The position numbers and the translations under genes were made by a program. Under the pieces are notes generated by a model. That model was not told the DNA's origin. It saw only the letters and a list, made by a program, of their open reading frames with translations, and made no database searches. From assembly GCF_037975245.1 (NCBI RefSeq), contig NC_092574.1, positions 24,394,713 to 24,458,712 on the forward strand: a DNA stretch of 64,000 nt. The letters are read 5' to 3'. This document shows positions 1 to 64,000 of the stretch, piece by piece. This stretch comes from Apostichopus japonicus. Taxonomy: Eukaryota; Echinodermata; Holothuroidea; Aspidochirotida; Stichopodidae. Each line of letters begins with the position of its first letter. The stretch's first letter is position 1.

Positions 1-782
1 CTGCTTATATCACTTAAGATGTATAGGCTATGACAGAAATCCTTTCCACCAGATCTCCGACAGCCCAAATCCAACGAAGCAAATCAAGATACTTCGTGTA
101 CCGTAGGCCCAAGTCGCTTATTCCTCCCTTCGGATCTTAGAAACACATACGGGGGTGTTTAGATAGAGATTAGGGTGAGCCGGGGACAAAACTCAATCCG
201 CCAAAAAAAAAAAAAACACAAAAAAAAAAAAAAAACGGAGAAACGAATCGCCCCCAAAATAGATCAATAATGTTTGACCGATTGAAATATTTTAACATGG
301 CACTAACACAATGATGAACGGGCTCGGCTGTACTGAGTTATTTGAGATCCATAGCACGGTTAAGGATAATATCTTCAAATGTTCTTTAATCTTTATCTGG
401 CGTCTTCATTAATAAGTTAAGAAAAAAAAGGAGGATAAAACGGAAGACGAGAGACCGTGAAAGTGAAGGCGAGGGAGAGAGAAAATGAAATAATTGATGG
501 GATGATATGGTTTAATGTACAATACGTGTAGACATTTGATATGTATCAAAAACATTGATAGCTACAAGCACTAAAATGGAGAACATATGCCTGTTTCATG
601 TATTTATTGTATTATTTCGTTTTGAGTAAGAGAAACTCTGTTTATGTTTTTTTGTTGTTGTTGAAAGGAGGGTATATTTATCAGCTAGTAATTTCTTTCT
701 TGATATTGCTTTGTAACTGTTGACCGTGTTCTATAGACTTTTATCACAACCGAAAGTTAACTCACTCTTTAAATAAGATTTA

Positions 783-1017
783 ACAGGTTATCATATTAAA
801 ATAAAATAAAAATAAAAATAAAATAAAACTGTTAGCAAACTGCTTATCCACTAGAGAGCCTGTGTAATAGAATGTGTAAAAGTAAGTTGGCCTGACGTTT
901 CGATCCTAGCAGGATCTTCTTCAGAGTCTAAAAAAATGCTTTTTTTTAGCCTCTGAAGAAGATCCTGCTAGGATCGAAACGTCAGGCCAACTTACTTTTA
1001 CACAGGTTATCATATTA
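783..1017. mobile_element. Foldback insertion with 16-bp target duplication
   Basis: The 16-bp word ACAGGTTATCATATTA occurs at 783-798 and again at 1002-1017, flanking about 203 bp. In block X copy 2 the word occurs once, near 45823-45838, with no insert, so this is a real insertion with a target site duplication. The insert begins with an A-rich AAATAAAA run and ends in a long hairpin: arms 874-926 and 951-1003 are reverse complements, and the A/T run beside the loop extends the pairing. Each arm contains CTGAAGA, a GATCC/GGATC hairpin and GAAA, the kind of 3' hairpin seen at Penelope-like element ends. It encodes no protein. Confidence 0.85.
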
Positions 1018-3657
1018 TGAGATTTTAGAGAATCCAAGAAAATATGAGCATATATTTATCATCTTATCCGACGGAATTTGTATTCGTGGATGTTAGAACG
1101 TGATTATACCGGAAACCGCAAACGACGATGTTTATAAAACCGAATTACGTCCACATACATATTTGTCTTCCAATTTGTCGTTTCTTGTACTCAGTTATGA
1201 ATTTTGATGACATTTCAAATCTCTGAAGTGTCCCTCAGATTCCATTTTTTCAATTCGTTTTATAATAGACAATTCACCTGGGATTTTCTTTATCGTTCAG
1301 AAATCCCAAAGCAAATGTTTAATTTCCCAAGTCACCATTTTTAAATTGCATTTGTAAATATTTTCACTTCCTGTACGTCGTACACTAAATAATGATTACG
1401 TTATGAGAGACATAGAGAGTGAAAGAATATGACAAAGAAATGGCATCATAATATCTGCATGAATCAGTAACATATTGGTCCATAAAATTATGGCAATTGC
1501 ATCTAGATATGAATATCGCTGACATAATAATATATCACCATAGCAACACTAATTTCGGTCCCTTCTTCCTGTTACTTTTGAGAACCATAATTCAATGGGA
1601 CACTAATTATCATTACTTCTGAGAGTAACAGATTTTTTTGTTATCTAATTTGTTCTTGAATAGTTGCCGAACGTTATTTTAACATTCAATTACGCCAAAG
1701 GAAGCAATTTCTCGACCAGATATGATTCAATTATGTTACAATTCAATTATTGAATTGGAACAATAACTGTTTCGAATAAAAGACACTTTTCTAAATTTGG
1801 TCGTAACTTCCGGAAATATAATAACTTTTATGGAAAGATAGAAGAAGAAGACGAAGAAGAAGAAGAAATAAAAATAACCTGTCAGCCTTTGCTGGAATGT
1901 GGCTAACAGGCTATCAAAAATATCACCTCAGAGATACATTGACCAGCATTAAAAAGTTGGCACAATAAAATTACAAATACGGAAAATGTGAACGTGGTAA
2001 AGAAAAAATCACATACACACAAAGAAGACAAAAAAAAAGAAAAAAGCAAAGACAATTAATTCAAACTGGATTTTTTTGCGATGGATCAATATAATTTCTA
2101 AAGACATGGAAGTAGAGATATGGCTTCTATTGATTTCTAAAGCAAGAGAGAAATGTGATCAACCGAAGAAATCTTATTTGTGGTCACGTGATTAATTGAG
2201 ACACATTTCAGGCAAATTGTTACCTTTAAGAGAGAGAAGTAGAGAAGATAGAGATTGACAGAAAGAGAGAGAGAAAAGGTGGAGAGAGATGAAGAGAGAG
2301 AGAGGTGGAGAGAGAGGTGGAGAGAGAGATGGAGAGCTTTAAGAGAGCGAAAGAGCAAAAGAGAACATAATGATATTAAAGGTGAACATGATTGTATAGA
2401 TTAAACCAGCTGGAAGCGTTTAATTATTAAAATTAGATGTCTCCTTTCCACCGCTATGCTGAATCATTCAAATGGAAATATTTCTCGCAAATTATCAGGA
2501 AATATTGTCTCCTCTCCAAGACAAGAATAAGACTAACGATATACGACTTTTATATATTTATTTATTTGTCTTTAAATGCGAAATTGGCTAAATGTATTTT
2601 CTGCTCTGAAAAGTGTCGGTAGCCTATGGGCTTATATGCGTGATGATGAATGTGTTGAAATTATGCCCTGCTTTTCTGTAGATTTGAAGCATGCTTGCGG
2701 GAGGGGGTTGGTTGGTTGCTTCATCAATTTCTGACGAGTTTTACTAAACCTATATATATATATATATATATATTTATGTTGCTAATAAGTATGATTTCAT
2801 TTGTTCAAACAACATAAGCTGATTGTTTCACTAAATGAAAACTATGATTATTCGTAGTGAATACGGTAAAGAAAGACACATTTCGAAACTGATTTTTTGC
2901 TCGCAAGGTTACTAATGTCCAGCTTGCTTTAATCATACACAAACAGATGGGAAAGCAGGTCGAAAATATAAACGGAAACAAATTCTCGAAATTTAGACTA
3001 TGTAGTCAAGCTTTATGGGTTACATTGTGAAAGAAGTTTGCATCGATATGGTATCGAAAATATATCAAACTCAACTCGAAAAGCTATTTCATGTGCATCT
3101 CTTCATAAAATATTTTAATTCCTTACTCAGATTGTCCTTGCAAGTTATTCGTTTTTGCGGGTAAGGTCACGTGTGTCATAACGGTGCTACACAAGGGTAG
3201 AAAGGTTTTATGCAGTATTATGATAGTAATTCCAATCCTCCCCCCTCTCTCTTATATCACCCTTCCTTGAAGAAGACCTTCCTTCGAATCCATGTGTAAA
3301 TAATTCTAAAGGAGTGAAGGAAAAAGAAATGGAAACCCTCTCACCCATCACCCGCCCCGCCCCGCCCCACCCCCTCCCCCTCTCCCTCGTTTTTGCCACG
3401 CTTAACAATATTTCATCGTGCTCGTCAGGCAAGGAGGCATGTCATAATGCAATTTGTTCTAGAAAAACTTGGAATAAAGAAATTCTCCCATGTCAGATCG
3501 TACACACATTAAACACATACAAACCCCCCAAATTTATATGTTCCCGTGAAGCTTCAAACAACCGGAGACCGGAATGCCGGATCTCATGAGTTTCTGGTAC
3601 GAGATACGAAATACACCCCATGAAACTCATGTCGACTTATCACATACGCCGTATTTA
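1018..3657. other. Non-coding part of block X copy 1
   Basis: I see no gene here. The stretch has a GAA-rich run near 1840-1870, a GA-rich run at about 2230-2350 whose apparent reading frames are only low-complexity, a short TA microsatellite at 2751-2773, and a palindromic stretch near 3587-3630 (CATGAGTTT against AAACTCATG). The same sequence recurs at 45840-48526. Confidence 0.6.
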
Positions 3658-3663
3658 ATATAG

Positions 3664-4577
3664 AAAAGTGAAGTAAAGTAAAGTAAAATTTATTGATATC
3701 AATCATAAAATGAAGACATAATAAAATGGAATCCGCAGCTTAAAAATATGCAATATATATATACAAAAATATGATACAAATTTCATCTAGTTATGTGACA
3801 ATTCAAAAGCTTTATACTCCTCGGTAAAAAAAGAATGTCTAAAGCGTTCAGTACGCATACGAGGTAGGGTATACAACCTACGTGGAATGGTGTAAAACTT
3901 ATGGAGAGGATGGTCAGGATCAGTCAAAATCTTTCTTACATAATGAAGTACAATATCTTCAATGTACTGATCATCTATAGAATAATACTTTCTAAAATGT
4001 CTGTTAATCAAATTGAGTTATGTCTTGAAACAGGAAGAGAGCCACACAGAAGCACAATATACCAAGAGTGAAAGCACCATGGTTCGGAAGAGCCAAAGCT
4101 GTTTCTCATATTCTAGACCAAATCCTCCCAACCTATAAATACAAGATAGCCGCTGCTTTATTTTCGCAATTGTTGAGCCTATATGAGAGTCCCAAGTGAG
4201 AGTATGATGAAAAATGAGTCCTAAATATTTAAAATCTGACACAACCTCAACCTCACTATCATTAATTATAACTGGATCATGCATCTGAACTGAACGGAAA
4301 TCAACAATTAATTCCTTGGTCTTGGAGCTGTTAATAAAAAGGTAATCGGTTTCACACCACGCTACAGTCTCCGCAATAGCTGTGTGGTAATTGACAATGC
4401 CTTGTGGATATTTATCATTACACAAACCAACAATAGCCGTATCATCTGCATATTTTATAATGTAAACATTTTCATAAAGTGTGGACAAGGAATCAGTATA
4501 AACGGCAAACAGCAAAGGTATAAACAACACCCTTGTGGGACACCAGTATTAGTGACACCAGTATTATATATGCATAT
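3664..4577 (-). mobile_element. 5'-truncated LINE, reverse transcriptase 3' part
   Basis: Read on the minus strand, 4530-4018 encodes the second half of a non-LTR reverse transcriptase: a YADDTAIVG catalytic box, then KTKELIVDF, then FKYLGLIFHHTLTWDSHI. After a frame break, 4011-3787 continues with ILTDPDHPLHKFY and a typical C-terminal tail. The 3' end is a short TTTAC repeat at about 3664-3690. Block X copy 2 has the empty site near 48530, and ATATAG at 3658-3663 and 4578-4583 is the likely short target duplication. The catalytic box is intact, but the copy is truncated and frameshifted, so it is dead. The clade is not assigned. Confidence 0.85.
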
Positions 4578-5078
4578 ATATAGTCTTGGTTTTGTCAAAC
4601 ATTGTATAAATGTCACCACGTATGAGCGTTTACTTAAAATAATACATTGTATGTCGCTTCAAGGTACAATCCACGCACGGTTGATGCTTATGTACGCCAT
4701 ACGGTACATTTCGTGCGAGTGGTAACGTGGACTGCATAATCTAAAATTCTACATGGAAGTCATGTGTTGATTAGACATATATGCGAAGTTTCAAGTATGG
4801 TACGTAGTAGATGAATTCAATTATTTCACACGGTGTAGGATTGAGAAAGGGAATTTAGTGACCTCCCCCACAAGTTGATAGATATCTGCTAAAATGGCCA
4901 CAGTGTTTGAACAATTACTATACACACTACGTTCATTTCGATGATACTTTATACGGAGAGAGATAGAGAGGGAGGGAGGCATTTGAGCTATAGCCATGTT
5001 TCTGTAAAAATTTTGGTTTTATTCTAAATCTTAAAAGATGCAAAAGTGGTATAGAAACAAAGCCTGGACTGATAGCAA

Positions 5079-5259
5079 AGTCGCCCAGGAAAGAACCTGG
5101 GCACGAAAACCAAACTACAGAACGACTGATCCGCTCTCAACCCCAGTCCCCTTGCATCGGGACTGTGACTGTGTGATCATCGTCGGGTGTGCATCACCAT
5201 TCACCTCGAAGGGGAACAGATACTACAGATTATCTTAGCCAAAAAGGCCGAGAAGCGAT
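5079..5259 (-). mobile_element. U2-headed SINE, copy 1
   Basis: On the minus strand the element starts at 5259 with ATCGCTTCTCGGCC, the 5' end of U2 snRNA, and follows U2 through the stem I hairpin to GTAGTATCTGTTC. It then switches to an unrelated body of about 140 bp. The body ends in a hairpin (GCCCAGG, a short loop, CCTGGGC) followed by a T-run. The same chimaera sits at an independent site at 61661-61852, so it is a repeated family and not a one-off pseudogene. This copy lies inside block X. Confidence 0.8.
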
Positions 5260-5394
5260 GTACGTGTGTATGCGTGTAAGTGTGTGTGTGACGCCTGGCT
5301 TGTAAACACGGTATCTCAAGTAGGGAAGCTTGGAACAATCTAATATTTGGTGCATATGAGTACCACATTGAGTAGATGTGCCCTATTTTTTGTT

Positions 5395-5640
5395 GCCTGT
5401 GAAGGTCACCAAACGTCGGTTAGAGGCCAAAAACCAAAATATTAAAACAAGCAAGAACTCCCATTGACAGGATCCGACATGGTTGATATTTTGGGACCAG
5501 TTGTGAATGGGGTAAGGGATCGTTTCAAATCATAACGGTCATGTGATCCAAGGTCAACAAAGGTCAATTAGGGGTCAAAAACTAGTATTTTTGCAATAAC
5601 TTGAGAACCAAATGTCCATCAAGGTTGGGAGTTACGCTAT
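5395..5640. repeat. GGTCA-rich repeat, single unit
   Basis: The stretch contains repeated AGGTCA half-sites, including two at 5551-5556 and 5561-5566 spaced by four bases (a DR4 arrangement), then GGGGTCA. Blocks such as CCGACATGGTTGATATTTTG recur several times in the amplified version at 49370-50990. No coding sequence is seen. Confidence 0.75.
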
Positions 5641-5664
5641 TGTAATACAATAGTCGAACTGCAT

Positions 5665-7844
5665 TTATTTATTTATTTGTTTGCCACAAAAGTACAAAGT
5701 GGAGGAAGTCTTCCATAAAGCTTAAAAGCTTAACAATGTGGAAGACTCCCTGAAGATAGAAAAGAAAAGAAAAAAACAACATATACATATGTGTATGAAT
5801 ACATACATAGATATAAGTACAAATTAAATGTTCAATATATATATATATAGTAATTACATACAGGTATAATTTAGTTTTAGTCAGTAACTTGCTATTATTT
5901 CCTTACAAAACCACTTCTTAAAGGATGTGACTGACTTTTTACTCTTTAAATCGTTCATTAGAAGATTCCATGTTTTTGTTGCATGGTTTTGTAGGCTTAA
6001 AGTTTCAATGGTGGTATTGTAGAGATTATAGTGGGCATGATTAGCATGCCTCGTGTTATGATTATGTACATCTCTGTTACTGGTTAAAAAATTGTCAAAG
6101 GCAGCTGGTAGTAATCCATTCCAGGTCTTGAAGGCAAATAATGCAAGCTTAACTTTAATGAGATCGTGCAATTTTAGTAAGTTGAGTTTCTTAAATAGGG
6201 GACTGGTGTGCTCACGTGGGGCTGAGTGTGTTAAGTGGCGAATGGCTGCCTTTTGGAGTATGATAAGATTGTTAAGGTTGGCGTTGTATGTGCCAGACCA
6301 AATAATGGAACAATAAGTGAGATGCGGGACAACCAGGGTCTGGTATAGTGTTCTGAGTATGTTTTCCGATAGATAATATTTCAACTTAGATAATATGCCA
6401 ACATTCCGTGCAATTATACTGCAAATAGTTGAAATATGGTTGCGCCAGCTAAGTTTACAATCAATATTTACACCTAAAAACTTAGTAGTATAAACTTGCT
6501 TAATTATTTTCCCATCCATACATATATCTTTATTCCAAATGAGTGTATTACGAGTATTAAAGACAATGTAATTCCTTTTTGTACATTTAGTGATAATTTG
6601 TTGGCCGAAAACCAATTACAGAATTTATTTAATTCATTTGACACGTTGGAAGATAATGTGATTATGTCGTCGCTCTCGAAGAAAATACTGGTGTCATCAG
6701 CAAAGAGAATGATTTTGGCTAGTTTGGAGACATGACGAATATCGTTAATATATAGAATAAATAACAAAGGACCTAAGACTGAACCCTGTGGAACGCCGCA
6801 ACGAATTTTAGCAAGATCGGATCTAGAGTTTTTATACAAGGTATACTGATATCTGTTCGAAATATAGCTTTCAAGCCAGTTGAGAGTAGTTCCTCTAATG
6901 CCGTATGAAAATAATTTATTGATAAGGATGGTATGATCGATCGTGTCAAACGCCTTCGAAAGGTCGAGGAATACACCAATGCAATTTTTGCCATTATTAA
7001 GACTAGTATGTAAACTGTTAAGTGCATCTGCCAAAGCCAGTTCAGTAGAATGTTCGGGTCGAAAGCCGTACTGTTCTTTTACAGAGAATATTATATTGGT
7101 TAAGAAAATTAAATATGCGATTGAACATAAGTCGTTCTATGATTTTAGAAAAACAGGAAAGCAATGAAATCGGTCGATAATTCTCATATACATTGGAATA
7201 TCTCTTTTTATAGATTGGTATAACCTTTGCCGTTTTAAGTTTATCTGGGAATACGCCAGTGTTAAATGATAAATTTACATATATGGGTCAAAGGCTTAGC
7301 AATAAAAGGAATAACATTTTTTATAATATCAGGTTTGAAATCATCATATCCTGCTGCTTTATTGGGTTTCAAGTTGGAAGTTGCAATTTTAATTAGTTCT
7401 TCTTCAGTGACTGGGAATGTGAATATTGAATGACTATTGTTATCATAGATGGTTTTATGTGATTTACCTTTGTTTTTTATTTTACTAGCAAGCGATGGTC
7501 CAAGATTTACATAGAAATTGTTGAAGTTATTCGCAATGATATTTTCATCACTGGTTTCTTGGTCACCATCTTTGAAAACAGCAGGATATGATGATTCTTT
7601 ACGGTTATTGTGCAACATTTCATTAATAGTACGCCATGTATGGTTTGTGTTATTTCTGCTCTCATTAAATTTATTGTCAAAACAGAGCTTTTTCGAAAGT
7701 CTGATTACTTGATTAAGCTTATTACGATAAGTTGTATACATAGACTTGTACATAACTGTAGGAGACTTTAACTGACGTCTGTAAAGTTTGTGCTTCCTTT
7801 TAATGGAAGTCAAAATACCATTCGTAATCCATGGGAGACCCTTT
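5665..7844 (-). mobile_element. LINE, 5'-truncated, linker and reverse transcriptase
   Basis: On the minus strand, 7885-7262 encodes the pre-RT linker typical of LINE ORF2 (LPWITNGILTSI, then TWRTINEML, then KPNKAAGYDDFKPDII). After a frame break, 7034-6504 encodes the RT core: VFLDLSKAFDTIDH, then YGIRGTTLNWLESYISNR, GVPQGSVLGPLLFILYINDI and FADDTSIFFES. 6615-5881 encodes the thumb and C-terminus (TTKFLGVNIDCKLSW, LVVPHLTYCSIIWSG). The 3' end is an AAAT-type repeat at 5663-5682. Block X copy 2 lacks it. The 5' junction shares GGGAGACC with the target, so it formed by microhomology and no clear target duplication remains. The endonuclease is missing and the frame is broken at least twice. Confidence 0.9.
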
Positions 7845-8089
7845 GGGAGACCCTTGACCTCAGGTTGACCTCCAGTGACATGCATTAGCTTCTTTCAAGA
7901 TGATTCTTTGAAGTTTCGTGGGCATATTCCAATCTAACAAGCTCATAAGTGACTCCTTTGCAACCTTATTGTGCGAAGTTACTAGAGATTTGGTTTGGTT
8001 TTGTAATACGTGGTGTGTCGATTCATAACATTGAGTACAAGAACCCTATTGTTTTTTATTGAGGTGTGTATAACCACGTACAGTAGACT

Positions 8090-9414
8090 GACCTTTGTTA
8101 GCATGCCATAGTGTTATTGTAACAGCTAGTTCTGGTTATACTAACAAGCAGAATTCTAGTGCGTTGAAGTCATCGAAACCACAATGCATTTTGCATTCTA
8201 GTTAGTTCCCGGTTGCTTCTTTCATGAGCAGTTTTGCAGTTTCTGTAGAGAATGACAAATTTGAGGTCAGATAAGCTGTGAATGGGGAGATAAAAGTGTT
8301 TAGCAACAGGGAAGCCTGGGTTATTTTTGCGGATACTTAGTTTGTGGTTATTAAACCGAAGCCTGAACTTAGTGCTGGTTTCGCCAATATTGATGACCTG
8401 GGGGCACTTGCAACAATAGAGGAGGTAGATGACATTGGCTGAGTCGCAACCAAATCTACCGGGTCTCAGAGTGGTGCATGAGGCCCGGTGGAGGAAAGCG
8501 GGGGAGGCGTCGAGTTGTGTGCACATCAGGCATCTCGGTTTGTTACAAGTGATGTTACCACTATCGGGCTCATTACTGGGTGGGGCGATATTAGTTCGAA
8601 CCAGCACTGAACGGATGTTACGTGGTTGTCTATAAGCTATTTCAGGGGGAGCTTTAAAAGTTCAGCTATTGTGGGGTCGGAACCTAGAGTGCCAATTGGC
8701 TTATTTGGTTTCATTGAAAAGGGGCGAAGGAAGGGGTGGTAAGTGACAAAGAGGGGTAGTTTATCAGAATCAGATTTGTTACGATAGGTTAGGAGACTAG
8801 ATCGTTGTAGAGACAGAACCCGTTTGAGGTGGTAGTTCAGTAGTCGGTACGGGTGTCCCCTTTTGAGGAAGAAATTAGGAAATTAGGAAGGCCTTATTAA
8901 GAAAAGTTTGGTCACGTGAGCAGATACGCCGGTATCTGAGTAACTGGCTGTAGACAATGGAATTTTTGGTGTAGCGGGGATAAAAACTATTAAAGTGGAG
9001 ATAAGAGTGCCTATCAGTTGGTTTGACATACACCGATGTCTCTATTTTGTGATTTTCGATCATGACGAGTACATCGAGGAAGGGGATTTGCTTTGAGGAC
9101 CGTTCGGTGGTAAACTTTATGGAATCGTGAAAATCATTGGCAAACGTGAAAAAGTTGTCCAGTTCTTGTTCGCCCTTATCCCATTACATACAAATACCAT
9201 CAATATAACATACACAGAGACATGGTTTGTAAGAGGATGAAGATAGTAATTCTTGTTCCAGGTAATGCATAAAATTATTAGCATATGAAGGGGCCATTCG
9301 GGTACCCATGGCTGTGCCTTTGGTTTGCAGATAATGACGACCATTGAAGGTAAAATTATTATGCTCAAGTGTAAACTTAATGAGCTGCGATATCTCACAA
9401 TGTTGGGTGACATC

Positions 9415-9415
<1 letters not shown>
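8090..9415 (-). mobile_element. Penelope-like element remnant in block X copy 1
   Basis: On the minus strand the order is RT palm (9415-9120; AMGTRMAPSYAN box), RT thumb (9063-8875; KPTDRHSYLHFNSF, SQLLRYRRICS), then a Cys-rich CNKPRCLMC knuckle and a GIY-YIG endonuclease (8607-8170; VIYLLYC, then NIGETSTKFRLRFNNHKLS). That RT plus C-terminal GIY-YIG order defines Penelope-like elements. The catalytic YIDD has become YIDG followed by a stop, and the YIG tyrosine is replaced, so this copy is dead. The 5' part is missing; the homology ends at a TA microsatellite. The 3' limit is approximate. Confidence 0.85.

Positions 9416-9478
<63 letters not shown>
9416..9478. repeat. TA microsatellite between two Penelope-like elements
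   Basis: An uninterrupted TA run of about 60 bp. A minus-strand Penelope remnant ends at its left edge and a plus-strand Penelope element begins at its right edge, so two truncated elements stand head to head across it. Confidence 0.95.
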
Positions 9479-9486
<8 letters not shown>

Positions 9487-10475
9487 ATATAAAACCTGGT
9501 CGCTTTTATTTTCTGCCTAAAATTCACAAAGAAGGCAATCCCGGGAGGCCCATAATATCGGGTAATGGTACAGCGACTGAAAAAAAATCCAAATTCGTGG
9601 ATCTCCTCATCCAACCTCTTGTTTCGGCCCTACCGTCCTATGTGCAGGACACTACGGATTTCATCCGGAAAATTGGGGAAATAAAAAATCTTCCCTTATC
9701 TACTCTGTTAGTTACCTTGGATGTGTCTTCGTTATACACAAATATCCCTAACGAAGAGGGCATTTCGGCCTGCACAAAAGCATTCAAACCGAAACGTGGC
9801 AAAACCCCCACGAAGAAAGAATTGGCCGAATTAATGCAACTTATCTTGACCAACAATAATCTGGTATTTGGCAACAAACACTACCTCCAAATTCATGGCA
9901 CCGCAATGGGTACCAAAATGGCACCGTCTTTTGCCAACATCTATATGGGAAACCTCGAGAAAGAATGTCTATCTCGACAAAACTTGAAACCACTCACGTG
10001 GTTACGTTACATTGACGATATCTTCATGATATGGACCCATGGTGAGGCAAATCTAAAACTCTTCATTGATGACATAAACTCGTTTCATCACACTATCAAA
10101 TTCACTGCTGATTTTTCTGGACATGGCGTTCACTTCCTGGACACCACTGTGCCCCTTCAAAATGGTTCACTCAAAACAGACTTGTTCAATAAACCCACGA
10201 ACAAGAACAACTACCTCTTACCAAGCAGTTGCCATCCACGTCACTGTACCAGAAATATTCCGTACAGTCAAGCGTTGCGCATTCGACGCATTTGCTCCTC
10301 AGAAGTCGATTTTGATTTACGCACTAAAGAACTGTCACAACACCTCCTAAACAGACAGTATTTTCTGGGTACTATTGAAAATGCCATCAAAAAGGCTAAA
10401 AGCAAACCCCGTACCGAAACATTGACGTACAAAACTCGTCAAACCAGTTCCAAAAGGGTACCATTGGTTTACTGA
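9477..10475 (+). CDS. Penelope-like reverse transcriptase, N-terminally truncated
   Basis: An open frame of 332 codons, whose first codons fall in microsatellite sequence, so its real start is lost. Visible RT blocks: FLPKIHK (residues 12-18), GRPIIS (23-28), LDVSSLYTNIP (81-91) with the first catalytic Asp, GTAMGTKMAPSFAN (141-154), the catalytic YIDDIF (179-184), HFLDTTV (219-225), and the thumb motif YSQALRIRRICSS (263-275). The YIDD box and AMGTKMAPSFAN box are characteristic of Penelope-like elements. The RT frame is uninterrupted, but the N-terminal region is absent and the downstream endonuclease is broken, so this is a recent, defective copy. It was not part of the block X duplication. 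Confidence 0.9.
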
Positions 10476-11300
10476 ATTCCACCTTGGTCTCCCACCACTG
10501 GCTAATATCATTCAGAAGAATTTTCACCTACTTCAAGGCACCGAACGCCTGAAATCAGTTTTCCAGAATTACCTGTCATCGCTTTTAAAAGACCCAGCAA
10601 CCTACGGGATATCTTAGTTCGGGCATCCTTTCGGGATGACACCCCATTAGGGGAAAGCAAAACAGAAACTACAGGATCATCGCCCTGTACACAAAATTGC
10701 AAAACGTAATTACTTGTCGATTCGACCGGGGCCTTTTAGAGCAACCAAACCAAACGCACGTTCCAAATTCGGCACAAAATTAACTGCGTATCCAAAAATG
10801 TCATTTACCTCATTTACTGCAATATTTGTAACTTACAATACATTGGAGAGTCAAAAAACACTCTTAGAATGTGAATGACACAACATAGATCGGCGATCAA
10901 AACAAAAAAGATCTACCAACGTGTTGCAAATCACTTCAATCTCCAAAATCAAACGATTCTTGGACATAAATCTAGGAAAGGGAAAGAAAATTTCTGGGAA
11001 CTAAACCTAAAGACCACGGCACCATTCGGTTTAAACATCAGAAACGATTTGCCGTCCCAGATAAACCAAAACAATTCCTTTACAATTACGACGGAATCGG
11101 ATTAAAATAATCCTACGCGGATTAAAATAATCCGAATTTCTAAAACTTCTGCTCAATTCAGCAGAAATCAGTAAGTCGCTTTGCCTTTACAACCATGCCG
11201 ACATCTTCTCTATAAAATAGTTTCAATTCCTGCTACTCCTTGTCACTTTCGGTGATCATGCACTGAAGAAGAGCTAGTTTTGCTCGAAAGTTCTGCAAAA
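10476..11300 (+). pseudogene. Broken GIY-YIG end and 3' UTR of the Penelope-like element
   Basis: Downstream of the RT frame the GIY-YIG endonuclease is recognisable but split by frameshifts: near 10795-10865 the translation reads KNVIYLIYCNICNLQYIGES, the full GIY-YIG signature, and 10875 onward reads QHRSAIKTKKIYQRVANHF, the following helix. Coding similarity fades near 11105. The 3' untranslated part contains CTGAAGA (11263-11269), a GAGC/GCTC hairpin and GAAA (11286-11289), the same arrangement as in the foldback insertion near 953-979. Confidence 0.75.
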
Positions 11301-12530
11301 TTGGCTGTTTTACTTCCAATCACTTACCTAATTCAATTATTGTACCTCACTCGAGATCCAGCCTTTGTCTAAATGCAGCATAGTTGTTTAACAGTTTTTC
11401 CGTTATTCCTCTATATATATATATATAATTTATATACATATAATTTATATATATATATATATATATAATTTATATGGATCACATGGATCATGGCCATTGT
11501 TGTTATCAGGTGTTTTGGTTTACAGGAAGTTTTTTTTAAATGTTTTCTTCTTCGCCGTCAGCTTTACGGAGATCATCGATCTGATAACCGAACGACTTGC
11601 ATATATTCAAATTTCTCAAGAGATGTTTGTCAAAGAAAAACAAAAATTTCTCCCAAATACATGACTACGAGGACACCGTGACACTACTAGGTATAGACTA
11701 TATAAGAAGACTGATTACAAGAGAAGACTTCAAATTCGATCTTGTTACTACATAACTATCTAGATATTTGGCCAATACGGCGGGAATGGAGCGGAGGGGA
11801 AGGAGGGGGGCGGGGGGGGGGGGCGTGAATGTCTCTGAGAAATCAGTTGACAACTTCTTAGACTTTGAATCATTTTATATTTCAACAATAAAACAGAAGT
11901 ATCTTGATCTTCTTCGTTGGATTTAGGCTGTCGGAGATCTGCTGGAAAGGATTTCTGACATAGCCTATACATCTTAAATGATATAAGCAACCTTTGAAAA
12001 CAAAATTGAAGTATACTTTCCTCTTCGATGTTTCTTCAACGCTTTTGGAATGTGACAGCTTTCCGCAGGAATTGAAATAGAGAATAGACTAAATAGTATA
12101 GAAAGTACTAGTATAGAAAGTACTAGACCGTACTTGGAAATGGATAAATATGAGTAAATTTTTCAAGATCGTATCATGCATGATGCATACAAACTTGAGT
12201 GCAGATCATCTGAATTAATACAGCCTATACCATTCAAATTGTTAAGTTATTAACATTTAAAGTTGTGTCAGAATGTTTGAAAATTCTCATTTTACTCAAA
12301 CTCGATGCCGAACTCCTCATCAGGCTGTTCGGGCTCCGTTATCACTACAGGGTTTTGGTACGAGCTTCTTTTATTTGCTGTGGCTACCTTGATTAATATA
12401 CAACCCATACATGGGTATGACGTCATGTTTATTTGTTGTCGTTTGCCATAGTATCAACAACGCATACCATAGAGTTGAAGTCAAGACGAGAAATCCTTGT
12501 CAGAACCAACCAGTTTTAGGCCGACTTCAA
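11300..12530. other. Mixed non-coding stretch with an inverted scrap of block X
   Basis: There is a TA-rich run at about 11412-11470 and a G-run near 11805-11825. The segment 11885-11990 is the reverse complement of the first hundred or so bases of block X (AGATGTATAGGCTATG on the minus strand). A short direct repeat of AGTATAGAAAGTACT lies near 12090-12123. No gene is recognised in 11480-11880 or 11990-12500; the short frames there match nothing I know. Confidence 0.5.
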
Positions 12531-13591
12531 TACAAAGTGATATCAGGTTAAATGGGAGTTTATACCATTCAAGGCAATCCACCCCATAATGAGAATTCCA
12601 TCATCGGTGTAGTGTACATACCACCAAATGGCTCATTGGCTGATTTTAAGACACACATGGAAAACATATTTCTCACTATAACCAATCACCACAGTACTAC
12701 GTATGTCACGGGGGATTAGAACATTAACTTGTCCAATTTTAGTAAGTCTATAGAGATGTTTTAAACATTATGTACTCGTACGGTTTTCCTGCGATAACAA
12801 AACCTCTTCGTTTTAGTAGTAACGTAGCTACTGTTATTGATAACATTATAACGAATGTTAATTCCTCTCTCACTACAGGCATACTCATTACTGAGTTAAG
12901 TGATCATATGCCTATATTCCTAAAGATTCTTGACAAGACAAACAAGACAAAAGAATCTTTTAATATACGAAATTTTAACAGATTCAGCATACCAGAATTT
13001 ATTGATGATCTTGAGAAGGAAACATGGGATGAGATGAAGTTGATACTAATTCAGCATACAACTTATTCTTTAACACTTTTAATTTAATTTATAATAAGTG
13101 TTTTCCTCATCTATTAATTACTAAAGGAAATAGACGCAAGAGAAACCATTCATGGACTACTAAGGATAAACTTAAATCTATTAAAAGAAAAAACCATCTC
13201 TACAGACTATACTCAAAAGCTCCTCCAAACAGCAATAAAGAAACTTATGGTGCGTACCGAATCAAGTCAAACCACACAATAAGTTTCTCTCGAAGGTTAT
13301 ATTTTGATAACAAATTCAAAGATAGAAACAATAGTGTAAATGATACCTGGGACGTAATCAATGAGGTTCTAGAGTGAGACCGTAATAAATCATCGTACCC
13401 ATCTGTTTTCAAAGACGGCGATCACGAAACCAGCGACGATCAAGAAATTGCATACGGCTTTAACGATTTCTTCATTAACCTTGGACCCTCACTTGCCAGC
13501 AAAATCAATCATATGTCAAATCAAACAACCCCATATATAGTAATAGTAGTATGCGAAACTCTATTTTTTCCTACCATGTCTTTTACTTGTA
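12530..13591 (+). mobile_element. LINE upstream of gene block A, endonuclease part
   Basis: Translation shows a decayed apurinic-like endonuclease: VVYIPPNGSLADFKTHMEN near 12610-12665, then TYVTGD followed by a stop and NINLSNFS. In the frame starting at 12770 it continues with ITKPLRFSSNVATVIDNI and TELSDHMPIF, the usual final endonuclease block. The linker follows, with KDGDHETSDDQEI near 13410. The element is then interrupted by the CACTG transposon and resumes at 23835. The same family occurs at 42840-45040 (minus) and 53121-54693 (plus). Confidence 0.85.
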
Positions 13592-13615
13592 CACTGTAAA
13601 CATAATCTAGTCAAG

Positions 13616-14060
13616 ATGACTAGAGTACATTAGTCCAGACAATGCTTCTATCGACCAATTAATTCTAGTCACTTGACTAACTTTTGGTCCAGTGACCAAA
13701 TAGTTCTGGTCATATGACTAAGTAAACCTGGTCACATGACCAGTTTTTACTAGTCATTCAATTATGCCTCTATCGACCAGGCTTTAGTCAAGCGACCTAA
13801 ACGATTAGTCAAGATGTCAGTTGACTAATTCAATTAGTCACATGACCAGTTTTTACTAGTCATTCAATTATGCCTCTATCGACCAGGCTTTAGTCAAGCG
13901 ACCTAAACGATTAGTCAAGATGTCAATTGACTTATTCAATTAGTCACATGACCAGTTTTTGCTAGTCTTTCAACAATGCTCTATCGACCAGGCTTTTGTC
14001 AAGCGACCTAAATGATTAGTCCAGCAGTCACTTGACTAATCCAGTTAGTCTTGCCCATGG
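13616..14060. repeat. Left subterminal repeat array of the CACTG element
   Basis: A unit of roughly 125 bp is repeated about three times. It contains TCTATCGACCAGGCTTTAGT, CAAGCGACCTAAACGATTAG, TCACATGACCAGTTTTTACT and AGTCATTCAATTATG. Within it TAGTC, GTCAC and TGACTA recur in both orientations every 15-30 bp. The right end (23660-23834) has the same words but fewer of them. Subterminal motif arrays of this kind are transposase-binding sites in CACTA elements. Confidence 0.75.
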
Positions 14061-14094
14061 ATAAAAGTAGTTTTTCTATACTAGTTTTATATGA

Positions 14095-14164
14095 CCCACC
14101 ACAGATTCGAACCTGCGACAACTCCCTTATAGGTACAAAGCTGTCCGTTGAGCTAACTGGTGGG
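14095..14164 (-). other. tRNA-like sequence inside the CACTG element
   Basis: On the minus strand CCCACC at the 5' end pairs with GGTGGG at the 3' end. A box-A-like TTAGCTCAACGG and a box-B-like GGTTCGAATCT are spaced as in a tRNA. The anticodon arm does not form a convincing 5-bp stem, so this is a tRNA-derived piece, perhaps from a SINE, and not a working tRNA. Confidence 0.5.
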
Positions 14165-16050
14165 AACAATTCTTGGATATAAAACCTGATTGGGCCTTAA
14201 CCACTGCTAGACCATCAAGCCCTCTCACATGAAAAAAAGAAAGCAAGAATTTCTGTATTAATTTGGAATCACATTTTATATTTTCTCTTAAACACTACAT
14301 ATGCTTCACCTCAATAGTAAGTACAAAAGAGTGTCTGATTTCATCAGTAATTGAAGAACCAGAAAACCCAAAGGTTTAGTGGTTCTGATGCCAATGAGAG
14401 TTTATGAAATAAGATAAGTCAGAATTTGTTATTGTTATATACCTGTATTGTACTTATTGCCAGACAACTGAAACCAAACTGAAGCTGATCAGACATAAAG
14501 TTGTCAGTTGCACTCATGAATATAAATGAAATTTCAGTTTCCTGTAGCACTACTGTACCAACCTACCAAGTATGAAGGTGATCAGACATATATTTGAAAA
14601 AATATCGACATTTTAAGAATTTGATTACAAGCCCCACCCACATATTCATGTACTGGACAACAAAAACAATGAGGTCCATGTAATGATAATGTAGCATATC
14701 TACAAGTTATTCAATACATTTACAGTAATTAAATTTATTGTTTTTAAGATTATACATACACTTGCAAACATGCTAAACTGTAGATTACCTGGCCATCGTA
14801 AACAAAACCAAAAATTAATGCCTTTATTGATGTACATATAAAGTTGAAAAAAAGTGATATAGTTGACTCTAGGCATTTCACCACCCCACACCCCCTCTCC
14901 AGACAAACACATGCGGATCATACGACACAACCCATATCCCCAACCCAGAGCGGAACCCTTACCATCATACCACCTGCAGCCTCACCTACCATCCTACAAC
15001 CCTGATCCCAACATCACCCTACTCATCTGACAACCCCCCCCCCACCTGACACCCATCAGATTTTACCAGTTTCACACCTTACTACCAACACATTAATCTA
15101 CCCCACTCACATAAGATTTCCCTATACTCTATAGGTACATGTACAGTAATACCAGATTATTAAATTCATTTACTATTTTCACTATAGACTATCCCTTTAA
15201 TTGTCTGAGCCAGCTATTTATGCAACATAGATATACACACATACCCACACGCAAACTTGATCAAAACATACAAACATGCCAACTCATCACAACATACACA
15301 TATGCCAACTTAATTGCAAAGGTTACTTTTTTTCAGTCCAGTTTAATTTGTCACTGGACTACTCCTTTAATGGCCTGGCTAGCCAATTTCATGGTTTTAT
15401 AAAGCAAAACAAATATAGATAAGATCAGCAAGCTCCCAGGAACCAGGAAAACATGTCAAACGTGACGAATGACAGGAGTTTAGGAATGAGGGACAACAAA
15501 TGCTATATGGCCAACAAACACATGAATATTAATGAGGTTACATGTTATTTTCATATGAAAATGTAACTATTATTATCCACCACCAATCAACAAAGTATGG
15601 AGATGATCGGTTATACCGTTGCAAAGTTATTGACATTTTAAGAATTTCACTTTAACTGCTGCCTACTCATTAATATTCATGTCATGAACAACAAAAACAA
15701 TAGGGAACATCTACTAATCATGGAGCATGTACTAGTTCAAAATGACAGTAATTCAACATTTAATTTCTAAGATTTCAGGTTTACAAGATATTTCTAGCAA
15801 TTAAGGATTAAGCCCCACCTACTCATGAATATTAATTAGATGAAATTCCATTGTCATGTGACAATGAACCACTTACATCACCATACCAAGTATGAAGCAG
15901 ATCGGACATACCGTTGCGAAGATATTGACATTTTAAGAATTTTACTTTAAGCCCTACCCACTTATTAATATTCATGTGATGGAGAACAAAAACAATAGGG
16001 ACCATCCACACATCACCAGTCCAATATGACATTGATCCAATGTGTCGTTG
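14165..16050. repeat. Diverged interspersed repeats within the CACTG element
   Basis: Three diverged units share the order CCAAGTATGAAG, GATCGGACATACC, TTGACATTTTAAGAAT, CCCCACCCAC, then TATTCATG and AACAAAAACAAT. They lie at about 14565-14690, 15590-15720 and 15886-16015. C-rich stretches near 14930-15060 are low-complexity. No gene is seen. Confidence 0.55.
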
Positions 16051-16104
16051 TTGAGACATCGTGTTTACAAGCAAGCTGTCACATCACACACACACACACA
16101 TACA

Positions 16105-16490
16105 TGTTTGTGTTTTGTTCAGACCGAGGACCCCATTGTATTTTCCATTGTTCAAATCCACATACCGTAACATTAACAATACCCCATACAATAGAATTCT
16201 TCCGAGGACGTGGTGATTCTTTAGAAATCACAACCGAGGACCTGAAATTCTTTTGTTCAAGTCCTCGGTCAGATAGCAAAACAAACGCATACCCACATAC
16301 ACATGTTTGCATTACATTCAGACTGAGGACCCCATTGTATTTTCCATTGTTCAAATCCACGTACCCTAACCTTAACAATACCCCATACAATAGAATTCTT
16401 CCGAGGACGTGGTGATTCTTTAGAAATCACAACCGAGGACCTGAAATTGTTTTGTTCAAGTCCTCGGTCAGATAGCAAAAGAAACGCACC
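16105..16490. repeat. 199-bp tandem duplication with inverted ends
   Basis: Two near-identical units, offset by 199 bp (for example the word at 16129 recurs at 16328). Each starts near GACCGAGGAC and ends with GTCCTCGGTC, its exact reverse complement, so each unit could fold on itself. A second GAGGAC pair surrounds GGTGATTCTTTAGAAATCAC. It looks like a small inverted-repeat element duplicated in tandem. Confidence 0.75.
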
Positions 16491-17789
16491 CTCACACACG
16501 CCAACTTGATCGCATAGGTTACTCGGCCTTCGGCATTGTAACCAAAAATAACAACATTTTGTAAGTCAAAACTAACACACGCAACAGCTCAAATGATAAT
16601 GAAAAAGTTTTCAATGACTTATTATTTGCAAGTAAGTTACAGCTTTATAACACCTTAGCCTATTTTGACTCATATATGCTAGTGCAATTGATAGGCAGTA
16701 TTCTATGTTATAAATGTGATGACAGTTTGAGCCAAAAAAACTGTACAAAAAATGGTAGGTGCCTGGAGCAGTAATTAGGCCATCAATTTTTAGCGATTTG
16801 CATGTTTAGTTTCTCCAGAATTTTATTGACTGATTTATCTGCCGGTGTAGTATCATCAACATTCAAAATGATTTTTTTTAAAACTGAAGGGTTTTCTTCA
16901 GCAAAGGCTCATATGCCATATTTAGGACATAGAACACTGCCAAATAATTGCACATGGCTGCGAACAAACTTTTCAAAGTAGCTACTTGCAAGGTTTCCAC
17001 TATCACAGTGTACTCTGGAACACCTTCATCCTCTGTCACCTGGATATAAACTGGCACATCTGACAAGTCTGTAACCTGCAAAGATATTAAGGTATATGTA
17101 TTCAATATACAGCGCTTTCCAGTTTCAGAAAATGGGAGGGGTGGCTGATCCACCATGATGGCCATGAGTGACCAACAAACAAATATACTCCACCAACGAA
17201 GGAATCAAAATAAATAATTTCTTAAATATTTTTTCAAATCAATTTACAGTACATCGTATTCACTACAAGTAATACTATTTTTGATGATATAAATAATAGC
17301 AGAGTATAAATGAAACAACAGAGCTAAATGGTGCACTGGTTCCGTGTATTTTAGAGAGAAAGGAATATTTGCCATGAGTTATGACATCTTGTTACAGCTA
17401 ATTACGTCATGGTAGGGATTCATTCCACTAGATGATTTTAATACACTTGGGGCTGATCAGGAAATCCACATTGGGTTATGGTTACTGCAACTACAGATTG
17501 AAATCTGTCCAACATTCTGTTCCAGTTATCACATACATACTAGTCTATTCTACCTTTGTGATGATGCCCTTACTATATTTACAGCTATGAACACTCCCAG
17601 GTCATACATGTGATATTTAGTTAGGGAATAATGATCAGATGTGCGGGCCTTTGTTGCAGACAGGTTTTCAGGGCCCAAATATTTCAAGGCCCTCCAGAAT
17701 AAGGATGCCAAAAAATGCCCCCCCCCCAAAAAAAAAAGATGCCCCAACAAATGTTAGGGCTAAACCAATTTTAGGGCAAATTTGTATGA

Positions 17790-18200
17790 AAAGTATCATT
17801 TTGAGTGATTTCATAAATTGGCCCATATGGTCTACAGGTGACTTAGGCCCCCAAATCCTAAAAACCCAAAGGAGGCACTGTGAAAAATGCTCAACACTGC
17901 ACCATAGAATTCATAGGAAAAGAAACATTTTGTGTGATTTCAGGCGGAGTTCAGGAGTTCAAAATGACCCATATGGCCCATACATGACCTTTGGCCTAAA
18001 ATTCCAAACACCCCAAAGGAGCACTACCAAAACACTATCGTGACAATTAAACTCTAAGCATTGTGACCATACAATCTGTAGGAAAATATTAATTTTGAGT
18101 TATTTCCTGAAATAGCCCATATGGCATCAGACCTAAAATTGCTGAATACCCCAAAGGAAACACTACCAGGGCACTATCATGATGAACCCTCGACACTGTA
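17790..18200. repeat. Three diverged tandem units within an intron of the carried gene
   Basis: Three units of about 130-160 bp share TTTTGAGTGATTTC, CCCATATGG, CCTAAAATTC, CCCCAAAGGA and GCACTATC. They lie between the second-last and last exon of the gene remnant. A C-run followed by an A-run sits just upstream at about 17718-17738. Confidence 0.6.
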
Positions 18201-18370
18201 ACATACAAAATCAGACCACCTCTGATGGCCTTGACCCATAGTTTACATACTGTTGATTTAAATAATACATTGGGTACTTACACTATCCTCATCTGCAAAT
18301 ACAATCATAGCACCCAACTTCTCATTCAGTAGAGTCGGAACTGACAGAATTGCTGCATGCATTCTAGACT

Positions 18371-20340
18371 CTAAAAGAAAAATCAACAACAGAATGTTAA
18401 AGCACTCATAACATCATGACATTTCAGAAGAGTGATATTATGTCATATTTGGTAACATCGATAGGACAAAAATATCACAGATTCACTCATCTGCAGTCCG
18501 GAGAGCAATACTCAATACTCGATAAATTGCTTAGGTGATAATATTAAAGTAGAGTACTAAATACATCACAGGTCTTATTTTCAGCAAAGATATTTGTATC
18601 ATTTGATAAGGTCTAGGCTACTTAGCTAAGTAGTATCAAGTATGAGCTCAACCCAAGCAAGCATCTTTAAGTTATGCCAATTGTTCAGTTATTTGTCGTG
18701 GGCCCCTACTGGCATGGGCCATAAAAAATGATTGCATCCATGTCATTGTTTCAGCTTGAGGGATTCAAGACAATGATAACTGATAAGGAACATTTGAAGC
18801 AAAATATAGAAACATTAATGGAAAAATATCAAATACTGAGATTGTATTGAAAGAGTTGCTCCATTTGTCAAGAATATGTATCAGTTGTCAAACTCGTATC
18901 TTGGACCCAAAGCAGATAGGTTTCATTGATACCTACAGATTCCTGAAGTCCGAGAACATGTTTTCCCTGAATTAAAAACCATATACCATATTCTGAGGTC
19001 TTCAGTAAAATGAAGATAATAGAGAGCAGACTAGCAAGCAGATTGACACATGAAAATTTGAACCTCAGGATTCAGCTGGCAACAGAGCATGAACTAGTGT
19101 GAAAGTTGAACAAGGAAGATATTATTTGAGAATATGCAGACAGTGATAAATTGAAATGCCTCTTGTTTCCAAAGTAGAGTAAGTAGACTAGATTTCCATA
19201 TACTCAGCTTGTAACAATGTAACATTGCATCATATAAATGGATCAAACTGCATATCGTGTAGCCTATAATACATATAGGCATATAGGGGGAAGTGGGGGC
19301 AGGTTGTCACATACCACCTACTTCCACCCATGGATTTGCATATTGAACAATATATTTTTGGAAATTGGAATAGACATTCTATATCCATATCCATAACTTC
19401 AAACATGTTATAATAACCTTAATAATAATAAAACGTTTTTATATAGGGCATTCTGTCCAAGACCACAATGCTGCAATGCACTACACACAGAAAAAATATA
19501 ATTATACAAAACATTACCCATACTGCAAATATAAATGCTAATTCAGAGTTGATTTTTTAATTTTTTTTTAATAATCGAATAAATTTTGCAATAATCAAAA
19601 GTTCAATTTCCTCTCAAATGTTACCCAAATCTTCCAAAAACATCTATACCCACCCATATCACATACGAGCAGTCAGCCCAATGATTTAATTTGATTTCGG
19701 GACAATCAAGGGAAGTCAACAGTCTTGAATATAATTTCAAAATTAGGCCCTATATCCCCTCCACTAAGGGGCCCATGATACTGTACCAATTTCCCTTTGT
19801 TGAACACAGACACTTGTTTGTACCAAATGAAGTACTTCACAGCCATAATTTATGCAATCTACCGTCAATACACAGCCTGTCTCGTTATCATCTGAGCACT
19901 TGATTGTGTTCATCCATGATCATATCTGGCAGTCTGGGTTATCTGTGGTACAGGGTCTTTCACAGGGTCCATCCTGATCCTTATTCTACTGAACTTAACT
20001 GAACTCTGAGGGGATTCTAGCAGGCAATTTCTAGAATTGTTCAATTTGTTTAAGCATGATAGGCCTCATGCCATACCGGTGTATGTGACAAGGATTTTTC
20101 TCCCTGAAAATACAACCCCCCCCCCAGATTTACTGAAATTGCTTTGATACTTGATTGAGACTCTATTTTATAAGGAACTGCTTGATTTCAGAGAATATGC
20201 TGACCACAAATTCAACTTTTCCTGCCAAGAATTAGAAAAGTGATTTAAATCAGTGATTTAAAAAAAACCACTGATTTAAATCAGCATGATTTAAAATCAC
20301 ACAACCCTCTGCTAGTAAGTCTTAACAAGGTCCTAAATTT
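18371..20340. other. Intronic sequence without recognised genes
   Basis: This lies between the second and third exons of the gene remnant, read on the minus strand. I see AT-rich sequence, a TTTTATATAGGGCATT motif near 19440 of the kind found in dispersed invertebrate repeats, and TAGGCATATAGG-type words near 19270. No splice-consistent exon stands out. Confidence 0.4.
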
Positions 20341-20800
20341 ACATATAGATTTAGCATTTCAAACATGTGGTGGTAGTTGGTTTCAGAGTTTAGCAGCTGC
20401 TGAAAAAAGAACTCTCACCGTAAGTAATGGTGCTGACATTTGTACAATAAGTGTTGTAGCAGCATTTGACCTGAGAATATGTACCGGTTCATTGATATTG
20501 AGAAGTTCACATAGATAGTATGGAGCAAGTTTATTTAATATTTTGTAGGTCAAAAGCATTAACTTACACATGATACGCTTCTTCACTTGTAACCAGTGGA
20601 GATTTACAAGGATGGGGGTTATGTGTTCACACTTCCTAGATAAGGTAACCAACCTGGCAGCTCGTACAACGCTGGAGCTTATTTGGCAGTCCATAAATGA
20701 GTCTGTTGCAAGAGTCAAGATGTGAAGAGACAAATGCGTGCACTAGCCTTTTAGTGCTACCACAGTCTGAGTATGTACGGATGCGCCCTATTTTCCTCAG
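20340..20800 (-). mobile_element. LINE fragment, RT thumb and C-terminus
   Basis: On the minus strand the translation gives LVHAFVSSHLDSCNRLIYGL, then after a frame break CEHITPILVNLHWLQVKKRI, LMLLTYKILNKLAPYYL and an RVLFSAAAKLWN-type end. These are the usual C-terminal blocks of CR1/L2-like LINE reverse transcriptases. The fragment lies in an intron of the carried gene, inserted in the same strand sense. Confidence 0.75.
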
Positions 20801-21234
20801 ACTGTATGATGCAAGACGACAAACGTTAATGTCTAATGAAGGTGTTTATTTTTCACTACCATACATCTGAATGGTTATACCCCCTTACCAAGACATATTT
20901 TGCATCCACCCCTGCCTCAGACTTTGCTCGAAGTCCATTTTGAAGACCCAGCACATACCCGGGTGATGATCACTTGAATAGTGAATTACAGATTGAATTG
21001 TTACTAATGTACCTTAACAGGCACCCTCGTCCTTCTCCATGGATGTATCTATGACAGTGGGATGCTTCATCTTCAAAGTGCAGCGGATTATGGCATCTCC
21101 ATACTTGGAAAGCCCTTCACCAAGCAACTGTGCCATTGTCGTCTTTCCTTCAAGTCGCTTTAATTCAAGTAGTATCTATGGTTAAATGAGATCAATTAGA
21201 TATTATACAGTACATATGGTAAATTCACCTGAGA

Positions 21235-21480
21235 AGTTAAGAGATCGCTTAGGACTAACACATATTCGGGATTATGTTCAGAGACGTAGATTGAGATGGT
21301 TTAGACAGGTCGAAAGGGATGGAAGATGCGAATTGGTAAAGAAGTAGAGAGAGACTACTGTAGCTGGTCAATGTAGGAGCAGTAGGCTCCCCAAGTCTTG
21401 GGATGAGGACATGAGGTTTTGCGGAGTGATCTTGCTGATAAAGGTATAGATCGGGCTCTAGCTCAGAATAAAACAAAATG
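21235..21480 (+). mobile_element. LINE 3' end fragment
   Basis: The plus strand reads RDRLGLTHIRDYVQRRRLRW, FRQVERDGR and, after breaks, a GRPK-like and a D-x-A-L-like block. This is the extreme C-terminal region common in several LINE clades (RRLRWFGHVER type). It has stops and is dead. Confidence 0.6.
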
Positions 21481-21827
21481 GTTTCTTTTTAAGGGGGAAC
21501 ATCCCCCCTACAAATTCCCAATAGCAGTATCAGCAAAAAAAGTGTGGGAATCCTGCAATCGCGCTGCTTAGCGCAACAGTCTTGAATTGATTTTTGAAAA
21601 ACAAAGTCGTGGTTCGAACAAGTGGTGGGCATAAAGTGAATATATTCAAATGTCCATAACTTTTGAAACCACAAGATTGAATTTTACTTTTACGCAGACT
21701 ACTGTATAATAAATAATATCTACAAAGACATATTCATACAGTACCTCTTCATCTTCAAATAGCCAAGGATAGACTTTCTTAACCACTTCGCTAGTAGCAT
21801 CCTCTTCCACAATTAAACGACGTCTCT

Positions 21828-23408
21828 CTGCCAATGTGATAGACATACAACTTTTGTTATTTGTTCACATCCCTAATGTTCATGTGCATATTTTGTACAG
21901 CATGTGGGTAAACATGTACGGTACGATACCAGTCACAATTCAACTATTTAATCACATCCCATTACTAAAATGTACAGTAGAAATGGAAGTGAAATTACTA
22001 TGCAGTGATACAGAAGCCTGAATGCATTTGATACCTGTATGGAAAAGAAACATGTGCAAACATTAATCAATCCGCTATGGTAGCTACATTTTCATTTGTC
22101 AAGTGTACAATGATAACCAAATACATTTATGTTTGAAATTGTAGTATTTCCAAAAAGTTGAATGAAACACCCCGTGAAAGATGTCCTATTTTATTTCCAA
22201 TGGAATTAGGGTTAGCCTAGGGGGATCAACTGCGGTTCACGGTACCACAGGTAAAGCGAGGAATATTCCATCTTGAAAAAAGCCTAGTCCAAGGCTACAT
22301 GACTCCCTACAAACAGCTACAACAAATTTAACACCCACCCACCTTTGTTCTGAATCGGAACTGTTTTGTACAAACTTAAAAAATAGCAGAAAAAACTGTC
22401 GCTAGAATATATAACAAATTTTAGCCAAAAATTCCGGACAAGTCAGTGCAATTGTCCAGAAATAATCCCCCTCTATATTACTGACAACTAGGCCTATAAA
22501 TTGATATGACACAGCTGTTGCAGCAATAGGCTGTTAGATTGCTCCAAGGTCCCCAATGTTTATTTTGGAAGGGGGAGTGTATTCTCCTGTGAATTGTTAA
22601 CAGGATTGTTGGATAGGATGGTCAGTGGACAAACTGGTAATAAAAGATTGGCGTCATGTTCTGTTGATGTTTCGTATGAAACATAGGCCTAGCCTCTGTA
22701 TTTTATAAAAAAACTATTTAGGGCTAGGCCTGGGGGAGGGGGGCTATAGGGCCCTAGGAATAATCAGCTTATTTAGTGTAACAGTTTCGCACGCAACTAC
22801 ACAATCCCATACACACTATTCTAGTTAATTCGTTATCTTAGGGTGACCCTAATTGGAGGCTAATCCTTAACTCAAACCTAATCTAGGTATAAATAATATG
22901 GCCTAGGACCTAAGCCTTGGCTATTATGTCCCCCCTGAAAGTGCAGGAGAAACACTGCTGTGAATTTATCCCCCTAAAATATTTCAAGAATAATATAGCC
23001 AAGGTCCTATCCCCCTAAGGCTAAAGTTTCTAATACAGATTATAAATATTAAGTTTAATTTAGGTTTGTTATTTTGTAAAGAAATTATCCATTGCAAACA
23101 TGAGAAACGCGTGAATACCGGGGCCACCATGATACTGTAAATATACGGAGGCCTACTGTTACGATAAACTGTGCTGTACAACTACTACAACTACAAGGCA
23201 GCTTAACGTCATTAGGTTTAACGTTAGGCAATTCGCCTATAGCTACTGCATGATAGGCCTAGCCTAGGACCTAGATCTTAGCTTGTTCTTACACAAGTTG
23301 GAATAATCGAAAATACACACTTTATGGTCTAATATACTATATACTTTTTAAGTGACTAACAAACGACACTGGCCAAAGGCCCAAAGAAAACTGGTCTAAT
23401 ATACTAAC
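21828..23408. other. Putative first intron of the carried gene
   Basis: No exon is clear here. The words AGGCCTAG and CCTAGGACCTA recur (22680-22960 and 23230-23280). The stretch ends at a good donor on the minus strand: the complement of 23401-23410 reads AG then GTTAGTAT. Confidence 0.4.
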
Positions 23409-23606
23409 CTTGCAATGGTTACTGACAATATCACTGGATGATAATATTTTTTTGATTTTTCGTACCGTAACCGTCTGGCTGCTAACTCCCTGCTGTACGT
23501 TCCTTGCTCGTCGTGTACGTATGTGTACAATGTACTGTAGTTCAGTGCAGTGCGCTAGGCCGTACCGTGGCGCTACAATTGTTAATATTTTCCCGCGCTT
23601 TTTCAT
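23409..23606 (-). promoter_or_regulatory. Candidate first exon and promoter of the carried gene
   Basis: This is the only CG-rich stretch nearby. The minus strand is open from an ATG at 23606 for 66 codons to a donor at 23409, but its phase does not fit the next recognised exon, so it may be a 5' untranslated exon or an exon is missing between. TTTCCCGC at 23589-23596 matches the E2F site consensus. It sits about 230 bp inside the right end of the element, pointing inward. Confidence 0.4.
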
Positions 23607-23834
23607 ATGACGAATATATCAACCTGATTGACTAGTGAGTTTCGTCCCAGTGCTGACATTTATTGTAGGACCAGATTAAAATAGAACTGTGACCATTATG
23701 TTATGGTCAGGCGACCTTTTGGGTTAGTCGTGAAGGCATCTCTACCAAGATTATGGCGGGATAATCGTTGACTAACGTAAACCAGTCGATATGACTAGAC
23801 TTTAGCCTCGCTTGACTAGATTGTGTTTAGAGTG

Positions 23835-25003
23835 TAGCGAATCATTGCTTAAAGCCTAAGAAAGCAGCTGGGTATGATCAGGAGAGTTGTTATGGAACCC
23901 TCCCTGGTACGATGATTTCGAGCCAGATATTGTCAAGCAGATATTACTTTCATTCTCACCCCTTACTGAAATATCTGTACATATCGTTCACCACTGGGGT
24001 ATTCCAAGATAAGCTGAAGATTGCTAAGGTCTTTCCCATTTTTGAGAAAGGGGAATGCAATATCTACGAGAACTACCGACCAATCTAAATTCTCTCTTTT
24101 TATCTATGCTTTTCCAAAAGTATCGAACGTCTCATGTCCAACAGAATAATAAATTTCCTCCATGCTCATAACATACAATGCAAGGAACAATATGGATTCC
24201 GCCCTGGTCACTCAACTAAGCTTGCCCTGGCAGATACCATTGATAAATTATACGATAGCCTTGATAAGAAGACAACATTTATTGGTATATTCTTAGACCT
24301 ATCAAAACCTTTTGATACCATTGACCAATGTATTATTCTGAACAAGTTATCATTCTACGGCATTAGAGGACCAACCCTTATCTTGATGGACAGCTATACT
24401 TATCGAAACGTTTCCAGAATACTTCGTATAAGAACACCTTATCTGACCATGCTGAAATCCGCTGTGGTGTTCCTCGAGGTTCAATATTAGGACCACTTCT
24501 ATTCATTATATGTATCAATGACATCTGTCATATCTCTGATATTGCAAAAACTATTTTATTTGAAGATTAAATTAGTATATTTTCGAATCCAATAATTGGA
24601 ATATTTTACATGACATAGTATTCATGGAGTTATAATACATTTTACGACTGGTTTGCAACTAATTAATATGCTATCATTTAATCTTGATAAAACCAGCTAC
24701 ATTGTTTTCAGTAAAAGTCAATCTTCGTCTTAGAAAAAAGATATTTGAATGAATAGTAAGCCAATCAAGCATGTACATAGTACTAAGTTTCTCGAAGTAT
24801 ACATTGAAAAGTAAACTAACTTGGTGTGAAAATATTTCAAATATTGCAAACACTGTTGCGAAAAATGTTGCAATCATTTCTAAGTTGAAGCACTACTTTC
24901 CTCAGAATATTCTTAAAATGCTTTACCAAACATTAGTATTTTCCCACTTTTCATATTGCTCTATCTTTGAACAGACTTTTGTTAATGAAATGGGGGTAAA
25001 CGA

Positions 25004-25005
<2 letters not shown>
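23835..25005 (+). mobile_element. LINE upstream of gene block A, reverse transcriptase part
   Basis: Continuation of the LINE interrupted at 13591. The translation shows PKKAAGYDQ-like linker sequence, then from 24134 CKEQYGFRPGHSTKLALA, FIGIFLDLSKPFDTIDQ and FYGIRGPTL, all RT blocks. A frameshift precedes a GVPRGSILGPLLF-type block near 24470. Near 24540 the FADD box is lost. 24771 onward encodes TLKSKLTWCENISNIANT and LYQTLVFSHFSYCSI. It ends at a TA run. Confidence 0.85.
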
Positions 25006-25035
<30 letters not shown>

Positions 25036-25134
25036 TAGTAATATAGTTGTATGAAGCAAAACAGCTTTTAAAGTAAATACGTTTCTGTGTAAACTTTCAT
25101 TATTTGATTCTACATGACACCTTTATTTTCCATT

Positions 25135-28100
25135 TTAGTAGTCATATGTAGCGTCATAGCTGTAGTAACAAATGACCGAAAATACAGTCAGAATCACGGT
25201 ACTTCCAATTCCTAAGCCTGTCAGAATGGCTGCGACTTTTGCGTGTGACAGAGCCTTGTGAATGTTGGTGTCGATTCCAGTCAAAGCCTGTAGAAATGAC
25301 GGAGAAAGCAAAAATAAATAACATGCGAGCAATGTTATATATTACCTGACACACTCATTGGGACTTTTAATTATATTTATTATTCAGTGTTGCTTAACGG
25401 CCATCAGTGTTGAGGATGTTAAAACTTCCAATATTGATTGCAATTGTTGCCATTCGTTTGTAACATCTACATCGCCTACAGACACTTGTTCGTATTAGAA
25501 TAAATAACACGCAAAGAGCAAAACATGATAGAAATGAAAGAAAAATTGTAATCGATGGAAATAAAGGGTGTCATGGTAAAACGTCCATCATAGGATTGCA
25601 AATTATATAGAGTTATACTCGATTAGATTGGTCAAACTAACATTAACAGGCGAAAAAGTAGTTGACGCAGTGGCGGAGCGTCCATACAATCAGAGGGGCG
25701 GATCCCCCCCCCCCTGACGGACTTTTACCACCTTTTACTTATTCGCGATTATTGACTTTTTTTATTGCGCTTTCAAATACCTATTGACATTTGTCACATT
25801 TGGTTGGTGTAATTTTCTGACAATATTGCAATGACACATATTTATTCTTCGTTTATCTGCAAATTAGCAAGGCCCGAAAAGGGTCATTTCCGGCGATCTA
25901 GGGAGTATCTTTACTCAAAAATATGTTGTACGCTCCGCGCCAACCTGTGGTGGCGCCCGCTTAGATAGTGTCGAAAGCACCCCTACAGACCATTCTCGCC
26001 ACCCCTGACCAAGACCCCTAGCTCTACCACTGAGTCGACGCTGTTTTTAACTAACAGTCACGTGTATACCTTTATATAATACAAACAGCCGTAATCTATA
26101 AATTATCTTCAGAATACTGACCAAAATAGCAAAAACTATGGCCGGAATGGTGCAGCACAACGACGCGAGGCACAAAGAGAACACTATGGACAGCACCAAG
26201 GACAATATGGCCTTGGTCTTAATGGAAGATATCACATTTAAATCTTCCGGGCTTCGAATAATCTGTAAAACAAACGATACAGGAAAAATCTTTTAATTTT
26301 TAATAGAGTAATTGTTTTTCTATTTATTATTGAGGGCTTTTTGCCGTTGTATTGTGGCTGATTATAGTCATAGATTATAAATAATCAAATTGTTCTGATG
26401 TTGAGCAAACCTTGCATGACTGTTGATTTATGGTTGGGTGCACAAGGAAGTTTGAAGCCTTTCCACAAAGTCGTTATTATGTTGAAACGATTCTTGCATG
26501 ACTGTTGATTCATGGTTGGGTGAACAATAAATTTTGAGGCCTATTCACAATGTTGGAAATCTAAATTGCTAAGTGAATATAAGGTGCATATATTTTGTAC
26601 ATTGTAGACGTTTGAGTTCCATAAATATACGTTTTACTGTGAACTCATTTTGAACAAGGTCAGACATTGAATAATTTGAAAAGTGTTAACAATTTCCATT
26701 TGTAAAACTATTGTGACTTGTGCGCAAACAGTACCGTCATTCACAATTAACACACGTAGAATTTCTTAGTGTTGGTATCGATTATATATATAATAAAGCT
26801 AACAATACGCCTAACACAAATTTAACAAGTTGTTATTAAGTTGAGCAACTCTTGAACGACTGTTCATGGTTAGGTGCACAAGGAAGTTTGAAGCGTTTCC
26901 ACAATGTTGGAAACTGGAATTGCTAAATCAATAAAGGTGCATATATTTGTACATTGTAGGCGTATTAATTCCATATTTTATAAATCTCTAGTTTTGTCCC
27001 TAATTCAGGTTTGTTCAGTCATGTCACAATTCGTCTGATTTTCGAAAATGAAGTTCAGTCAAGTCGCCAACTCACAAGTCAATTGATTTTATCGCAGACC
27101 AATCCAAGTCACAAGTCGAGACATTTCAAGTTACAAGTTAATTCATTGGTTGTAAGTTGCGACACAAGCCAACTCTAGCAGCAACTGAAGTGATATGCTC
27201 TACATATAGGTACAGTCCTAACAAAATCAACCAGCTCAAATACAAAAAGGCTGCATCTTTGTGAAGTGATGATATCGGTCATGTTGTTGACCTGCTTCGT
27301 GAGCTCCAGTTGCAATGCTATGAGACGAGTAAATGCTACTTTGCATTAGACAGCAATTGAAAGTTATTTTAAAACTTGTACTTCAACCTCTCCCCTACAC
27401 TCTCTATCTCTCCCTCTCTCGATACAGAACATGAAATAATGACATACGTTACAGTAAAGTCATGAAACATGATCGTTGTCTGACGACAGTTACTAACTCT
27501 GTACAGCCAACATAACTCATATTGTACCATCGGAGGTGATGGTGGTGGGGCAAAGGGGGGGGGGGAAGGAGGTTGACGGGAAGGTTCTACTAATCTAAAA
27601 TTTAACACTGCCATGAATTAAAATTCAACACATACTTTTACAACTCGTTACACATACTAACGCAAAGTTGAAACATTCTGAATACATTATTTCGTCAAGG
27701 GAAGGGATACTCAATTTCGCCTATTGATTTTATGCTTAATGTTACTAATATAGCACATGCAAACTCAGTTAGCGAATCATCAGAACATACCATACCAAAG
27801 AAATATTGATAATTATAACATTAAATTATTAACTGATGCCATATTGTGACGTCACATCATACTTCATCCCCTCTTACATATCGATACTTGTAATTATGTC
27901 GTGGTAGTTGATACCAAACAAAATGACTACACTTTGAGGCGCAATAAACGACATATGTCTCCCATTGTGTCGTGGAAGGTAAAAGAAACAATGAATGTTT
28001 GTTTCGATCTTCTCCTACTTAGCCTTTCTTTCCATTTTCTTGGTGTCAAACAATTTGTTAGCGTCTACACTGGTGATTTCAACAAGTCAAATATGTTAAA

Positions 28101-28711
28101 GCCTAGTTATAAGTCATATGATTTTATCGCTAAGTCAAGTCAAATTTTGTCACTACTAACTATCTGATTATCTGAAGTCGAGTAACAAAATGTAACTCGA
28201 GTCTGACTCGAGTACAAAGTCATCGACTCTAGTCAATAACACTGTAAATAGATCCATTTAACACCGTTAATCAACTATCAGTAAGAAGTAGTGTCAAAGG
28301 AAGTTGAAGAGATATTTACGAATTATTTCTGAATTAGATTTTTTGCTCAAACAAATAAAGCATTCAGAATGTAATTGAAACATATTACCTGAGGTACATG
28401 TGGTACCGGTTGTGCCGTAATCATGGTGTTGGTACTTCCGAGATGTTGTGGTCCGGGATATCGTGGTCCGGGATATTGTGGTCCGGGATATTGTGGTCCG
28501 GGATACTGTGGTGGCTCTTCAATCTGAAGTTGGTCTGTAAAACATGGACAAAAGCATAAGAATATAAGTTAAGTTCAAACATTTAGTCCATTTTGTTAAA
28601 TAAAACACTTTTGGACGAAATTATGAAATGATGTATTGTTTGTTAATTAATCAAGTCTGATATTAAATCAGATGGCTTACCATTTTCGACCAAGTTTTTG
28701 TAATCCTCCAT
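25135..28711 (-). CDS. CD225/dispanin-like two-pass membrane protein, paralog A
   Basis: Four exons on the minus strand: 28711-28681, 28534-28389, 26262-26122 and 25287-25135. All introns are GT-AG and the joined frame is open for 156 residues. Residues 1-59 are soluble and proline-rich, with four tandem YPGP(Q/R) units (residues 21-40). Residues about 77-106 form membrane segment 1 (AILSLVLSIVFSLCL, then ASLCCTIPAIVFAIL) with a Cys pair beside it. A short loop (ALTGIDTNI) leads to segment 2, about residues 124-148 (VAAILTGLGIGSTVIL). A proline-rich N-terminus, a Cys-flanked first segment, a loop and a second segment match CD225/dispanin (IFITM-like) proteins, though identity is low and a search is needed. 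AATAAA lies 8 bases past the stop (minus strand, 25127-25122). Start: first ATG in exon 1, conserved in all three paralogs. Confidence 0.75.
25668..26032. mobile_element. hAT-type MITE in intron 3 of paralog A
   Basis: Ends are CAGTGGCGGAGC and the complement CAGTGGTAGAGC. It is flanked by 8-bp repeats AGTTGACG (25660-25667) and AGTCGACG (26033-26040), one mismatch. Block B has the uninserted site near 41325-41340 with one copy of the 8-bp word. An 8-bp duplication with CAG...CTG ends is the hAT signature. It has no coding capacity. Confidence 0.85.
26395..26975. repeat. Local repeats in intron 2 of paralog A
   Basis: A unit containing GCATGACTGTTGAT, TGGTTGGGTGCACAAG, GTTTGAAGCCTTTCCACAA and GGTGCATATATTT occurs at least three times here and again upstream near 30000-30090. 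Block C (56345-56940) and block B (40790-40980 and 37850-37930) share it. Confidence 0.7.
27010..27185. repeat. CAAGTC-rich low-order repeat, intron 2 of paralog A
   Basis: AAGTC, CAAGT and GAGTC recur roughly every 8-12 bases without a fixed period. A similar tract lies at 28080-28240, and both recur in blocks B (39430-39620 and 40540-40740) and C (57000-57130 and 58110-58230). Confidence 0.65.
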
Positions 28712-28940
28712 TGTCAGTTCGACTTCGTATTACTGAGTGATGTTGTTGTGTCAGAAGGTACCGTACGATTTGATTTTGACTATTACTTCCCTAACTGGTG
28801 CCCAAGAGTGCATCACGCATGAACAAACAGTCGCAAACACGGATGAACTTAAACAGTCAGTCCCCAGCGGTACGAAAAGCCCTTGCTATTCTTGTAGAAT
28901 ATGCATGGGGTTTCTTGACGTCACTCCTCATTAATATTTA
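28712..28940 (-). promoter_or_regulatory. Conserved upstream region of paralog A with a CRE palindrome
   Basis: The 230 bp upstream of the start codon is well conserved between A, B and C. TGACGTCA, the full cAMP-response element, lies at 28916-28923, about 205 bp upstream of the ATG. It is identical in C (58916-58923) and reads TGATGTCA in B. No clear TATA box is seen. The transcription start is not determined. Confidence 0.45.
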
Positions 28941-29210
28941 ATTAGGTAATACTTATCATTTTCGAAGGTCAATTTCACAGTCATTAACCAATTAATATGT
29001 CTGGTACTAACTGAATTTGATGAAAGAAAAGTGTCTTATCCAATCTTTATTAACAAAAGACACAAAAAAAGAGTAAAATGGAATTTTGGCCATATTTTCC
29101 GAACCTAAATTAACCATTTTCGTACTGTTTTTTTTTGTTTCCGAGTAATGTAGTGACTGTTCCGTTTCACGTTGGTACGTAATGCGCGAAATGCTTTAAC
29201 TAAGCGTGAT

Positions 29211-29730
29211 AAAACTTATGGAAATGAATTGCTTATATCATGGAACTCCATGCTTATATCGTATGATAACAGGAACTATTCATGGCCGTGAAATGACTTC
29301 TCTGTGGTGGATAGGGGCATATGGACGCCTGGAGATCATGAATTTCTCACTGCCAATACATCGGTTTGGTACATCCGCACATAAAAATACATGGAAGCAA
29401 TGCCATATCGTAACAATCGCTACTTATAGCACTACTTGCTGAAATCAGCCACTCAACACTGGTTTGAATTTATCAACAGCGATAATTTATTTAGAGACTC
29501 TCACCCATGCTGGTGCTCTTCAAATTCACCCTCCTGAAATTGTACATGGGGTGGCTAGTAATCAGCCTATGGAGCCTTGGCGGTATCGAGACAGGGGACT
29601 TTTTACTGGGTATATTTCCAACATAGCTAGTTTTGTGGAAACATGCAGATTATACAACAGGGAATTAAATTTGACACCTGAGAGGGCACTTTGGCTTAAA
29701 AATGGCCAGACAAAGCTGCCACTGTGACAC
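29211..29730. mobile_element. Unclassified insertion upstream of paralog A
   Basis: Blocks A and C have about 520-600 bp here that block B lacks (B is continuous near 38385-38392). The junctions are CGTGAT (29205-29210) and CACGAT (29731-29736), a possible 6-bp duplication with mutations. The inner sequence matches no family I recognise. In C (59217-59819) it contains a small internal repeat of AGCCCTGCCA. Confidence 0.55.
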
Positions 29731-29739
29731 CACGATGAG

Positions 29740-32700
29740 GTCAGATTTGTTGGACATTTGGTCAGAGATCTTTTTTTTAAGAATGACAACACATTTACAT
29801 AATAATTAGTCATATGATGACATAAGTATATGAAATTACATATTAAATGGGTAATTTAACATGTTTGTGATAATATAACAACGGGTCAAGTCGACACCAA
29901 GCAGTTAGAACTTTTTTAGAAAAGTACATATAATTTCTAAAATATAATCACGGTGAAATAACTGTATATATCATTAAGCTAACAATACGCCTATTGTGTT
30001 GAAGCAATTCTTGCATGACTGTCGATTCATGGTTACAGTAGGTGAACAAGACATTTTGAGGCCTATTCACAATGTTGAAACTGGAATTGCTAAAGTTACA
30101 AGTTAATGCATTTGATTGTGAGTTGAGTCGCAATCCAAACTATACCTTCGATATACTCTTAATTTATGGCTTAACTACTATTATATGATGGACCTTGTTC
30201 GGTGAGGGGGGTGGGGGTTCCTATACTTTCTGGTCAAGTTACAGATCAACTAATGAAGAAGTGAAAATTGTGCACATTTATGACTTTCGTCCCAGGTTAG
30301 GGTGGATTTAAACCTAATAAGTCTCTATACACTCATGTTATGTTTAAAAGCACTCGTACTAATATCAGCAGTATATAAATATCATGTTTCTTTCAGAATA
30401 AAGGCAAGGAACTGTTCATACTGTCAGTACGAGTGCTTGGGAAGAATGATAAAAGAGGATAGTATGGCTGGTATAGGCATGAGGTTATTGTTCCAAAGGA
30501 CTTGCCATGGAGTACTCTAATTCAACCGATTCACACAGAGATTACAATAACTACTGTAAATCTTAAAGTTATATAATGTATATAGCTTAGCTTGGTACAA
30601 AAACAAATTAAAAGAGGGCATTAATATGGAGTTGAAATGACTTTAATTTGAATTTATGGAATTCTCTTTAAAAATCTAGATATTACTAAGGAATATAAAA
30701 TGAAATGATCATCTGTTTATAGTTTATTTATTCAATATAACTTAATACTCCAAGACGTTATAACGTTTTGATGAAATATCAATTAGTTGATAAATTGAAG
30801 AATAATTATTGATTTCTTGATGCTGGTCCTGTTCGTTGATTGATCTTTATAATAATATATATGAGAGGATTAATGAAAGCTATTTTTGGACCGTAATAAT
30901 AAAAAGGAAAAAAAAAAGAGAAATGTTCAAACTGATTTATTTCGACATTCTGAGGTCAGTTATTTTAAAAATATTTGTTCCCATAAATTGCGTGTATATT
31001 TAGATTCCGCTGTGTATATGCAGTTTACCGAAACGAAACAGATATTTTGTACACAATATATTTACCTCTATTGCACAGTTTGTGTTGTTACGTCTGTTTT
31101 TTTAGTATATGAATATTTATCATTTAATTTACATATTATTTACAGTATGTTGCTCTCACTTTCATTTCATTGGTTATTTAGTTATCGTCTTACTTTTGTA
31201 CATGAAAGAGTTATAATTTTTCAAAAAGTTGCTCATCAGTATGGTATCTTGTGGTATCAGATATCGGTATCATTCATACATACATACACACACACGCATA
31301 CAACACACAGACACATGCACACATACATACATACATACATACATACACACACACGCACACACTCTCCGCCTGCATGAATGCATAGGTTACGATTTCATCG
31401 AAACCAAAAACCATATTACGCCTCAACAGAGATCTCTCCTTTATGAGTATACATGCTAAGTGTAATCCCAATAAGGTCTAGTTTCTTCCATTTCATTTCT
31501 GCAACTGAAGAATGGCCGTGTTAACGCTCGAAATATTTTGTAACTGATTTATCGTTCTAAGTAATAAAGTTGGAAATGAAAGTATCATTTTCCCCCCTTT
31601 TCTCTTGTGGATATATATATATATATGTATATTGATTGATATATTGATATTGATATATTAATATTGATTGTATGTCCAGAGGTTCGAAACCGGTAGGGAA
31701 GGTCGTAATTCCACTGAATAAAAGTGTTAAATTAAACGTTAAACTTAAACATTTAGAAGAGCCGCTATATCTATTTTCAAGAAACTTAGTTGACAATCCA
31801 AAATAAACCTCCTGCCAGTACGATTAGACGCGAAAATTAATTTTCCGCAAAACTGTTTCCAGCACGCCCATTGTTTTCTGAATTCCTGACTCTTTTACCC
31901 CGGGAAAACAACAGCCAAACTCAAATCAATATGTCTCAAGAATCAACTATGGTCTTTATAGTCCCGAATCATCAGCCGGGCAAGTAAAAGAAAATGGCTG
32001 TGCCTACACTTTAAGGTGGCTTACTCCAATTAGAGTCTATATCAATCCGCTGGATGTTCACAGTCAGGAAAAGTGCCAAAATCTTAGTTTTTACGAAATG
32101 TTATCAATCAGGATCTTCTTTTTGTGGCTAACATGTTGAAGGGTATGAATGGAAGTACATTATTCAGGTGGATTCAAGTTAGCGTTAATCCTGAAAATTG
32201 TTGCTAAGCCACCTGACTACATGTGGTGCACAAAATTGGTCAATTGTGGCAATTTTAGACCCCTTTAGGCCTCCCAGGAGCAGCGTAGGAAAATTGTTTA
32301 CTACTGAGTGAAGATATTTGTTTACAAGTGAAGACAAATTCAGGCTCCGGATAGCGAAAAAATATCCACGGTCATGATGCAGAATTTTGATGGTGCCACT
32401 AAAGGCCAACTTTTCATCTATCCGGTGATGGGTAGCGTTTATCTACTGAGAACGTCTATCTAGACTTAGAGACCACATTACTTTTGTGATTTCTTATGTA
32501 AGTCGATGAAGCTTTTAATGGGCGTATGATACCTAACAATTCCGCCAGAGCCACCCCAATAAGGTAACATTAGTAATCATTAGCTATATGTACGTGTGTG
32601 ACCGTAAAATAGGGCCGAAACCGCCCACATGTTGGAACCCAAAGAAAGTGTCCCAACATGCATTTGACGTGGAAACAAAACATGTGGGCCAAAAAATGTT

Positions 32701-32850
32701 GGCTCAAAACATATTCTCCCCCTATTTTTTCCTCAAAATTTAGGTCCTAATTGTATCATTTATTTACAATATTTACACGTACTCTCATCTCGATCTTGTG
32801 CGATGCGTCGCGTCCGTTTAATGGTAGCGTTTATATTTGATTTATTACAG
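29740..32850. other. Upstream part of block A without recognised genes
   Basis: There is a CA/TACA microsatellite at about 31278-31360. CTGAAGA and GAAA at 31505-31533 resemble a Penelope 3' hairpin, though the stem is weak. A TA run lies at 31611-31626. At 31677-31725 is a piece with GGTTCGAAACC (box-B-like) that recurs at 33673-33722 and 62150-62200. The short frames look non-coding. Confidence 0.45.
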
Positions 32851-32859
32851 CCATATAAT

Positions 32860-32960
32860 TCGACCTTCTGATTGGCTGCTAATATATATCTGTATATATT
32901 CGAATTTGGACGCGTGTATAAAATGGTATATCTGTCCCACAGAGCCTACCATACCCCTTT
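32860..32960 (+). promoter_or_regulatory. Promoter-like CCAAT and TATA arrangement
   Basis: ATTGGCTG (an inverted CCAAT-type box, about 32872) is followed some 45 bp later by GTATAAAATGG (about 32917). The whole segment is nearly unchanged in block C (63240-63320). No open frame of interest follows, so a non-coding transcript or a decayed gene is possible. The call rests on motif spacing alone. Confidence 0.35.
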
Positions 32961-33507
32961 TCGTTGATCCCGAGTTTGCGATAATAGTTTCCATAGCCGT
33001 ATCATAGAGTTCGGCCAACTAGCAAATTGAAACCAAAAAAGTTCACTTCTGCACTGTCTTTATTTACGGCTCTGAAAGGTGCAAATAGGCGGCGACCTTT
33101 TTTATGTCTTTTTGATTTAGGGGGAACGTGAATGTCTTTTGATTTTGGGGTTGCAGTTTCGATAAATTGCGGGCAAATAAGGTTGTTTAAAATGACATTT
33201 TCAATCAGTTTGTATAACTCACAGTTTATTTAATTGAAAATTGGATGTGACATTAAAAATTGATCATAATAACACAGTTAAAACAGTGTTGACAATTAAA
33301 AGTTTGATTCGGAGAAGAATACTAATTCATGAACTAAACATGTGTATTTTCCTTACTTTACTTATTTTGTTAAGAGTTCAGGATTGTCATATATTCCCGC
33401 TGAGCATTATTTAAGGTTTCAAGTCATTATAAGGTTGGAAATGAAATAAAATTCATGTAAGTTTTCTATTTAATTTAAGGTATCAATTGAACAATTCTGT
33501 CCTGTTT

Positions 33508-33508
<1 letters not shown>

Positions 33509-33552
<44 letters not shown>

Positions 33553-33672
33553 GAAAATCGTAATGAGTTGGAAAATCAAGAACAGTGAAAAAACTTTCAG
33601 CCTCCACCGGGATTCGAACCACGGGCCTTCCGCTCTGTACGCGGACACCCTAAACACTAGGCTATGGACGCT
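33509..33672 (-). mobile_element. tRNA-derived SINE
   Basis: The minus strand from 33672 to 33599 forms a tRNA-like head. AGCGTCC pairs with GGAGGCT, TAGCCTAGTGTTTAGGG is box-A-like, TCCGC and GCGGA form an anticodon stem with a seven-base loop, and GGTTCGAATCC is a perfect box B. A body of about 50 bp follows (TTTTTTCACTGTTCTTG, AACTCATTACGATTTTC) and then a TA-repeat tail (33549-33509). The T-arm stem is imperfect, so this is a SINE head and not a working tRNA. Body fragments recur at 42739-42800 and 54700-54762. Confidence 0.75.
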
Positions 33673-33827
33673 GATTGTATGTCCAGAGGTTCGAAACCGG
33701 TAAGGAAGGTCGTAATTCCACTGTAGGCGTTTGTCACCTGTATCGAACAATACTAGTTCTGTTTTTGGTGACAAATTTTGCCTTACTCTAGAGATCAAAC
33801 ATTATGCAAACCAACTCGAAATCATTG

Positions 33828-34054
<227 letters not shown>

Positions 34055-34406
34055 CTGATGATCGCTCAACGCGTGAAACTCTGAGTTACAACTACTCGTG
34101 TTCCACTAGTCTCAACTAGTCTCAACATATATTTCGCTCTGTACCCCGGACATTGAACACTCTGCGCCAAGATAGACGCCAACCAACCAACTCTATATAT
34201 AAATATATATATGAATATATATATAGATATATAAAGATATATAAATAACTATAGCCTACTATATAACTATAACCTACATCCATTCCTTCTCTTTTATTCA
34301 TTGGATAGAAATATTTTAATTATACTTAGTTGGTAACAACATCGTTATGTTTATGTCTCTCTATAATGGGTTTGTTGATAGACAACAACCATAATTAAAA
34401 AAAAAA

Positions 34407-34688
34407 ATTAAGAAAAAAAGAGAGGATAAAACGGAAGTCGAGAGACCGTGAAAATGAGAGCGATGGAGAGAGAAAATGAAAACGATGATGGGATGATATG
34501 GTTTAATGTACAATACGTGTAGACATTTTATATATCATATTATGAGATTTTAGAGAATCCAAGAAAATATGAGTATATATTTATCATCTTATCCGACGGA
34601 ATTTGCATTCGTGGATGTTAGAACGTGATTATACCGGAAACCGCAAACGACGATGTTTATAAAACCGAATTACGTCCACAAACATATT
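34407..34688. repeat. Partial copy of block X
   Basis: Matches block X from about 417 to 1165, with the part corresponding to 545-1010 missing. It sits just right of gene block A, which fits a former tandem order of gene block followed by block X. Confidence 0.85.
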
Positions 34689-34958
34689 CAGGGGCGTATC
34701 CAGGATTTTCTAACCCGGTGGGCGCAAAGTACTATCTAAGCGGAGCGCCACCATCTTCGCGATGTCTTGGCGTTTTTCTTCTGCTCCCTCCTTTTCTCCC
34801 TTTCTTCTTTTTCTCTCTTTTTTCTTTTTCTTTTCCCTTCCTTTCTCTCCCTCCTCTTTTTCCCCCTCTTTTTTCCCTTTCTTCTATTTTCTTTTTCTCT
34901 CCTCTTTTTCTTACCCGGGGGGCGCACGCCCCAACGCCTCTCCCTGGATACGCGCCTG
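34689..34958. mobile_element. hAT-like MITE with pyrimidine-rich core
   Basis: Ends are CAGGGGCGTATCCAGG on the left and, complemented, CAGGCGCGTATCCAGG on the right, which fits hAT-type MITE ends. The centre (34780-34915) is almost entirely C and T. The flanking 8-mers (AACATATT and AGAGTGTA) do not match, so a target duplication is not supported. Confidence 0.55.
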
Positions 34959-34959
34959 A

Positions 34960-37214
34960 GAGTGTATGTTCAGCTAGCATTCACCAGCCAGCCATGTAGA
35001 TGATGAAGGGGGCTAGTAGTCCCAATATTGTTATATTGAGCCTTATGTTGTGGGCGGAGGTCATATATTCGTTGAGTTCACCAGGGGTCAAATTGTGGAA
35101 ACCATTGTTTATCACAATATTTTAACAAGGACAGATGTCATATTTAGTATTTTGATGTATCACATTTAGTACAAGAAGCCAGTTGTTGAGGTCAATGGTC
35201 ATTTCAGGACAGCCTGTGTCATTGTGAATTATTGTTTGTCACATCACACTGCTTTTCACTGTATAACTAAGATCAAAATGACATCTATATGATCACCGTT
35301 TTATCTTTGTAACCATAACTTTGAAACAGCTTTGAACGATGAAAGGATCTAATTGAAATGGAGCTATATTGTGAGAATTACCGTATACACACAGTCTCTA
35401 TATAAATTACGAAGCCACTATCGTTTATGCTAAAGAATCTACGATATGACGAATAGCAGCAACCAATCAAAGCATTGGCTTCATATGATTTGCTTTAAAT
35501 AAGAAGATATTCATTCATAATTGTATGTGTGGCTAAATGTGTAAGACTGCATTGACTCCTTACATAAGTGCTCATTCTGGACACTCAAAGAGTAAACTTC
35601 AGAAATAAGAGATTTGCCAAGACCAAGCAAGATGATATACCAAATTGGAATTGGTCTAAAGTCCGAGTGCAGAAAACTGGACTCGAGTGTATATTACACA
35701 TTTCTTTGTGGGTATACTGTACGGGTGGGATCTACATTAAATACGTGTTTGTTGCCACATTGTTCAGTTCAGTGGTGTTGTTATTGTTTGTTGTGTAGGG
35801 CAATCAATCTTGTAAAGCTTTATACAACAGACACATCCCTACCTGTGATTCATTGATTAACGGTAAACTGTAACCGTGGGTGCTTTTTTGTTTTTTAAAT
35901 TATGTGATGCAACTTACCAGGTAGAAACAATTAAACACAAGAACACTGTGGTACAACAAATTTGAACACATTGTTAGTAACAAATGATGAAGCCACAAAT
36001 GAAAGTATGAGTTCATGTACAAGAATTCAAAATAATAACAATCTTGGAAGCTAGGAAAGTTTTAAAGAAAATGGTTACACATCTCTAAAAGAGTAATGGC
36101 GTTCCGTTATAACAATTCCTCATTCATATAAACACTTAATAGACATGCCGTTTTAACTGCAACTTTAAACTAGGGAGTTGAAAAAAATATTCATCTGTTT
36201 GCACAAATCGTAGATATAACCCTCAGTGTCAACGTGTAAATTGTGTATACAAGAGTACAGCGACACATGATTCGGTATTTGAGCAGGTTTCCAATAACAT
36301 GTTTTTGTACTTTTTGGAATAATATCTTTCTTTCTTTCTTTTAAAAAAACCGCAACTTCTCAAAAGAATCAAAATTTATTCCAATCCTTTGTATAGATGA
36401 TTGAATTTGTTTCAAAACAAATAAATGATAACAATCAACCGCAAAGTAGAAGGTTAAAAACACTCCCGTTACAAAGAAGTTTCATGCTGAAAGCAGTCAA
36501 TGATGCGTTTCCAAATTTCCTGTGATTTGTTTGGCTAATAGTACCTACCATTGTCTGCAAAAATTTTTGTATTTATCGTGCTCAATAAACACAACGTATT
36601 ATGCTTAAATAACTTATTTATATAGCGCATTATACTGACGGTCTCAATGCAACTAATTGTAACGTTGCTGTCCCGTGTAGAGATAGCAAAGTTTGTAGTA
36701 TAGGCTCTCATGTGTGTGCACTCTCAAATATCACAACGTGTATGGTTGGCCACAGTGGACAAAATTTAGAAATTATGACGACATATCAGAGGGCAGGACT
36801 TTTGTTATGTCTACATAAAATTGATTTGATGTGGACATAAATTCAAATTAATGCTGGCATATATTAAAATAATGTTGGCACCGTACCGTACCAGCTGCGT
36901 ACTGATAATGCAGTTGGCACCTTCCTCTTTCAATCTGTTTCAATCTGTGTGAATATTAATGTACATTTAAAGAGTTGTGTCTGTATTGCATGTATGGGCT
37001 ACCACATTATGTCAAAATATTCTTGCTATGAGTTGCACTTCTCTTTATATAGTAAGTACACCTTGTAAAGGGTTTCAGTGCAAACACATGAATTTATTTG
37101 TAATCTAAGATAATACATATAATATTAATGTCCCCACGCTTCCATAGGCATGTGTTGTATAGTTTGCATTTATGATTTTCAATATGCACATTATAAACCT
37201 ATAACTATAGGATA
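34960..37214. other. Single-copy spacer between gene blocks A and B
   Basis: This is the longest stretch with no match elsewhere in the window. It has scattered GGTCA words near 35050-35200, a TTATTTATATAGCGCATT word near 36610 typical of dispersed invertebrate repeats, and a 76-codon open frame at 35568-35798 ending in a hydrophobic run, with no recognisable domain and no homolog here. I see no convincing gene. Confidence 0.4.
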
Positions 37215-40200
37215 TCCGTAAACTATACACAGATGATCATTTCATTTATTTTCCTTAGTAATGTCTTAATTTTTAAAGAGAATTCCATAAATTCAATTTA
37301 AAGTCATTTCAACTCCATATTTATGCCCTCTTTTAATTTGTTCTTGTACCAAGCTAAGCCATATACATTTTATAACATTAAGATTTACAGTAGTTATTGT
37401 AAACTCCGTGTGTATCTGGGTTAATTTCCTCATGCTTATACCAGCCATACTGTCCTCTTTTATCATTCTTCCCAAGTACTCGTACTGACAGTATGAACAG
37501 TTCTTTGCCCTTATTCTGATAGAAACATTTATATACTGCTGATATTATCAGTACGAGTGCTTTGAAACATAACATGAGTGTATAGAGACTTATTAGGTTT
37601 AAATCCAACCTAAACTGGGACGAAAGTCATAAATGTGCACAATTTTCACTTCTTCATTAGTTGATCTGTAACTTGACCAGAAAGTATAGGAGAACCCCCC
37701 CCCCCCCAAAAAAAAAGAAGGTTCATAATATAATCGTATAGTTAAGCCATACAATTAAGGATATATCCAAGGTAAAGTTTGGATTGCGACTCAACTCACA
37801 ATCAAATACATTAACTTGTAACCTTATATTCACTTAGCAATTCCAGCTTTCAACATTGTGAATAGGCCTCAAAACTTCTTGTTCACCTAACCATGAATCG
37901 ACAGTCATGCAAGAATTGCTTCAACACAATAACGACATCTTTTGGTTTAAGTTAGGCGCATTGTTAGCTTTATGATATATTATGGTATACTAAACTTAGA
38001 CATTATATGTTTATTGTGAATGACGGTATTGTTTGCTCGCACGTAACTATAGTTTTACAAAAGGAATTTTTAACACGATTCAATTTAGCCCATGTCTGAC
38101 CTTGTGTCCAATTTATTTACAGTTTAACGTATACACCGTATAGTACATATTGATATAGTGTTTCTGCATGGAAACTCACTTCCTTCTAGTGAGTCTACAA
38201 TCAAACAGTTATTTCACCTTGAATATATTTTAGAAATGATATGTACTTTTCTTAAACGTTCCCACTGCTTGGTGTCGAATTGACCCGTTGTTATATTATC
38301 ACAAACATGTTAAATTACCCATTTAATGATGTAATTTCATATACTTATGTCATCATATGACCAAATGTCCCACAAAGCTGACCTCATCACGCTTAGTTTA
38401 AGTATTTCGCGCAATACGTACCAACGTGAAACGGAACAGTCACCACATTACTCGGAACCTGTATTCGTAACCTGTATTCGTGTGCGCCTTTATTTGCCGT
38501 TACCTTGACTTCGTTACAGGAGGATTTGAAGAGAAATGGATACTTATTCGTGGTAAGGGAGTTTTATCAGCGACTATACTAGTTTTCAAAATTGGAAATG
38601 ATGATATTCATGCCCCCCCCCATTTTTTCTAAACAGATCCAAAGTGGTTTATTTACGTTCGGAAAATACGGCCAAAATTCCATTACCACTCTTTTTTTTG
38701 TGCCTTTTGTTAATAAAGATTAAACACCTTTCTTTCATCAAATTCAGTTAGTACCAGACATATATTGGTTAATGACTGTGAAATCGACATTCGAAGTTTA
38801 CCTAATTAAATATTAATGAAGAGTGATGTCAAGAAACCCCGTGCATGTTCTACAAGAATAGAAAGCGCTTTTCGCACCGCTGGGGACTGACAATTTGTTC
38901 ATGCGTGACGCACTCTTGGGCACCAGTTAAGGAAGCAATAGTCACAGTCATAGCGTACGGTACCTTCTGACACAACAACATCACTCAGTAATATGAAGTC
39001 GAACTGACAATGGAGGATCACACAAACTTGGTAAAAGATGGTAAGTCATCTGATTTAATATCAGACTTGATTAATTAACAAACAATAATAATTTCATCCA
39101 ACAGTGTTTTCTTTAACACAATGGACTAAATGTTTGAACTTAACTTACGTTCTTATGCTTTTGTCCCTGTTTTACAGACCAACTTCAGATTGACGAGCCG
39201 CGACAGTATCCCGGACCACAATATCCCGGACCACAACATCTCGGAAGTACCAACACCGTGATTACGGCACAACCGGTACCACATGTACCTCTGGTAATAT
39301 GTTTTTTATTACATTCTGAAAGCTTTATTTGTTTCAGCAAAAAATCGAATTCAGAAATATTTCGTAAATATCTCTTCAATTTCCTTTGACACTACTTCTG
39401 ACTGATAGTTGCTTAACGTGTTAAATGGATCTATTTACAGTGTTATTGACTAGAGTCAATGACTGTGTACTCGAGTCAGACTCGAGTTACATTTTGTTAC
39501 TCGACTTCAGATAATCAGATAGTCAGTAGTGACAAAACTTGACTTGACTTAGCTATAAAATCATATGACTTTTGACTAGGGTTGAATATATTTGACTTGT
39601 TGACATTTCCAGAGTAGACGCTAACAAATTGTTTTACACCAAGAAAATGGAAAGAAAGGCTAAGTAAGAGAAGATCGAAACAAACATTCAATGTTTCTCT
39701 TACCTTCCACGACACAATGGGAGACATATGTCGTTTATTGCGCCTCAAAGTGTAGTCATTTTGTTTGGTATTAACTACCACGACATAACTACAAGTATCG
39801 ATATGTTAGAGGGGATGGCGTATGATGTGACGTCACAAACAAATCGAGGATGGAGAAAAAAGATACAATTATGAGAAAAAAAGACGATATGGCATCAGTT
39901 AATAATTTAATGTTATAATTATTAATATTTCTATGGTATGGTATGTTCTGATGATTCGCTAACTAGGTTTGCATGTACTATATTAGCTACATTAAGCATA
40001 AAATGAATAGGCGAAATTGAGTATCCCTTCCCTTGGCGAAATGATGTATTGAATGTTTCAACTTTGTGTTAGTATGTGTAACGAGTTATAAAAATATGAG
40101 TCGATTTTAATTTATGGTAGTGTGTAAGTTTAGATTAGGAGAACCTGCCCGTCAACCTCCCCCCCACCCTGCCCCACCACCATCACCTCCGATGGTACAA

Positions 40201-41985
40201 TATGAGTTATGTTGGCTGTACAGAGTTAGTAACTGTCGTCAGACAACGATCATGTTTCATGACTTTACTGTAACTTATGCCATTCATTCATGTTCTGTAT
40301 CGAGAGATGGAGATATAGAGAGTGGGGGAGAGGTTACAGTACAAGTTTTAAAATAACGTTCAATTGCTGTCTAATGCAAATGACTAAATTTGTAGAATTT
40401 ACTCGTCTCATAGCATTGCAACTGGAGCTCACGAAGCAGGTCAACCATAGGACCGATATCATTACTTCACCAAGATGCAGCCTTTTTGTATTTGAGCTGG
40501 TTGATTTCTGTTAAGGCTATACCTCTATGTAGTGCACATGACTTTAGTTACTGCTATAGTTGGCTTGTGTCTCAACTTACAATCAATGAATCTTGTGATC
40601 AAACTTGTGATTTGATATGTCTTGACTTGTGACTTAGATTGGCTTGCGATAAAATCAATTGACTTGTGAGTTGGTGACTTGACTGAACTTCATTTTCGAA
40701 AATCAGACGAATTGTCACATGACTTAACAAACCCGAAAGAGGGACAAAACTGTAAGATTTATAAGATATGGAACTGATACGTCTACAATGTGCAAAATAT
40801 ATGCACCTTATATTTACTTAGCAATTCCAGTTTCCAACAATGTGGAAAGGCTTCAAACTTCCTTGTGCACCTTACCATGAACAGTCATGCAAGAGTTGCT
40901 CAACATAATAACAACTTGTTAAATGCACCCAACCATAAGTCAACAGTCATGCAAGGTTTGCTCAACATCAAAACAATTTGATTATTTATAATCTATGACT
41001 ATTATCAGCCACAATACATCGGCACAAAGCTCTCAATAATAAATAGAAAACAATTACTCTATTAAAAAGTGAACAGTTTTTTTCTGTTTCGTTTGTTTTA
41101 CAGATTATTCGTAGCCCGGTAGATTCAAAAGTGATATCTTCCATTAAGACCAAGGCCATATTGTCCTTGGTTATGTCCATCGTGTTATCTTTGTGCCTCT
41201 GGCCGTTGTTCTGCACCATTCCGGCCATAATATTGGCTATTTTGGTCAGTATTCTGAAGATAATTTATAGATTACGGCTGTTTGTATTATATAACGGTAT
41301 ACATGTGACTGTTAGTTTGAAACAGCGTCGACTAGTATGTCGCCTGTTAATGTTAGTTTGACCAATCCAATCGAGTATAACTCTAAATAATTTTACATCC
41401 CATGATGTAAGTTTTTACCATGACACCCTTTGTTTCCGTCGATTACAATTTTTCTTACATTTCTATCATTCAGGTAGTATGTTTCCCCCTTTGCGTGTTA
41501 TTTATTCTAATACGAACAAGTGTCTGAAAACGATAGAGATGTTAGAAACGAATGGCAACCACTGTAATTAATATTGCAAGTTTTAACATCCTCAGCACTA
41601 AGGCAATACGGATGGCCGTTAAGCAACACTGACTAATAAATATATTTAAAAGTCCCCAAGAGTGTCTCAGGTAATGTATAACATTGCTCGCATGTTATTT
41701 ATTTTCGCTTTCTCCGTCATTTCTACAGGCTTTGACTGGAATCGACACCAACATATACCATGCTGCGGACAACGCAAAGCACGCAGCCACCCTGACATGC
41801 GTAGCACTTGGAACTGCCTTGATTCTGATTATAATTGGCGCCATTTATAACGTCAGCAACGGTTACTACTAAAATGGAAAATAAAGGTATCATGTAGAAT
41901 CAAATAGTTTAAGTTTACACAGAAATGTTTTTACTCTTAAAGCTGTTTTGCTTCATACTATCGATATTTTGTATATCGAAAATGT
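37215..41985. repeat. Gene block B (inverted)
   Basis: Reverse-orientation copy of blocks A and C covering the gene and about 1.8 kb upstream. It lacks the hAT MITE and the 0.5-kb insertion found in both A and C, so it either split off before those insertions or carries the older haplotype. On the minus strand the order LINE then gene block matches A and C, so the whole unit was inverted. Confidence 0.9.
39010..41872 (+). CDS. CD225/dispanin-like two-pass membrane protein, paralog B
   Basis: Four plus-strand exons: 39010-39040, 39178-39293, 41104-41244 and 41729-41872. All borders are GT-AG and the joined frame is open for 143 residues. The N-terminus has only two YPGPQ units where A and C have four, a clean ten-residue difference. 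Segment 1 (AILSLVMSIVLSLCL, CTIPAIILAIL) is preserved, with WPLF in place of ASLC. The last exon keeps ALTGIDTNI and then diverges heavily (HAADNAKHAATLT, CVALGTALILIII) and ends three residues early. AATAAA follows at 41880-41885. Upstream, the CRE-like site reads TGATGTCA (38824-38831). It is the most divergent of the three, in line with its lack of insertions shared by A and C. Membrane location is inferred from hydrophobicity. Confidence 0.75.
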
Positions 41986-41989
41986 ATAC

Positions 41990-42700
41990 ATTTATAACAA
42001 CGACATACTGCTATATTTCGGAGTGGTTACCACTCCATCGTCAGGCAATTGTATAAGATCAATTAAATACAAGGGCTAATATACATCCGAAGACGACAAT
42101 AGTGATAAGCATGAGTGATTTTTTTTTTCATCTTTCTTTCTTATTCTAAACTAGGAATGATTAGGACAACCAGCAATTTTTTTAGTGAATTTTTAAACTA
42201 GGAATGAATAGAACAACCAGCAATAAAAAGTAAATAGGGATTAGAATAGCTCCAACCCGTAGCTCGCTACATTTCTATTTAAGTCAGCATTTAAGTCTTT
42301 TATTATGAGACTCTCTTTAATCTCCCTCCTGAACCACTGGGGTGCATTACCAATAGCGGCACAATGGTCAACAAACGTAGGTAGATTATGTTTGTGCGCA
42401 GTACAATGAAGGTTAATAGCGCCTTTCTGACCACCAAAGGAGCTCATCAGATGTTCTTTGAATCTATCCTCAAGCCGTCTATTGGTTTCTCCGACATAAA
42501 AGGAATCACAGTCTGGACAGTTTATCCAATATACAACATTGTTGGCATAATCTAACTTATAGGCATCCTTGAAATTGAACAAAGCAGAGATTTTCTTTTG
42601 CAGAAAAATTATTTTGATATGTATATTGTCATTACACAACTCCTTAATGTAACTACCTTAAGTCTTAGCGAGTTTATCACTGCTGGGGCCACAGTATGGT
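41990..42700 (-). mobile_element. Second Penelope-like family, GIY-YIG end
   Basis: On the minus strand, 42639-42241 encodes a complete-looking GIY-YIG domain: NNVVYWINCPDCDSFYVGET, then RRLEDRFKEHL and a NLPTFVDHC-type helix, ending at a stop at 42241. The tyrosines and glycines of the GIY-YIG pair are present. This is a different Penelope lineage from those at 8090 and 9477. Its 3' UTR (42240-41990) contains CTGACGA, a GGAGTGG/CCACTCC hairpin and GAAA (42044-42016). The RT domain is missing. It lies between the LINE and the gene in block B only. Confidence 0.8.
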
Positions 42701-42738
42701 AATTTAACATAAACAAATATATATGTATATATATATAA

Positions 42739-42800
42739 CGGTGGAGGCTGGAAGTTTTTTCACTGTTCTGGATTTTACAACTCATTACGTTTTCAATTAT
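42739..42800 (+). mobile_element. SINE body fragment, block B
   Basis: CGGTGGAGGCTGG followed by TTTTTTCACTGTTCTGG and CAACTCATTACG matches the body of the tRNA-derived SINE at 33509-33672. The tRNA head is missing and a TA run replaces it. It abuts the 3' end of the LINE, the same junction as at 54700-54762. Confidence 0.7.
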
Positions 42801-42839
42801 ATATTCATTTGCCTTTATCGTTTACCTACATTTCATTAA

Positions 42840-45040
42840 CTAAAGTCTGTTCAAAGATAGAGCAATATGAAAAGTGGGATATACTAATTTTAGGTAAAGC
42901 ATTTTAAGAATATTCTGAGAAAAGTAGTGCTTCAACTTAGAAAAGATTGCAACATTTTTCGCCACAGTGTTTGCAATATTTGAAATATGTTCACACCAAG
43001 TAAGTTTACTATCAATGTATACTTCGAGAAACTTAGTACTATGTACATGCTTGATTGGCTTACTCTCCATTCAAATATTTTTTTTTCTAAGAAGAAGATT
43101 AACTTTTACTGAAAATAATGTAGCTGGTTTTATCAAGATTTAGTGATAGCTTTTTAATTAGTTGCAAACCAGTTGTAAAATTTATTATAACTCCCTGGAT
43201 ACTATGTCATGTAAATTATTTATATTATTGGATTCGAAAATATACTAATGTCATCTGCAAATAAATTAGTTTTTGAAATATTAGAGATATGACAGATATC
43301 ATTGATACGTATAATGAATACAAGTGGTCCTGATAATGAACCTCGAGGAACACCACAGCGGATTTCAGCATAGTCAGATAAGGTGTTCTTATACGAAGTA
43401 TTCTGTAAACGTTTCGATAAGTATAGCTGTCCATCCAGTTAAAGGGTTGGTCCTCTAATGCTGTAGAATGATACATTGTTTAGAATAATACATTGGTCAA
43501 TGGTTTCTAAAGCTAAGTTGATAGGTCTTAGAATATAAGAATACATGATTTCTTCTTATCAAGGCTATTGTATAATTTTTCAATGGCATCTGCAAGGGCA
43601 AGCTCAGTTGAGTGACCAGGGCGGAACCCATATTGTTCCTTGCATAGTATGTTATGAGCATGGAGGAAATTTATCATTCTGTTGGACATGAGACGTTCGA
43701 TACTTTTGGAAAAGCATGATAGAATAGAGATTGGTCGGTAGTTCTCGTAGATATTGGACTCCCCTTTCTCAAAAATGGGAAAGACCTTAGCAATTTTCAG
43801 CTTATCTGGGAATACCCCAGTGGTGAACGATATGTTACAGATTTGAGTAAGAGGGGTGACAATGAAAAGTCATACCTGCTTAACAATATCTTGCTTGAAA
43901 TCATCATACCAGGGAGTGTTCCATAACAACTCCCTGATCATACCCAGCTGCTTTCTTTGGCTTTAAGCAATGATTCACTACAAGTAAAAGGTCCTCCTCC
44001 CTGACATGGTAGGAGTTTCGCATACTATTATTACTATATATGGGGTTGTTTGATTTGACATATGATTGATTTTCTGGCAAGTGAGGGTTTAAGGTTAATG
44101 AAGAAATCGTTAAAGCCGTATGCAATTTCTTGATCGTCGCTGGTTTCGTGATCGCCGTCTTTGAAAACAGATGGGTACGATGATTTATTACGGTCTCACT
44201 CTAGAACCTCATTGATTACGTCCCAGGTATCATTTACACTATTGTTTCTATCTTTAAATTTGTTATCAAAATATAACCTTTAAGAGAAACTTATTGTGTG
44301 GTTTAACTTGATTCGGTACGCAACATAAGTTTCTTTATTACTATTTGGAGGAGCTTTTGATTATATTCTGTAAAGATGTTTTTTTCTTTTAATAGATTTA
44401 AGTTTATCCTTAGTAACCATGAATGTTTTCTCTTGCGTCTATTTCCTTTAGTAATTAATAGATGAGGAAAACACTTTTTGTAAATTAAATTAAAAGTGTT
44501 AAAGAATGAGATGTAAGCTGAATTAGTATCAACTTTAATTAACACCTCATTCCATGTGTCCTTCTCAATATCATCAATAAATTATGATATATTGTGTTTG
44601 TTAAAATTTCGTAAATGAAAGGGTTCATTTGTTTTGTTTGTCCTGTCAAGAATCTTTAGGAATATAGGCATATGATCACTTAAATCAGTAATGAGTATGC
44701 CTGTACTGAGTAAGAGAGGAATTAGCATTTGTTATAATGTTATCAATAACAGTAGCTACATTACTATTAAAACGAGTAGGTTTTGTTATCGTAGCATAAA
44801 AACCGTATTAGTACATAATGTTTAAAACATCTCTATAGACTTACTAAAATTGGACAAGTTAATGTTATAACCCCCCATAATAGCCTATACGCAGTACTCT
44901 TGTGATTGGTTATAGTGAGAACTATGTTTTCCATGCGTGTCTTAAAATCAGCCAATGAGCCATTTGGTGGTATGTACACTACACCGATGATGGAATTCTC
45001 ATTGTGGGGTGGGTTAACCTGATATCACTTTGTATTGAAG
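42840..45040 (-). mobile_element. LINE copy upstream of gene block B (inverted)
   Basis: Same family as the LINEs at 12530 and 53121. Read on the minus strand it runs from the endonuclease (VVYIPPNGSLADF near 44980; the GD-x-N box is mutated) through the linker (44545-44303) to the RT and thumb (TKFLEVYIDSKLTWCEHI near 43030). Several frameshifts and stops make it non-functional. It lacks the CACTG element and so shows the uninterrupted site (near 43985). Confidence 0.8.
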
Positions 45041-47559
45041 TCGGACTATAGCTGCTTATATCACTTAAGATGTATAGGCTATGACAGAAATCCTTTCCAC
45101 CAGATCTCCGACAGCCCAAATCCAACGAAGCAAATCAAGATACTTCGTGTACCGTAGGCCCAAGTCGCTTATTCCTCCCTTCGGATCTTAGAAACACATA
45201 CGGGGTGTTTAGATAGAGATTAGGGTGAGCCGGGGACAAAACTCAATCCGCAAAAAAAAAAAAAAAAAAAAAAACCGGAGAAACGAATCGCCCCCAAAAT
45301 AGATCAATAATGTTTGACCGATTGAAATATTTCAACATGGCACTAACACAATGATGAACGGGCTCCGCTGTACTGAGTTATTTGAGATCCATAGCACGGT
45401 TAAGGATAATATCTTCAAATGTTCTTTAATCTTTATCTGGCGTCTTCATTAAAAAAGTTAAGAAAAAAAAGGAGGATAAAACGGAAGACGAGAGACCGTG
45501 AAAATGAAGGCGAGTGAGAGAGAAAATGAAATATTTGATGGGATGATATGGTTTAATGTACAATACGTGTAGACATTTGATATGTATCAAAAACATTGAT
45601 AGCTACAAGCACTAAAATGGAGAACATATTCCTGTTTCATGTATTTATTGTATTATTTCGTTTTGAGTAAGAGAAACTCGGTTTATGTTTTTTTGTTGTT
45701 GTTGAAAGGAGGGTATATTTATCAGCTAGTAATTTCTTTCTTGATATTGCTTTGTAACTGTTGACCGTGTTCTATAGACTTTTATCACAACCGAAAGTTA
45801 ACTCACTCTTTAAATAAGATTTAACAGGTTATCATATTATGAGATTTTAGAGAATCCAAGAAAATATGAGCATATATTTATCATCTTATCCGACGGAATT
45901 TGTATTCGTGGATGTTAGAACGTGATTATACCGGAAACCGCAAACGACGATGTTTATAAAACCGAATTACGTCCACATACATATTTGTCTTCCAGTTTGT
46001 CGTTTCTTGTACTCAGTTATGAATTTTGATGACATTTCAAATCTCTGAAGTGTCCCTCAGATTCCATTTTTTCAATTCGTTTTATAATAGACAATTCGCC
46101 TGGGATTTGTTTTTATCGTTCAGAAATCCCAAAGCAAATGTTTAATTTCCCAAGTCACCATTTTTGTATTGCATTTGTAAATATTTTCACTACCTGTACG
46201 TCGCACACTAAATAATATTACGTTATGAGAGACATAGAGAGAGAGTGAAAGAATATGACAAAGAAATTGCATCATAATATCTGCATGAATCAGTGACATA
46301 TTGGTCCATAAAATTATGCCAATTGCATCTAGATATGAATATCGCTGACATAATAATATATCACCATAGCAACACTAATTTCGGTCCTTTCTTTCTGTTA
46401 CTTTTGAGAATCATAATTCAATGGGACACCAATTTTCATTACTTTTGAGAGTAACAGATTTTTTTTGTTATCTAATTTGTTCTTGAACCGTTTGCCGAAC
46501 GTTATTTTAACATTCAATTACGCCAAAGGAAGCAATTTCTCGACCAGATATGATTTAATTATGTTACAATTCAATTATTTAATTGGAACAATAACTGTTT
46601 CGAATAAAAAACACTTTTCTAAATTTGGTCGTAACTTCCGGAAATATAATAACTTTTAGGGAAAGATAGAAGAAGAAGACGAAGAAGAAGAAGAAATAAA
46701 AATAAAAATAACCTGTCAGCCTTTGCTGGAAGGTGGCTAACAGGCTATCAAAAATATCACATCATAGATACATTGAACAGCAGCAAAAAGTTGGCACAAT
46801 AAAATTACAAATAAGGAAAATGTGAACGTGGTAAAAAAAAAACAACACATGCACACAATGAAGACAAAAAATTAATAAAAGACAATTAATTCAAACTGGA
46901 TTTTTTTTTGCGATGGATAAATATAATTTCTAAAGACATGGAAGTAGAGATATGGCTTCTATTGATTTCTAAAGCAAGAGAGAAATGTGATCAACCGAAG
47001 AAATCTTATTTGTGGTCACGTGATTAATTGAAACACATTTCAGGCAAATTGTTACCTTTAAGAGAGAGAAGCAGAGAAGATAGAGATTGACAGAAAGAGA
47101 GAGAGAGAGAGAGAGAGGTGAGTGGAGAGAGAGGCGGAGAGAGAGATGAAGAGCTTTAAGAGAGCGAAAGAGCAAAAGAGAACATAATGATATTAAAGAT
47201 GAACATGATTGTATAGATTAAACCAGCTGGAAGCGTTTACTTATTAAAATTAGATGTCTTCTTTCCACCGCTATCATTCAATCATTCAGTTGGAAATATT
47301 TCTCGCAAATTATCAGGAAATATTGTCTCCTCTCCAAGACAAGAATAAAACTAACGATATACGACTTTTATATATTTATTTATTTGTCTTTTGGATGCGA
47401 AATAGGCTAAATGTATTTTCCGCTCTGAAAAATGTCGGCAGCTTATATACGTGGTGATGAATGTGTTGAAATTATGCCCTGCTTTTCTGTAGATTTAAAG
47501 CATGCTTGGGGGAGGGGGTTGGTTGGTTGCTTCATCAATTTCTGACGAGTTTTACTAAA

Positions 47560-47561
<2 letters not shown>

Positions 47562-47646
<85 letters not shown>
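47562..47646. repeat. TA microsatellite, expanded in block X copy 2
   Basis: About 85 bp of TA, against about 23 bp at the matching position in copy 1 (2751-2773). The flanks are the same in both, so the difference arose after the duplication. Confidence 0.9.
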
Positions 47647-47650
<4 letters not shown>

Positions 47651-49046
47651 GTTGCTAATAAATATGATTTCATTTGTTCAAACAACATAAGCTGATTATT
47701 TCACCAAATGAAAACTATGATTATTCGTAGTGAGTACGGTAAAGAAAGACACATTTCGAAACTGACTTTTTGCTCGCAAGGTTACTAATGTCCAGCTTGC
47801 TTTAAACATACGCAAAGAGAGGGGAAAGCAGGTCGAAAATATAAACGGAAAAACAATTCTCGAAATTTAGACTATATAGTCAAGCTTTATGGGTTACATT
47901 GAGAAAGAAGTTTGCATCGATATGGTATCGAAAATATATCAAACTCAACTCGAAAAGCTATTTTATGTGCATCTCTTCATAAAATATTTTAATTCCTAAC
48001 TCAGATTGTCCTTGCAAGTTATTCGTTTTTGCGGGTGAGGTCACGTGTGTCATAACGATGCTACACAAGGGTAGAAAGGTTTTATGCAGTATTATGATAG
48101 TAATTCCAATCCTCCCCCCGTCTCTCTTATACCACCCTTCCTTGAAGAAGACCTTCCTTCGAATCCATGTGTAAATAATTCTGAAGGAGTGAAGGAAAAA
48201 AAAATAGAAACCCTCTCTTCCATCACCCGCCCCACCCTCCCCCTCCCCTCCACCTCGTTTTGCCACCCTTAACAATATTTCATCGTGCTCGTCAGGCAAG
48301 GAGGCATGTCATAATGCAATTTGTTCTAGAAAAACGTGGAATAAAGAAATTCTCCCATGTCAGATCGTACACACATTAAACACATATATACCCCCCAAAT
48401 TTATATGTTCCCGTGAAGCTTCAAACAACCGGAGACCGGAATGCAGGATCTCATGAGTTTCTGGTACGAGATACGAAATAAACCCCATGAAACTCATGTC
48501 GACTTATCACATAGGCCGTATTTAATATAGTCTTGGTTTTGACAAACATTGTATAAATGTCACCGCGTATGGGCGTTTACTTACAATAATACATGGTATG
48601 TGCTTCAAGGTACAATCCACGCACGGTTGAAGCTTATGTACGCCATACGGTACATTTCGTGCGAGTGGTAACGTGGACTGCATAATCAAAAATTTTACAT
48701 GGAAGTCATGTGTTGATTATACATATATGCGAAGTTTCAAGTATGGTACGTAGTAGATGAATTCAATTATTTCACACGGTGTAGGATTGAGAAAGGGAAT
48801 TTAGTGACCTCCCCCACCAGTTGCTAGATATCTGCTAAAATGGCCACAGTGTTTGAACAATTACTATACACACTACGTTCATTTCGCTGATACTTTATAC
48901 GAAGAGATATAGAGAGGGAGGGAGGGAGGGGGGCATTTGAGCTATAGCCATGTTTCTGTAATAATTTTGGTTTTATTCAAGATCAAAATATTCTAAATCT
49001 TAAAAGATGCAAAAGTGGTATAGAAACAAAGCCTGGACTGATAGCA

Positions 49047-49229
49047 AAGTCGCCCAGGAAAGAAACTGGACACGAAAACCAAACTACAGAACGACTGATC
49101 CGCTCTTCAACCCCAGTCCCCTTGCATCGGGACTGTGACTGTGTGATCATTGTCGGGTGTGCATCACCATTCCCATCGAAGGGGAACAGATACTACAGAG
49201 TATCTTAGCTAAAAATGCCGAGAAGCGAT
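49047..49229 (-). mobile_element. U2-headed SINE, copy 2
   Basis: Same element as 5079-5259, duplicated as part of block X. The U2 head starts at 49229 on the minus strand and has a few extra substitutions, for example in the GGC of the first hairpin. Confidence 0.8.
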
Positions 49230-49369
49230 GTACGTGTTGTATGTGTGTAAGTGTGTGTGTGTGACGCCTGGCTTGTAAACACGGTATCTCAAGTAGGGAA
49301 GCTTGGAACAATCTAATATTTGGTGCATATGAGTACCACATTGAGTAGATGTGCCCTATTTTTTTGTTG

Positions 49370-50990
49370 CATGTGAAGGTCACCAAACGTCAGTTAGAGC
49401 CAAAAACCAAAATATTAAAACAAGCAATAACTCCCATTGACAGGATCCGACATGGATGATATTTTGGGACCAGTTGTGAATGGGGTAAGGGATTACTTCA
49501 AAACATAACGGTCATGTGATCCAAGGTCAACAAAGGTCAATCAAGGGTCAAAAACTAGTATTTTTGCAATAACTTGAGAACCAAATGTCCGTCAACATTG
49601 GGAGTTACGCTATTGTTATCAGGGAGTCGACCCGCATCTAGATGACCTTTGACCTCAGGTTGACCTCCGGTGACCTTAATCAGTTTGTTGGGTTATTTGA
49701 ATTTTCGTGGCAATAATCGGATCTCAAAGGTACCTTCCGATCAAAATGGTCCATAGTTGACCCCTGTGCGACCTTCGTGTGCTTTTTGGAATCAGTCAAA
49801 CTACATCTGACCGCGAGGTCAAAAGGTCAAACCTCGAAAAATATGCTCATTTTAGGAGATGCGGGGCAAAACAAAACAAAGAAAAAATTGTCAATATGTT
49901 GATATATGATAGAGCTCTTTGTGCTATATATAGGAACCAACTTCCGCTTCAATCGGACACCCAGTTCTCAAGTTATGGGGAGCCAAAGGTTGGTTTTGAT
50001 ACATTTCTAGCAATAGCATTATGTGTGTACATTGTAGGCCAAACAAATTTTAGGACAGAGTGCACCTCATCAAGAGGAACATTTTTGATACAAGCCATCA
50101 GGTCATCTAAGGTCATTCAAGGTTGATTATGTGCAAAACACTGCCAGCTTAAGCTAATTTTTGCAACAACTTCTAGTCACGAAGTCTGACATGGCTGTTA
50201 TATTAGGAAAAGTTGTGAATGAAGTGGGGGCACATTTTCCAAAATAACCGTGATGTGATCCAAGGTCACCAAAGGTCATTTATCGGTCAAAATGTGTTTT
50301 TTCTGAATAACTTGTGAAACTACCACTGACAGGGTCCGAAATGGTTGATATTTTGGGACTAGTTGTGAATGGGGTAAGTGATCATTTCCAAACATAACGG
50401 AAATATGATCCAAGGTCAACAAAGGTCAGTTAGGGGTCAAAATATAGTATTTTTGCAATAACTTGAGAACCAAATGTCCACCAAGGTCGGGATTTTAGGA
50501 CAGAGTGCAAATCATCAAGGGGAACATTTGTGATAAAAACCATTAGGTCATCCAAGGTCATTCAAGGTTGCTTATGTGCAAAAAACTGCCAAATTATGTT
50601 ACGTTTTGCAACAACTTCTAGTCACGAAGTCTGACATGGCTGATATATTGGGACAAGTTGTGAATGAATTAGTAGCACGTTTTCTAATATAATCGTGATG
50701 TGATCTAAGGTCACCAAAGGTCAATTATGGGTCAAAATGTGTAGTTTGGCAAATAACTTTTGAAACTACCGTTGACAGGGTCCGACATGGTTGATATTTG
50801 TGGACTAGTTGTGAATGGGGTAAGGGATCGTTTCAAAACATAACAGTCATGTGATCAAAGGTCAACAAAGGCCAATTAGGGGTCAAAAACTAGTATTTTT
50901 GCAATAACTTGAGAACCAAATGTCCATCAAGGTTGGGAGTTACGCTATTGTAATACAATAGTCGAACTGCATTTGGGAGACCTTTGACCT
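49370..50990. repeat. Amplified GGTCA repeat array
   Basis: A unit containing TTGACAGGGTCCGACATGG, TGTGAATGGGGTAAG, CCAAGGTCAACAAAGGTCA and CAATAACTTGAGAACC occurs near 49430, 50320 and 50760; the last two are about 440 bp apart. AGGTCA half-sites appear as DR4 (49524-49529 and 49534-49539) and, on the other strand, as a perfect DR1 (TGACCT-T-TGACCT, 49643-49655). Copy 1 has a single unit, so the array expanded or contracted after the duplication. There is no coding sequence. Confidence 0.75.
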
Positions 50991-51259
50991 CAGGTTGACC
51001 TCCAGTGACCTGCATTAGCTTCTTTCAAGTTGATTCTTTGAAGTTTCGTGGGCATATTCCAATCTAACTTGTCCATAAGTGGACTCCTCTGCAACCTTAT
51101 TGTGCGAAGTTATTAGAGATTTGGTTTGGTTTTGTAATACTTAGTGTGTGGATTCATAACATTGAGTACAAGGACCCTATTGTTTTTGATGGAGGTGTGT
51201 ATAACCACGTACAGTAGACTGACCTGTGTTAGCATGCCATATTGTCATTGTAACAGCTA

Positions 51260-52648
<1,389 letters not shown>

Positions 52649-52699
52649 ATATATATATATATATATATCTATATATATATATGTATGTATATATATATA

Positions 52700-52751
<52 letters not shown>

Positions 52752-52769
52752 TATTGTTTATGTCTATTT

Positions 52770-53041
52770 GATACCTTAGGTCGACAGTGTATGGTAAAAA
52801 AAGCGACCTTAGGTCGACAGTGTACCTTAGGTCGACATTTCAGTGTACACCTAATTTTTTTGCTACCATTTTAAGAAACTTTTATATTGTCGGAAATAGC
52901 TTCATCATGTTCTCCGTCCTCTAAAACGTTCATTTACAAGGTTTGGTTAGGGTCGGTTCAGGGTCAGGGTTAGAAAAAAGGGTTAGGGTTTGATAAAATT
53001 TAGTGTGTAATTAGTCAATGTAAATGTCGACCTAAGGTATC
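52770..53041. mobile_element. MITE with 17-bp perfect inverted ends
   Basis: The left end GATACCTTAGGTCGACA (52770-52786) is the exact complement of the right end (53025-53041). The core CCTTAGGTCGACA is repeated twice more just inside the left end. The element lies between two TA microsatellites, and GGTATCATA is repeated just outside the right end. It has no coding capacity. The superfamily is not assigned. Confidence 0.75.
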
Positions 53042-53048
53042 ATAAGGT

Positions 53049-53114
<66 letters not shown>

Positions 53115-53120
53115 CATATA

Positions 53121-54693
53121 ATTTTATGCTCAAAAGCTCTTCCAAATAGCAATAAAGAAACTTATGTTGCGTACCGAATCAAGTAAACCACAGAATAAGT
53201 TTCTCTAAAAGGTTATATTTTGATGACGAATTCAAAAGATATAAACAATATTGTAAATTATACCTGGGACGTAATCAATGAGGTTCTAGAGTGAGACCGT
53301 AATAAATCATCGTACCCATCTGTTTTCAAAGACGGCGATCACGAAACCAGCGACGATTAAGAAATTGCATACGGCTTTAACGATTTCTTCATTAACCTTA
53401 AACCCTCACTTGCCAGATAATCAATCATATGTAAAATCAAACAACCCCATATATAGTAATAATAATATGCGAAACTCTATTTTTTTTTCCCTACCATGTC
53501 AGGGAGGAGGAACTTTTACTTGTGGCGAATCATTGCTTAAAGCCTAAGAAAGCAGCTGGGTATGATCAGGGGAGTTGTTATGGAACCGTCCTTGGTATGA
53601 TGATTTCGAGCAAAATATTGTTAAGCAGATATTACTTTCATTGTCACCCCTTACTGAAATATCTGTAACATATCGCACACCACTGGGGTATTCCAAGATA
53701 AGCTGAAGATTGCTATGGTCTTTCCCATTTTTGAGAAAGGGGAATGCAATATCTACGAGAACTAACGACCAATCTCAATTCTCTCTTTTTATCTATGCTT
53801 TTCCAAAATTATCGAACGTCTCATGTCCAACAGAATAATAAATTTCCTCGATGCTCATAACATACTATGCAAGGAACAATATGGGTTCCGACCTGGTCAC
53901 TCAACTAAGCTTGCCCTGGCAGATGCCATTGATAAATTATACGATAGCCTTGATGAGAAGAAAACATGTATTGGTATATTCTAAGACCTATCAAAACCTT
54001 TTGATACCATTGACCAATGTATTATTCTAAACAAGATATCATTCTACGGAATTGAGGACCAACCCTTATCTGGATGGACAGCTATACTTATCGAAACGTT
54101 TACAGAATACTTCGTATAAGAACACCATATCTGACTATGCTGAAATCCGCTGTGGTGTTCCTCGAGATTCAATATTAGGTCCACTTCTATTCATTATATG
54201 TATCAATGACATCTGCCATATCTCTAATATTGCAAAAACTATTTTATTTGCAGATTAAATTAGTATATTTTTCGAATACAATAATTTGAATACTTTACAT
54301 GACATGGAGTTATAATAAACTTTACGACAGGTTTGCAACTAATTAAAAAGCTATCACTTAATCTTGATAAGACCACCTACATTGTTTTCAATAAAAGTCA
54401 ATCTTCTTCTTAGAAATATATTTGAACGGATGGTTAGCCAATCAAGCATGTACATAGTACTAAGTTTCTCGAAGAATACATTAATAGTAAACTTACTTGG
54501 TGTGAACATATTTCAAATATTGCAAACACTGTGGCGAAAAAATGTTGCAATTATTTCTAAGTTGAAGCACTACTTTCCTCAGAAAATTCTTAAAATGCTT
54601 TACCAAACATTAGTATTCCCCCACTGTTCATATCGCTCTATCATTGAACAGACATTTGTTAATGAAATGGAGGTAAACGACAAAGGCAAATGA
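53121..54693 (+). mobile_element. LINE copy upstream of gene block C
   Basis: Same family as 12530-25005, without the CACTG insertion. It starts at a TA microsatellite inside the linker, so the endonuclease is missing. Linker near 53340, RT from about 53820 (NRIINFLDAHN, QYGFRPGHSTKLALADAID), RCGVPRDSILGPLLFIICIN (54150-54240), then the thumb ([15 protein letters not shown]) to the end near 54693. Many frameshifts are present. It joins a SINE body fragment at its 3' end, as in block B. Confidence 0.8.
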
Positions 54694-54699
54694 ATATAT

Positions 54700-54762
54700 A
54701 ATTGAAAATCGTAATGAGTTGTAAAATCCAGAACAGTGAAAAAACTTCCAGCCTCCACCGGG
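54700..54762 (-). mobile_element. SINE body fragment, block C
   Basis: CGTAATGAGTTG and AACAGTGAAAAAACTTCC, then CAGCCTCCACCGGGA, match the minus-strand SINE at 33509-33672 up to its head. It breaks off into a TA run. Confidence 0.7.
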
Positions 54763-54785
54763 ATATATATATATCTATATATATC

Positions 54786-54893
<108 letters not shown>

Positions 54894-55027
54894 CGATAAA
54901 CCAAATATCGTTAGCATGAAGCAAAACAGCTTTAAGAGTAAAAACATTTCTGTGTATAACTTAACTGTGTATAACTGTGTATAACTCTTAAACTATTTGA
55001 TTATACATGATACCTATATTTTCCATT

Positions 55028-58000
55028 TTAGTAATCATAATAATAACCGTGGTTGCTGTTATAAATGACGGCAATTAAACTCAGAATCACGGCACTTCCA
55101 AATGTTACGCCTGTCAGAATGGCTGCGACATTTGCGTGTGACACAGCATTCTTGATGTTGGTGTCGATTCCAGTCAAAGCCTGTAGAAATGACGGAGAAA
55201 GCAAAAATAAATAACATGCGAGCAATGTTATATACTACCTGAGACACTCTTGGGGACTTTTAGTTATATTTATTATTCAGTGTTGCTTAATGGCCATCAG
55301 TGTTGCCTCAGTGTTGAGGATGTTAAAACTTGCAATATTGATTGCAATTGTTGCCATTCGTTTGTAACATCTACATCGCCTTCAGACACTTGTTCGTATT
55401 AGAATAAATAACACGCAAAGAGCAAAACATGATAGAATTGAGAAAGAAAAATTGTAATCGATGGAAATAAAAGGTGTCATGGTAAAACGTCCATCATAGG
55501 ATTGCAAATCATTTAGTTTTTTGTTGTTGAGTTACTTGCAAATTATACTCGATTGGATTGGTCAAACTAACATTAACAGGCGAAAAAGTAGTTGACGCAG
55601 TGGCGGAGCGTCCGTAAAGTCAGAGGGACGGATACCCCCCACCCCCCGACGGACTCAAATGGACTGCTGGCGCCTTTTCAGCTTTTTACCACCTTTTACT
55701 TATTCGCGATTAATGACTTTCTATTGCGCTCTCAAATACCTGTTGACATTTGTCACATTTTGTTGGTGTAATTTTCTGACAGAATTGCAATGACACATAT
55801 TTATTCTTCGTTTATCTGCAAATTAGCAATGCCCGGAAAGGTCATTCCCGGCGATCTAGGGAGTATCTTTACTCAAAAAATATGTACGCTTCGCGCTAAG
55901 CTGTGGTAGCGCTCCGCTTAGATAATGTCGAAAGCGCCACTACAGACCATTCTCGTCACCCCTGACCTGACCAATACCCCTAGCTCTACCACTGAATCGA
56001 CGCTGTTCCAAACTAATAGTCCCTTATATAATACAAACAGTCATAATCTATAAATTGTCTTCAGAATACTGACCAAAATAGCAAATATTATGGCCGGAAT
56101 GGTGCAGAACAACGGCCAGAGGCACAACGAGAACACGATGGACAGCACCAAGGACAATATGGCCTTGGTCTTAATGGAAGATATCACATTTAAATCTTCC
56201 GGGCTACGAATAATCTGTAAAACAAACGATACAGGAAAAAAATGTTTTAATTTTTACTATAGAGTAATTGTTTTTCTATTTATTATTGCGGGCTTTGTGC
56301 CGTTGTATTGTGGCTGATTATAGTCATAGATTATAAATAATCAAATTGTTTTGATGTTGAGCAAACCTTGCATGACTGTTGATTTATGGTTGGGTGCACA
56401 AGGAAGTTTGAAGCCTTTCCACAAAGTCGTTATTATGTTGAAGCGATCCTTGCATGACTGTTAATTCATGTTTGGGTGAACAAGAAATTTTGAGGCCTTT
56501 TCGCAATGTTGGAAATCTTAATTGATAAGTGAATATAAGGTGCATATATTTTGTACATTGTAGACGTTTGAGTTCCATAAATATACGTTTAACTGTGAAC
56601 CCATTGTGCACAAGGTCAGACATTGAATAATTTGAAAAGTGTTAACAATTTCCATTTGTAAAACTATTGTGACGTGTGAGCAAACAGTACCGTCATTCAC
56701 AATTAACACACATAGAATTTCTTAGTGTTGGTATCAATTATATATATAATAAAGCTAACAATACGCCTAACACAAATTTAACAAGTTGTTATTACGTTGA
56801 GCAACTCTTGCATGACTGCTGACTTATGGTTGGGTGCACAAGGAAGTTTGAAGCCTTTCCACAATGTTGGAAACTGGAATTGCTAAGTGAATAAGGTGCA
56901 TATATTTTGTACATTGTAGGCGTATTAATTCCATATTTTAAAAATCTCTAGTTTTGTCCCTAATTCAGGTTTGTTAAGTCATGTCACAATTCGTCTGATT
57001 TTCGAAAATGAAGTTCAGTTAAGTCACCAACTCATAAGTCAATTGATTTTATCGCAGACCAATCCAAGTCACAAGTCGAGACATTTAAAGTTACAAGTTA
57101 ATTCATTGATTGTAAGTTGAGACACAAGCCAACTCTAGCAGCAACTAAAGTGATGTGCACTACATATAGGTACAGGCCTAACAAAATAAACCAGCTCAAA
57201 TACAAAAAGGCTGCATCTTTGTGCAGTGATGATATCGGTCATGTGGTTGACCTACTTCGTGAGCTCCAGTTGCAATGCTATGAGACGAGTAAATTCTACA
57301 AGTTTAATCATTTGCATTAGACAGCAATTGAAAGTTATTTTAAAACTTGTACTTCAACCTTTCCCCTACACTCTCTATCTCTCCCTCTCTCGATACAAAA
57401 CATGAAAGAATGACATACGTTACAGTAAAGTCATGAAACATGATCGTTGTCTGACGACAGTTACTAACTATGTACAGCCAACATAACTCATATTGTACCA
57501 TAGGAGGTGATGGTGGTGGGCGCAGGGGGTGCGGGGGGGGGGGGTGGGGAGGAGGAGGTTGACGGGAAGGTCCTCCTTATCTCAAATTACACACTGGCAT
57601 GAATTAAAAATCAACTCATATTTTTATAACTCGTTACACATACTAACACAAAGTTAAAACATTCTGAATACATCATTTCTTCAAGGGAAGGGATACTCAA
57701 TTTCGCCTCTTGATTTTATGCTTAATGTAACTAATGTAGTACATGCAAACCCAGTTAGCGAATCATCAGAACATACCATACCAAGGAAATATTGATAATT
57801 ATTACATTAAATTATTAACTGATGCCATATCGTCTTTTTATCTCATAATTGTATCTTCTTTTCTCCATCCTCGATTTGTTTGTGACGTCACATCATACGT
57901 CATCCCCTCTTACATATCGATACTTGTAATTATGTCGTGGTAGTTATTACCAAACAAAAAATGACTACACTTTGAGGCGCAATAAACGACATATGTCTCC

Positions 58001-58711
58001 CATTGTGTCGTGGAAGGTAAAAGAACAATGAACGTTTGTTTCGATCTTCTCTCACTTAGCCTTTCTTTCCATTTTCTTGGTGTAAAACAATTTGTTAGCG
58101 TCTACACTGGTGATGTCAACAAGTCAAATATATTCAAACCTAGTCAAAAGTCATATGATTTTAAATGTAGTCACAAAATGAGTCACAAAATGTAACTCGA
58201 GTCTAACTCGAGTACAAAGTCATCGACTCTAGTCAATAACACTGTAAATAGATCCATTTAACACCGTTAATCAACTATCAGTAAGAAGTAGTGTCAAAGG
58301 AAGTTGAAGAGATATTTACGAAATATTTCTGAATTCGATTTTTTGCTGAAACAAATAAAGCATTCATAATGTAATAAAAACATATTACCTGAGGTACATG
58401 TGGTACCGGTTGTGCCATAATCATGGTGTTGGTACTTCCGAGATGTTGTGGACCGGCATATTGTGGTCCGGGATATTGTGGTCCGGGATATTGTGGACCG
58501 GGATACTGTGGTGGCTCTTCCATCTGAAGTTGGTCTGTAAAACATGGACAAAAGCATAAGAATATAAGTTAAGTTCATACATTTAGTCCATTTTGTTAAA
58601 GAAAACACTTTTGGACGAAATTATCATATGATGTATTGTTTTTTAATTAATCAAGTCTTATATTAAATCAGATGGCTTACCATTATTGACCAATTTTTTG
58701 TTATCCTCCAT
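55028..58711 (-). CDS. CD225/dispanin-like two-pass membrane protein, paralog C
   Basis: Four minus-strand exons: 58711-58681, 58534-58389, 56214-56074 and 55180-55028. All borders are GT-AG and the joined frame is open for 156 residues. The proline-rich part has four units, one changed to YAGPQ. Segment 1 matches A except WPLF for ASLC and IIF for IVF. The last exon starts ALTGIDTNI, then differs from A in most residues after position 24 of the exon (GVTFGSAVILSLIAV; tail YNSNHGYYYDY). By hand count about 31 of its 153 bases differ from A, and only about two changed codons are synonymous, while the 146-bp exon 2 differs at about six bases. The likely poly(A) signal is AATATA where A and B have AATAAA. 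The promoter CRE is intact. The role is unknown; the membrane call rests on hydrophobicity. Confidence 0.75.
55598..55994. mobile_element. hAT-type MITE in intron 3 of paralog C
   Basis: The same insertion as 25668-26032, with flanking 8-mers AGTTGACG (55590-55597) and AATCGACG (55995-56002). It was inserted before A and C separated. Confidence 0.8.
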
Positions 58712-58940
58712 TGTCAGTTCGGCTTCGTATTACTGAGTGATGTTGTTGTGTCAGAAGGTACCGTACGCTATGACTTTGACTATTACTTCCCTAACTGGTG
58801 CCCAAGAGTGCGTCACGCATGAACAAACAGTCGCAAACACGGATGAACTTAAACAGTCAGTTCCCAGCGGTACGAAAAGTGTTTTCTATTCTTGTAGAAT
58901 ATGCATGGGGTTTCTTGACGTCACTCCTCATTAATATTTA
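58712..58940 (-). promoter_or_regulatory. Conserved upstream region of paralog C with a CRE palindrome
   Basis: TGACGTCA at 58916-58923, at the same distance from the start codon as in A. The flanks match A closely. Confidence 0.45.
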
Positions 58941-59216
58941 ATTAGGTAATACTGATCATTTTCGAAGGTCAATTTCACAGTCATTAGCCAATTAATATGT
59001 CTGGTACTAACTGAATTTGATGAAAGAAAAGTGTCTAATCCAATCTTTATTAACAAAAGACACAAAAAGGAGTAAAATGGAATTTTGGCCATATTTTCCG
59101 AATCTAAATCAACCACTTTCAAAGTGTTTAGAATTTTTTTTTGGTTCCGAGTAATGTAGTGACTGTCCCGTTTCACGGCGGTACGTAATGCGCGAAATGC
59201 TTTAACTAAGCGTGAT

Positions 59217-59819
59217 AAAACTATTGGAAATGATTTGCTTATATCAATGCTTATATCGTATGATAACAGGAACTATTCATGGCCGTGAAATGACTTCTCT
59301 GTGGTGGATAGGGGCATAAGGACGCCTGGAGATTATGAAATTCTCACTGCCAATACATCGGTTTGGTACATCCACACATAACAATACATGCAAGCAATGC
59401 CATATCGTAACAATCGCTACTTATAGCACTACTTGCTGAAATCAGCCACTCAACACTGGTTTGAATTTATCAACAGCAATAATTTATTTAGAGATCTCTC
59501 ATGAGATGGACCCATGCTGGTGCTCTTCCAAGTTCAAGCCCTGCCACTACAAAGACTACAAGCCCTGCCAGTGCCCCTTCAAATTCACCCCCTGAAATTG
59601 TACATCGGGTTTCTAGTAAGCAGCCTATGGAGCCTTGACGGTATCGAGACAGGGGAGTTTTTACTGGGTATATTTCCAACATAGCTATAGTTTTGTGGAA
59701 ACATGCAGATTATACAACAGGGAATTAAATTTGACACATGAGAGGGCATTTTGGCTTAAAAATGGCCAGACAAAGCTCTAGTTCACCCACTGAAGAGAGA
59801 GTGGTTGCCACTGTTACAC
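59217..59819. mobile_element. Unclassified insertion upstream of paralog C
   Basis: Counterpart of 29211-29730, absent from block B. It contains extra sequence relative to A: an AGCCCTGCCA repeat near 59537-59570 and a segment near 59777-59810. Confidence 0.5.
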
Positions 59820-59829
59820 CACGATGAGG

Positions 59830-61640
59830 TCAGCTTTGTGGGACATTTGCATGGTCAGAGATTTTTTTTTTAAGAATGACAACACATTAACATAATAATT
59901 AGTCATATGATGACATAAGTATATGAAATTACATCTTAAATGGGTAATTTAACACGTTTGTGATAATGTAACGACGGGTCAAGTCGACACCAGGCAGTTA
60001 GAACTTTTTAGAAAAGTACATATAATTTCTAAAATATATTCACGGTGAAAAAACTGTTTGATTGTAGACTAACCAGGAGGAAGTGAGTTTCCATGCAGAA
60101 ACACTATATCAATATAAACTATACGGTAAATATACGTTTAACTGTAAATAAATTGGATACAAGGTCAGACATGGGCTAATTTGAATCGTGTTAAAAATTC
60201 CCTTTTGTAAAACTATAGTGACGTGCGAGCAAACAGCACCGTCATTAACAATACACAGGAAATGTTTTACAGTTAACTATACCATTATATATCATAAAGC
60301 TAACAATACCCCTAACCCAAATCGAAAATGGTTACAGTAGGTGAACAAGACATTTTGAGGCCTATTCACAATGTTGAAAACTGGAATTGCTAAGGTTACA
60401 AGTTAATGCATTTGATTGTGAGTTGAGTCGCAATCCAAATTATACCTTGGATATACTCTTAATTTATGGCTTAACTACTATTATATGATGGACCTTGTTG
60501 GGTGGTGGGGGGGGGGATTCCTATACTCTCTGGTCAAGTTACAGATCAACTAATGAAGAAGTGAAAATTGTGCACATTTATGACTTTCGTCCCAGGTTAG
60601 GGTGGATTTAAAAATAATAAGTCTCTATACACTCATGTTATGTTTAAAAGCACTCGTACTAATATCAGCAGTATATAAATATCATGTTTCTTTCAGAATA
60701 AAGGCAAGGAACTGTTCATACTGTCAGTACGAGTGCTTGGGAAGAATGATAAAAGAGGATAGTATGGCTGGTATAAGCATGAGGTAATTGTCCCAATGGG
60801 CTTGCCATGGGGTACTCTAATTCAACCGATTCACACAGAGATTACAATAACTACTGTAAATCTTAAAGTTATATAATGTATATAGCTTAGCTTGGTACAA
60901 GAACAAATTAAAAGAGGGCATTAATATGGAGTTGAAATGACTTTGAATTGAATTTATGGAATTCTCTTTAAAAATCTAGACATTACTAAGGAATATAAAA
61001 TGAAATGATCATCTGTTTATAGTTTATTTATTCAATATAACTGAATACTCCAAGACGTTATAACGTTTTGATGAAATATCAATTAGTTGAGAAATTGAAG
61101 AATAATTATTGATTTCTTGACGCTGGTCCAGTTCGCTGATTGATCTTTATAGTAATATATATGAAAGGATTAATGAAAGCCATTTGTGGACCGTAATAAT
61201 AAAAAGAAAAAAAAACAGAAATTTTCAAACTGATTTATTTCGACATTCTGCGGTCAGTTATATATATTATTATTTGTTCTCATAAATTGGGTGTATATTT
61301 AGATTCCGCTGTGTATATGCAGTTTACTGAAATGAAACATATTTTGTACACAATATATACCTCTAGTGCACAGTTTGTGTTGTTACGTCTGTTTGTTTTA
61401 GTATATGAATATTTATCAAATTAATTTACATATTATTTACAGTATGTTGCTCTCACTTTCATTTCATTGGTTATTTAGTTATCGTCTTACTTTTGTACAT
61501 GAAAGAGTTATGATTTTTCAAAAAGTTGCTCATCAGTATGGTATCTTGTGGATTCAGATATCGGCATCATTCATACATACATACACACTCACGCATACAA
61601 CACACACACATACACACACACTCCGCATGCATGAATGCAT
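59830..61640. other. Upstream part of block C without recognised genes
   Basis: Collinear with block A (29740-31370). A segment at about 60045-60300 is present here but not in A; it matches sequence in block B (38030-38230), so A has a deletion there. A CA microsatellite lies at 61580-61622. No gene is recognised. Confidence 0.45.
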
Positions 61641-61660
61641 AGGTTACGATTTCATCGAAA

Positions 61661-61852
61661 CGCTTCTCGGCCTTTTGGCTAAGATCATGTGTAGTATCTG
61701 TTCCCTTTCGAGGGGAATGGTGATGCACACCTGACGATAATCACACAGTCACAGTCCCGATGCAAGGGGACTGGGGTTAGAAGCGGATCAGTCGTTCAGT
61801 AGTTTGGTTTTCGTGCCCAGGTTTTCTCCTGGGCGACTTTTTCTTAAATGTG
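61661..61852 (+). mobile_element. U2-headed SINE, copy 3, with target duplication
   Basis: TTTCATCGAAA flanks the element at 61650-61660 and 61853-61863. Block A has the empty site (near 31394-31404) with one copy of that word. The element begins CGCTTCTCGGCCTTTTGG and matches U2 snRNA positions 3-45 with one mismatch that I can see, including the GTAGTA branch-site pairing segment. The body follows from 61706. A GCCCAGG/CCTGGGC hairpin and a T-run lie near the 3' end (61814-61842). Loss of the first two U2 bases fits usual 5' truncation. Confidence 0.88.
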
Positions 61853-61863
61853 TTTCATCGAAA

Positions 61864-63756
61864 CCAAAAAGCCATATTACGCCTCAACACACACAACAAT
61901 GGGCTCAACAGAGATCTCTCCTTTTTTAGTATACATGCTAAGTGTAATCCCAATAATGTCTAGTTTCTTCCATTTCATTTCTGCAACTGAAAAAGGGCCG
62001 TGTTAACGCTCGAAATATTTTGTAACTGATTTATCGTTCTAAGTAATAAAGTTGGAAATGAAAGTATCATTTCCCCTCCCCCCTTTTTCTCTTGTGGATA
62101 TATACATATATATATATATATATATATTGATATTGATGAATTCATATTTATTGTATGTCCAGAGGTTCGAAACCGGTTGGGAAGGTCGTAATTCCACTAG
62201 AAAAAAGTGCTAAATTAAACGTTAAACTTAAACATTTAGAAGAGCCGCTACATCTTTTTTCAAGTAACTTGGTTGACAATCCAAAATAAACCTCCTGCCA
62301 GTACGGTTAGACGCGAAAATGAATTTTCCGCAAAACTGTTTCCAGCACGCCCATTGTTTTCTGAATTCCTGACACTTTTACCCCGGGAAAAACAACAGCC
62401 AAACTCAAATCAATATGTCTCAAGAATCAACTATGGTCTTTGTAGTCAATAAAAAAAAAATAAGAGTCAATATAATCCGCTGGATGTTCACCGTCAGGAA
62501 AAGTGCCAAAATCTTAGTTTTTCGATATGTTATCAATCAGGATCTTCTTTTATTGGCTAACATGTTGAAGAGTATGAATGGAAGTACATGTGGTGGTTGA
62601 CAATTGGTCAATTGTGGCAATTTTAAACCCCTTTAAGCCTCCAATGGGCAGCGTAGGAAAATTGTTTACTACTGAGTGAAGATATTTGTTTACAAGTAAA
62701 GACAACTTCAGGCTCCGGATAGCGAAAAAAATATCCACGGTCATGATACAGAAAATTGAAGGTGCCACTCAAGGTCAACTTTTCATCTATCCGGTGATGG
62801 GTAGCGTTTATCTACTGAAAACGTCTATCTATACTTAGAGACCACATTACTTTTGTGATTTCTTATGTAAGTCGATGAAGCTTTTAATGGGCGTATGCTA
62901 CCTAACAATTCTGCACAATTTTCCGCCAGAGCCATCCCAATAAGGTAACATTAGTAATCATTATCTACATGTTCGTGTGTGACCGTAAAATAGGGCCCAA
63001 ACCGCCCCACATGTTGGAACCCAAAGAAAGTGTCCCAACAGGCATTTGACGTGGAAACAAAACATGTGGGCCAAAAATGTTGGCTTAAAACATATGCTCC
63101 CCCTATTTTTTCCTCAAAATTTAGGTCCTAATTGTATCATTTATTTACAATATTTACACGTACTCTCATCTCGATCTTGTGCGATGCGTCGCGTCCGTTT
63201 AATGGTAGCGTTTATATTTGATTTATTGCAACCATATAATTCGACCTTCTGATTGGCTGCTAATATATATCTGTATATATTCGAATTTGGACGCGTGTAT
63301 AAAATGGCATATCTGTCCCACAGAGCCTACCATACCCCTTTTCGTTGATCCCGAGTTTGCGATAATAGTTTCCATAGCCGTATCATAGAGTTCGGCCAAC
63401 TAGCAAATTGAACCAAAAAAGTTCACTTCTGCACTGTCTTTATTTACGGCTCTGAAAGGTGCAAATAGGCGGCGACCATTCTTATGTCTTTTTGATTTAG
63501 GGGGAACGTGAATGTCTTTTGATTTTGGGGTTGCAGTTTCGATAAATTGCGGGCAAATAAGGTTGTTTAAAATGACATTTTCAATCAGTTTGTATAACTC
63601 ACAGTTTATTTAATTGAAAATTGGATGTGACATTAAAAATTGATCATAATAAGACAGTAAAAACAGTGTTGACAATTAAAAGTTTGATTCGGAGAAGAAT
63701 ACTAATTCATGAACTAAACATGCGTATTTTCCTACTGTTGATTACTTTACTTATTT

Positions 63757-63758
<2 letters not shown>
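61864..63758. other. Distal part of block C
   Basis: Collinear with block A 31405-33375. It includes the box-B-like piece (62150-62200) and the promoter-like CCAAT and TATA segment (about 63240-63320). No coding gene is recognised. Confidence 0.45.
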
Positions 63759-63851
<93 letters not shown>

Positions 63852-63863
63852 CATCAGAGTCGT

Positions 63864-63887
63864 CTGATGATCGCTCAACGCGTGAAA
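63864..63887 (+). other. Hairpin motif CTGATGA...GAAA beside a TA run
   Basis: CTGATGA, a short CGC/GCG hairpin, then GAAAC directly follows a TA microsatellite. The same motif is at 34055-34078 in block A. It has the conserved core bases of a hammerhead ribozyme but only three stem II pairs and no identified stem I partner. Confidence 0.4.
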
Positions 63888-64000
63888 CTCTAAGTTACAA
63901 CTAGTCTCAACTAGTCTCAACATATATTTCGCTCTGTCCCCCGGACATAGAGCACTCTGCGCCAAGATAGACGCCAACCAACCAACTCTATATAAAAATA

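Follow-up and report, generated by a model that had tools for sequence, protein, structure and literature searches.

The last exon (exon 4) of a family of small genes in the sea cucumber Apostichopus japonicus accrues amino-acid changes, in the part past its ALTGIDTNI start, faster than silent sites and introns accrue differences. Three members, genes A, B and C, lie in the window, i.e., the whole 64,000-nucleotide stretch of DNA that was analyzed. As described in the first-pass annotation, these are four-exon genes with uninterrupted frames; the frames span 156, 143 and 156 amino acids, respectively, the introns are GT-AG throughout, and the products of A and B are identical to the NCBI uncharacterized proteins P0002 and P0003. 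The features are as follows:

23833..34205, no strand assigned: segmental duplication with gene A; its copy, with gene C, lies at 53521-64000
25135..25287, minus strand: gene A exon 4, A-type (loop, second hydrophobic segment and tail)
25261..25347, minus strand: conserved block of gene A, comprising the final 60 nt of intron 3 and the initial 27 nt of exon 4, which encode ALTGIDTNI
26122..26262, minus strand: gene A exon 3, encoding the first hydrophobic segment, with CTIPAIVFAIL at its end and a phase-0 donor
28389..28534, minus strand: gene A exon 2, encoding (PQYPG)n repeats and a PPQY motif
28681..28711, minus strand: gene A exon 1, start codon and N-terminus
37219..44360, no strand assigned: inverted copy of the A/C segmental duplication, with gene B
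39010..39040, plus strand: gene B exon 1
39178..39293, plus strand: gene B exon 2, encoding the repeat unit twice, with PRQY replacing PPQY
41104..41244, plus strand: gene B exon 3
41729..41872, plus strand: gene B exon 4, B-type
55028..55180, minus strand: gene C exon 4, C-type
56074..56214, minus strand: gene C exon 3
58389..58534, minus strand: gene C exon 2, encoding the repeat unit four times, with PPQY
58681..58711, minus strand: gene C exon 1

Between A and C, exon 2 and introns 1, 2 and 3 were found to differ at 4.1, 4.1, 5.1 and 6.2% of positions, as against 20.3% (31/153) in exon 4, and this recount agrees with the 4-6% and 31/153 of the first-pass annotation; exons 1 and 3 differ at 12.9% (4/31) and 6.4%. 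By hand count, 20 of the 22 differing codons in exon 4 replace the amino acid, also in keeping with the earlier statement that nearly all do. The claim that B is more different still fails against C, since exon 4 differs at 19.4% between B and C and only the A-B value (26.4%) is higher than that of A-C. In sliding windows of 150 aligned columns (n=693), exon 4 ranks highest for A-C, the other listed peaks falling at a gap near 30,050, and it is absent from the 25 highest windows of B-C and A-B, which map to upstream DNA full of gaps (about 38.3-38.5 kb and 29.5-29.8 kb) or directly behind exon 4. Divergence in the variable part of exon 4 exceeds that of the adjoining 300 upstream bases in 8/8 pairs (Fisher P 0.01 to 6e-12) and that of the 3' flank (about 110 columns) also in 8/8 pairs, the latter with P >0.05 in three of them (A-C, g1b-C and g7-C). 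Based on the windows and the flank comparisons, an alignment artefact was rejected as the source of the excess. Intron-3 values for g8 (a trimmed 6.2-kb intron) and several values for the 600 upstream bases (21-26%) look misaligned and were left out. Across 10 copies, the conserved 87-nt block varies at 4/60 sites in the end of intron 3 and 5/27 in the start of exon 4, and the rest of exon 4 varies at 57/114.

Silent divergence in exon 4 is itself raised, with a mean pS over 36 pairs of 0.155 versus 0.057 in intron 1 and 0.064 in intron 2; hence, part of the exon-4 excess is not amino-acid selection. This silent excess is strongest where A, g7 or g9 is one of the two copies compared (0.159 for A-C versus about 5% in introns; 0.370 for A-g9 versus 7.5%). 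Replacement divergence is higher again, as the exon-4 pN (0.225) is about 3.5 times the divergence of intron 2 (0.064). Copies g1a and g5, whose introns 1-2 differ at 6-8%, show 16 nonsynonymous and 0 synonymous differences in exon 4. Five disjoint pairs summed to an N:S ratio of 70:13 (P 0.026 at kappa 1), with 4/5 pairs not significant singly.

Codon models were fitted to the exon-4 sequences of 10 copies, spanning just 51 codon columns of an exon that was picked for being diverged, and gave an omega of 1.84 under M0 (P 0.017 versus 1), an omega of 2.85 at 73% of sites under M2a (P 3e-4 versus M1a) and P 6e-5 for M8 versus M8a. The first-pass annotation had proposed a per-exon comparison of dN/dS, and the corresponding fit to exons 1-3 (8 copies, g5 left out) gave an omega of 1.00 (M2a P 0.63). 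The signal in exon 4 persisted on the intron tree (P 5e-4), upon removal of A, g7 and g5 (P 0.0011) and of g9 in addition (P 0.017), and without the A-type copies (omega 2.17, P 0.015); one exon-4 run left out g5 and g7. Under null simulations from the fitted M1a, the observed omega or statistic was reached in 0/29 and 0/109 replicates. Multi-nucleotide mutations could raise the exon-4 omega artificially. The earlier proposal of diversifying selection is thus upheld by omega values above 1 in M0, M2a and M8, but not as the sole cause, given recombination and the raised silent divergence.

The first-pass annotation suggested looking for further copies in the genome, and these were found. In the Apostichopus japonicus assembly, A, B and C are part of a 187-kb cluster of nine intact loci and one broken locus. 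Neutral simulation on the intron tree broke a mean of 6.6/9 frames, or 8.7/9 if frameshifts were included, and kept all nine frames in 0/2000 runs with or without frameshifts; pseudogenes and neutral open frames were rejected on this evidence. Duplicated blocks and AT repeats are plentiful around the genes, and in 7/10 exon-4 copies an AT run begins 97-154 nt past the aligned exon end. Recombination in exon 4 was shown for at least one copy: g7 is a C-like/A-like mosaic with its junction within the exon (AU test P 0.006). Behind g1 lies a second exon 4, which is C-like and has a C-like intron flank. The recombination test within exon 4 was unsteady, with P values of 0.42, 0.20 and 0.012 at three settings. 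Gene conversion from a distant copy had been named as a possible explanation of the exon-4 divergence; exchange within the cluster was found, and a donor of like sequence outside the cluster was rejected, as all 11 matches of an assembly search with exon 4, in which only the best candidates were scored, fell inside the 187 kb.

Hydropathy of the A, B, C and g9 products displayed two hydrophobic segments and a short loop, i.e., a CD225-type layout, which derive from exons 3 and 4; many changes in the second segment are hydrophobic-for-hydrophobic swaps. PPxY, a motif carried by IFITM3, is present in 6/9 cluster loci. The membership in CD225 that the annotation implied did not survive the profile search, in which PF04505 (gathering cut-off 27.1 bits) gave B 7.2 bits (E 7.7), left A and C unlisted, and was listed for 2/6 members with a best E of 0.31. 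DUF4190 (PF13828) matched weakly in 6/6 proteins; the bit scores obtained (20.5, 17.9 and 17.0) stay below its cut-off of 35 bits. Formal membership in either family was not accepted, both profiles scoring below the Pfam gathering cut-offs. Profile-profile comparison with the true CD225 proteins of the same genome gave 91% and 94% when a bacterial-type bridging sequence, P0008, was in the set, and 35% over 60 columns or 61% over just 24 columns without it; controls peaked at 15.6% in 60 shuffles and gave about 3% for reversed profiles. Because the strong match depends on this bridge and PF04505 is far below its cut-off, CD225 is a resemblance and not a membership. A scan of genome contigs with P0008 matched 186 stretches and yielded no relative, and a PDB sequence search gave no match below E 0.15. 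Literature searches on sea cucumber with CD225 found nothing, and those on Apostichopus japonicus with IFITM or interferon-induced transmembrane returned off-subject matches only.

The resemblance extends to gene structure. The intron behind the first hydrophobic segment is in phase 0; the true CD225 genes of the genome have such an intron too, at an identical column in one alignment and four residues off in the other. For the latter genes, 20/28 fetched loci were parsed with an in-frame donor required, the remaining eight C16 loci (L036, L037, L042, L044-L047 and L054) having no donor or no acceptor within the searched range. A sister gene, P0007 (C14:15.754 Mb), has about 30% identity to the cluster proteins and shares the four-exon layout and the CTIPAIVFAIL exon end, but lacks the PQYPG repeats; no second close copy of it was found among 8 matches. 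Its predicted model (mean pLDDT 62.3, pTM 0.36, blocks of 78-86 over residues 71 to 140) consists of two long helices with a 4-residue turn between them. Whereas the cluster diversifies across the whole loop-helix-tail exon, the first 40 codons past the intron do not in 13 true CD225 copies (omega 1.15, M2a P 0.30; 13 of 15 parsed loci kept once repeats were dropped). The exon-a fit in these 13 copies gave an omega of 0.72, with M2a P 0.001 at 3% of sites. When gapped tails were kept (19/28 fetched C16 loci, L060 being excluded for an in-frame stop), M2a gave P 5e-7, and the sites above 0.9 (columns 42, 45, 56 and 57) lay within those tails.

Likeness to known systems is partial in each case. 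With CD225/dispanin proteins, including vertebrate IFITM, the cluster shares a Pro-rich tail, two hydrophobic segments, the intron place and tandem expansion, and primate and rodent IFITM genes are reported to have evolved under positive selection (PMC3499546). With the sea urchin Sp185/333 immune genes (SpTransformer; PMC3091723), it shares clustered copies in segmental duplications and flanking tandem repeats, and sequence exchange between Sp185/333 copies has been proposed. Sp185/333 genes consist of two exons, the first with a leader and the second with mosaic elements, unlike A, B and C, which have four exons and encode hydrophobic segments in the last two; Sp185/333 introns are also described as generally more diverse, whereas the cluster introns vary less than exon 4. 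In snake three-finger toxins (ASSET; PMC2711939), exon segments have likewise diverged far more than introns, but these are venom toxins with segment switching and the cluster products are predicted membrane proteins.

The reading that we hold to be probable, with some reserve, is a cluster of small IFITM/dispanin-like membrane proteins that grew by segmental duplication to nine intact loci (one broken) and in which exon 4 is under diversifying selection together with exchange. Each product would have at its N-terminus a Pro/Tyr-rich tail in which the number of repeats varies and PPxY is often present, followed by a long hydrophobic segment from exon 3, and exon 4 would supply the short loop, another hydrophobic segment and, at the end, a short tyrosine-rich tail. 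By analogy with IFITM/dispanins, the N-terminal tail may act as a handle for trafficking and the hairpin of two helices may sit in a membrane, with the loop, second helix and C-terminal tail facing a changing partner, e.g., pathogen fusion or entry machinery. Selection would then favor copies that differ in exon 4 and shield this exon from homogenization with the rest of the gene. An alternative that we judge rather unlikely is concerted evolution with a protected exon, whereby exons 1-3 and the introns are homogenized, exon 4 is older or comes from diverged cluster members, and positive selection is minor. The silent excess in exon 4 over introns in many pairs, chiefly those with A, g7 and g9, the mosaic g7, and the abundant duplicated blocks and AT repeats would all fit. 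However, conversion carries silent and replacement differences jointly, so it does not by itself push replacements above silent differences; the omega without A-type copies, the 16:0 count of g1a and g5, and the failure to find a similar donor outside the cluster likewise argue against it.

Relaxed constraint, with a second helix that needs hydrophobicity only and a free tail so that exon 4 drifts, is consistent with the many changes that stay hydrophobic and with exons 1-3 being already at an omega of 1.00. Yet drift cannot beat the neutral rate, and the pN in excess of intron divergence, together with the 0/109 null simulations, makes this explanation very unlikely. Genuine diversifying selection for a non-antiviral role, such as recognition of gametes or of self, activity against bacteria or control of symbionts, overlaps with our preferred reading, is not exclusive of it, and is quite conceivable, falling somewhat short of an even chance. 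Fast-evolving small membrane proteins are known in all of these settings. On the other side, the weak likeness to CD225/DUF4190 and the position of the intron suggest a protein of the dispanin kind, and vertebrate IFITM dispanins are antiviral; the cluster proteins may be candidates for an immune function.

Families in which a coding exon outpaces its own introns are uncommon and often a sign of arms races. A bolder and doubtful extension of our preferred reading is that the cluster might be a holothurian recognition repertoire whose variety lies inside the membrane: the N-terminal tail and the first helix would be conserved across nine loci, and an 87-nt anchor that hardly varies would precede a diversifying, exchangeable cassette, made up of the loop, the second helix and the C-terminal tail, that is recombined among copies and positively selected, with alternative last exons at g1, to counter fusion-attacking pathogens. 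With its 153-nt exon and nine loci on one chromosome, the cluster offers a compact system for studying selection, gene conversion and function. If that function is defence, echinoderms would own, besides sea urchin Sp185/333, membrane-embedded effectors that diversify via one exon, and such a repertoire would stand beside a large ordinary CD225 gene set in the same genome.

The window lies at C14:24,394,713-24,458,712 (C14 being contig NC_092574.1) in an assembly of 671.6 Mb, and it holds the following genes and repeats:

gene A, minus strand, four exons, GT-AG introns, open frame
gene B, plus strand, four exons, GT-AG introns, open frame
gene C, minus strand, four exons, GT-AG introns, open frame
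13731-14050, repeat, 106-bp unit x 3
16118-16488, repeat, 199-bp unit x 1.9
33828-34049, repeat, AT array of 111 copies

The A and B proteins are letter-for-letter identical to two uncharacterized Apostichopus japonicus (Japanese sea cucumber) proteins. Large segmental duplications carry the three genes: the segment at 23.8-34.2 kb recurs at 53.5-64 kb and, inverted, at 37.2-44.4 kb. Remnants of reverse transcriptase (RVT_1) were observed at 4018-10475 in separate open frames (3 of the 10 scanned frames matched), mostly within a block that is also copied at 45-52.6 kb.

With C as the query, the whole genome yielded 32 matches, of which 31 lie in C14:24.388-24.574 Mb and one lies at C14 15.754 Mb. 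An exon-level BLAST survey of 160 kb around the window, together with 10 kb at 15.75 Mb, located exons 1-3 at 10 places each and exon 4 at 11 in the 160-kb stretch. The cluster comprises nine intact loci (g1, A, B, C and g5-g9) and a tenth, g10, which is broken and partly inverted. When C exon 4 with its flanks was used as a DNA query, all 11 matches in the assembly fell inside the cluster. Several loci correspond to listed proteins:

g8, listed protein P0001
g9, listed protein P0004
g1 with exon 4a, listed protein P0005
g5 without exon 3, listed protein P0006, a predicted isoform
the 15.754-Mb gene on C14, listed protein P0007

Skipping of exon 3 leaves P0006 without the first hydrophobic segment. 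The P0007 gene has the same four-exon layout as the cluster genes, and no second close copy of it was found among 8 matches; its stretch (L025, C14:15750001-15760000) is a ready outgroup. Strong relatives (E 6e-9 or better) were confined to A. japonicus in the homolog searches, with weaker homologs in P0009 (E 9e-4) and P0010 (A. japonicus, E 3e-3). None of 2000 neutral simulation runs retained nine open frames, and the reading frames of the cluster are therefore under constraint.

The first-pass annotation held that the last exon of A and C had outpaced their introns, and this was confirmed: exon 4 differs at 31/153 positions, the three introns at 4.1-6.2%, and exon 4 forms the highest peak of 693 A-C sliding windows. 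In the A-B and B-C windows exon 4 is absent from the top 25, and gap-ridden upstream DNA scores above it. Among close pairs, the variable part of exon 4 differs at 9/117 positions between C and g6 and at 6/123 between the second g1 exon 4 and C, versus 2/300 upstream in each case. Means over 36 pairs were pN 0.225 and pS 0.155 (replacement and silent divergence) for exon 4, 0.086 and 0.102 for exons 1-3, and 0.057 and 0.064 for introns 1 and 2; exon 4 is therefore raised in two ways, about 3.5-fold over intron 2 at replacement sites and about 2.4-fold at silent sites. The onset is sharp: the final 60 nt of intron 3 hold 4 variable sites and the opening 27 nt of exon 4 hold 5, against 57 of the 114 positions compared in the rest of the exon. 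A near-invariant 87-nt block at 25261-25347 (end of intron 3 and start of exon 4) occupies the same place in the other copies, directly ahead of the variable part, and could act as a splicing signal or as an anchor for recombination.

Diversifying selection on exon 4, proposed from the A-C comparison, was supported by our own codon-model program (M0, M1a, M2a, M8a, M8) on ten copies. M0 gave an omega (dN/dS) of 1.84 (P 0.017 against 1), and M2a was preferred over M1a (2dlnL 16.2, P 3e-4) with omega 2.85 at 73% of sites, versus omega 1.00 and an M2a P of 0.63 for exons 1-3 in eight copies. Simulation under the fitted M1a null produced 0/29 and 0/109 data sets as high as the observed omega or statistic. 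The M2a signal was retained without g7 and g5 (P 0.001), without A, g7 and g5 (omega 2.17, P 0.0011), without A, g7, g5 and g9 (omega 2.25, P 0.017), and when eight copies were fitted on the intron tree (P 5e-4). The M8 against M8a comparison, with branch lengths only scaled, gave P 6e-5, and from codon 10 onward, a cut picked post hoc with the data already seen, omega was 2.63. A tree-free count over five disjoint pairs yielded 70 replacement to 13 silent changes (P 0.026, 0.013 and 0.007 at kappa 1, 1.5 and 2), g1a-g5 (16:0) being the sole pair significant individually.

Recombination is a second cause of the exon-4 pattern beside selection. Copy g7 is a mosaic, C-like upstream and through the first half of exon 4, then A-like on into the 3' flank; introns 1-2 group it with C, g6 and g8, and an exon-4 tree forcing it into the C group was rejected (AU P 0.006). 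A PHI-type test on 18 sites was unsteady (P 0.42, 0.20 and 0.012). AT runs begin 97-154 nt past the aligned exon end in 7/10 exon-4 copies. Locus g1 (L010, C14:24388497-24392273) carries two copies of exon 4, B-like 4a and C-like 4b, 1.3 kb apart; the conserved block and an AG acceptor precede each of them. The intron flank of 4b is C-like as well, so a fragment of a C-like gene lies behind g1; alternative splicing of 4a and 4b is possible.

The CD225/dispanin label was downgraded to a likeness. The search with PF04505 (CD225) stayed below cut-off, with B at 7.2 bits against 27.1, 2/6 members listed and a best E of 0.31, and DUF4190 was listed for 6/6 members with printed scores under cut-off. 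True CD225 genes of the same genome gave 73 exon matches above cut-off on C16 and C18, none of them on C14; the expansion is large (loci L034-L061, C16:17.8-20.4 Mb, also 4.18 and 7.54 Mb, and C18:16.65 Mb). In the 20 loci parsed of 28 fetched, a phase-0 intron follows AIVFA(A/T)K or a variant; the parser required an in-frame donor, and zero loci were rejected for phase. Exon 3 of the window family ends in CTIPAIIFAIL, likewise in phase 0, at the same column in one alignment and four residues off in another. Profile comparison gave 94% and 91% with the bacterial-type bridging sequence P0008, which the window family itself retrieves at E 7; without P0008 the figures were 35% across 60 columns and 61% across 24, with 60 shuffles reaching at most 15.6%. 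Because the Pfam scores are sub-cut-off and the profile scores depend on P0008, the family is called CD225-like and is not filed as a member.

The true CD225 paralogs served as a control. Across 19 loci (171 pairs) the exon after the intron was not faster on average (pN 0.119 vs intron 0.142); the 19 closest pairs gave 0.034 vs 0.025, and three pairs 0.115 vs 0.075. Omega for this whole exon was 1.20 (P 0.34), and its M2a signal (P 5e-7) fell in the gapped tails; the first 40 codons of 13 sequences gave omega 1.15 and an M2a P of 0.30. Tails past the second helix are highly variable in length and sequence. From these fits it follows that diversification of the loop and second helix marks the window family, and that the two families may share a fast tail.

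Hydropathy placed one long hydrophobic stretch in exon 3 and another in exon 4, the predicted model of the sister product P0007 has helices at 51-103 and 108-147 with a low-confidence tail, and PPQY occurs at residue 18 in 6/9 loci. Clustered, exchanging immune genes have an echinoderm parallel in Sp185/333, in passages of PMC3091723 and PMC8634487, and exon divergence above intron divergence is likewise described for three-finger toxins in part of PMC2711939. Sections of PMC6907390 report adaptive evolution in bat IFITMs and, in a 31-gene test, codon 121 of the C-terminal domain as the single site called at P < 0.1. For PRRT2 and IFITM3, the abstract of PMC11730294 describes the CD225 region as SNARE-binding and steering membrane fusion. 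By analogy with these two proteins, the cluster genes would encode a membrane hairpin whose second half would meet a changing partner.
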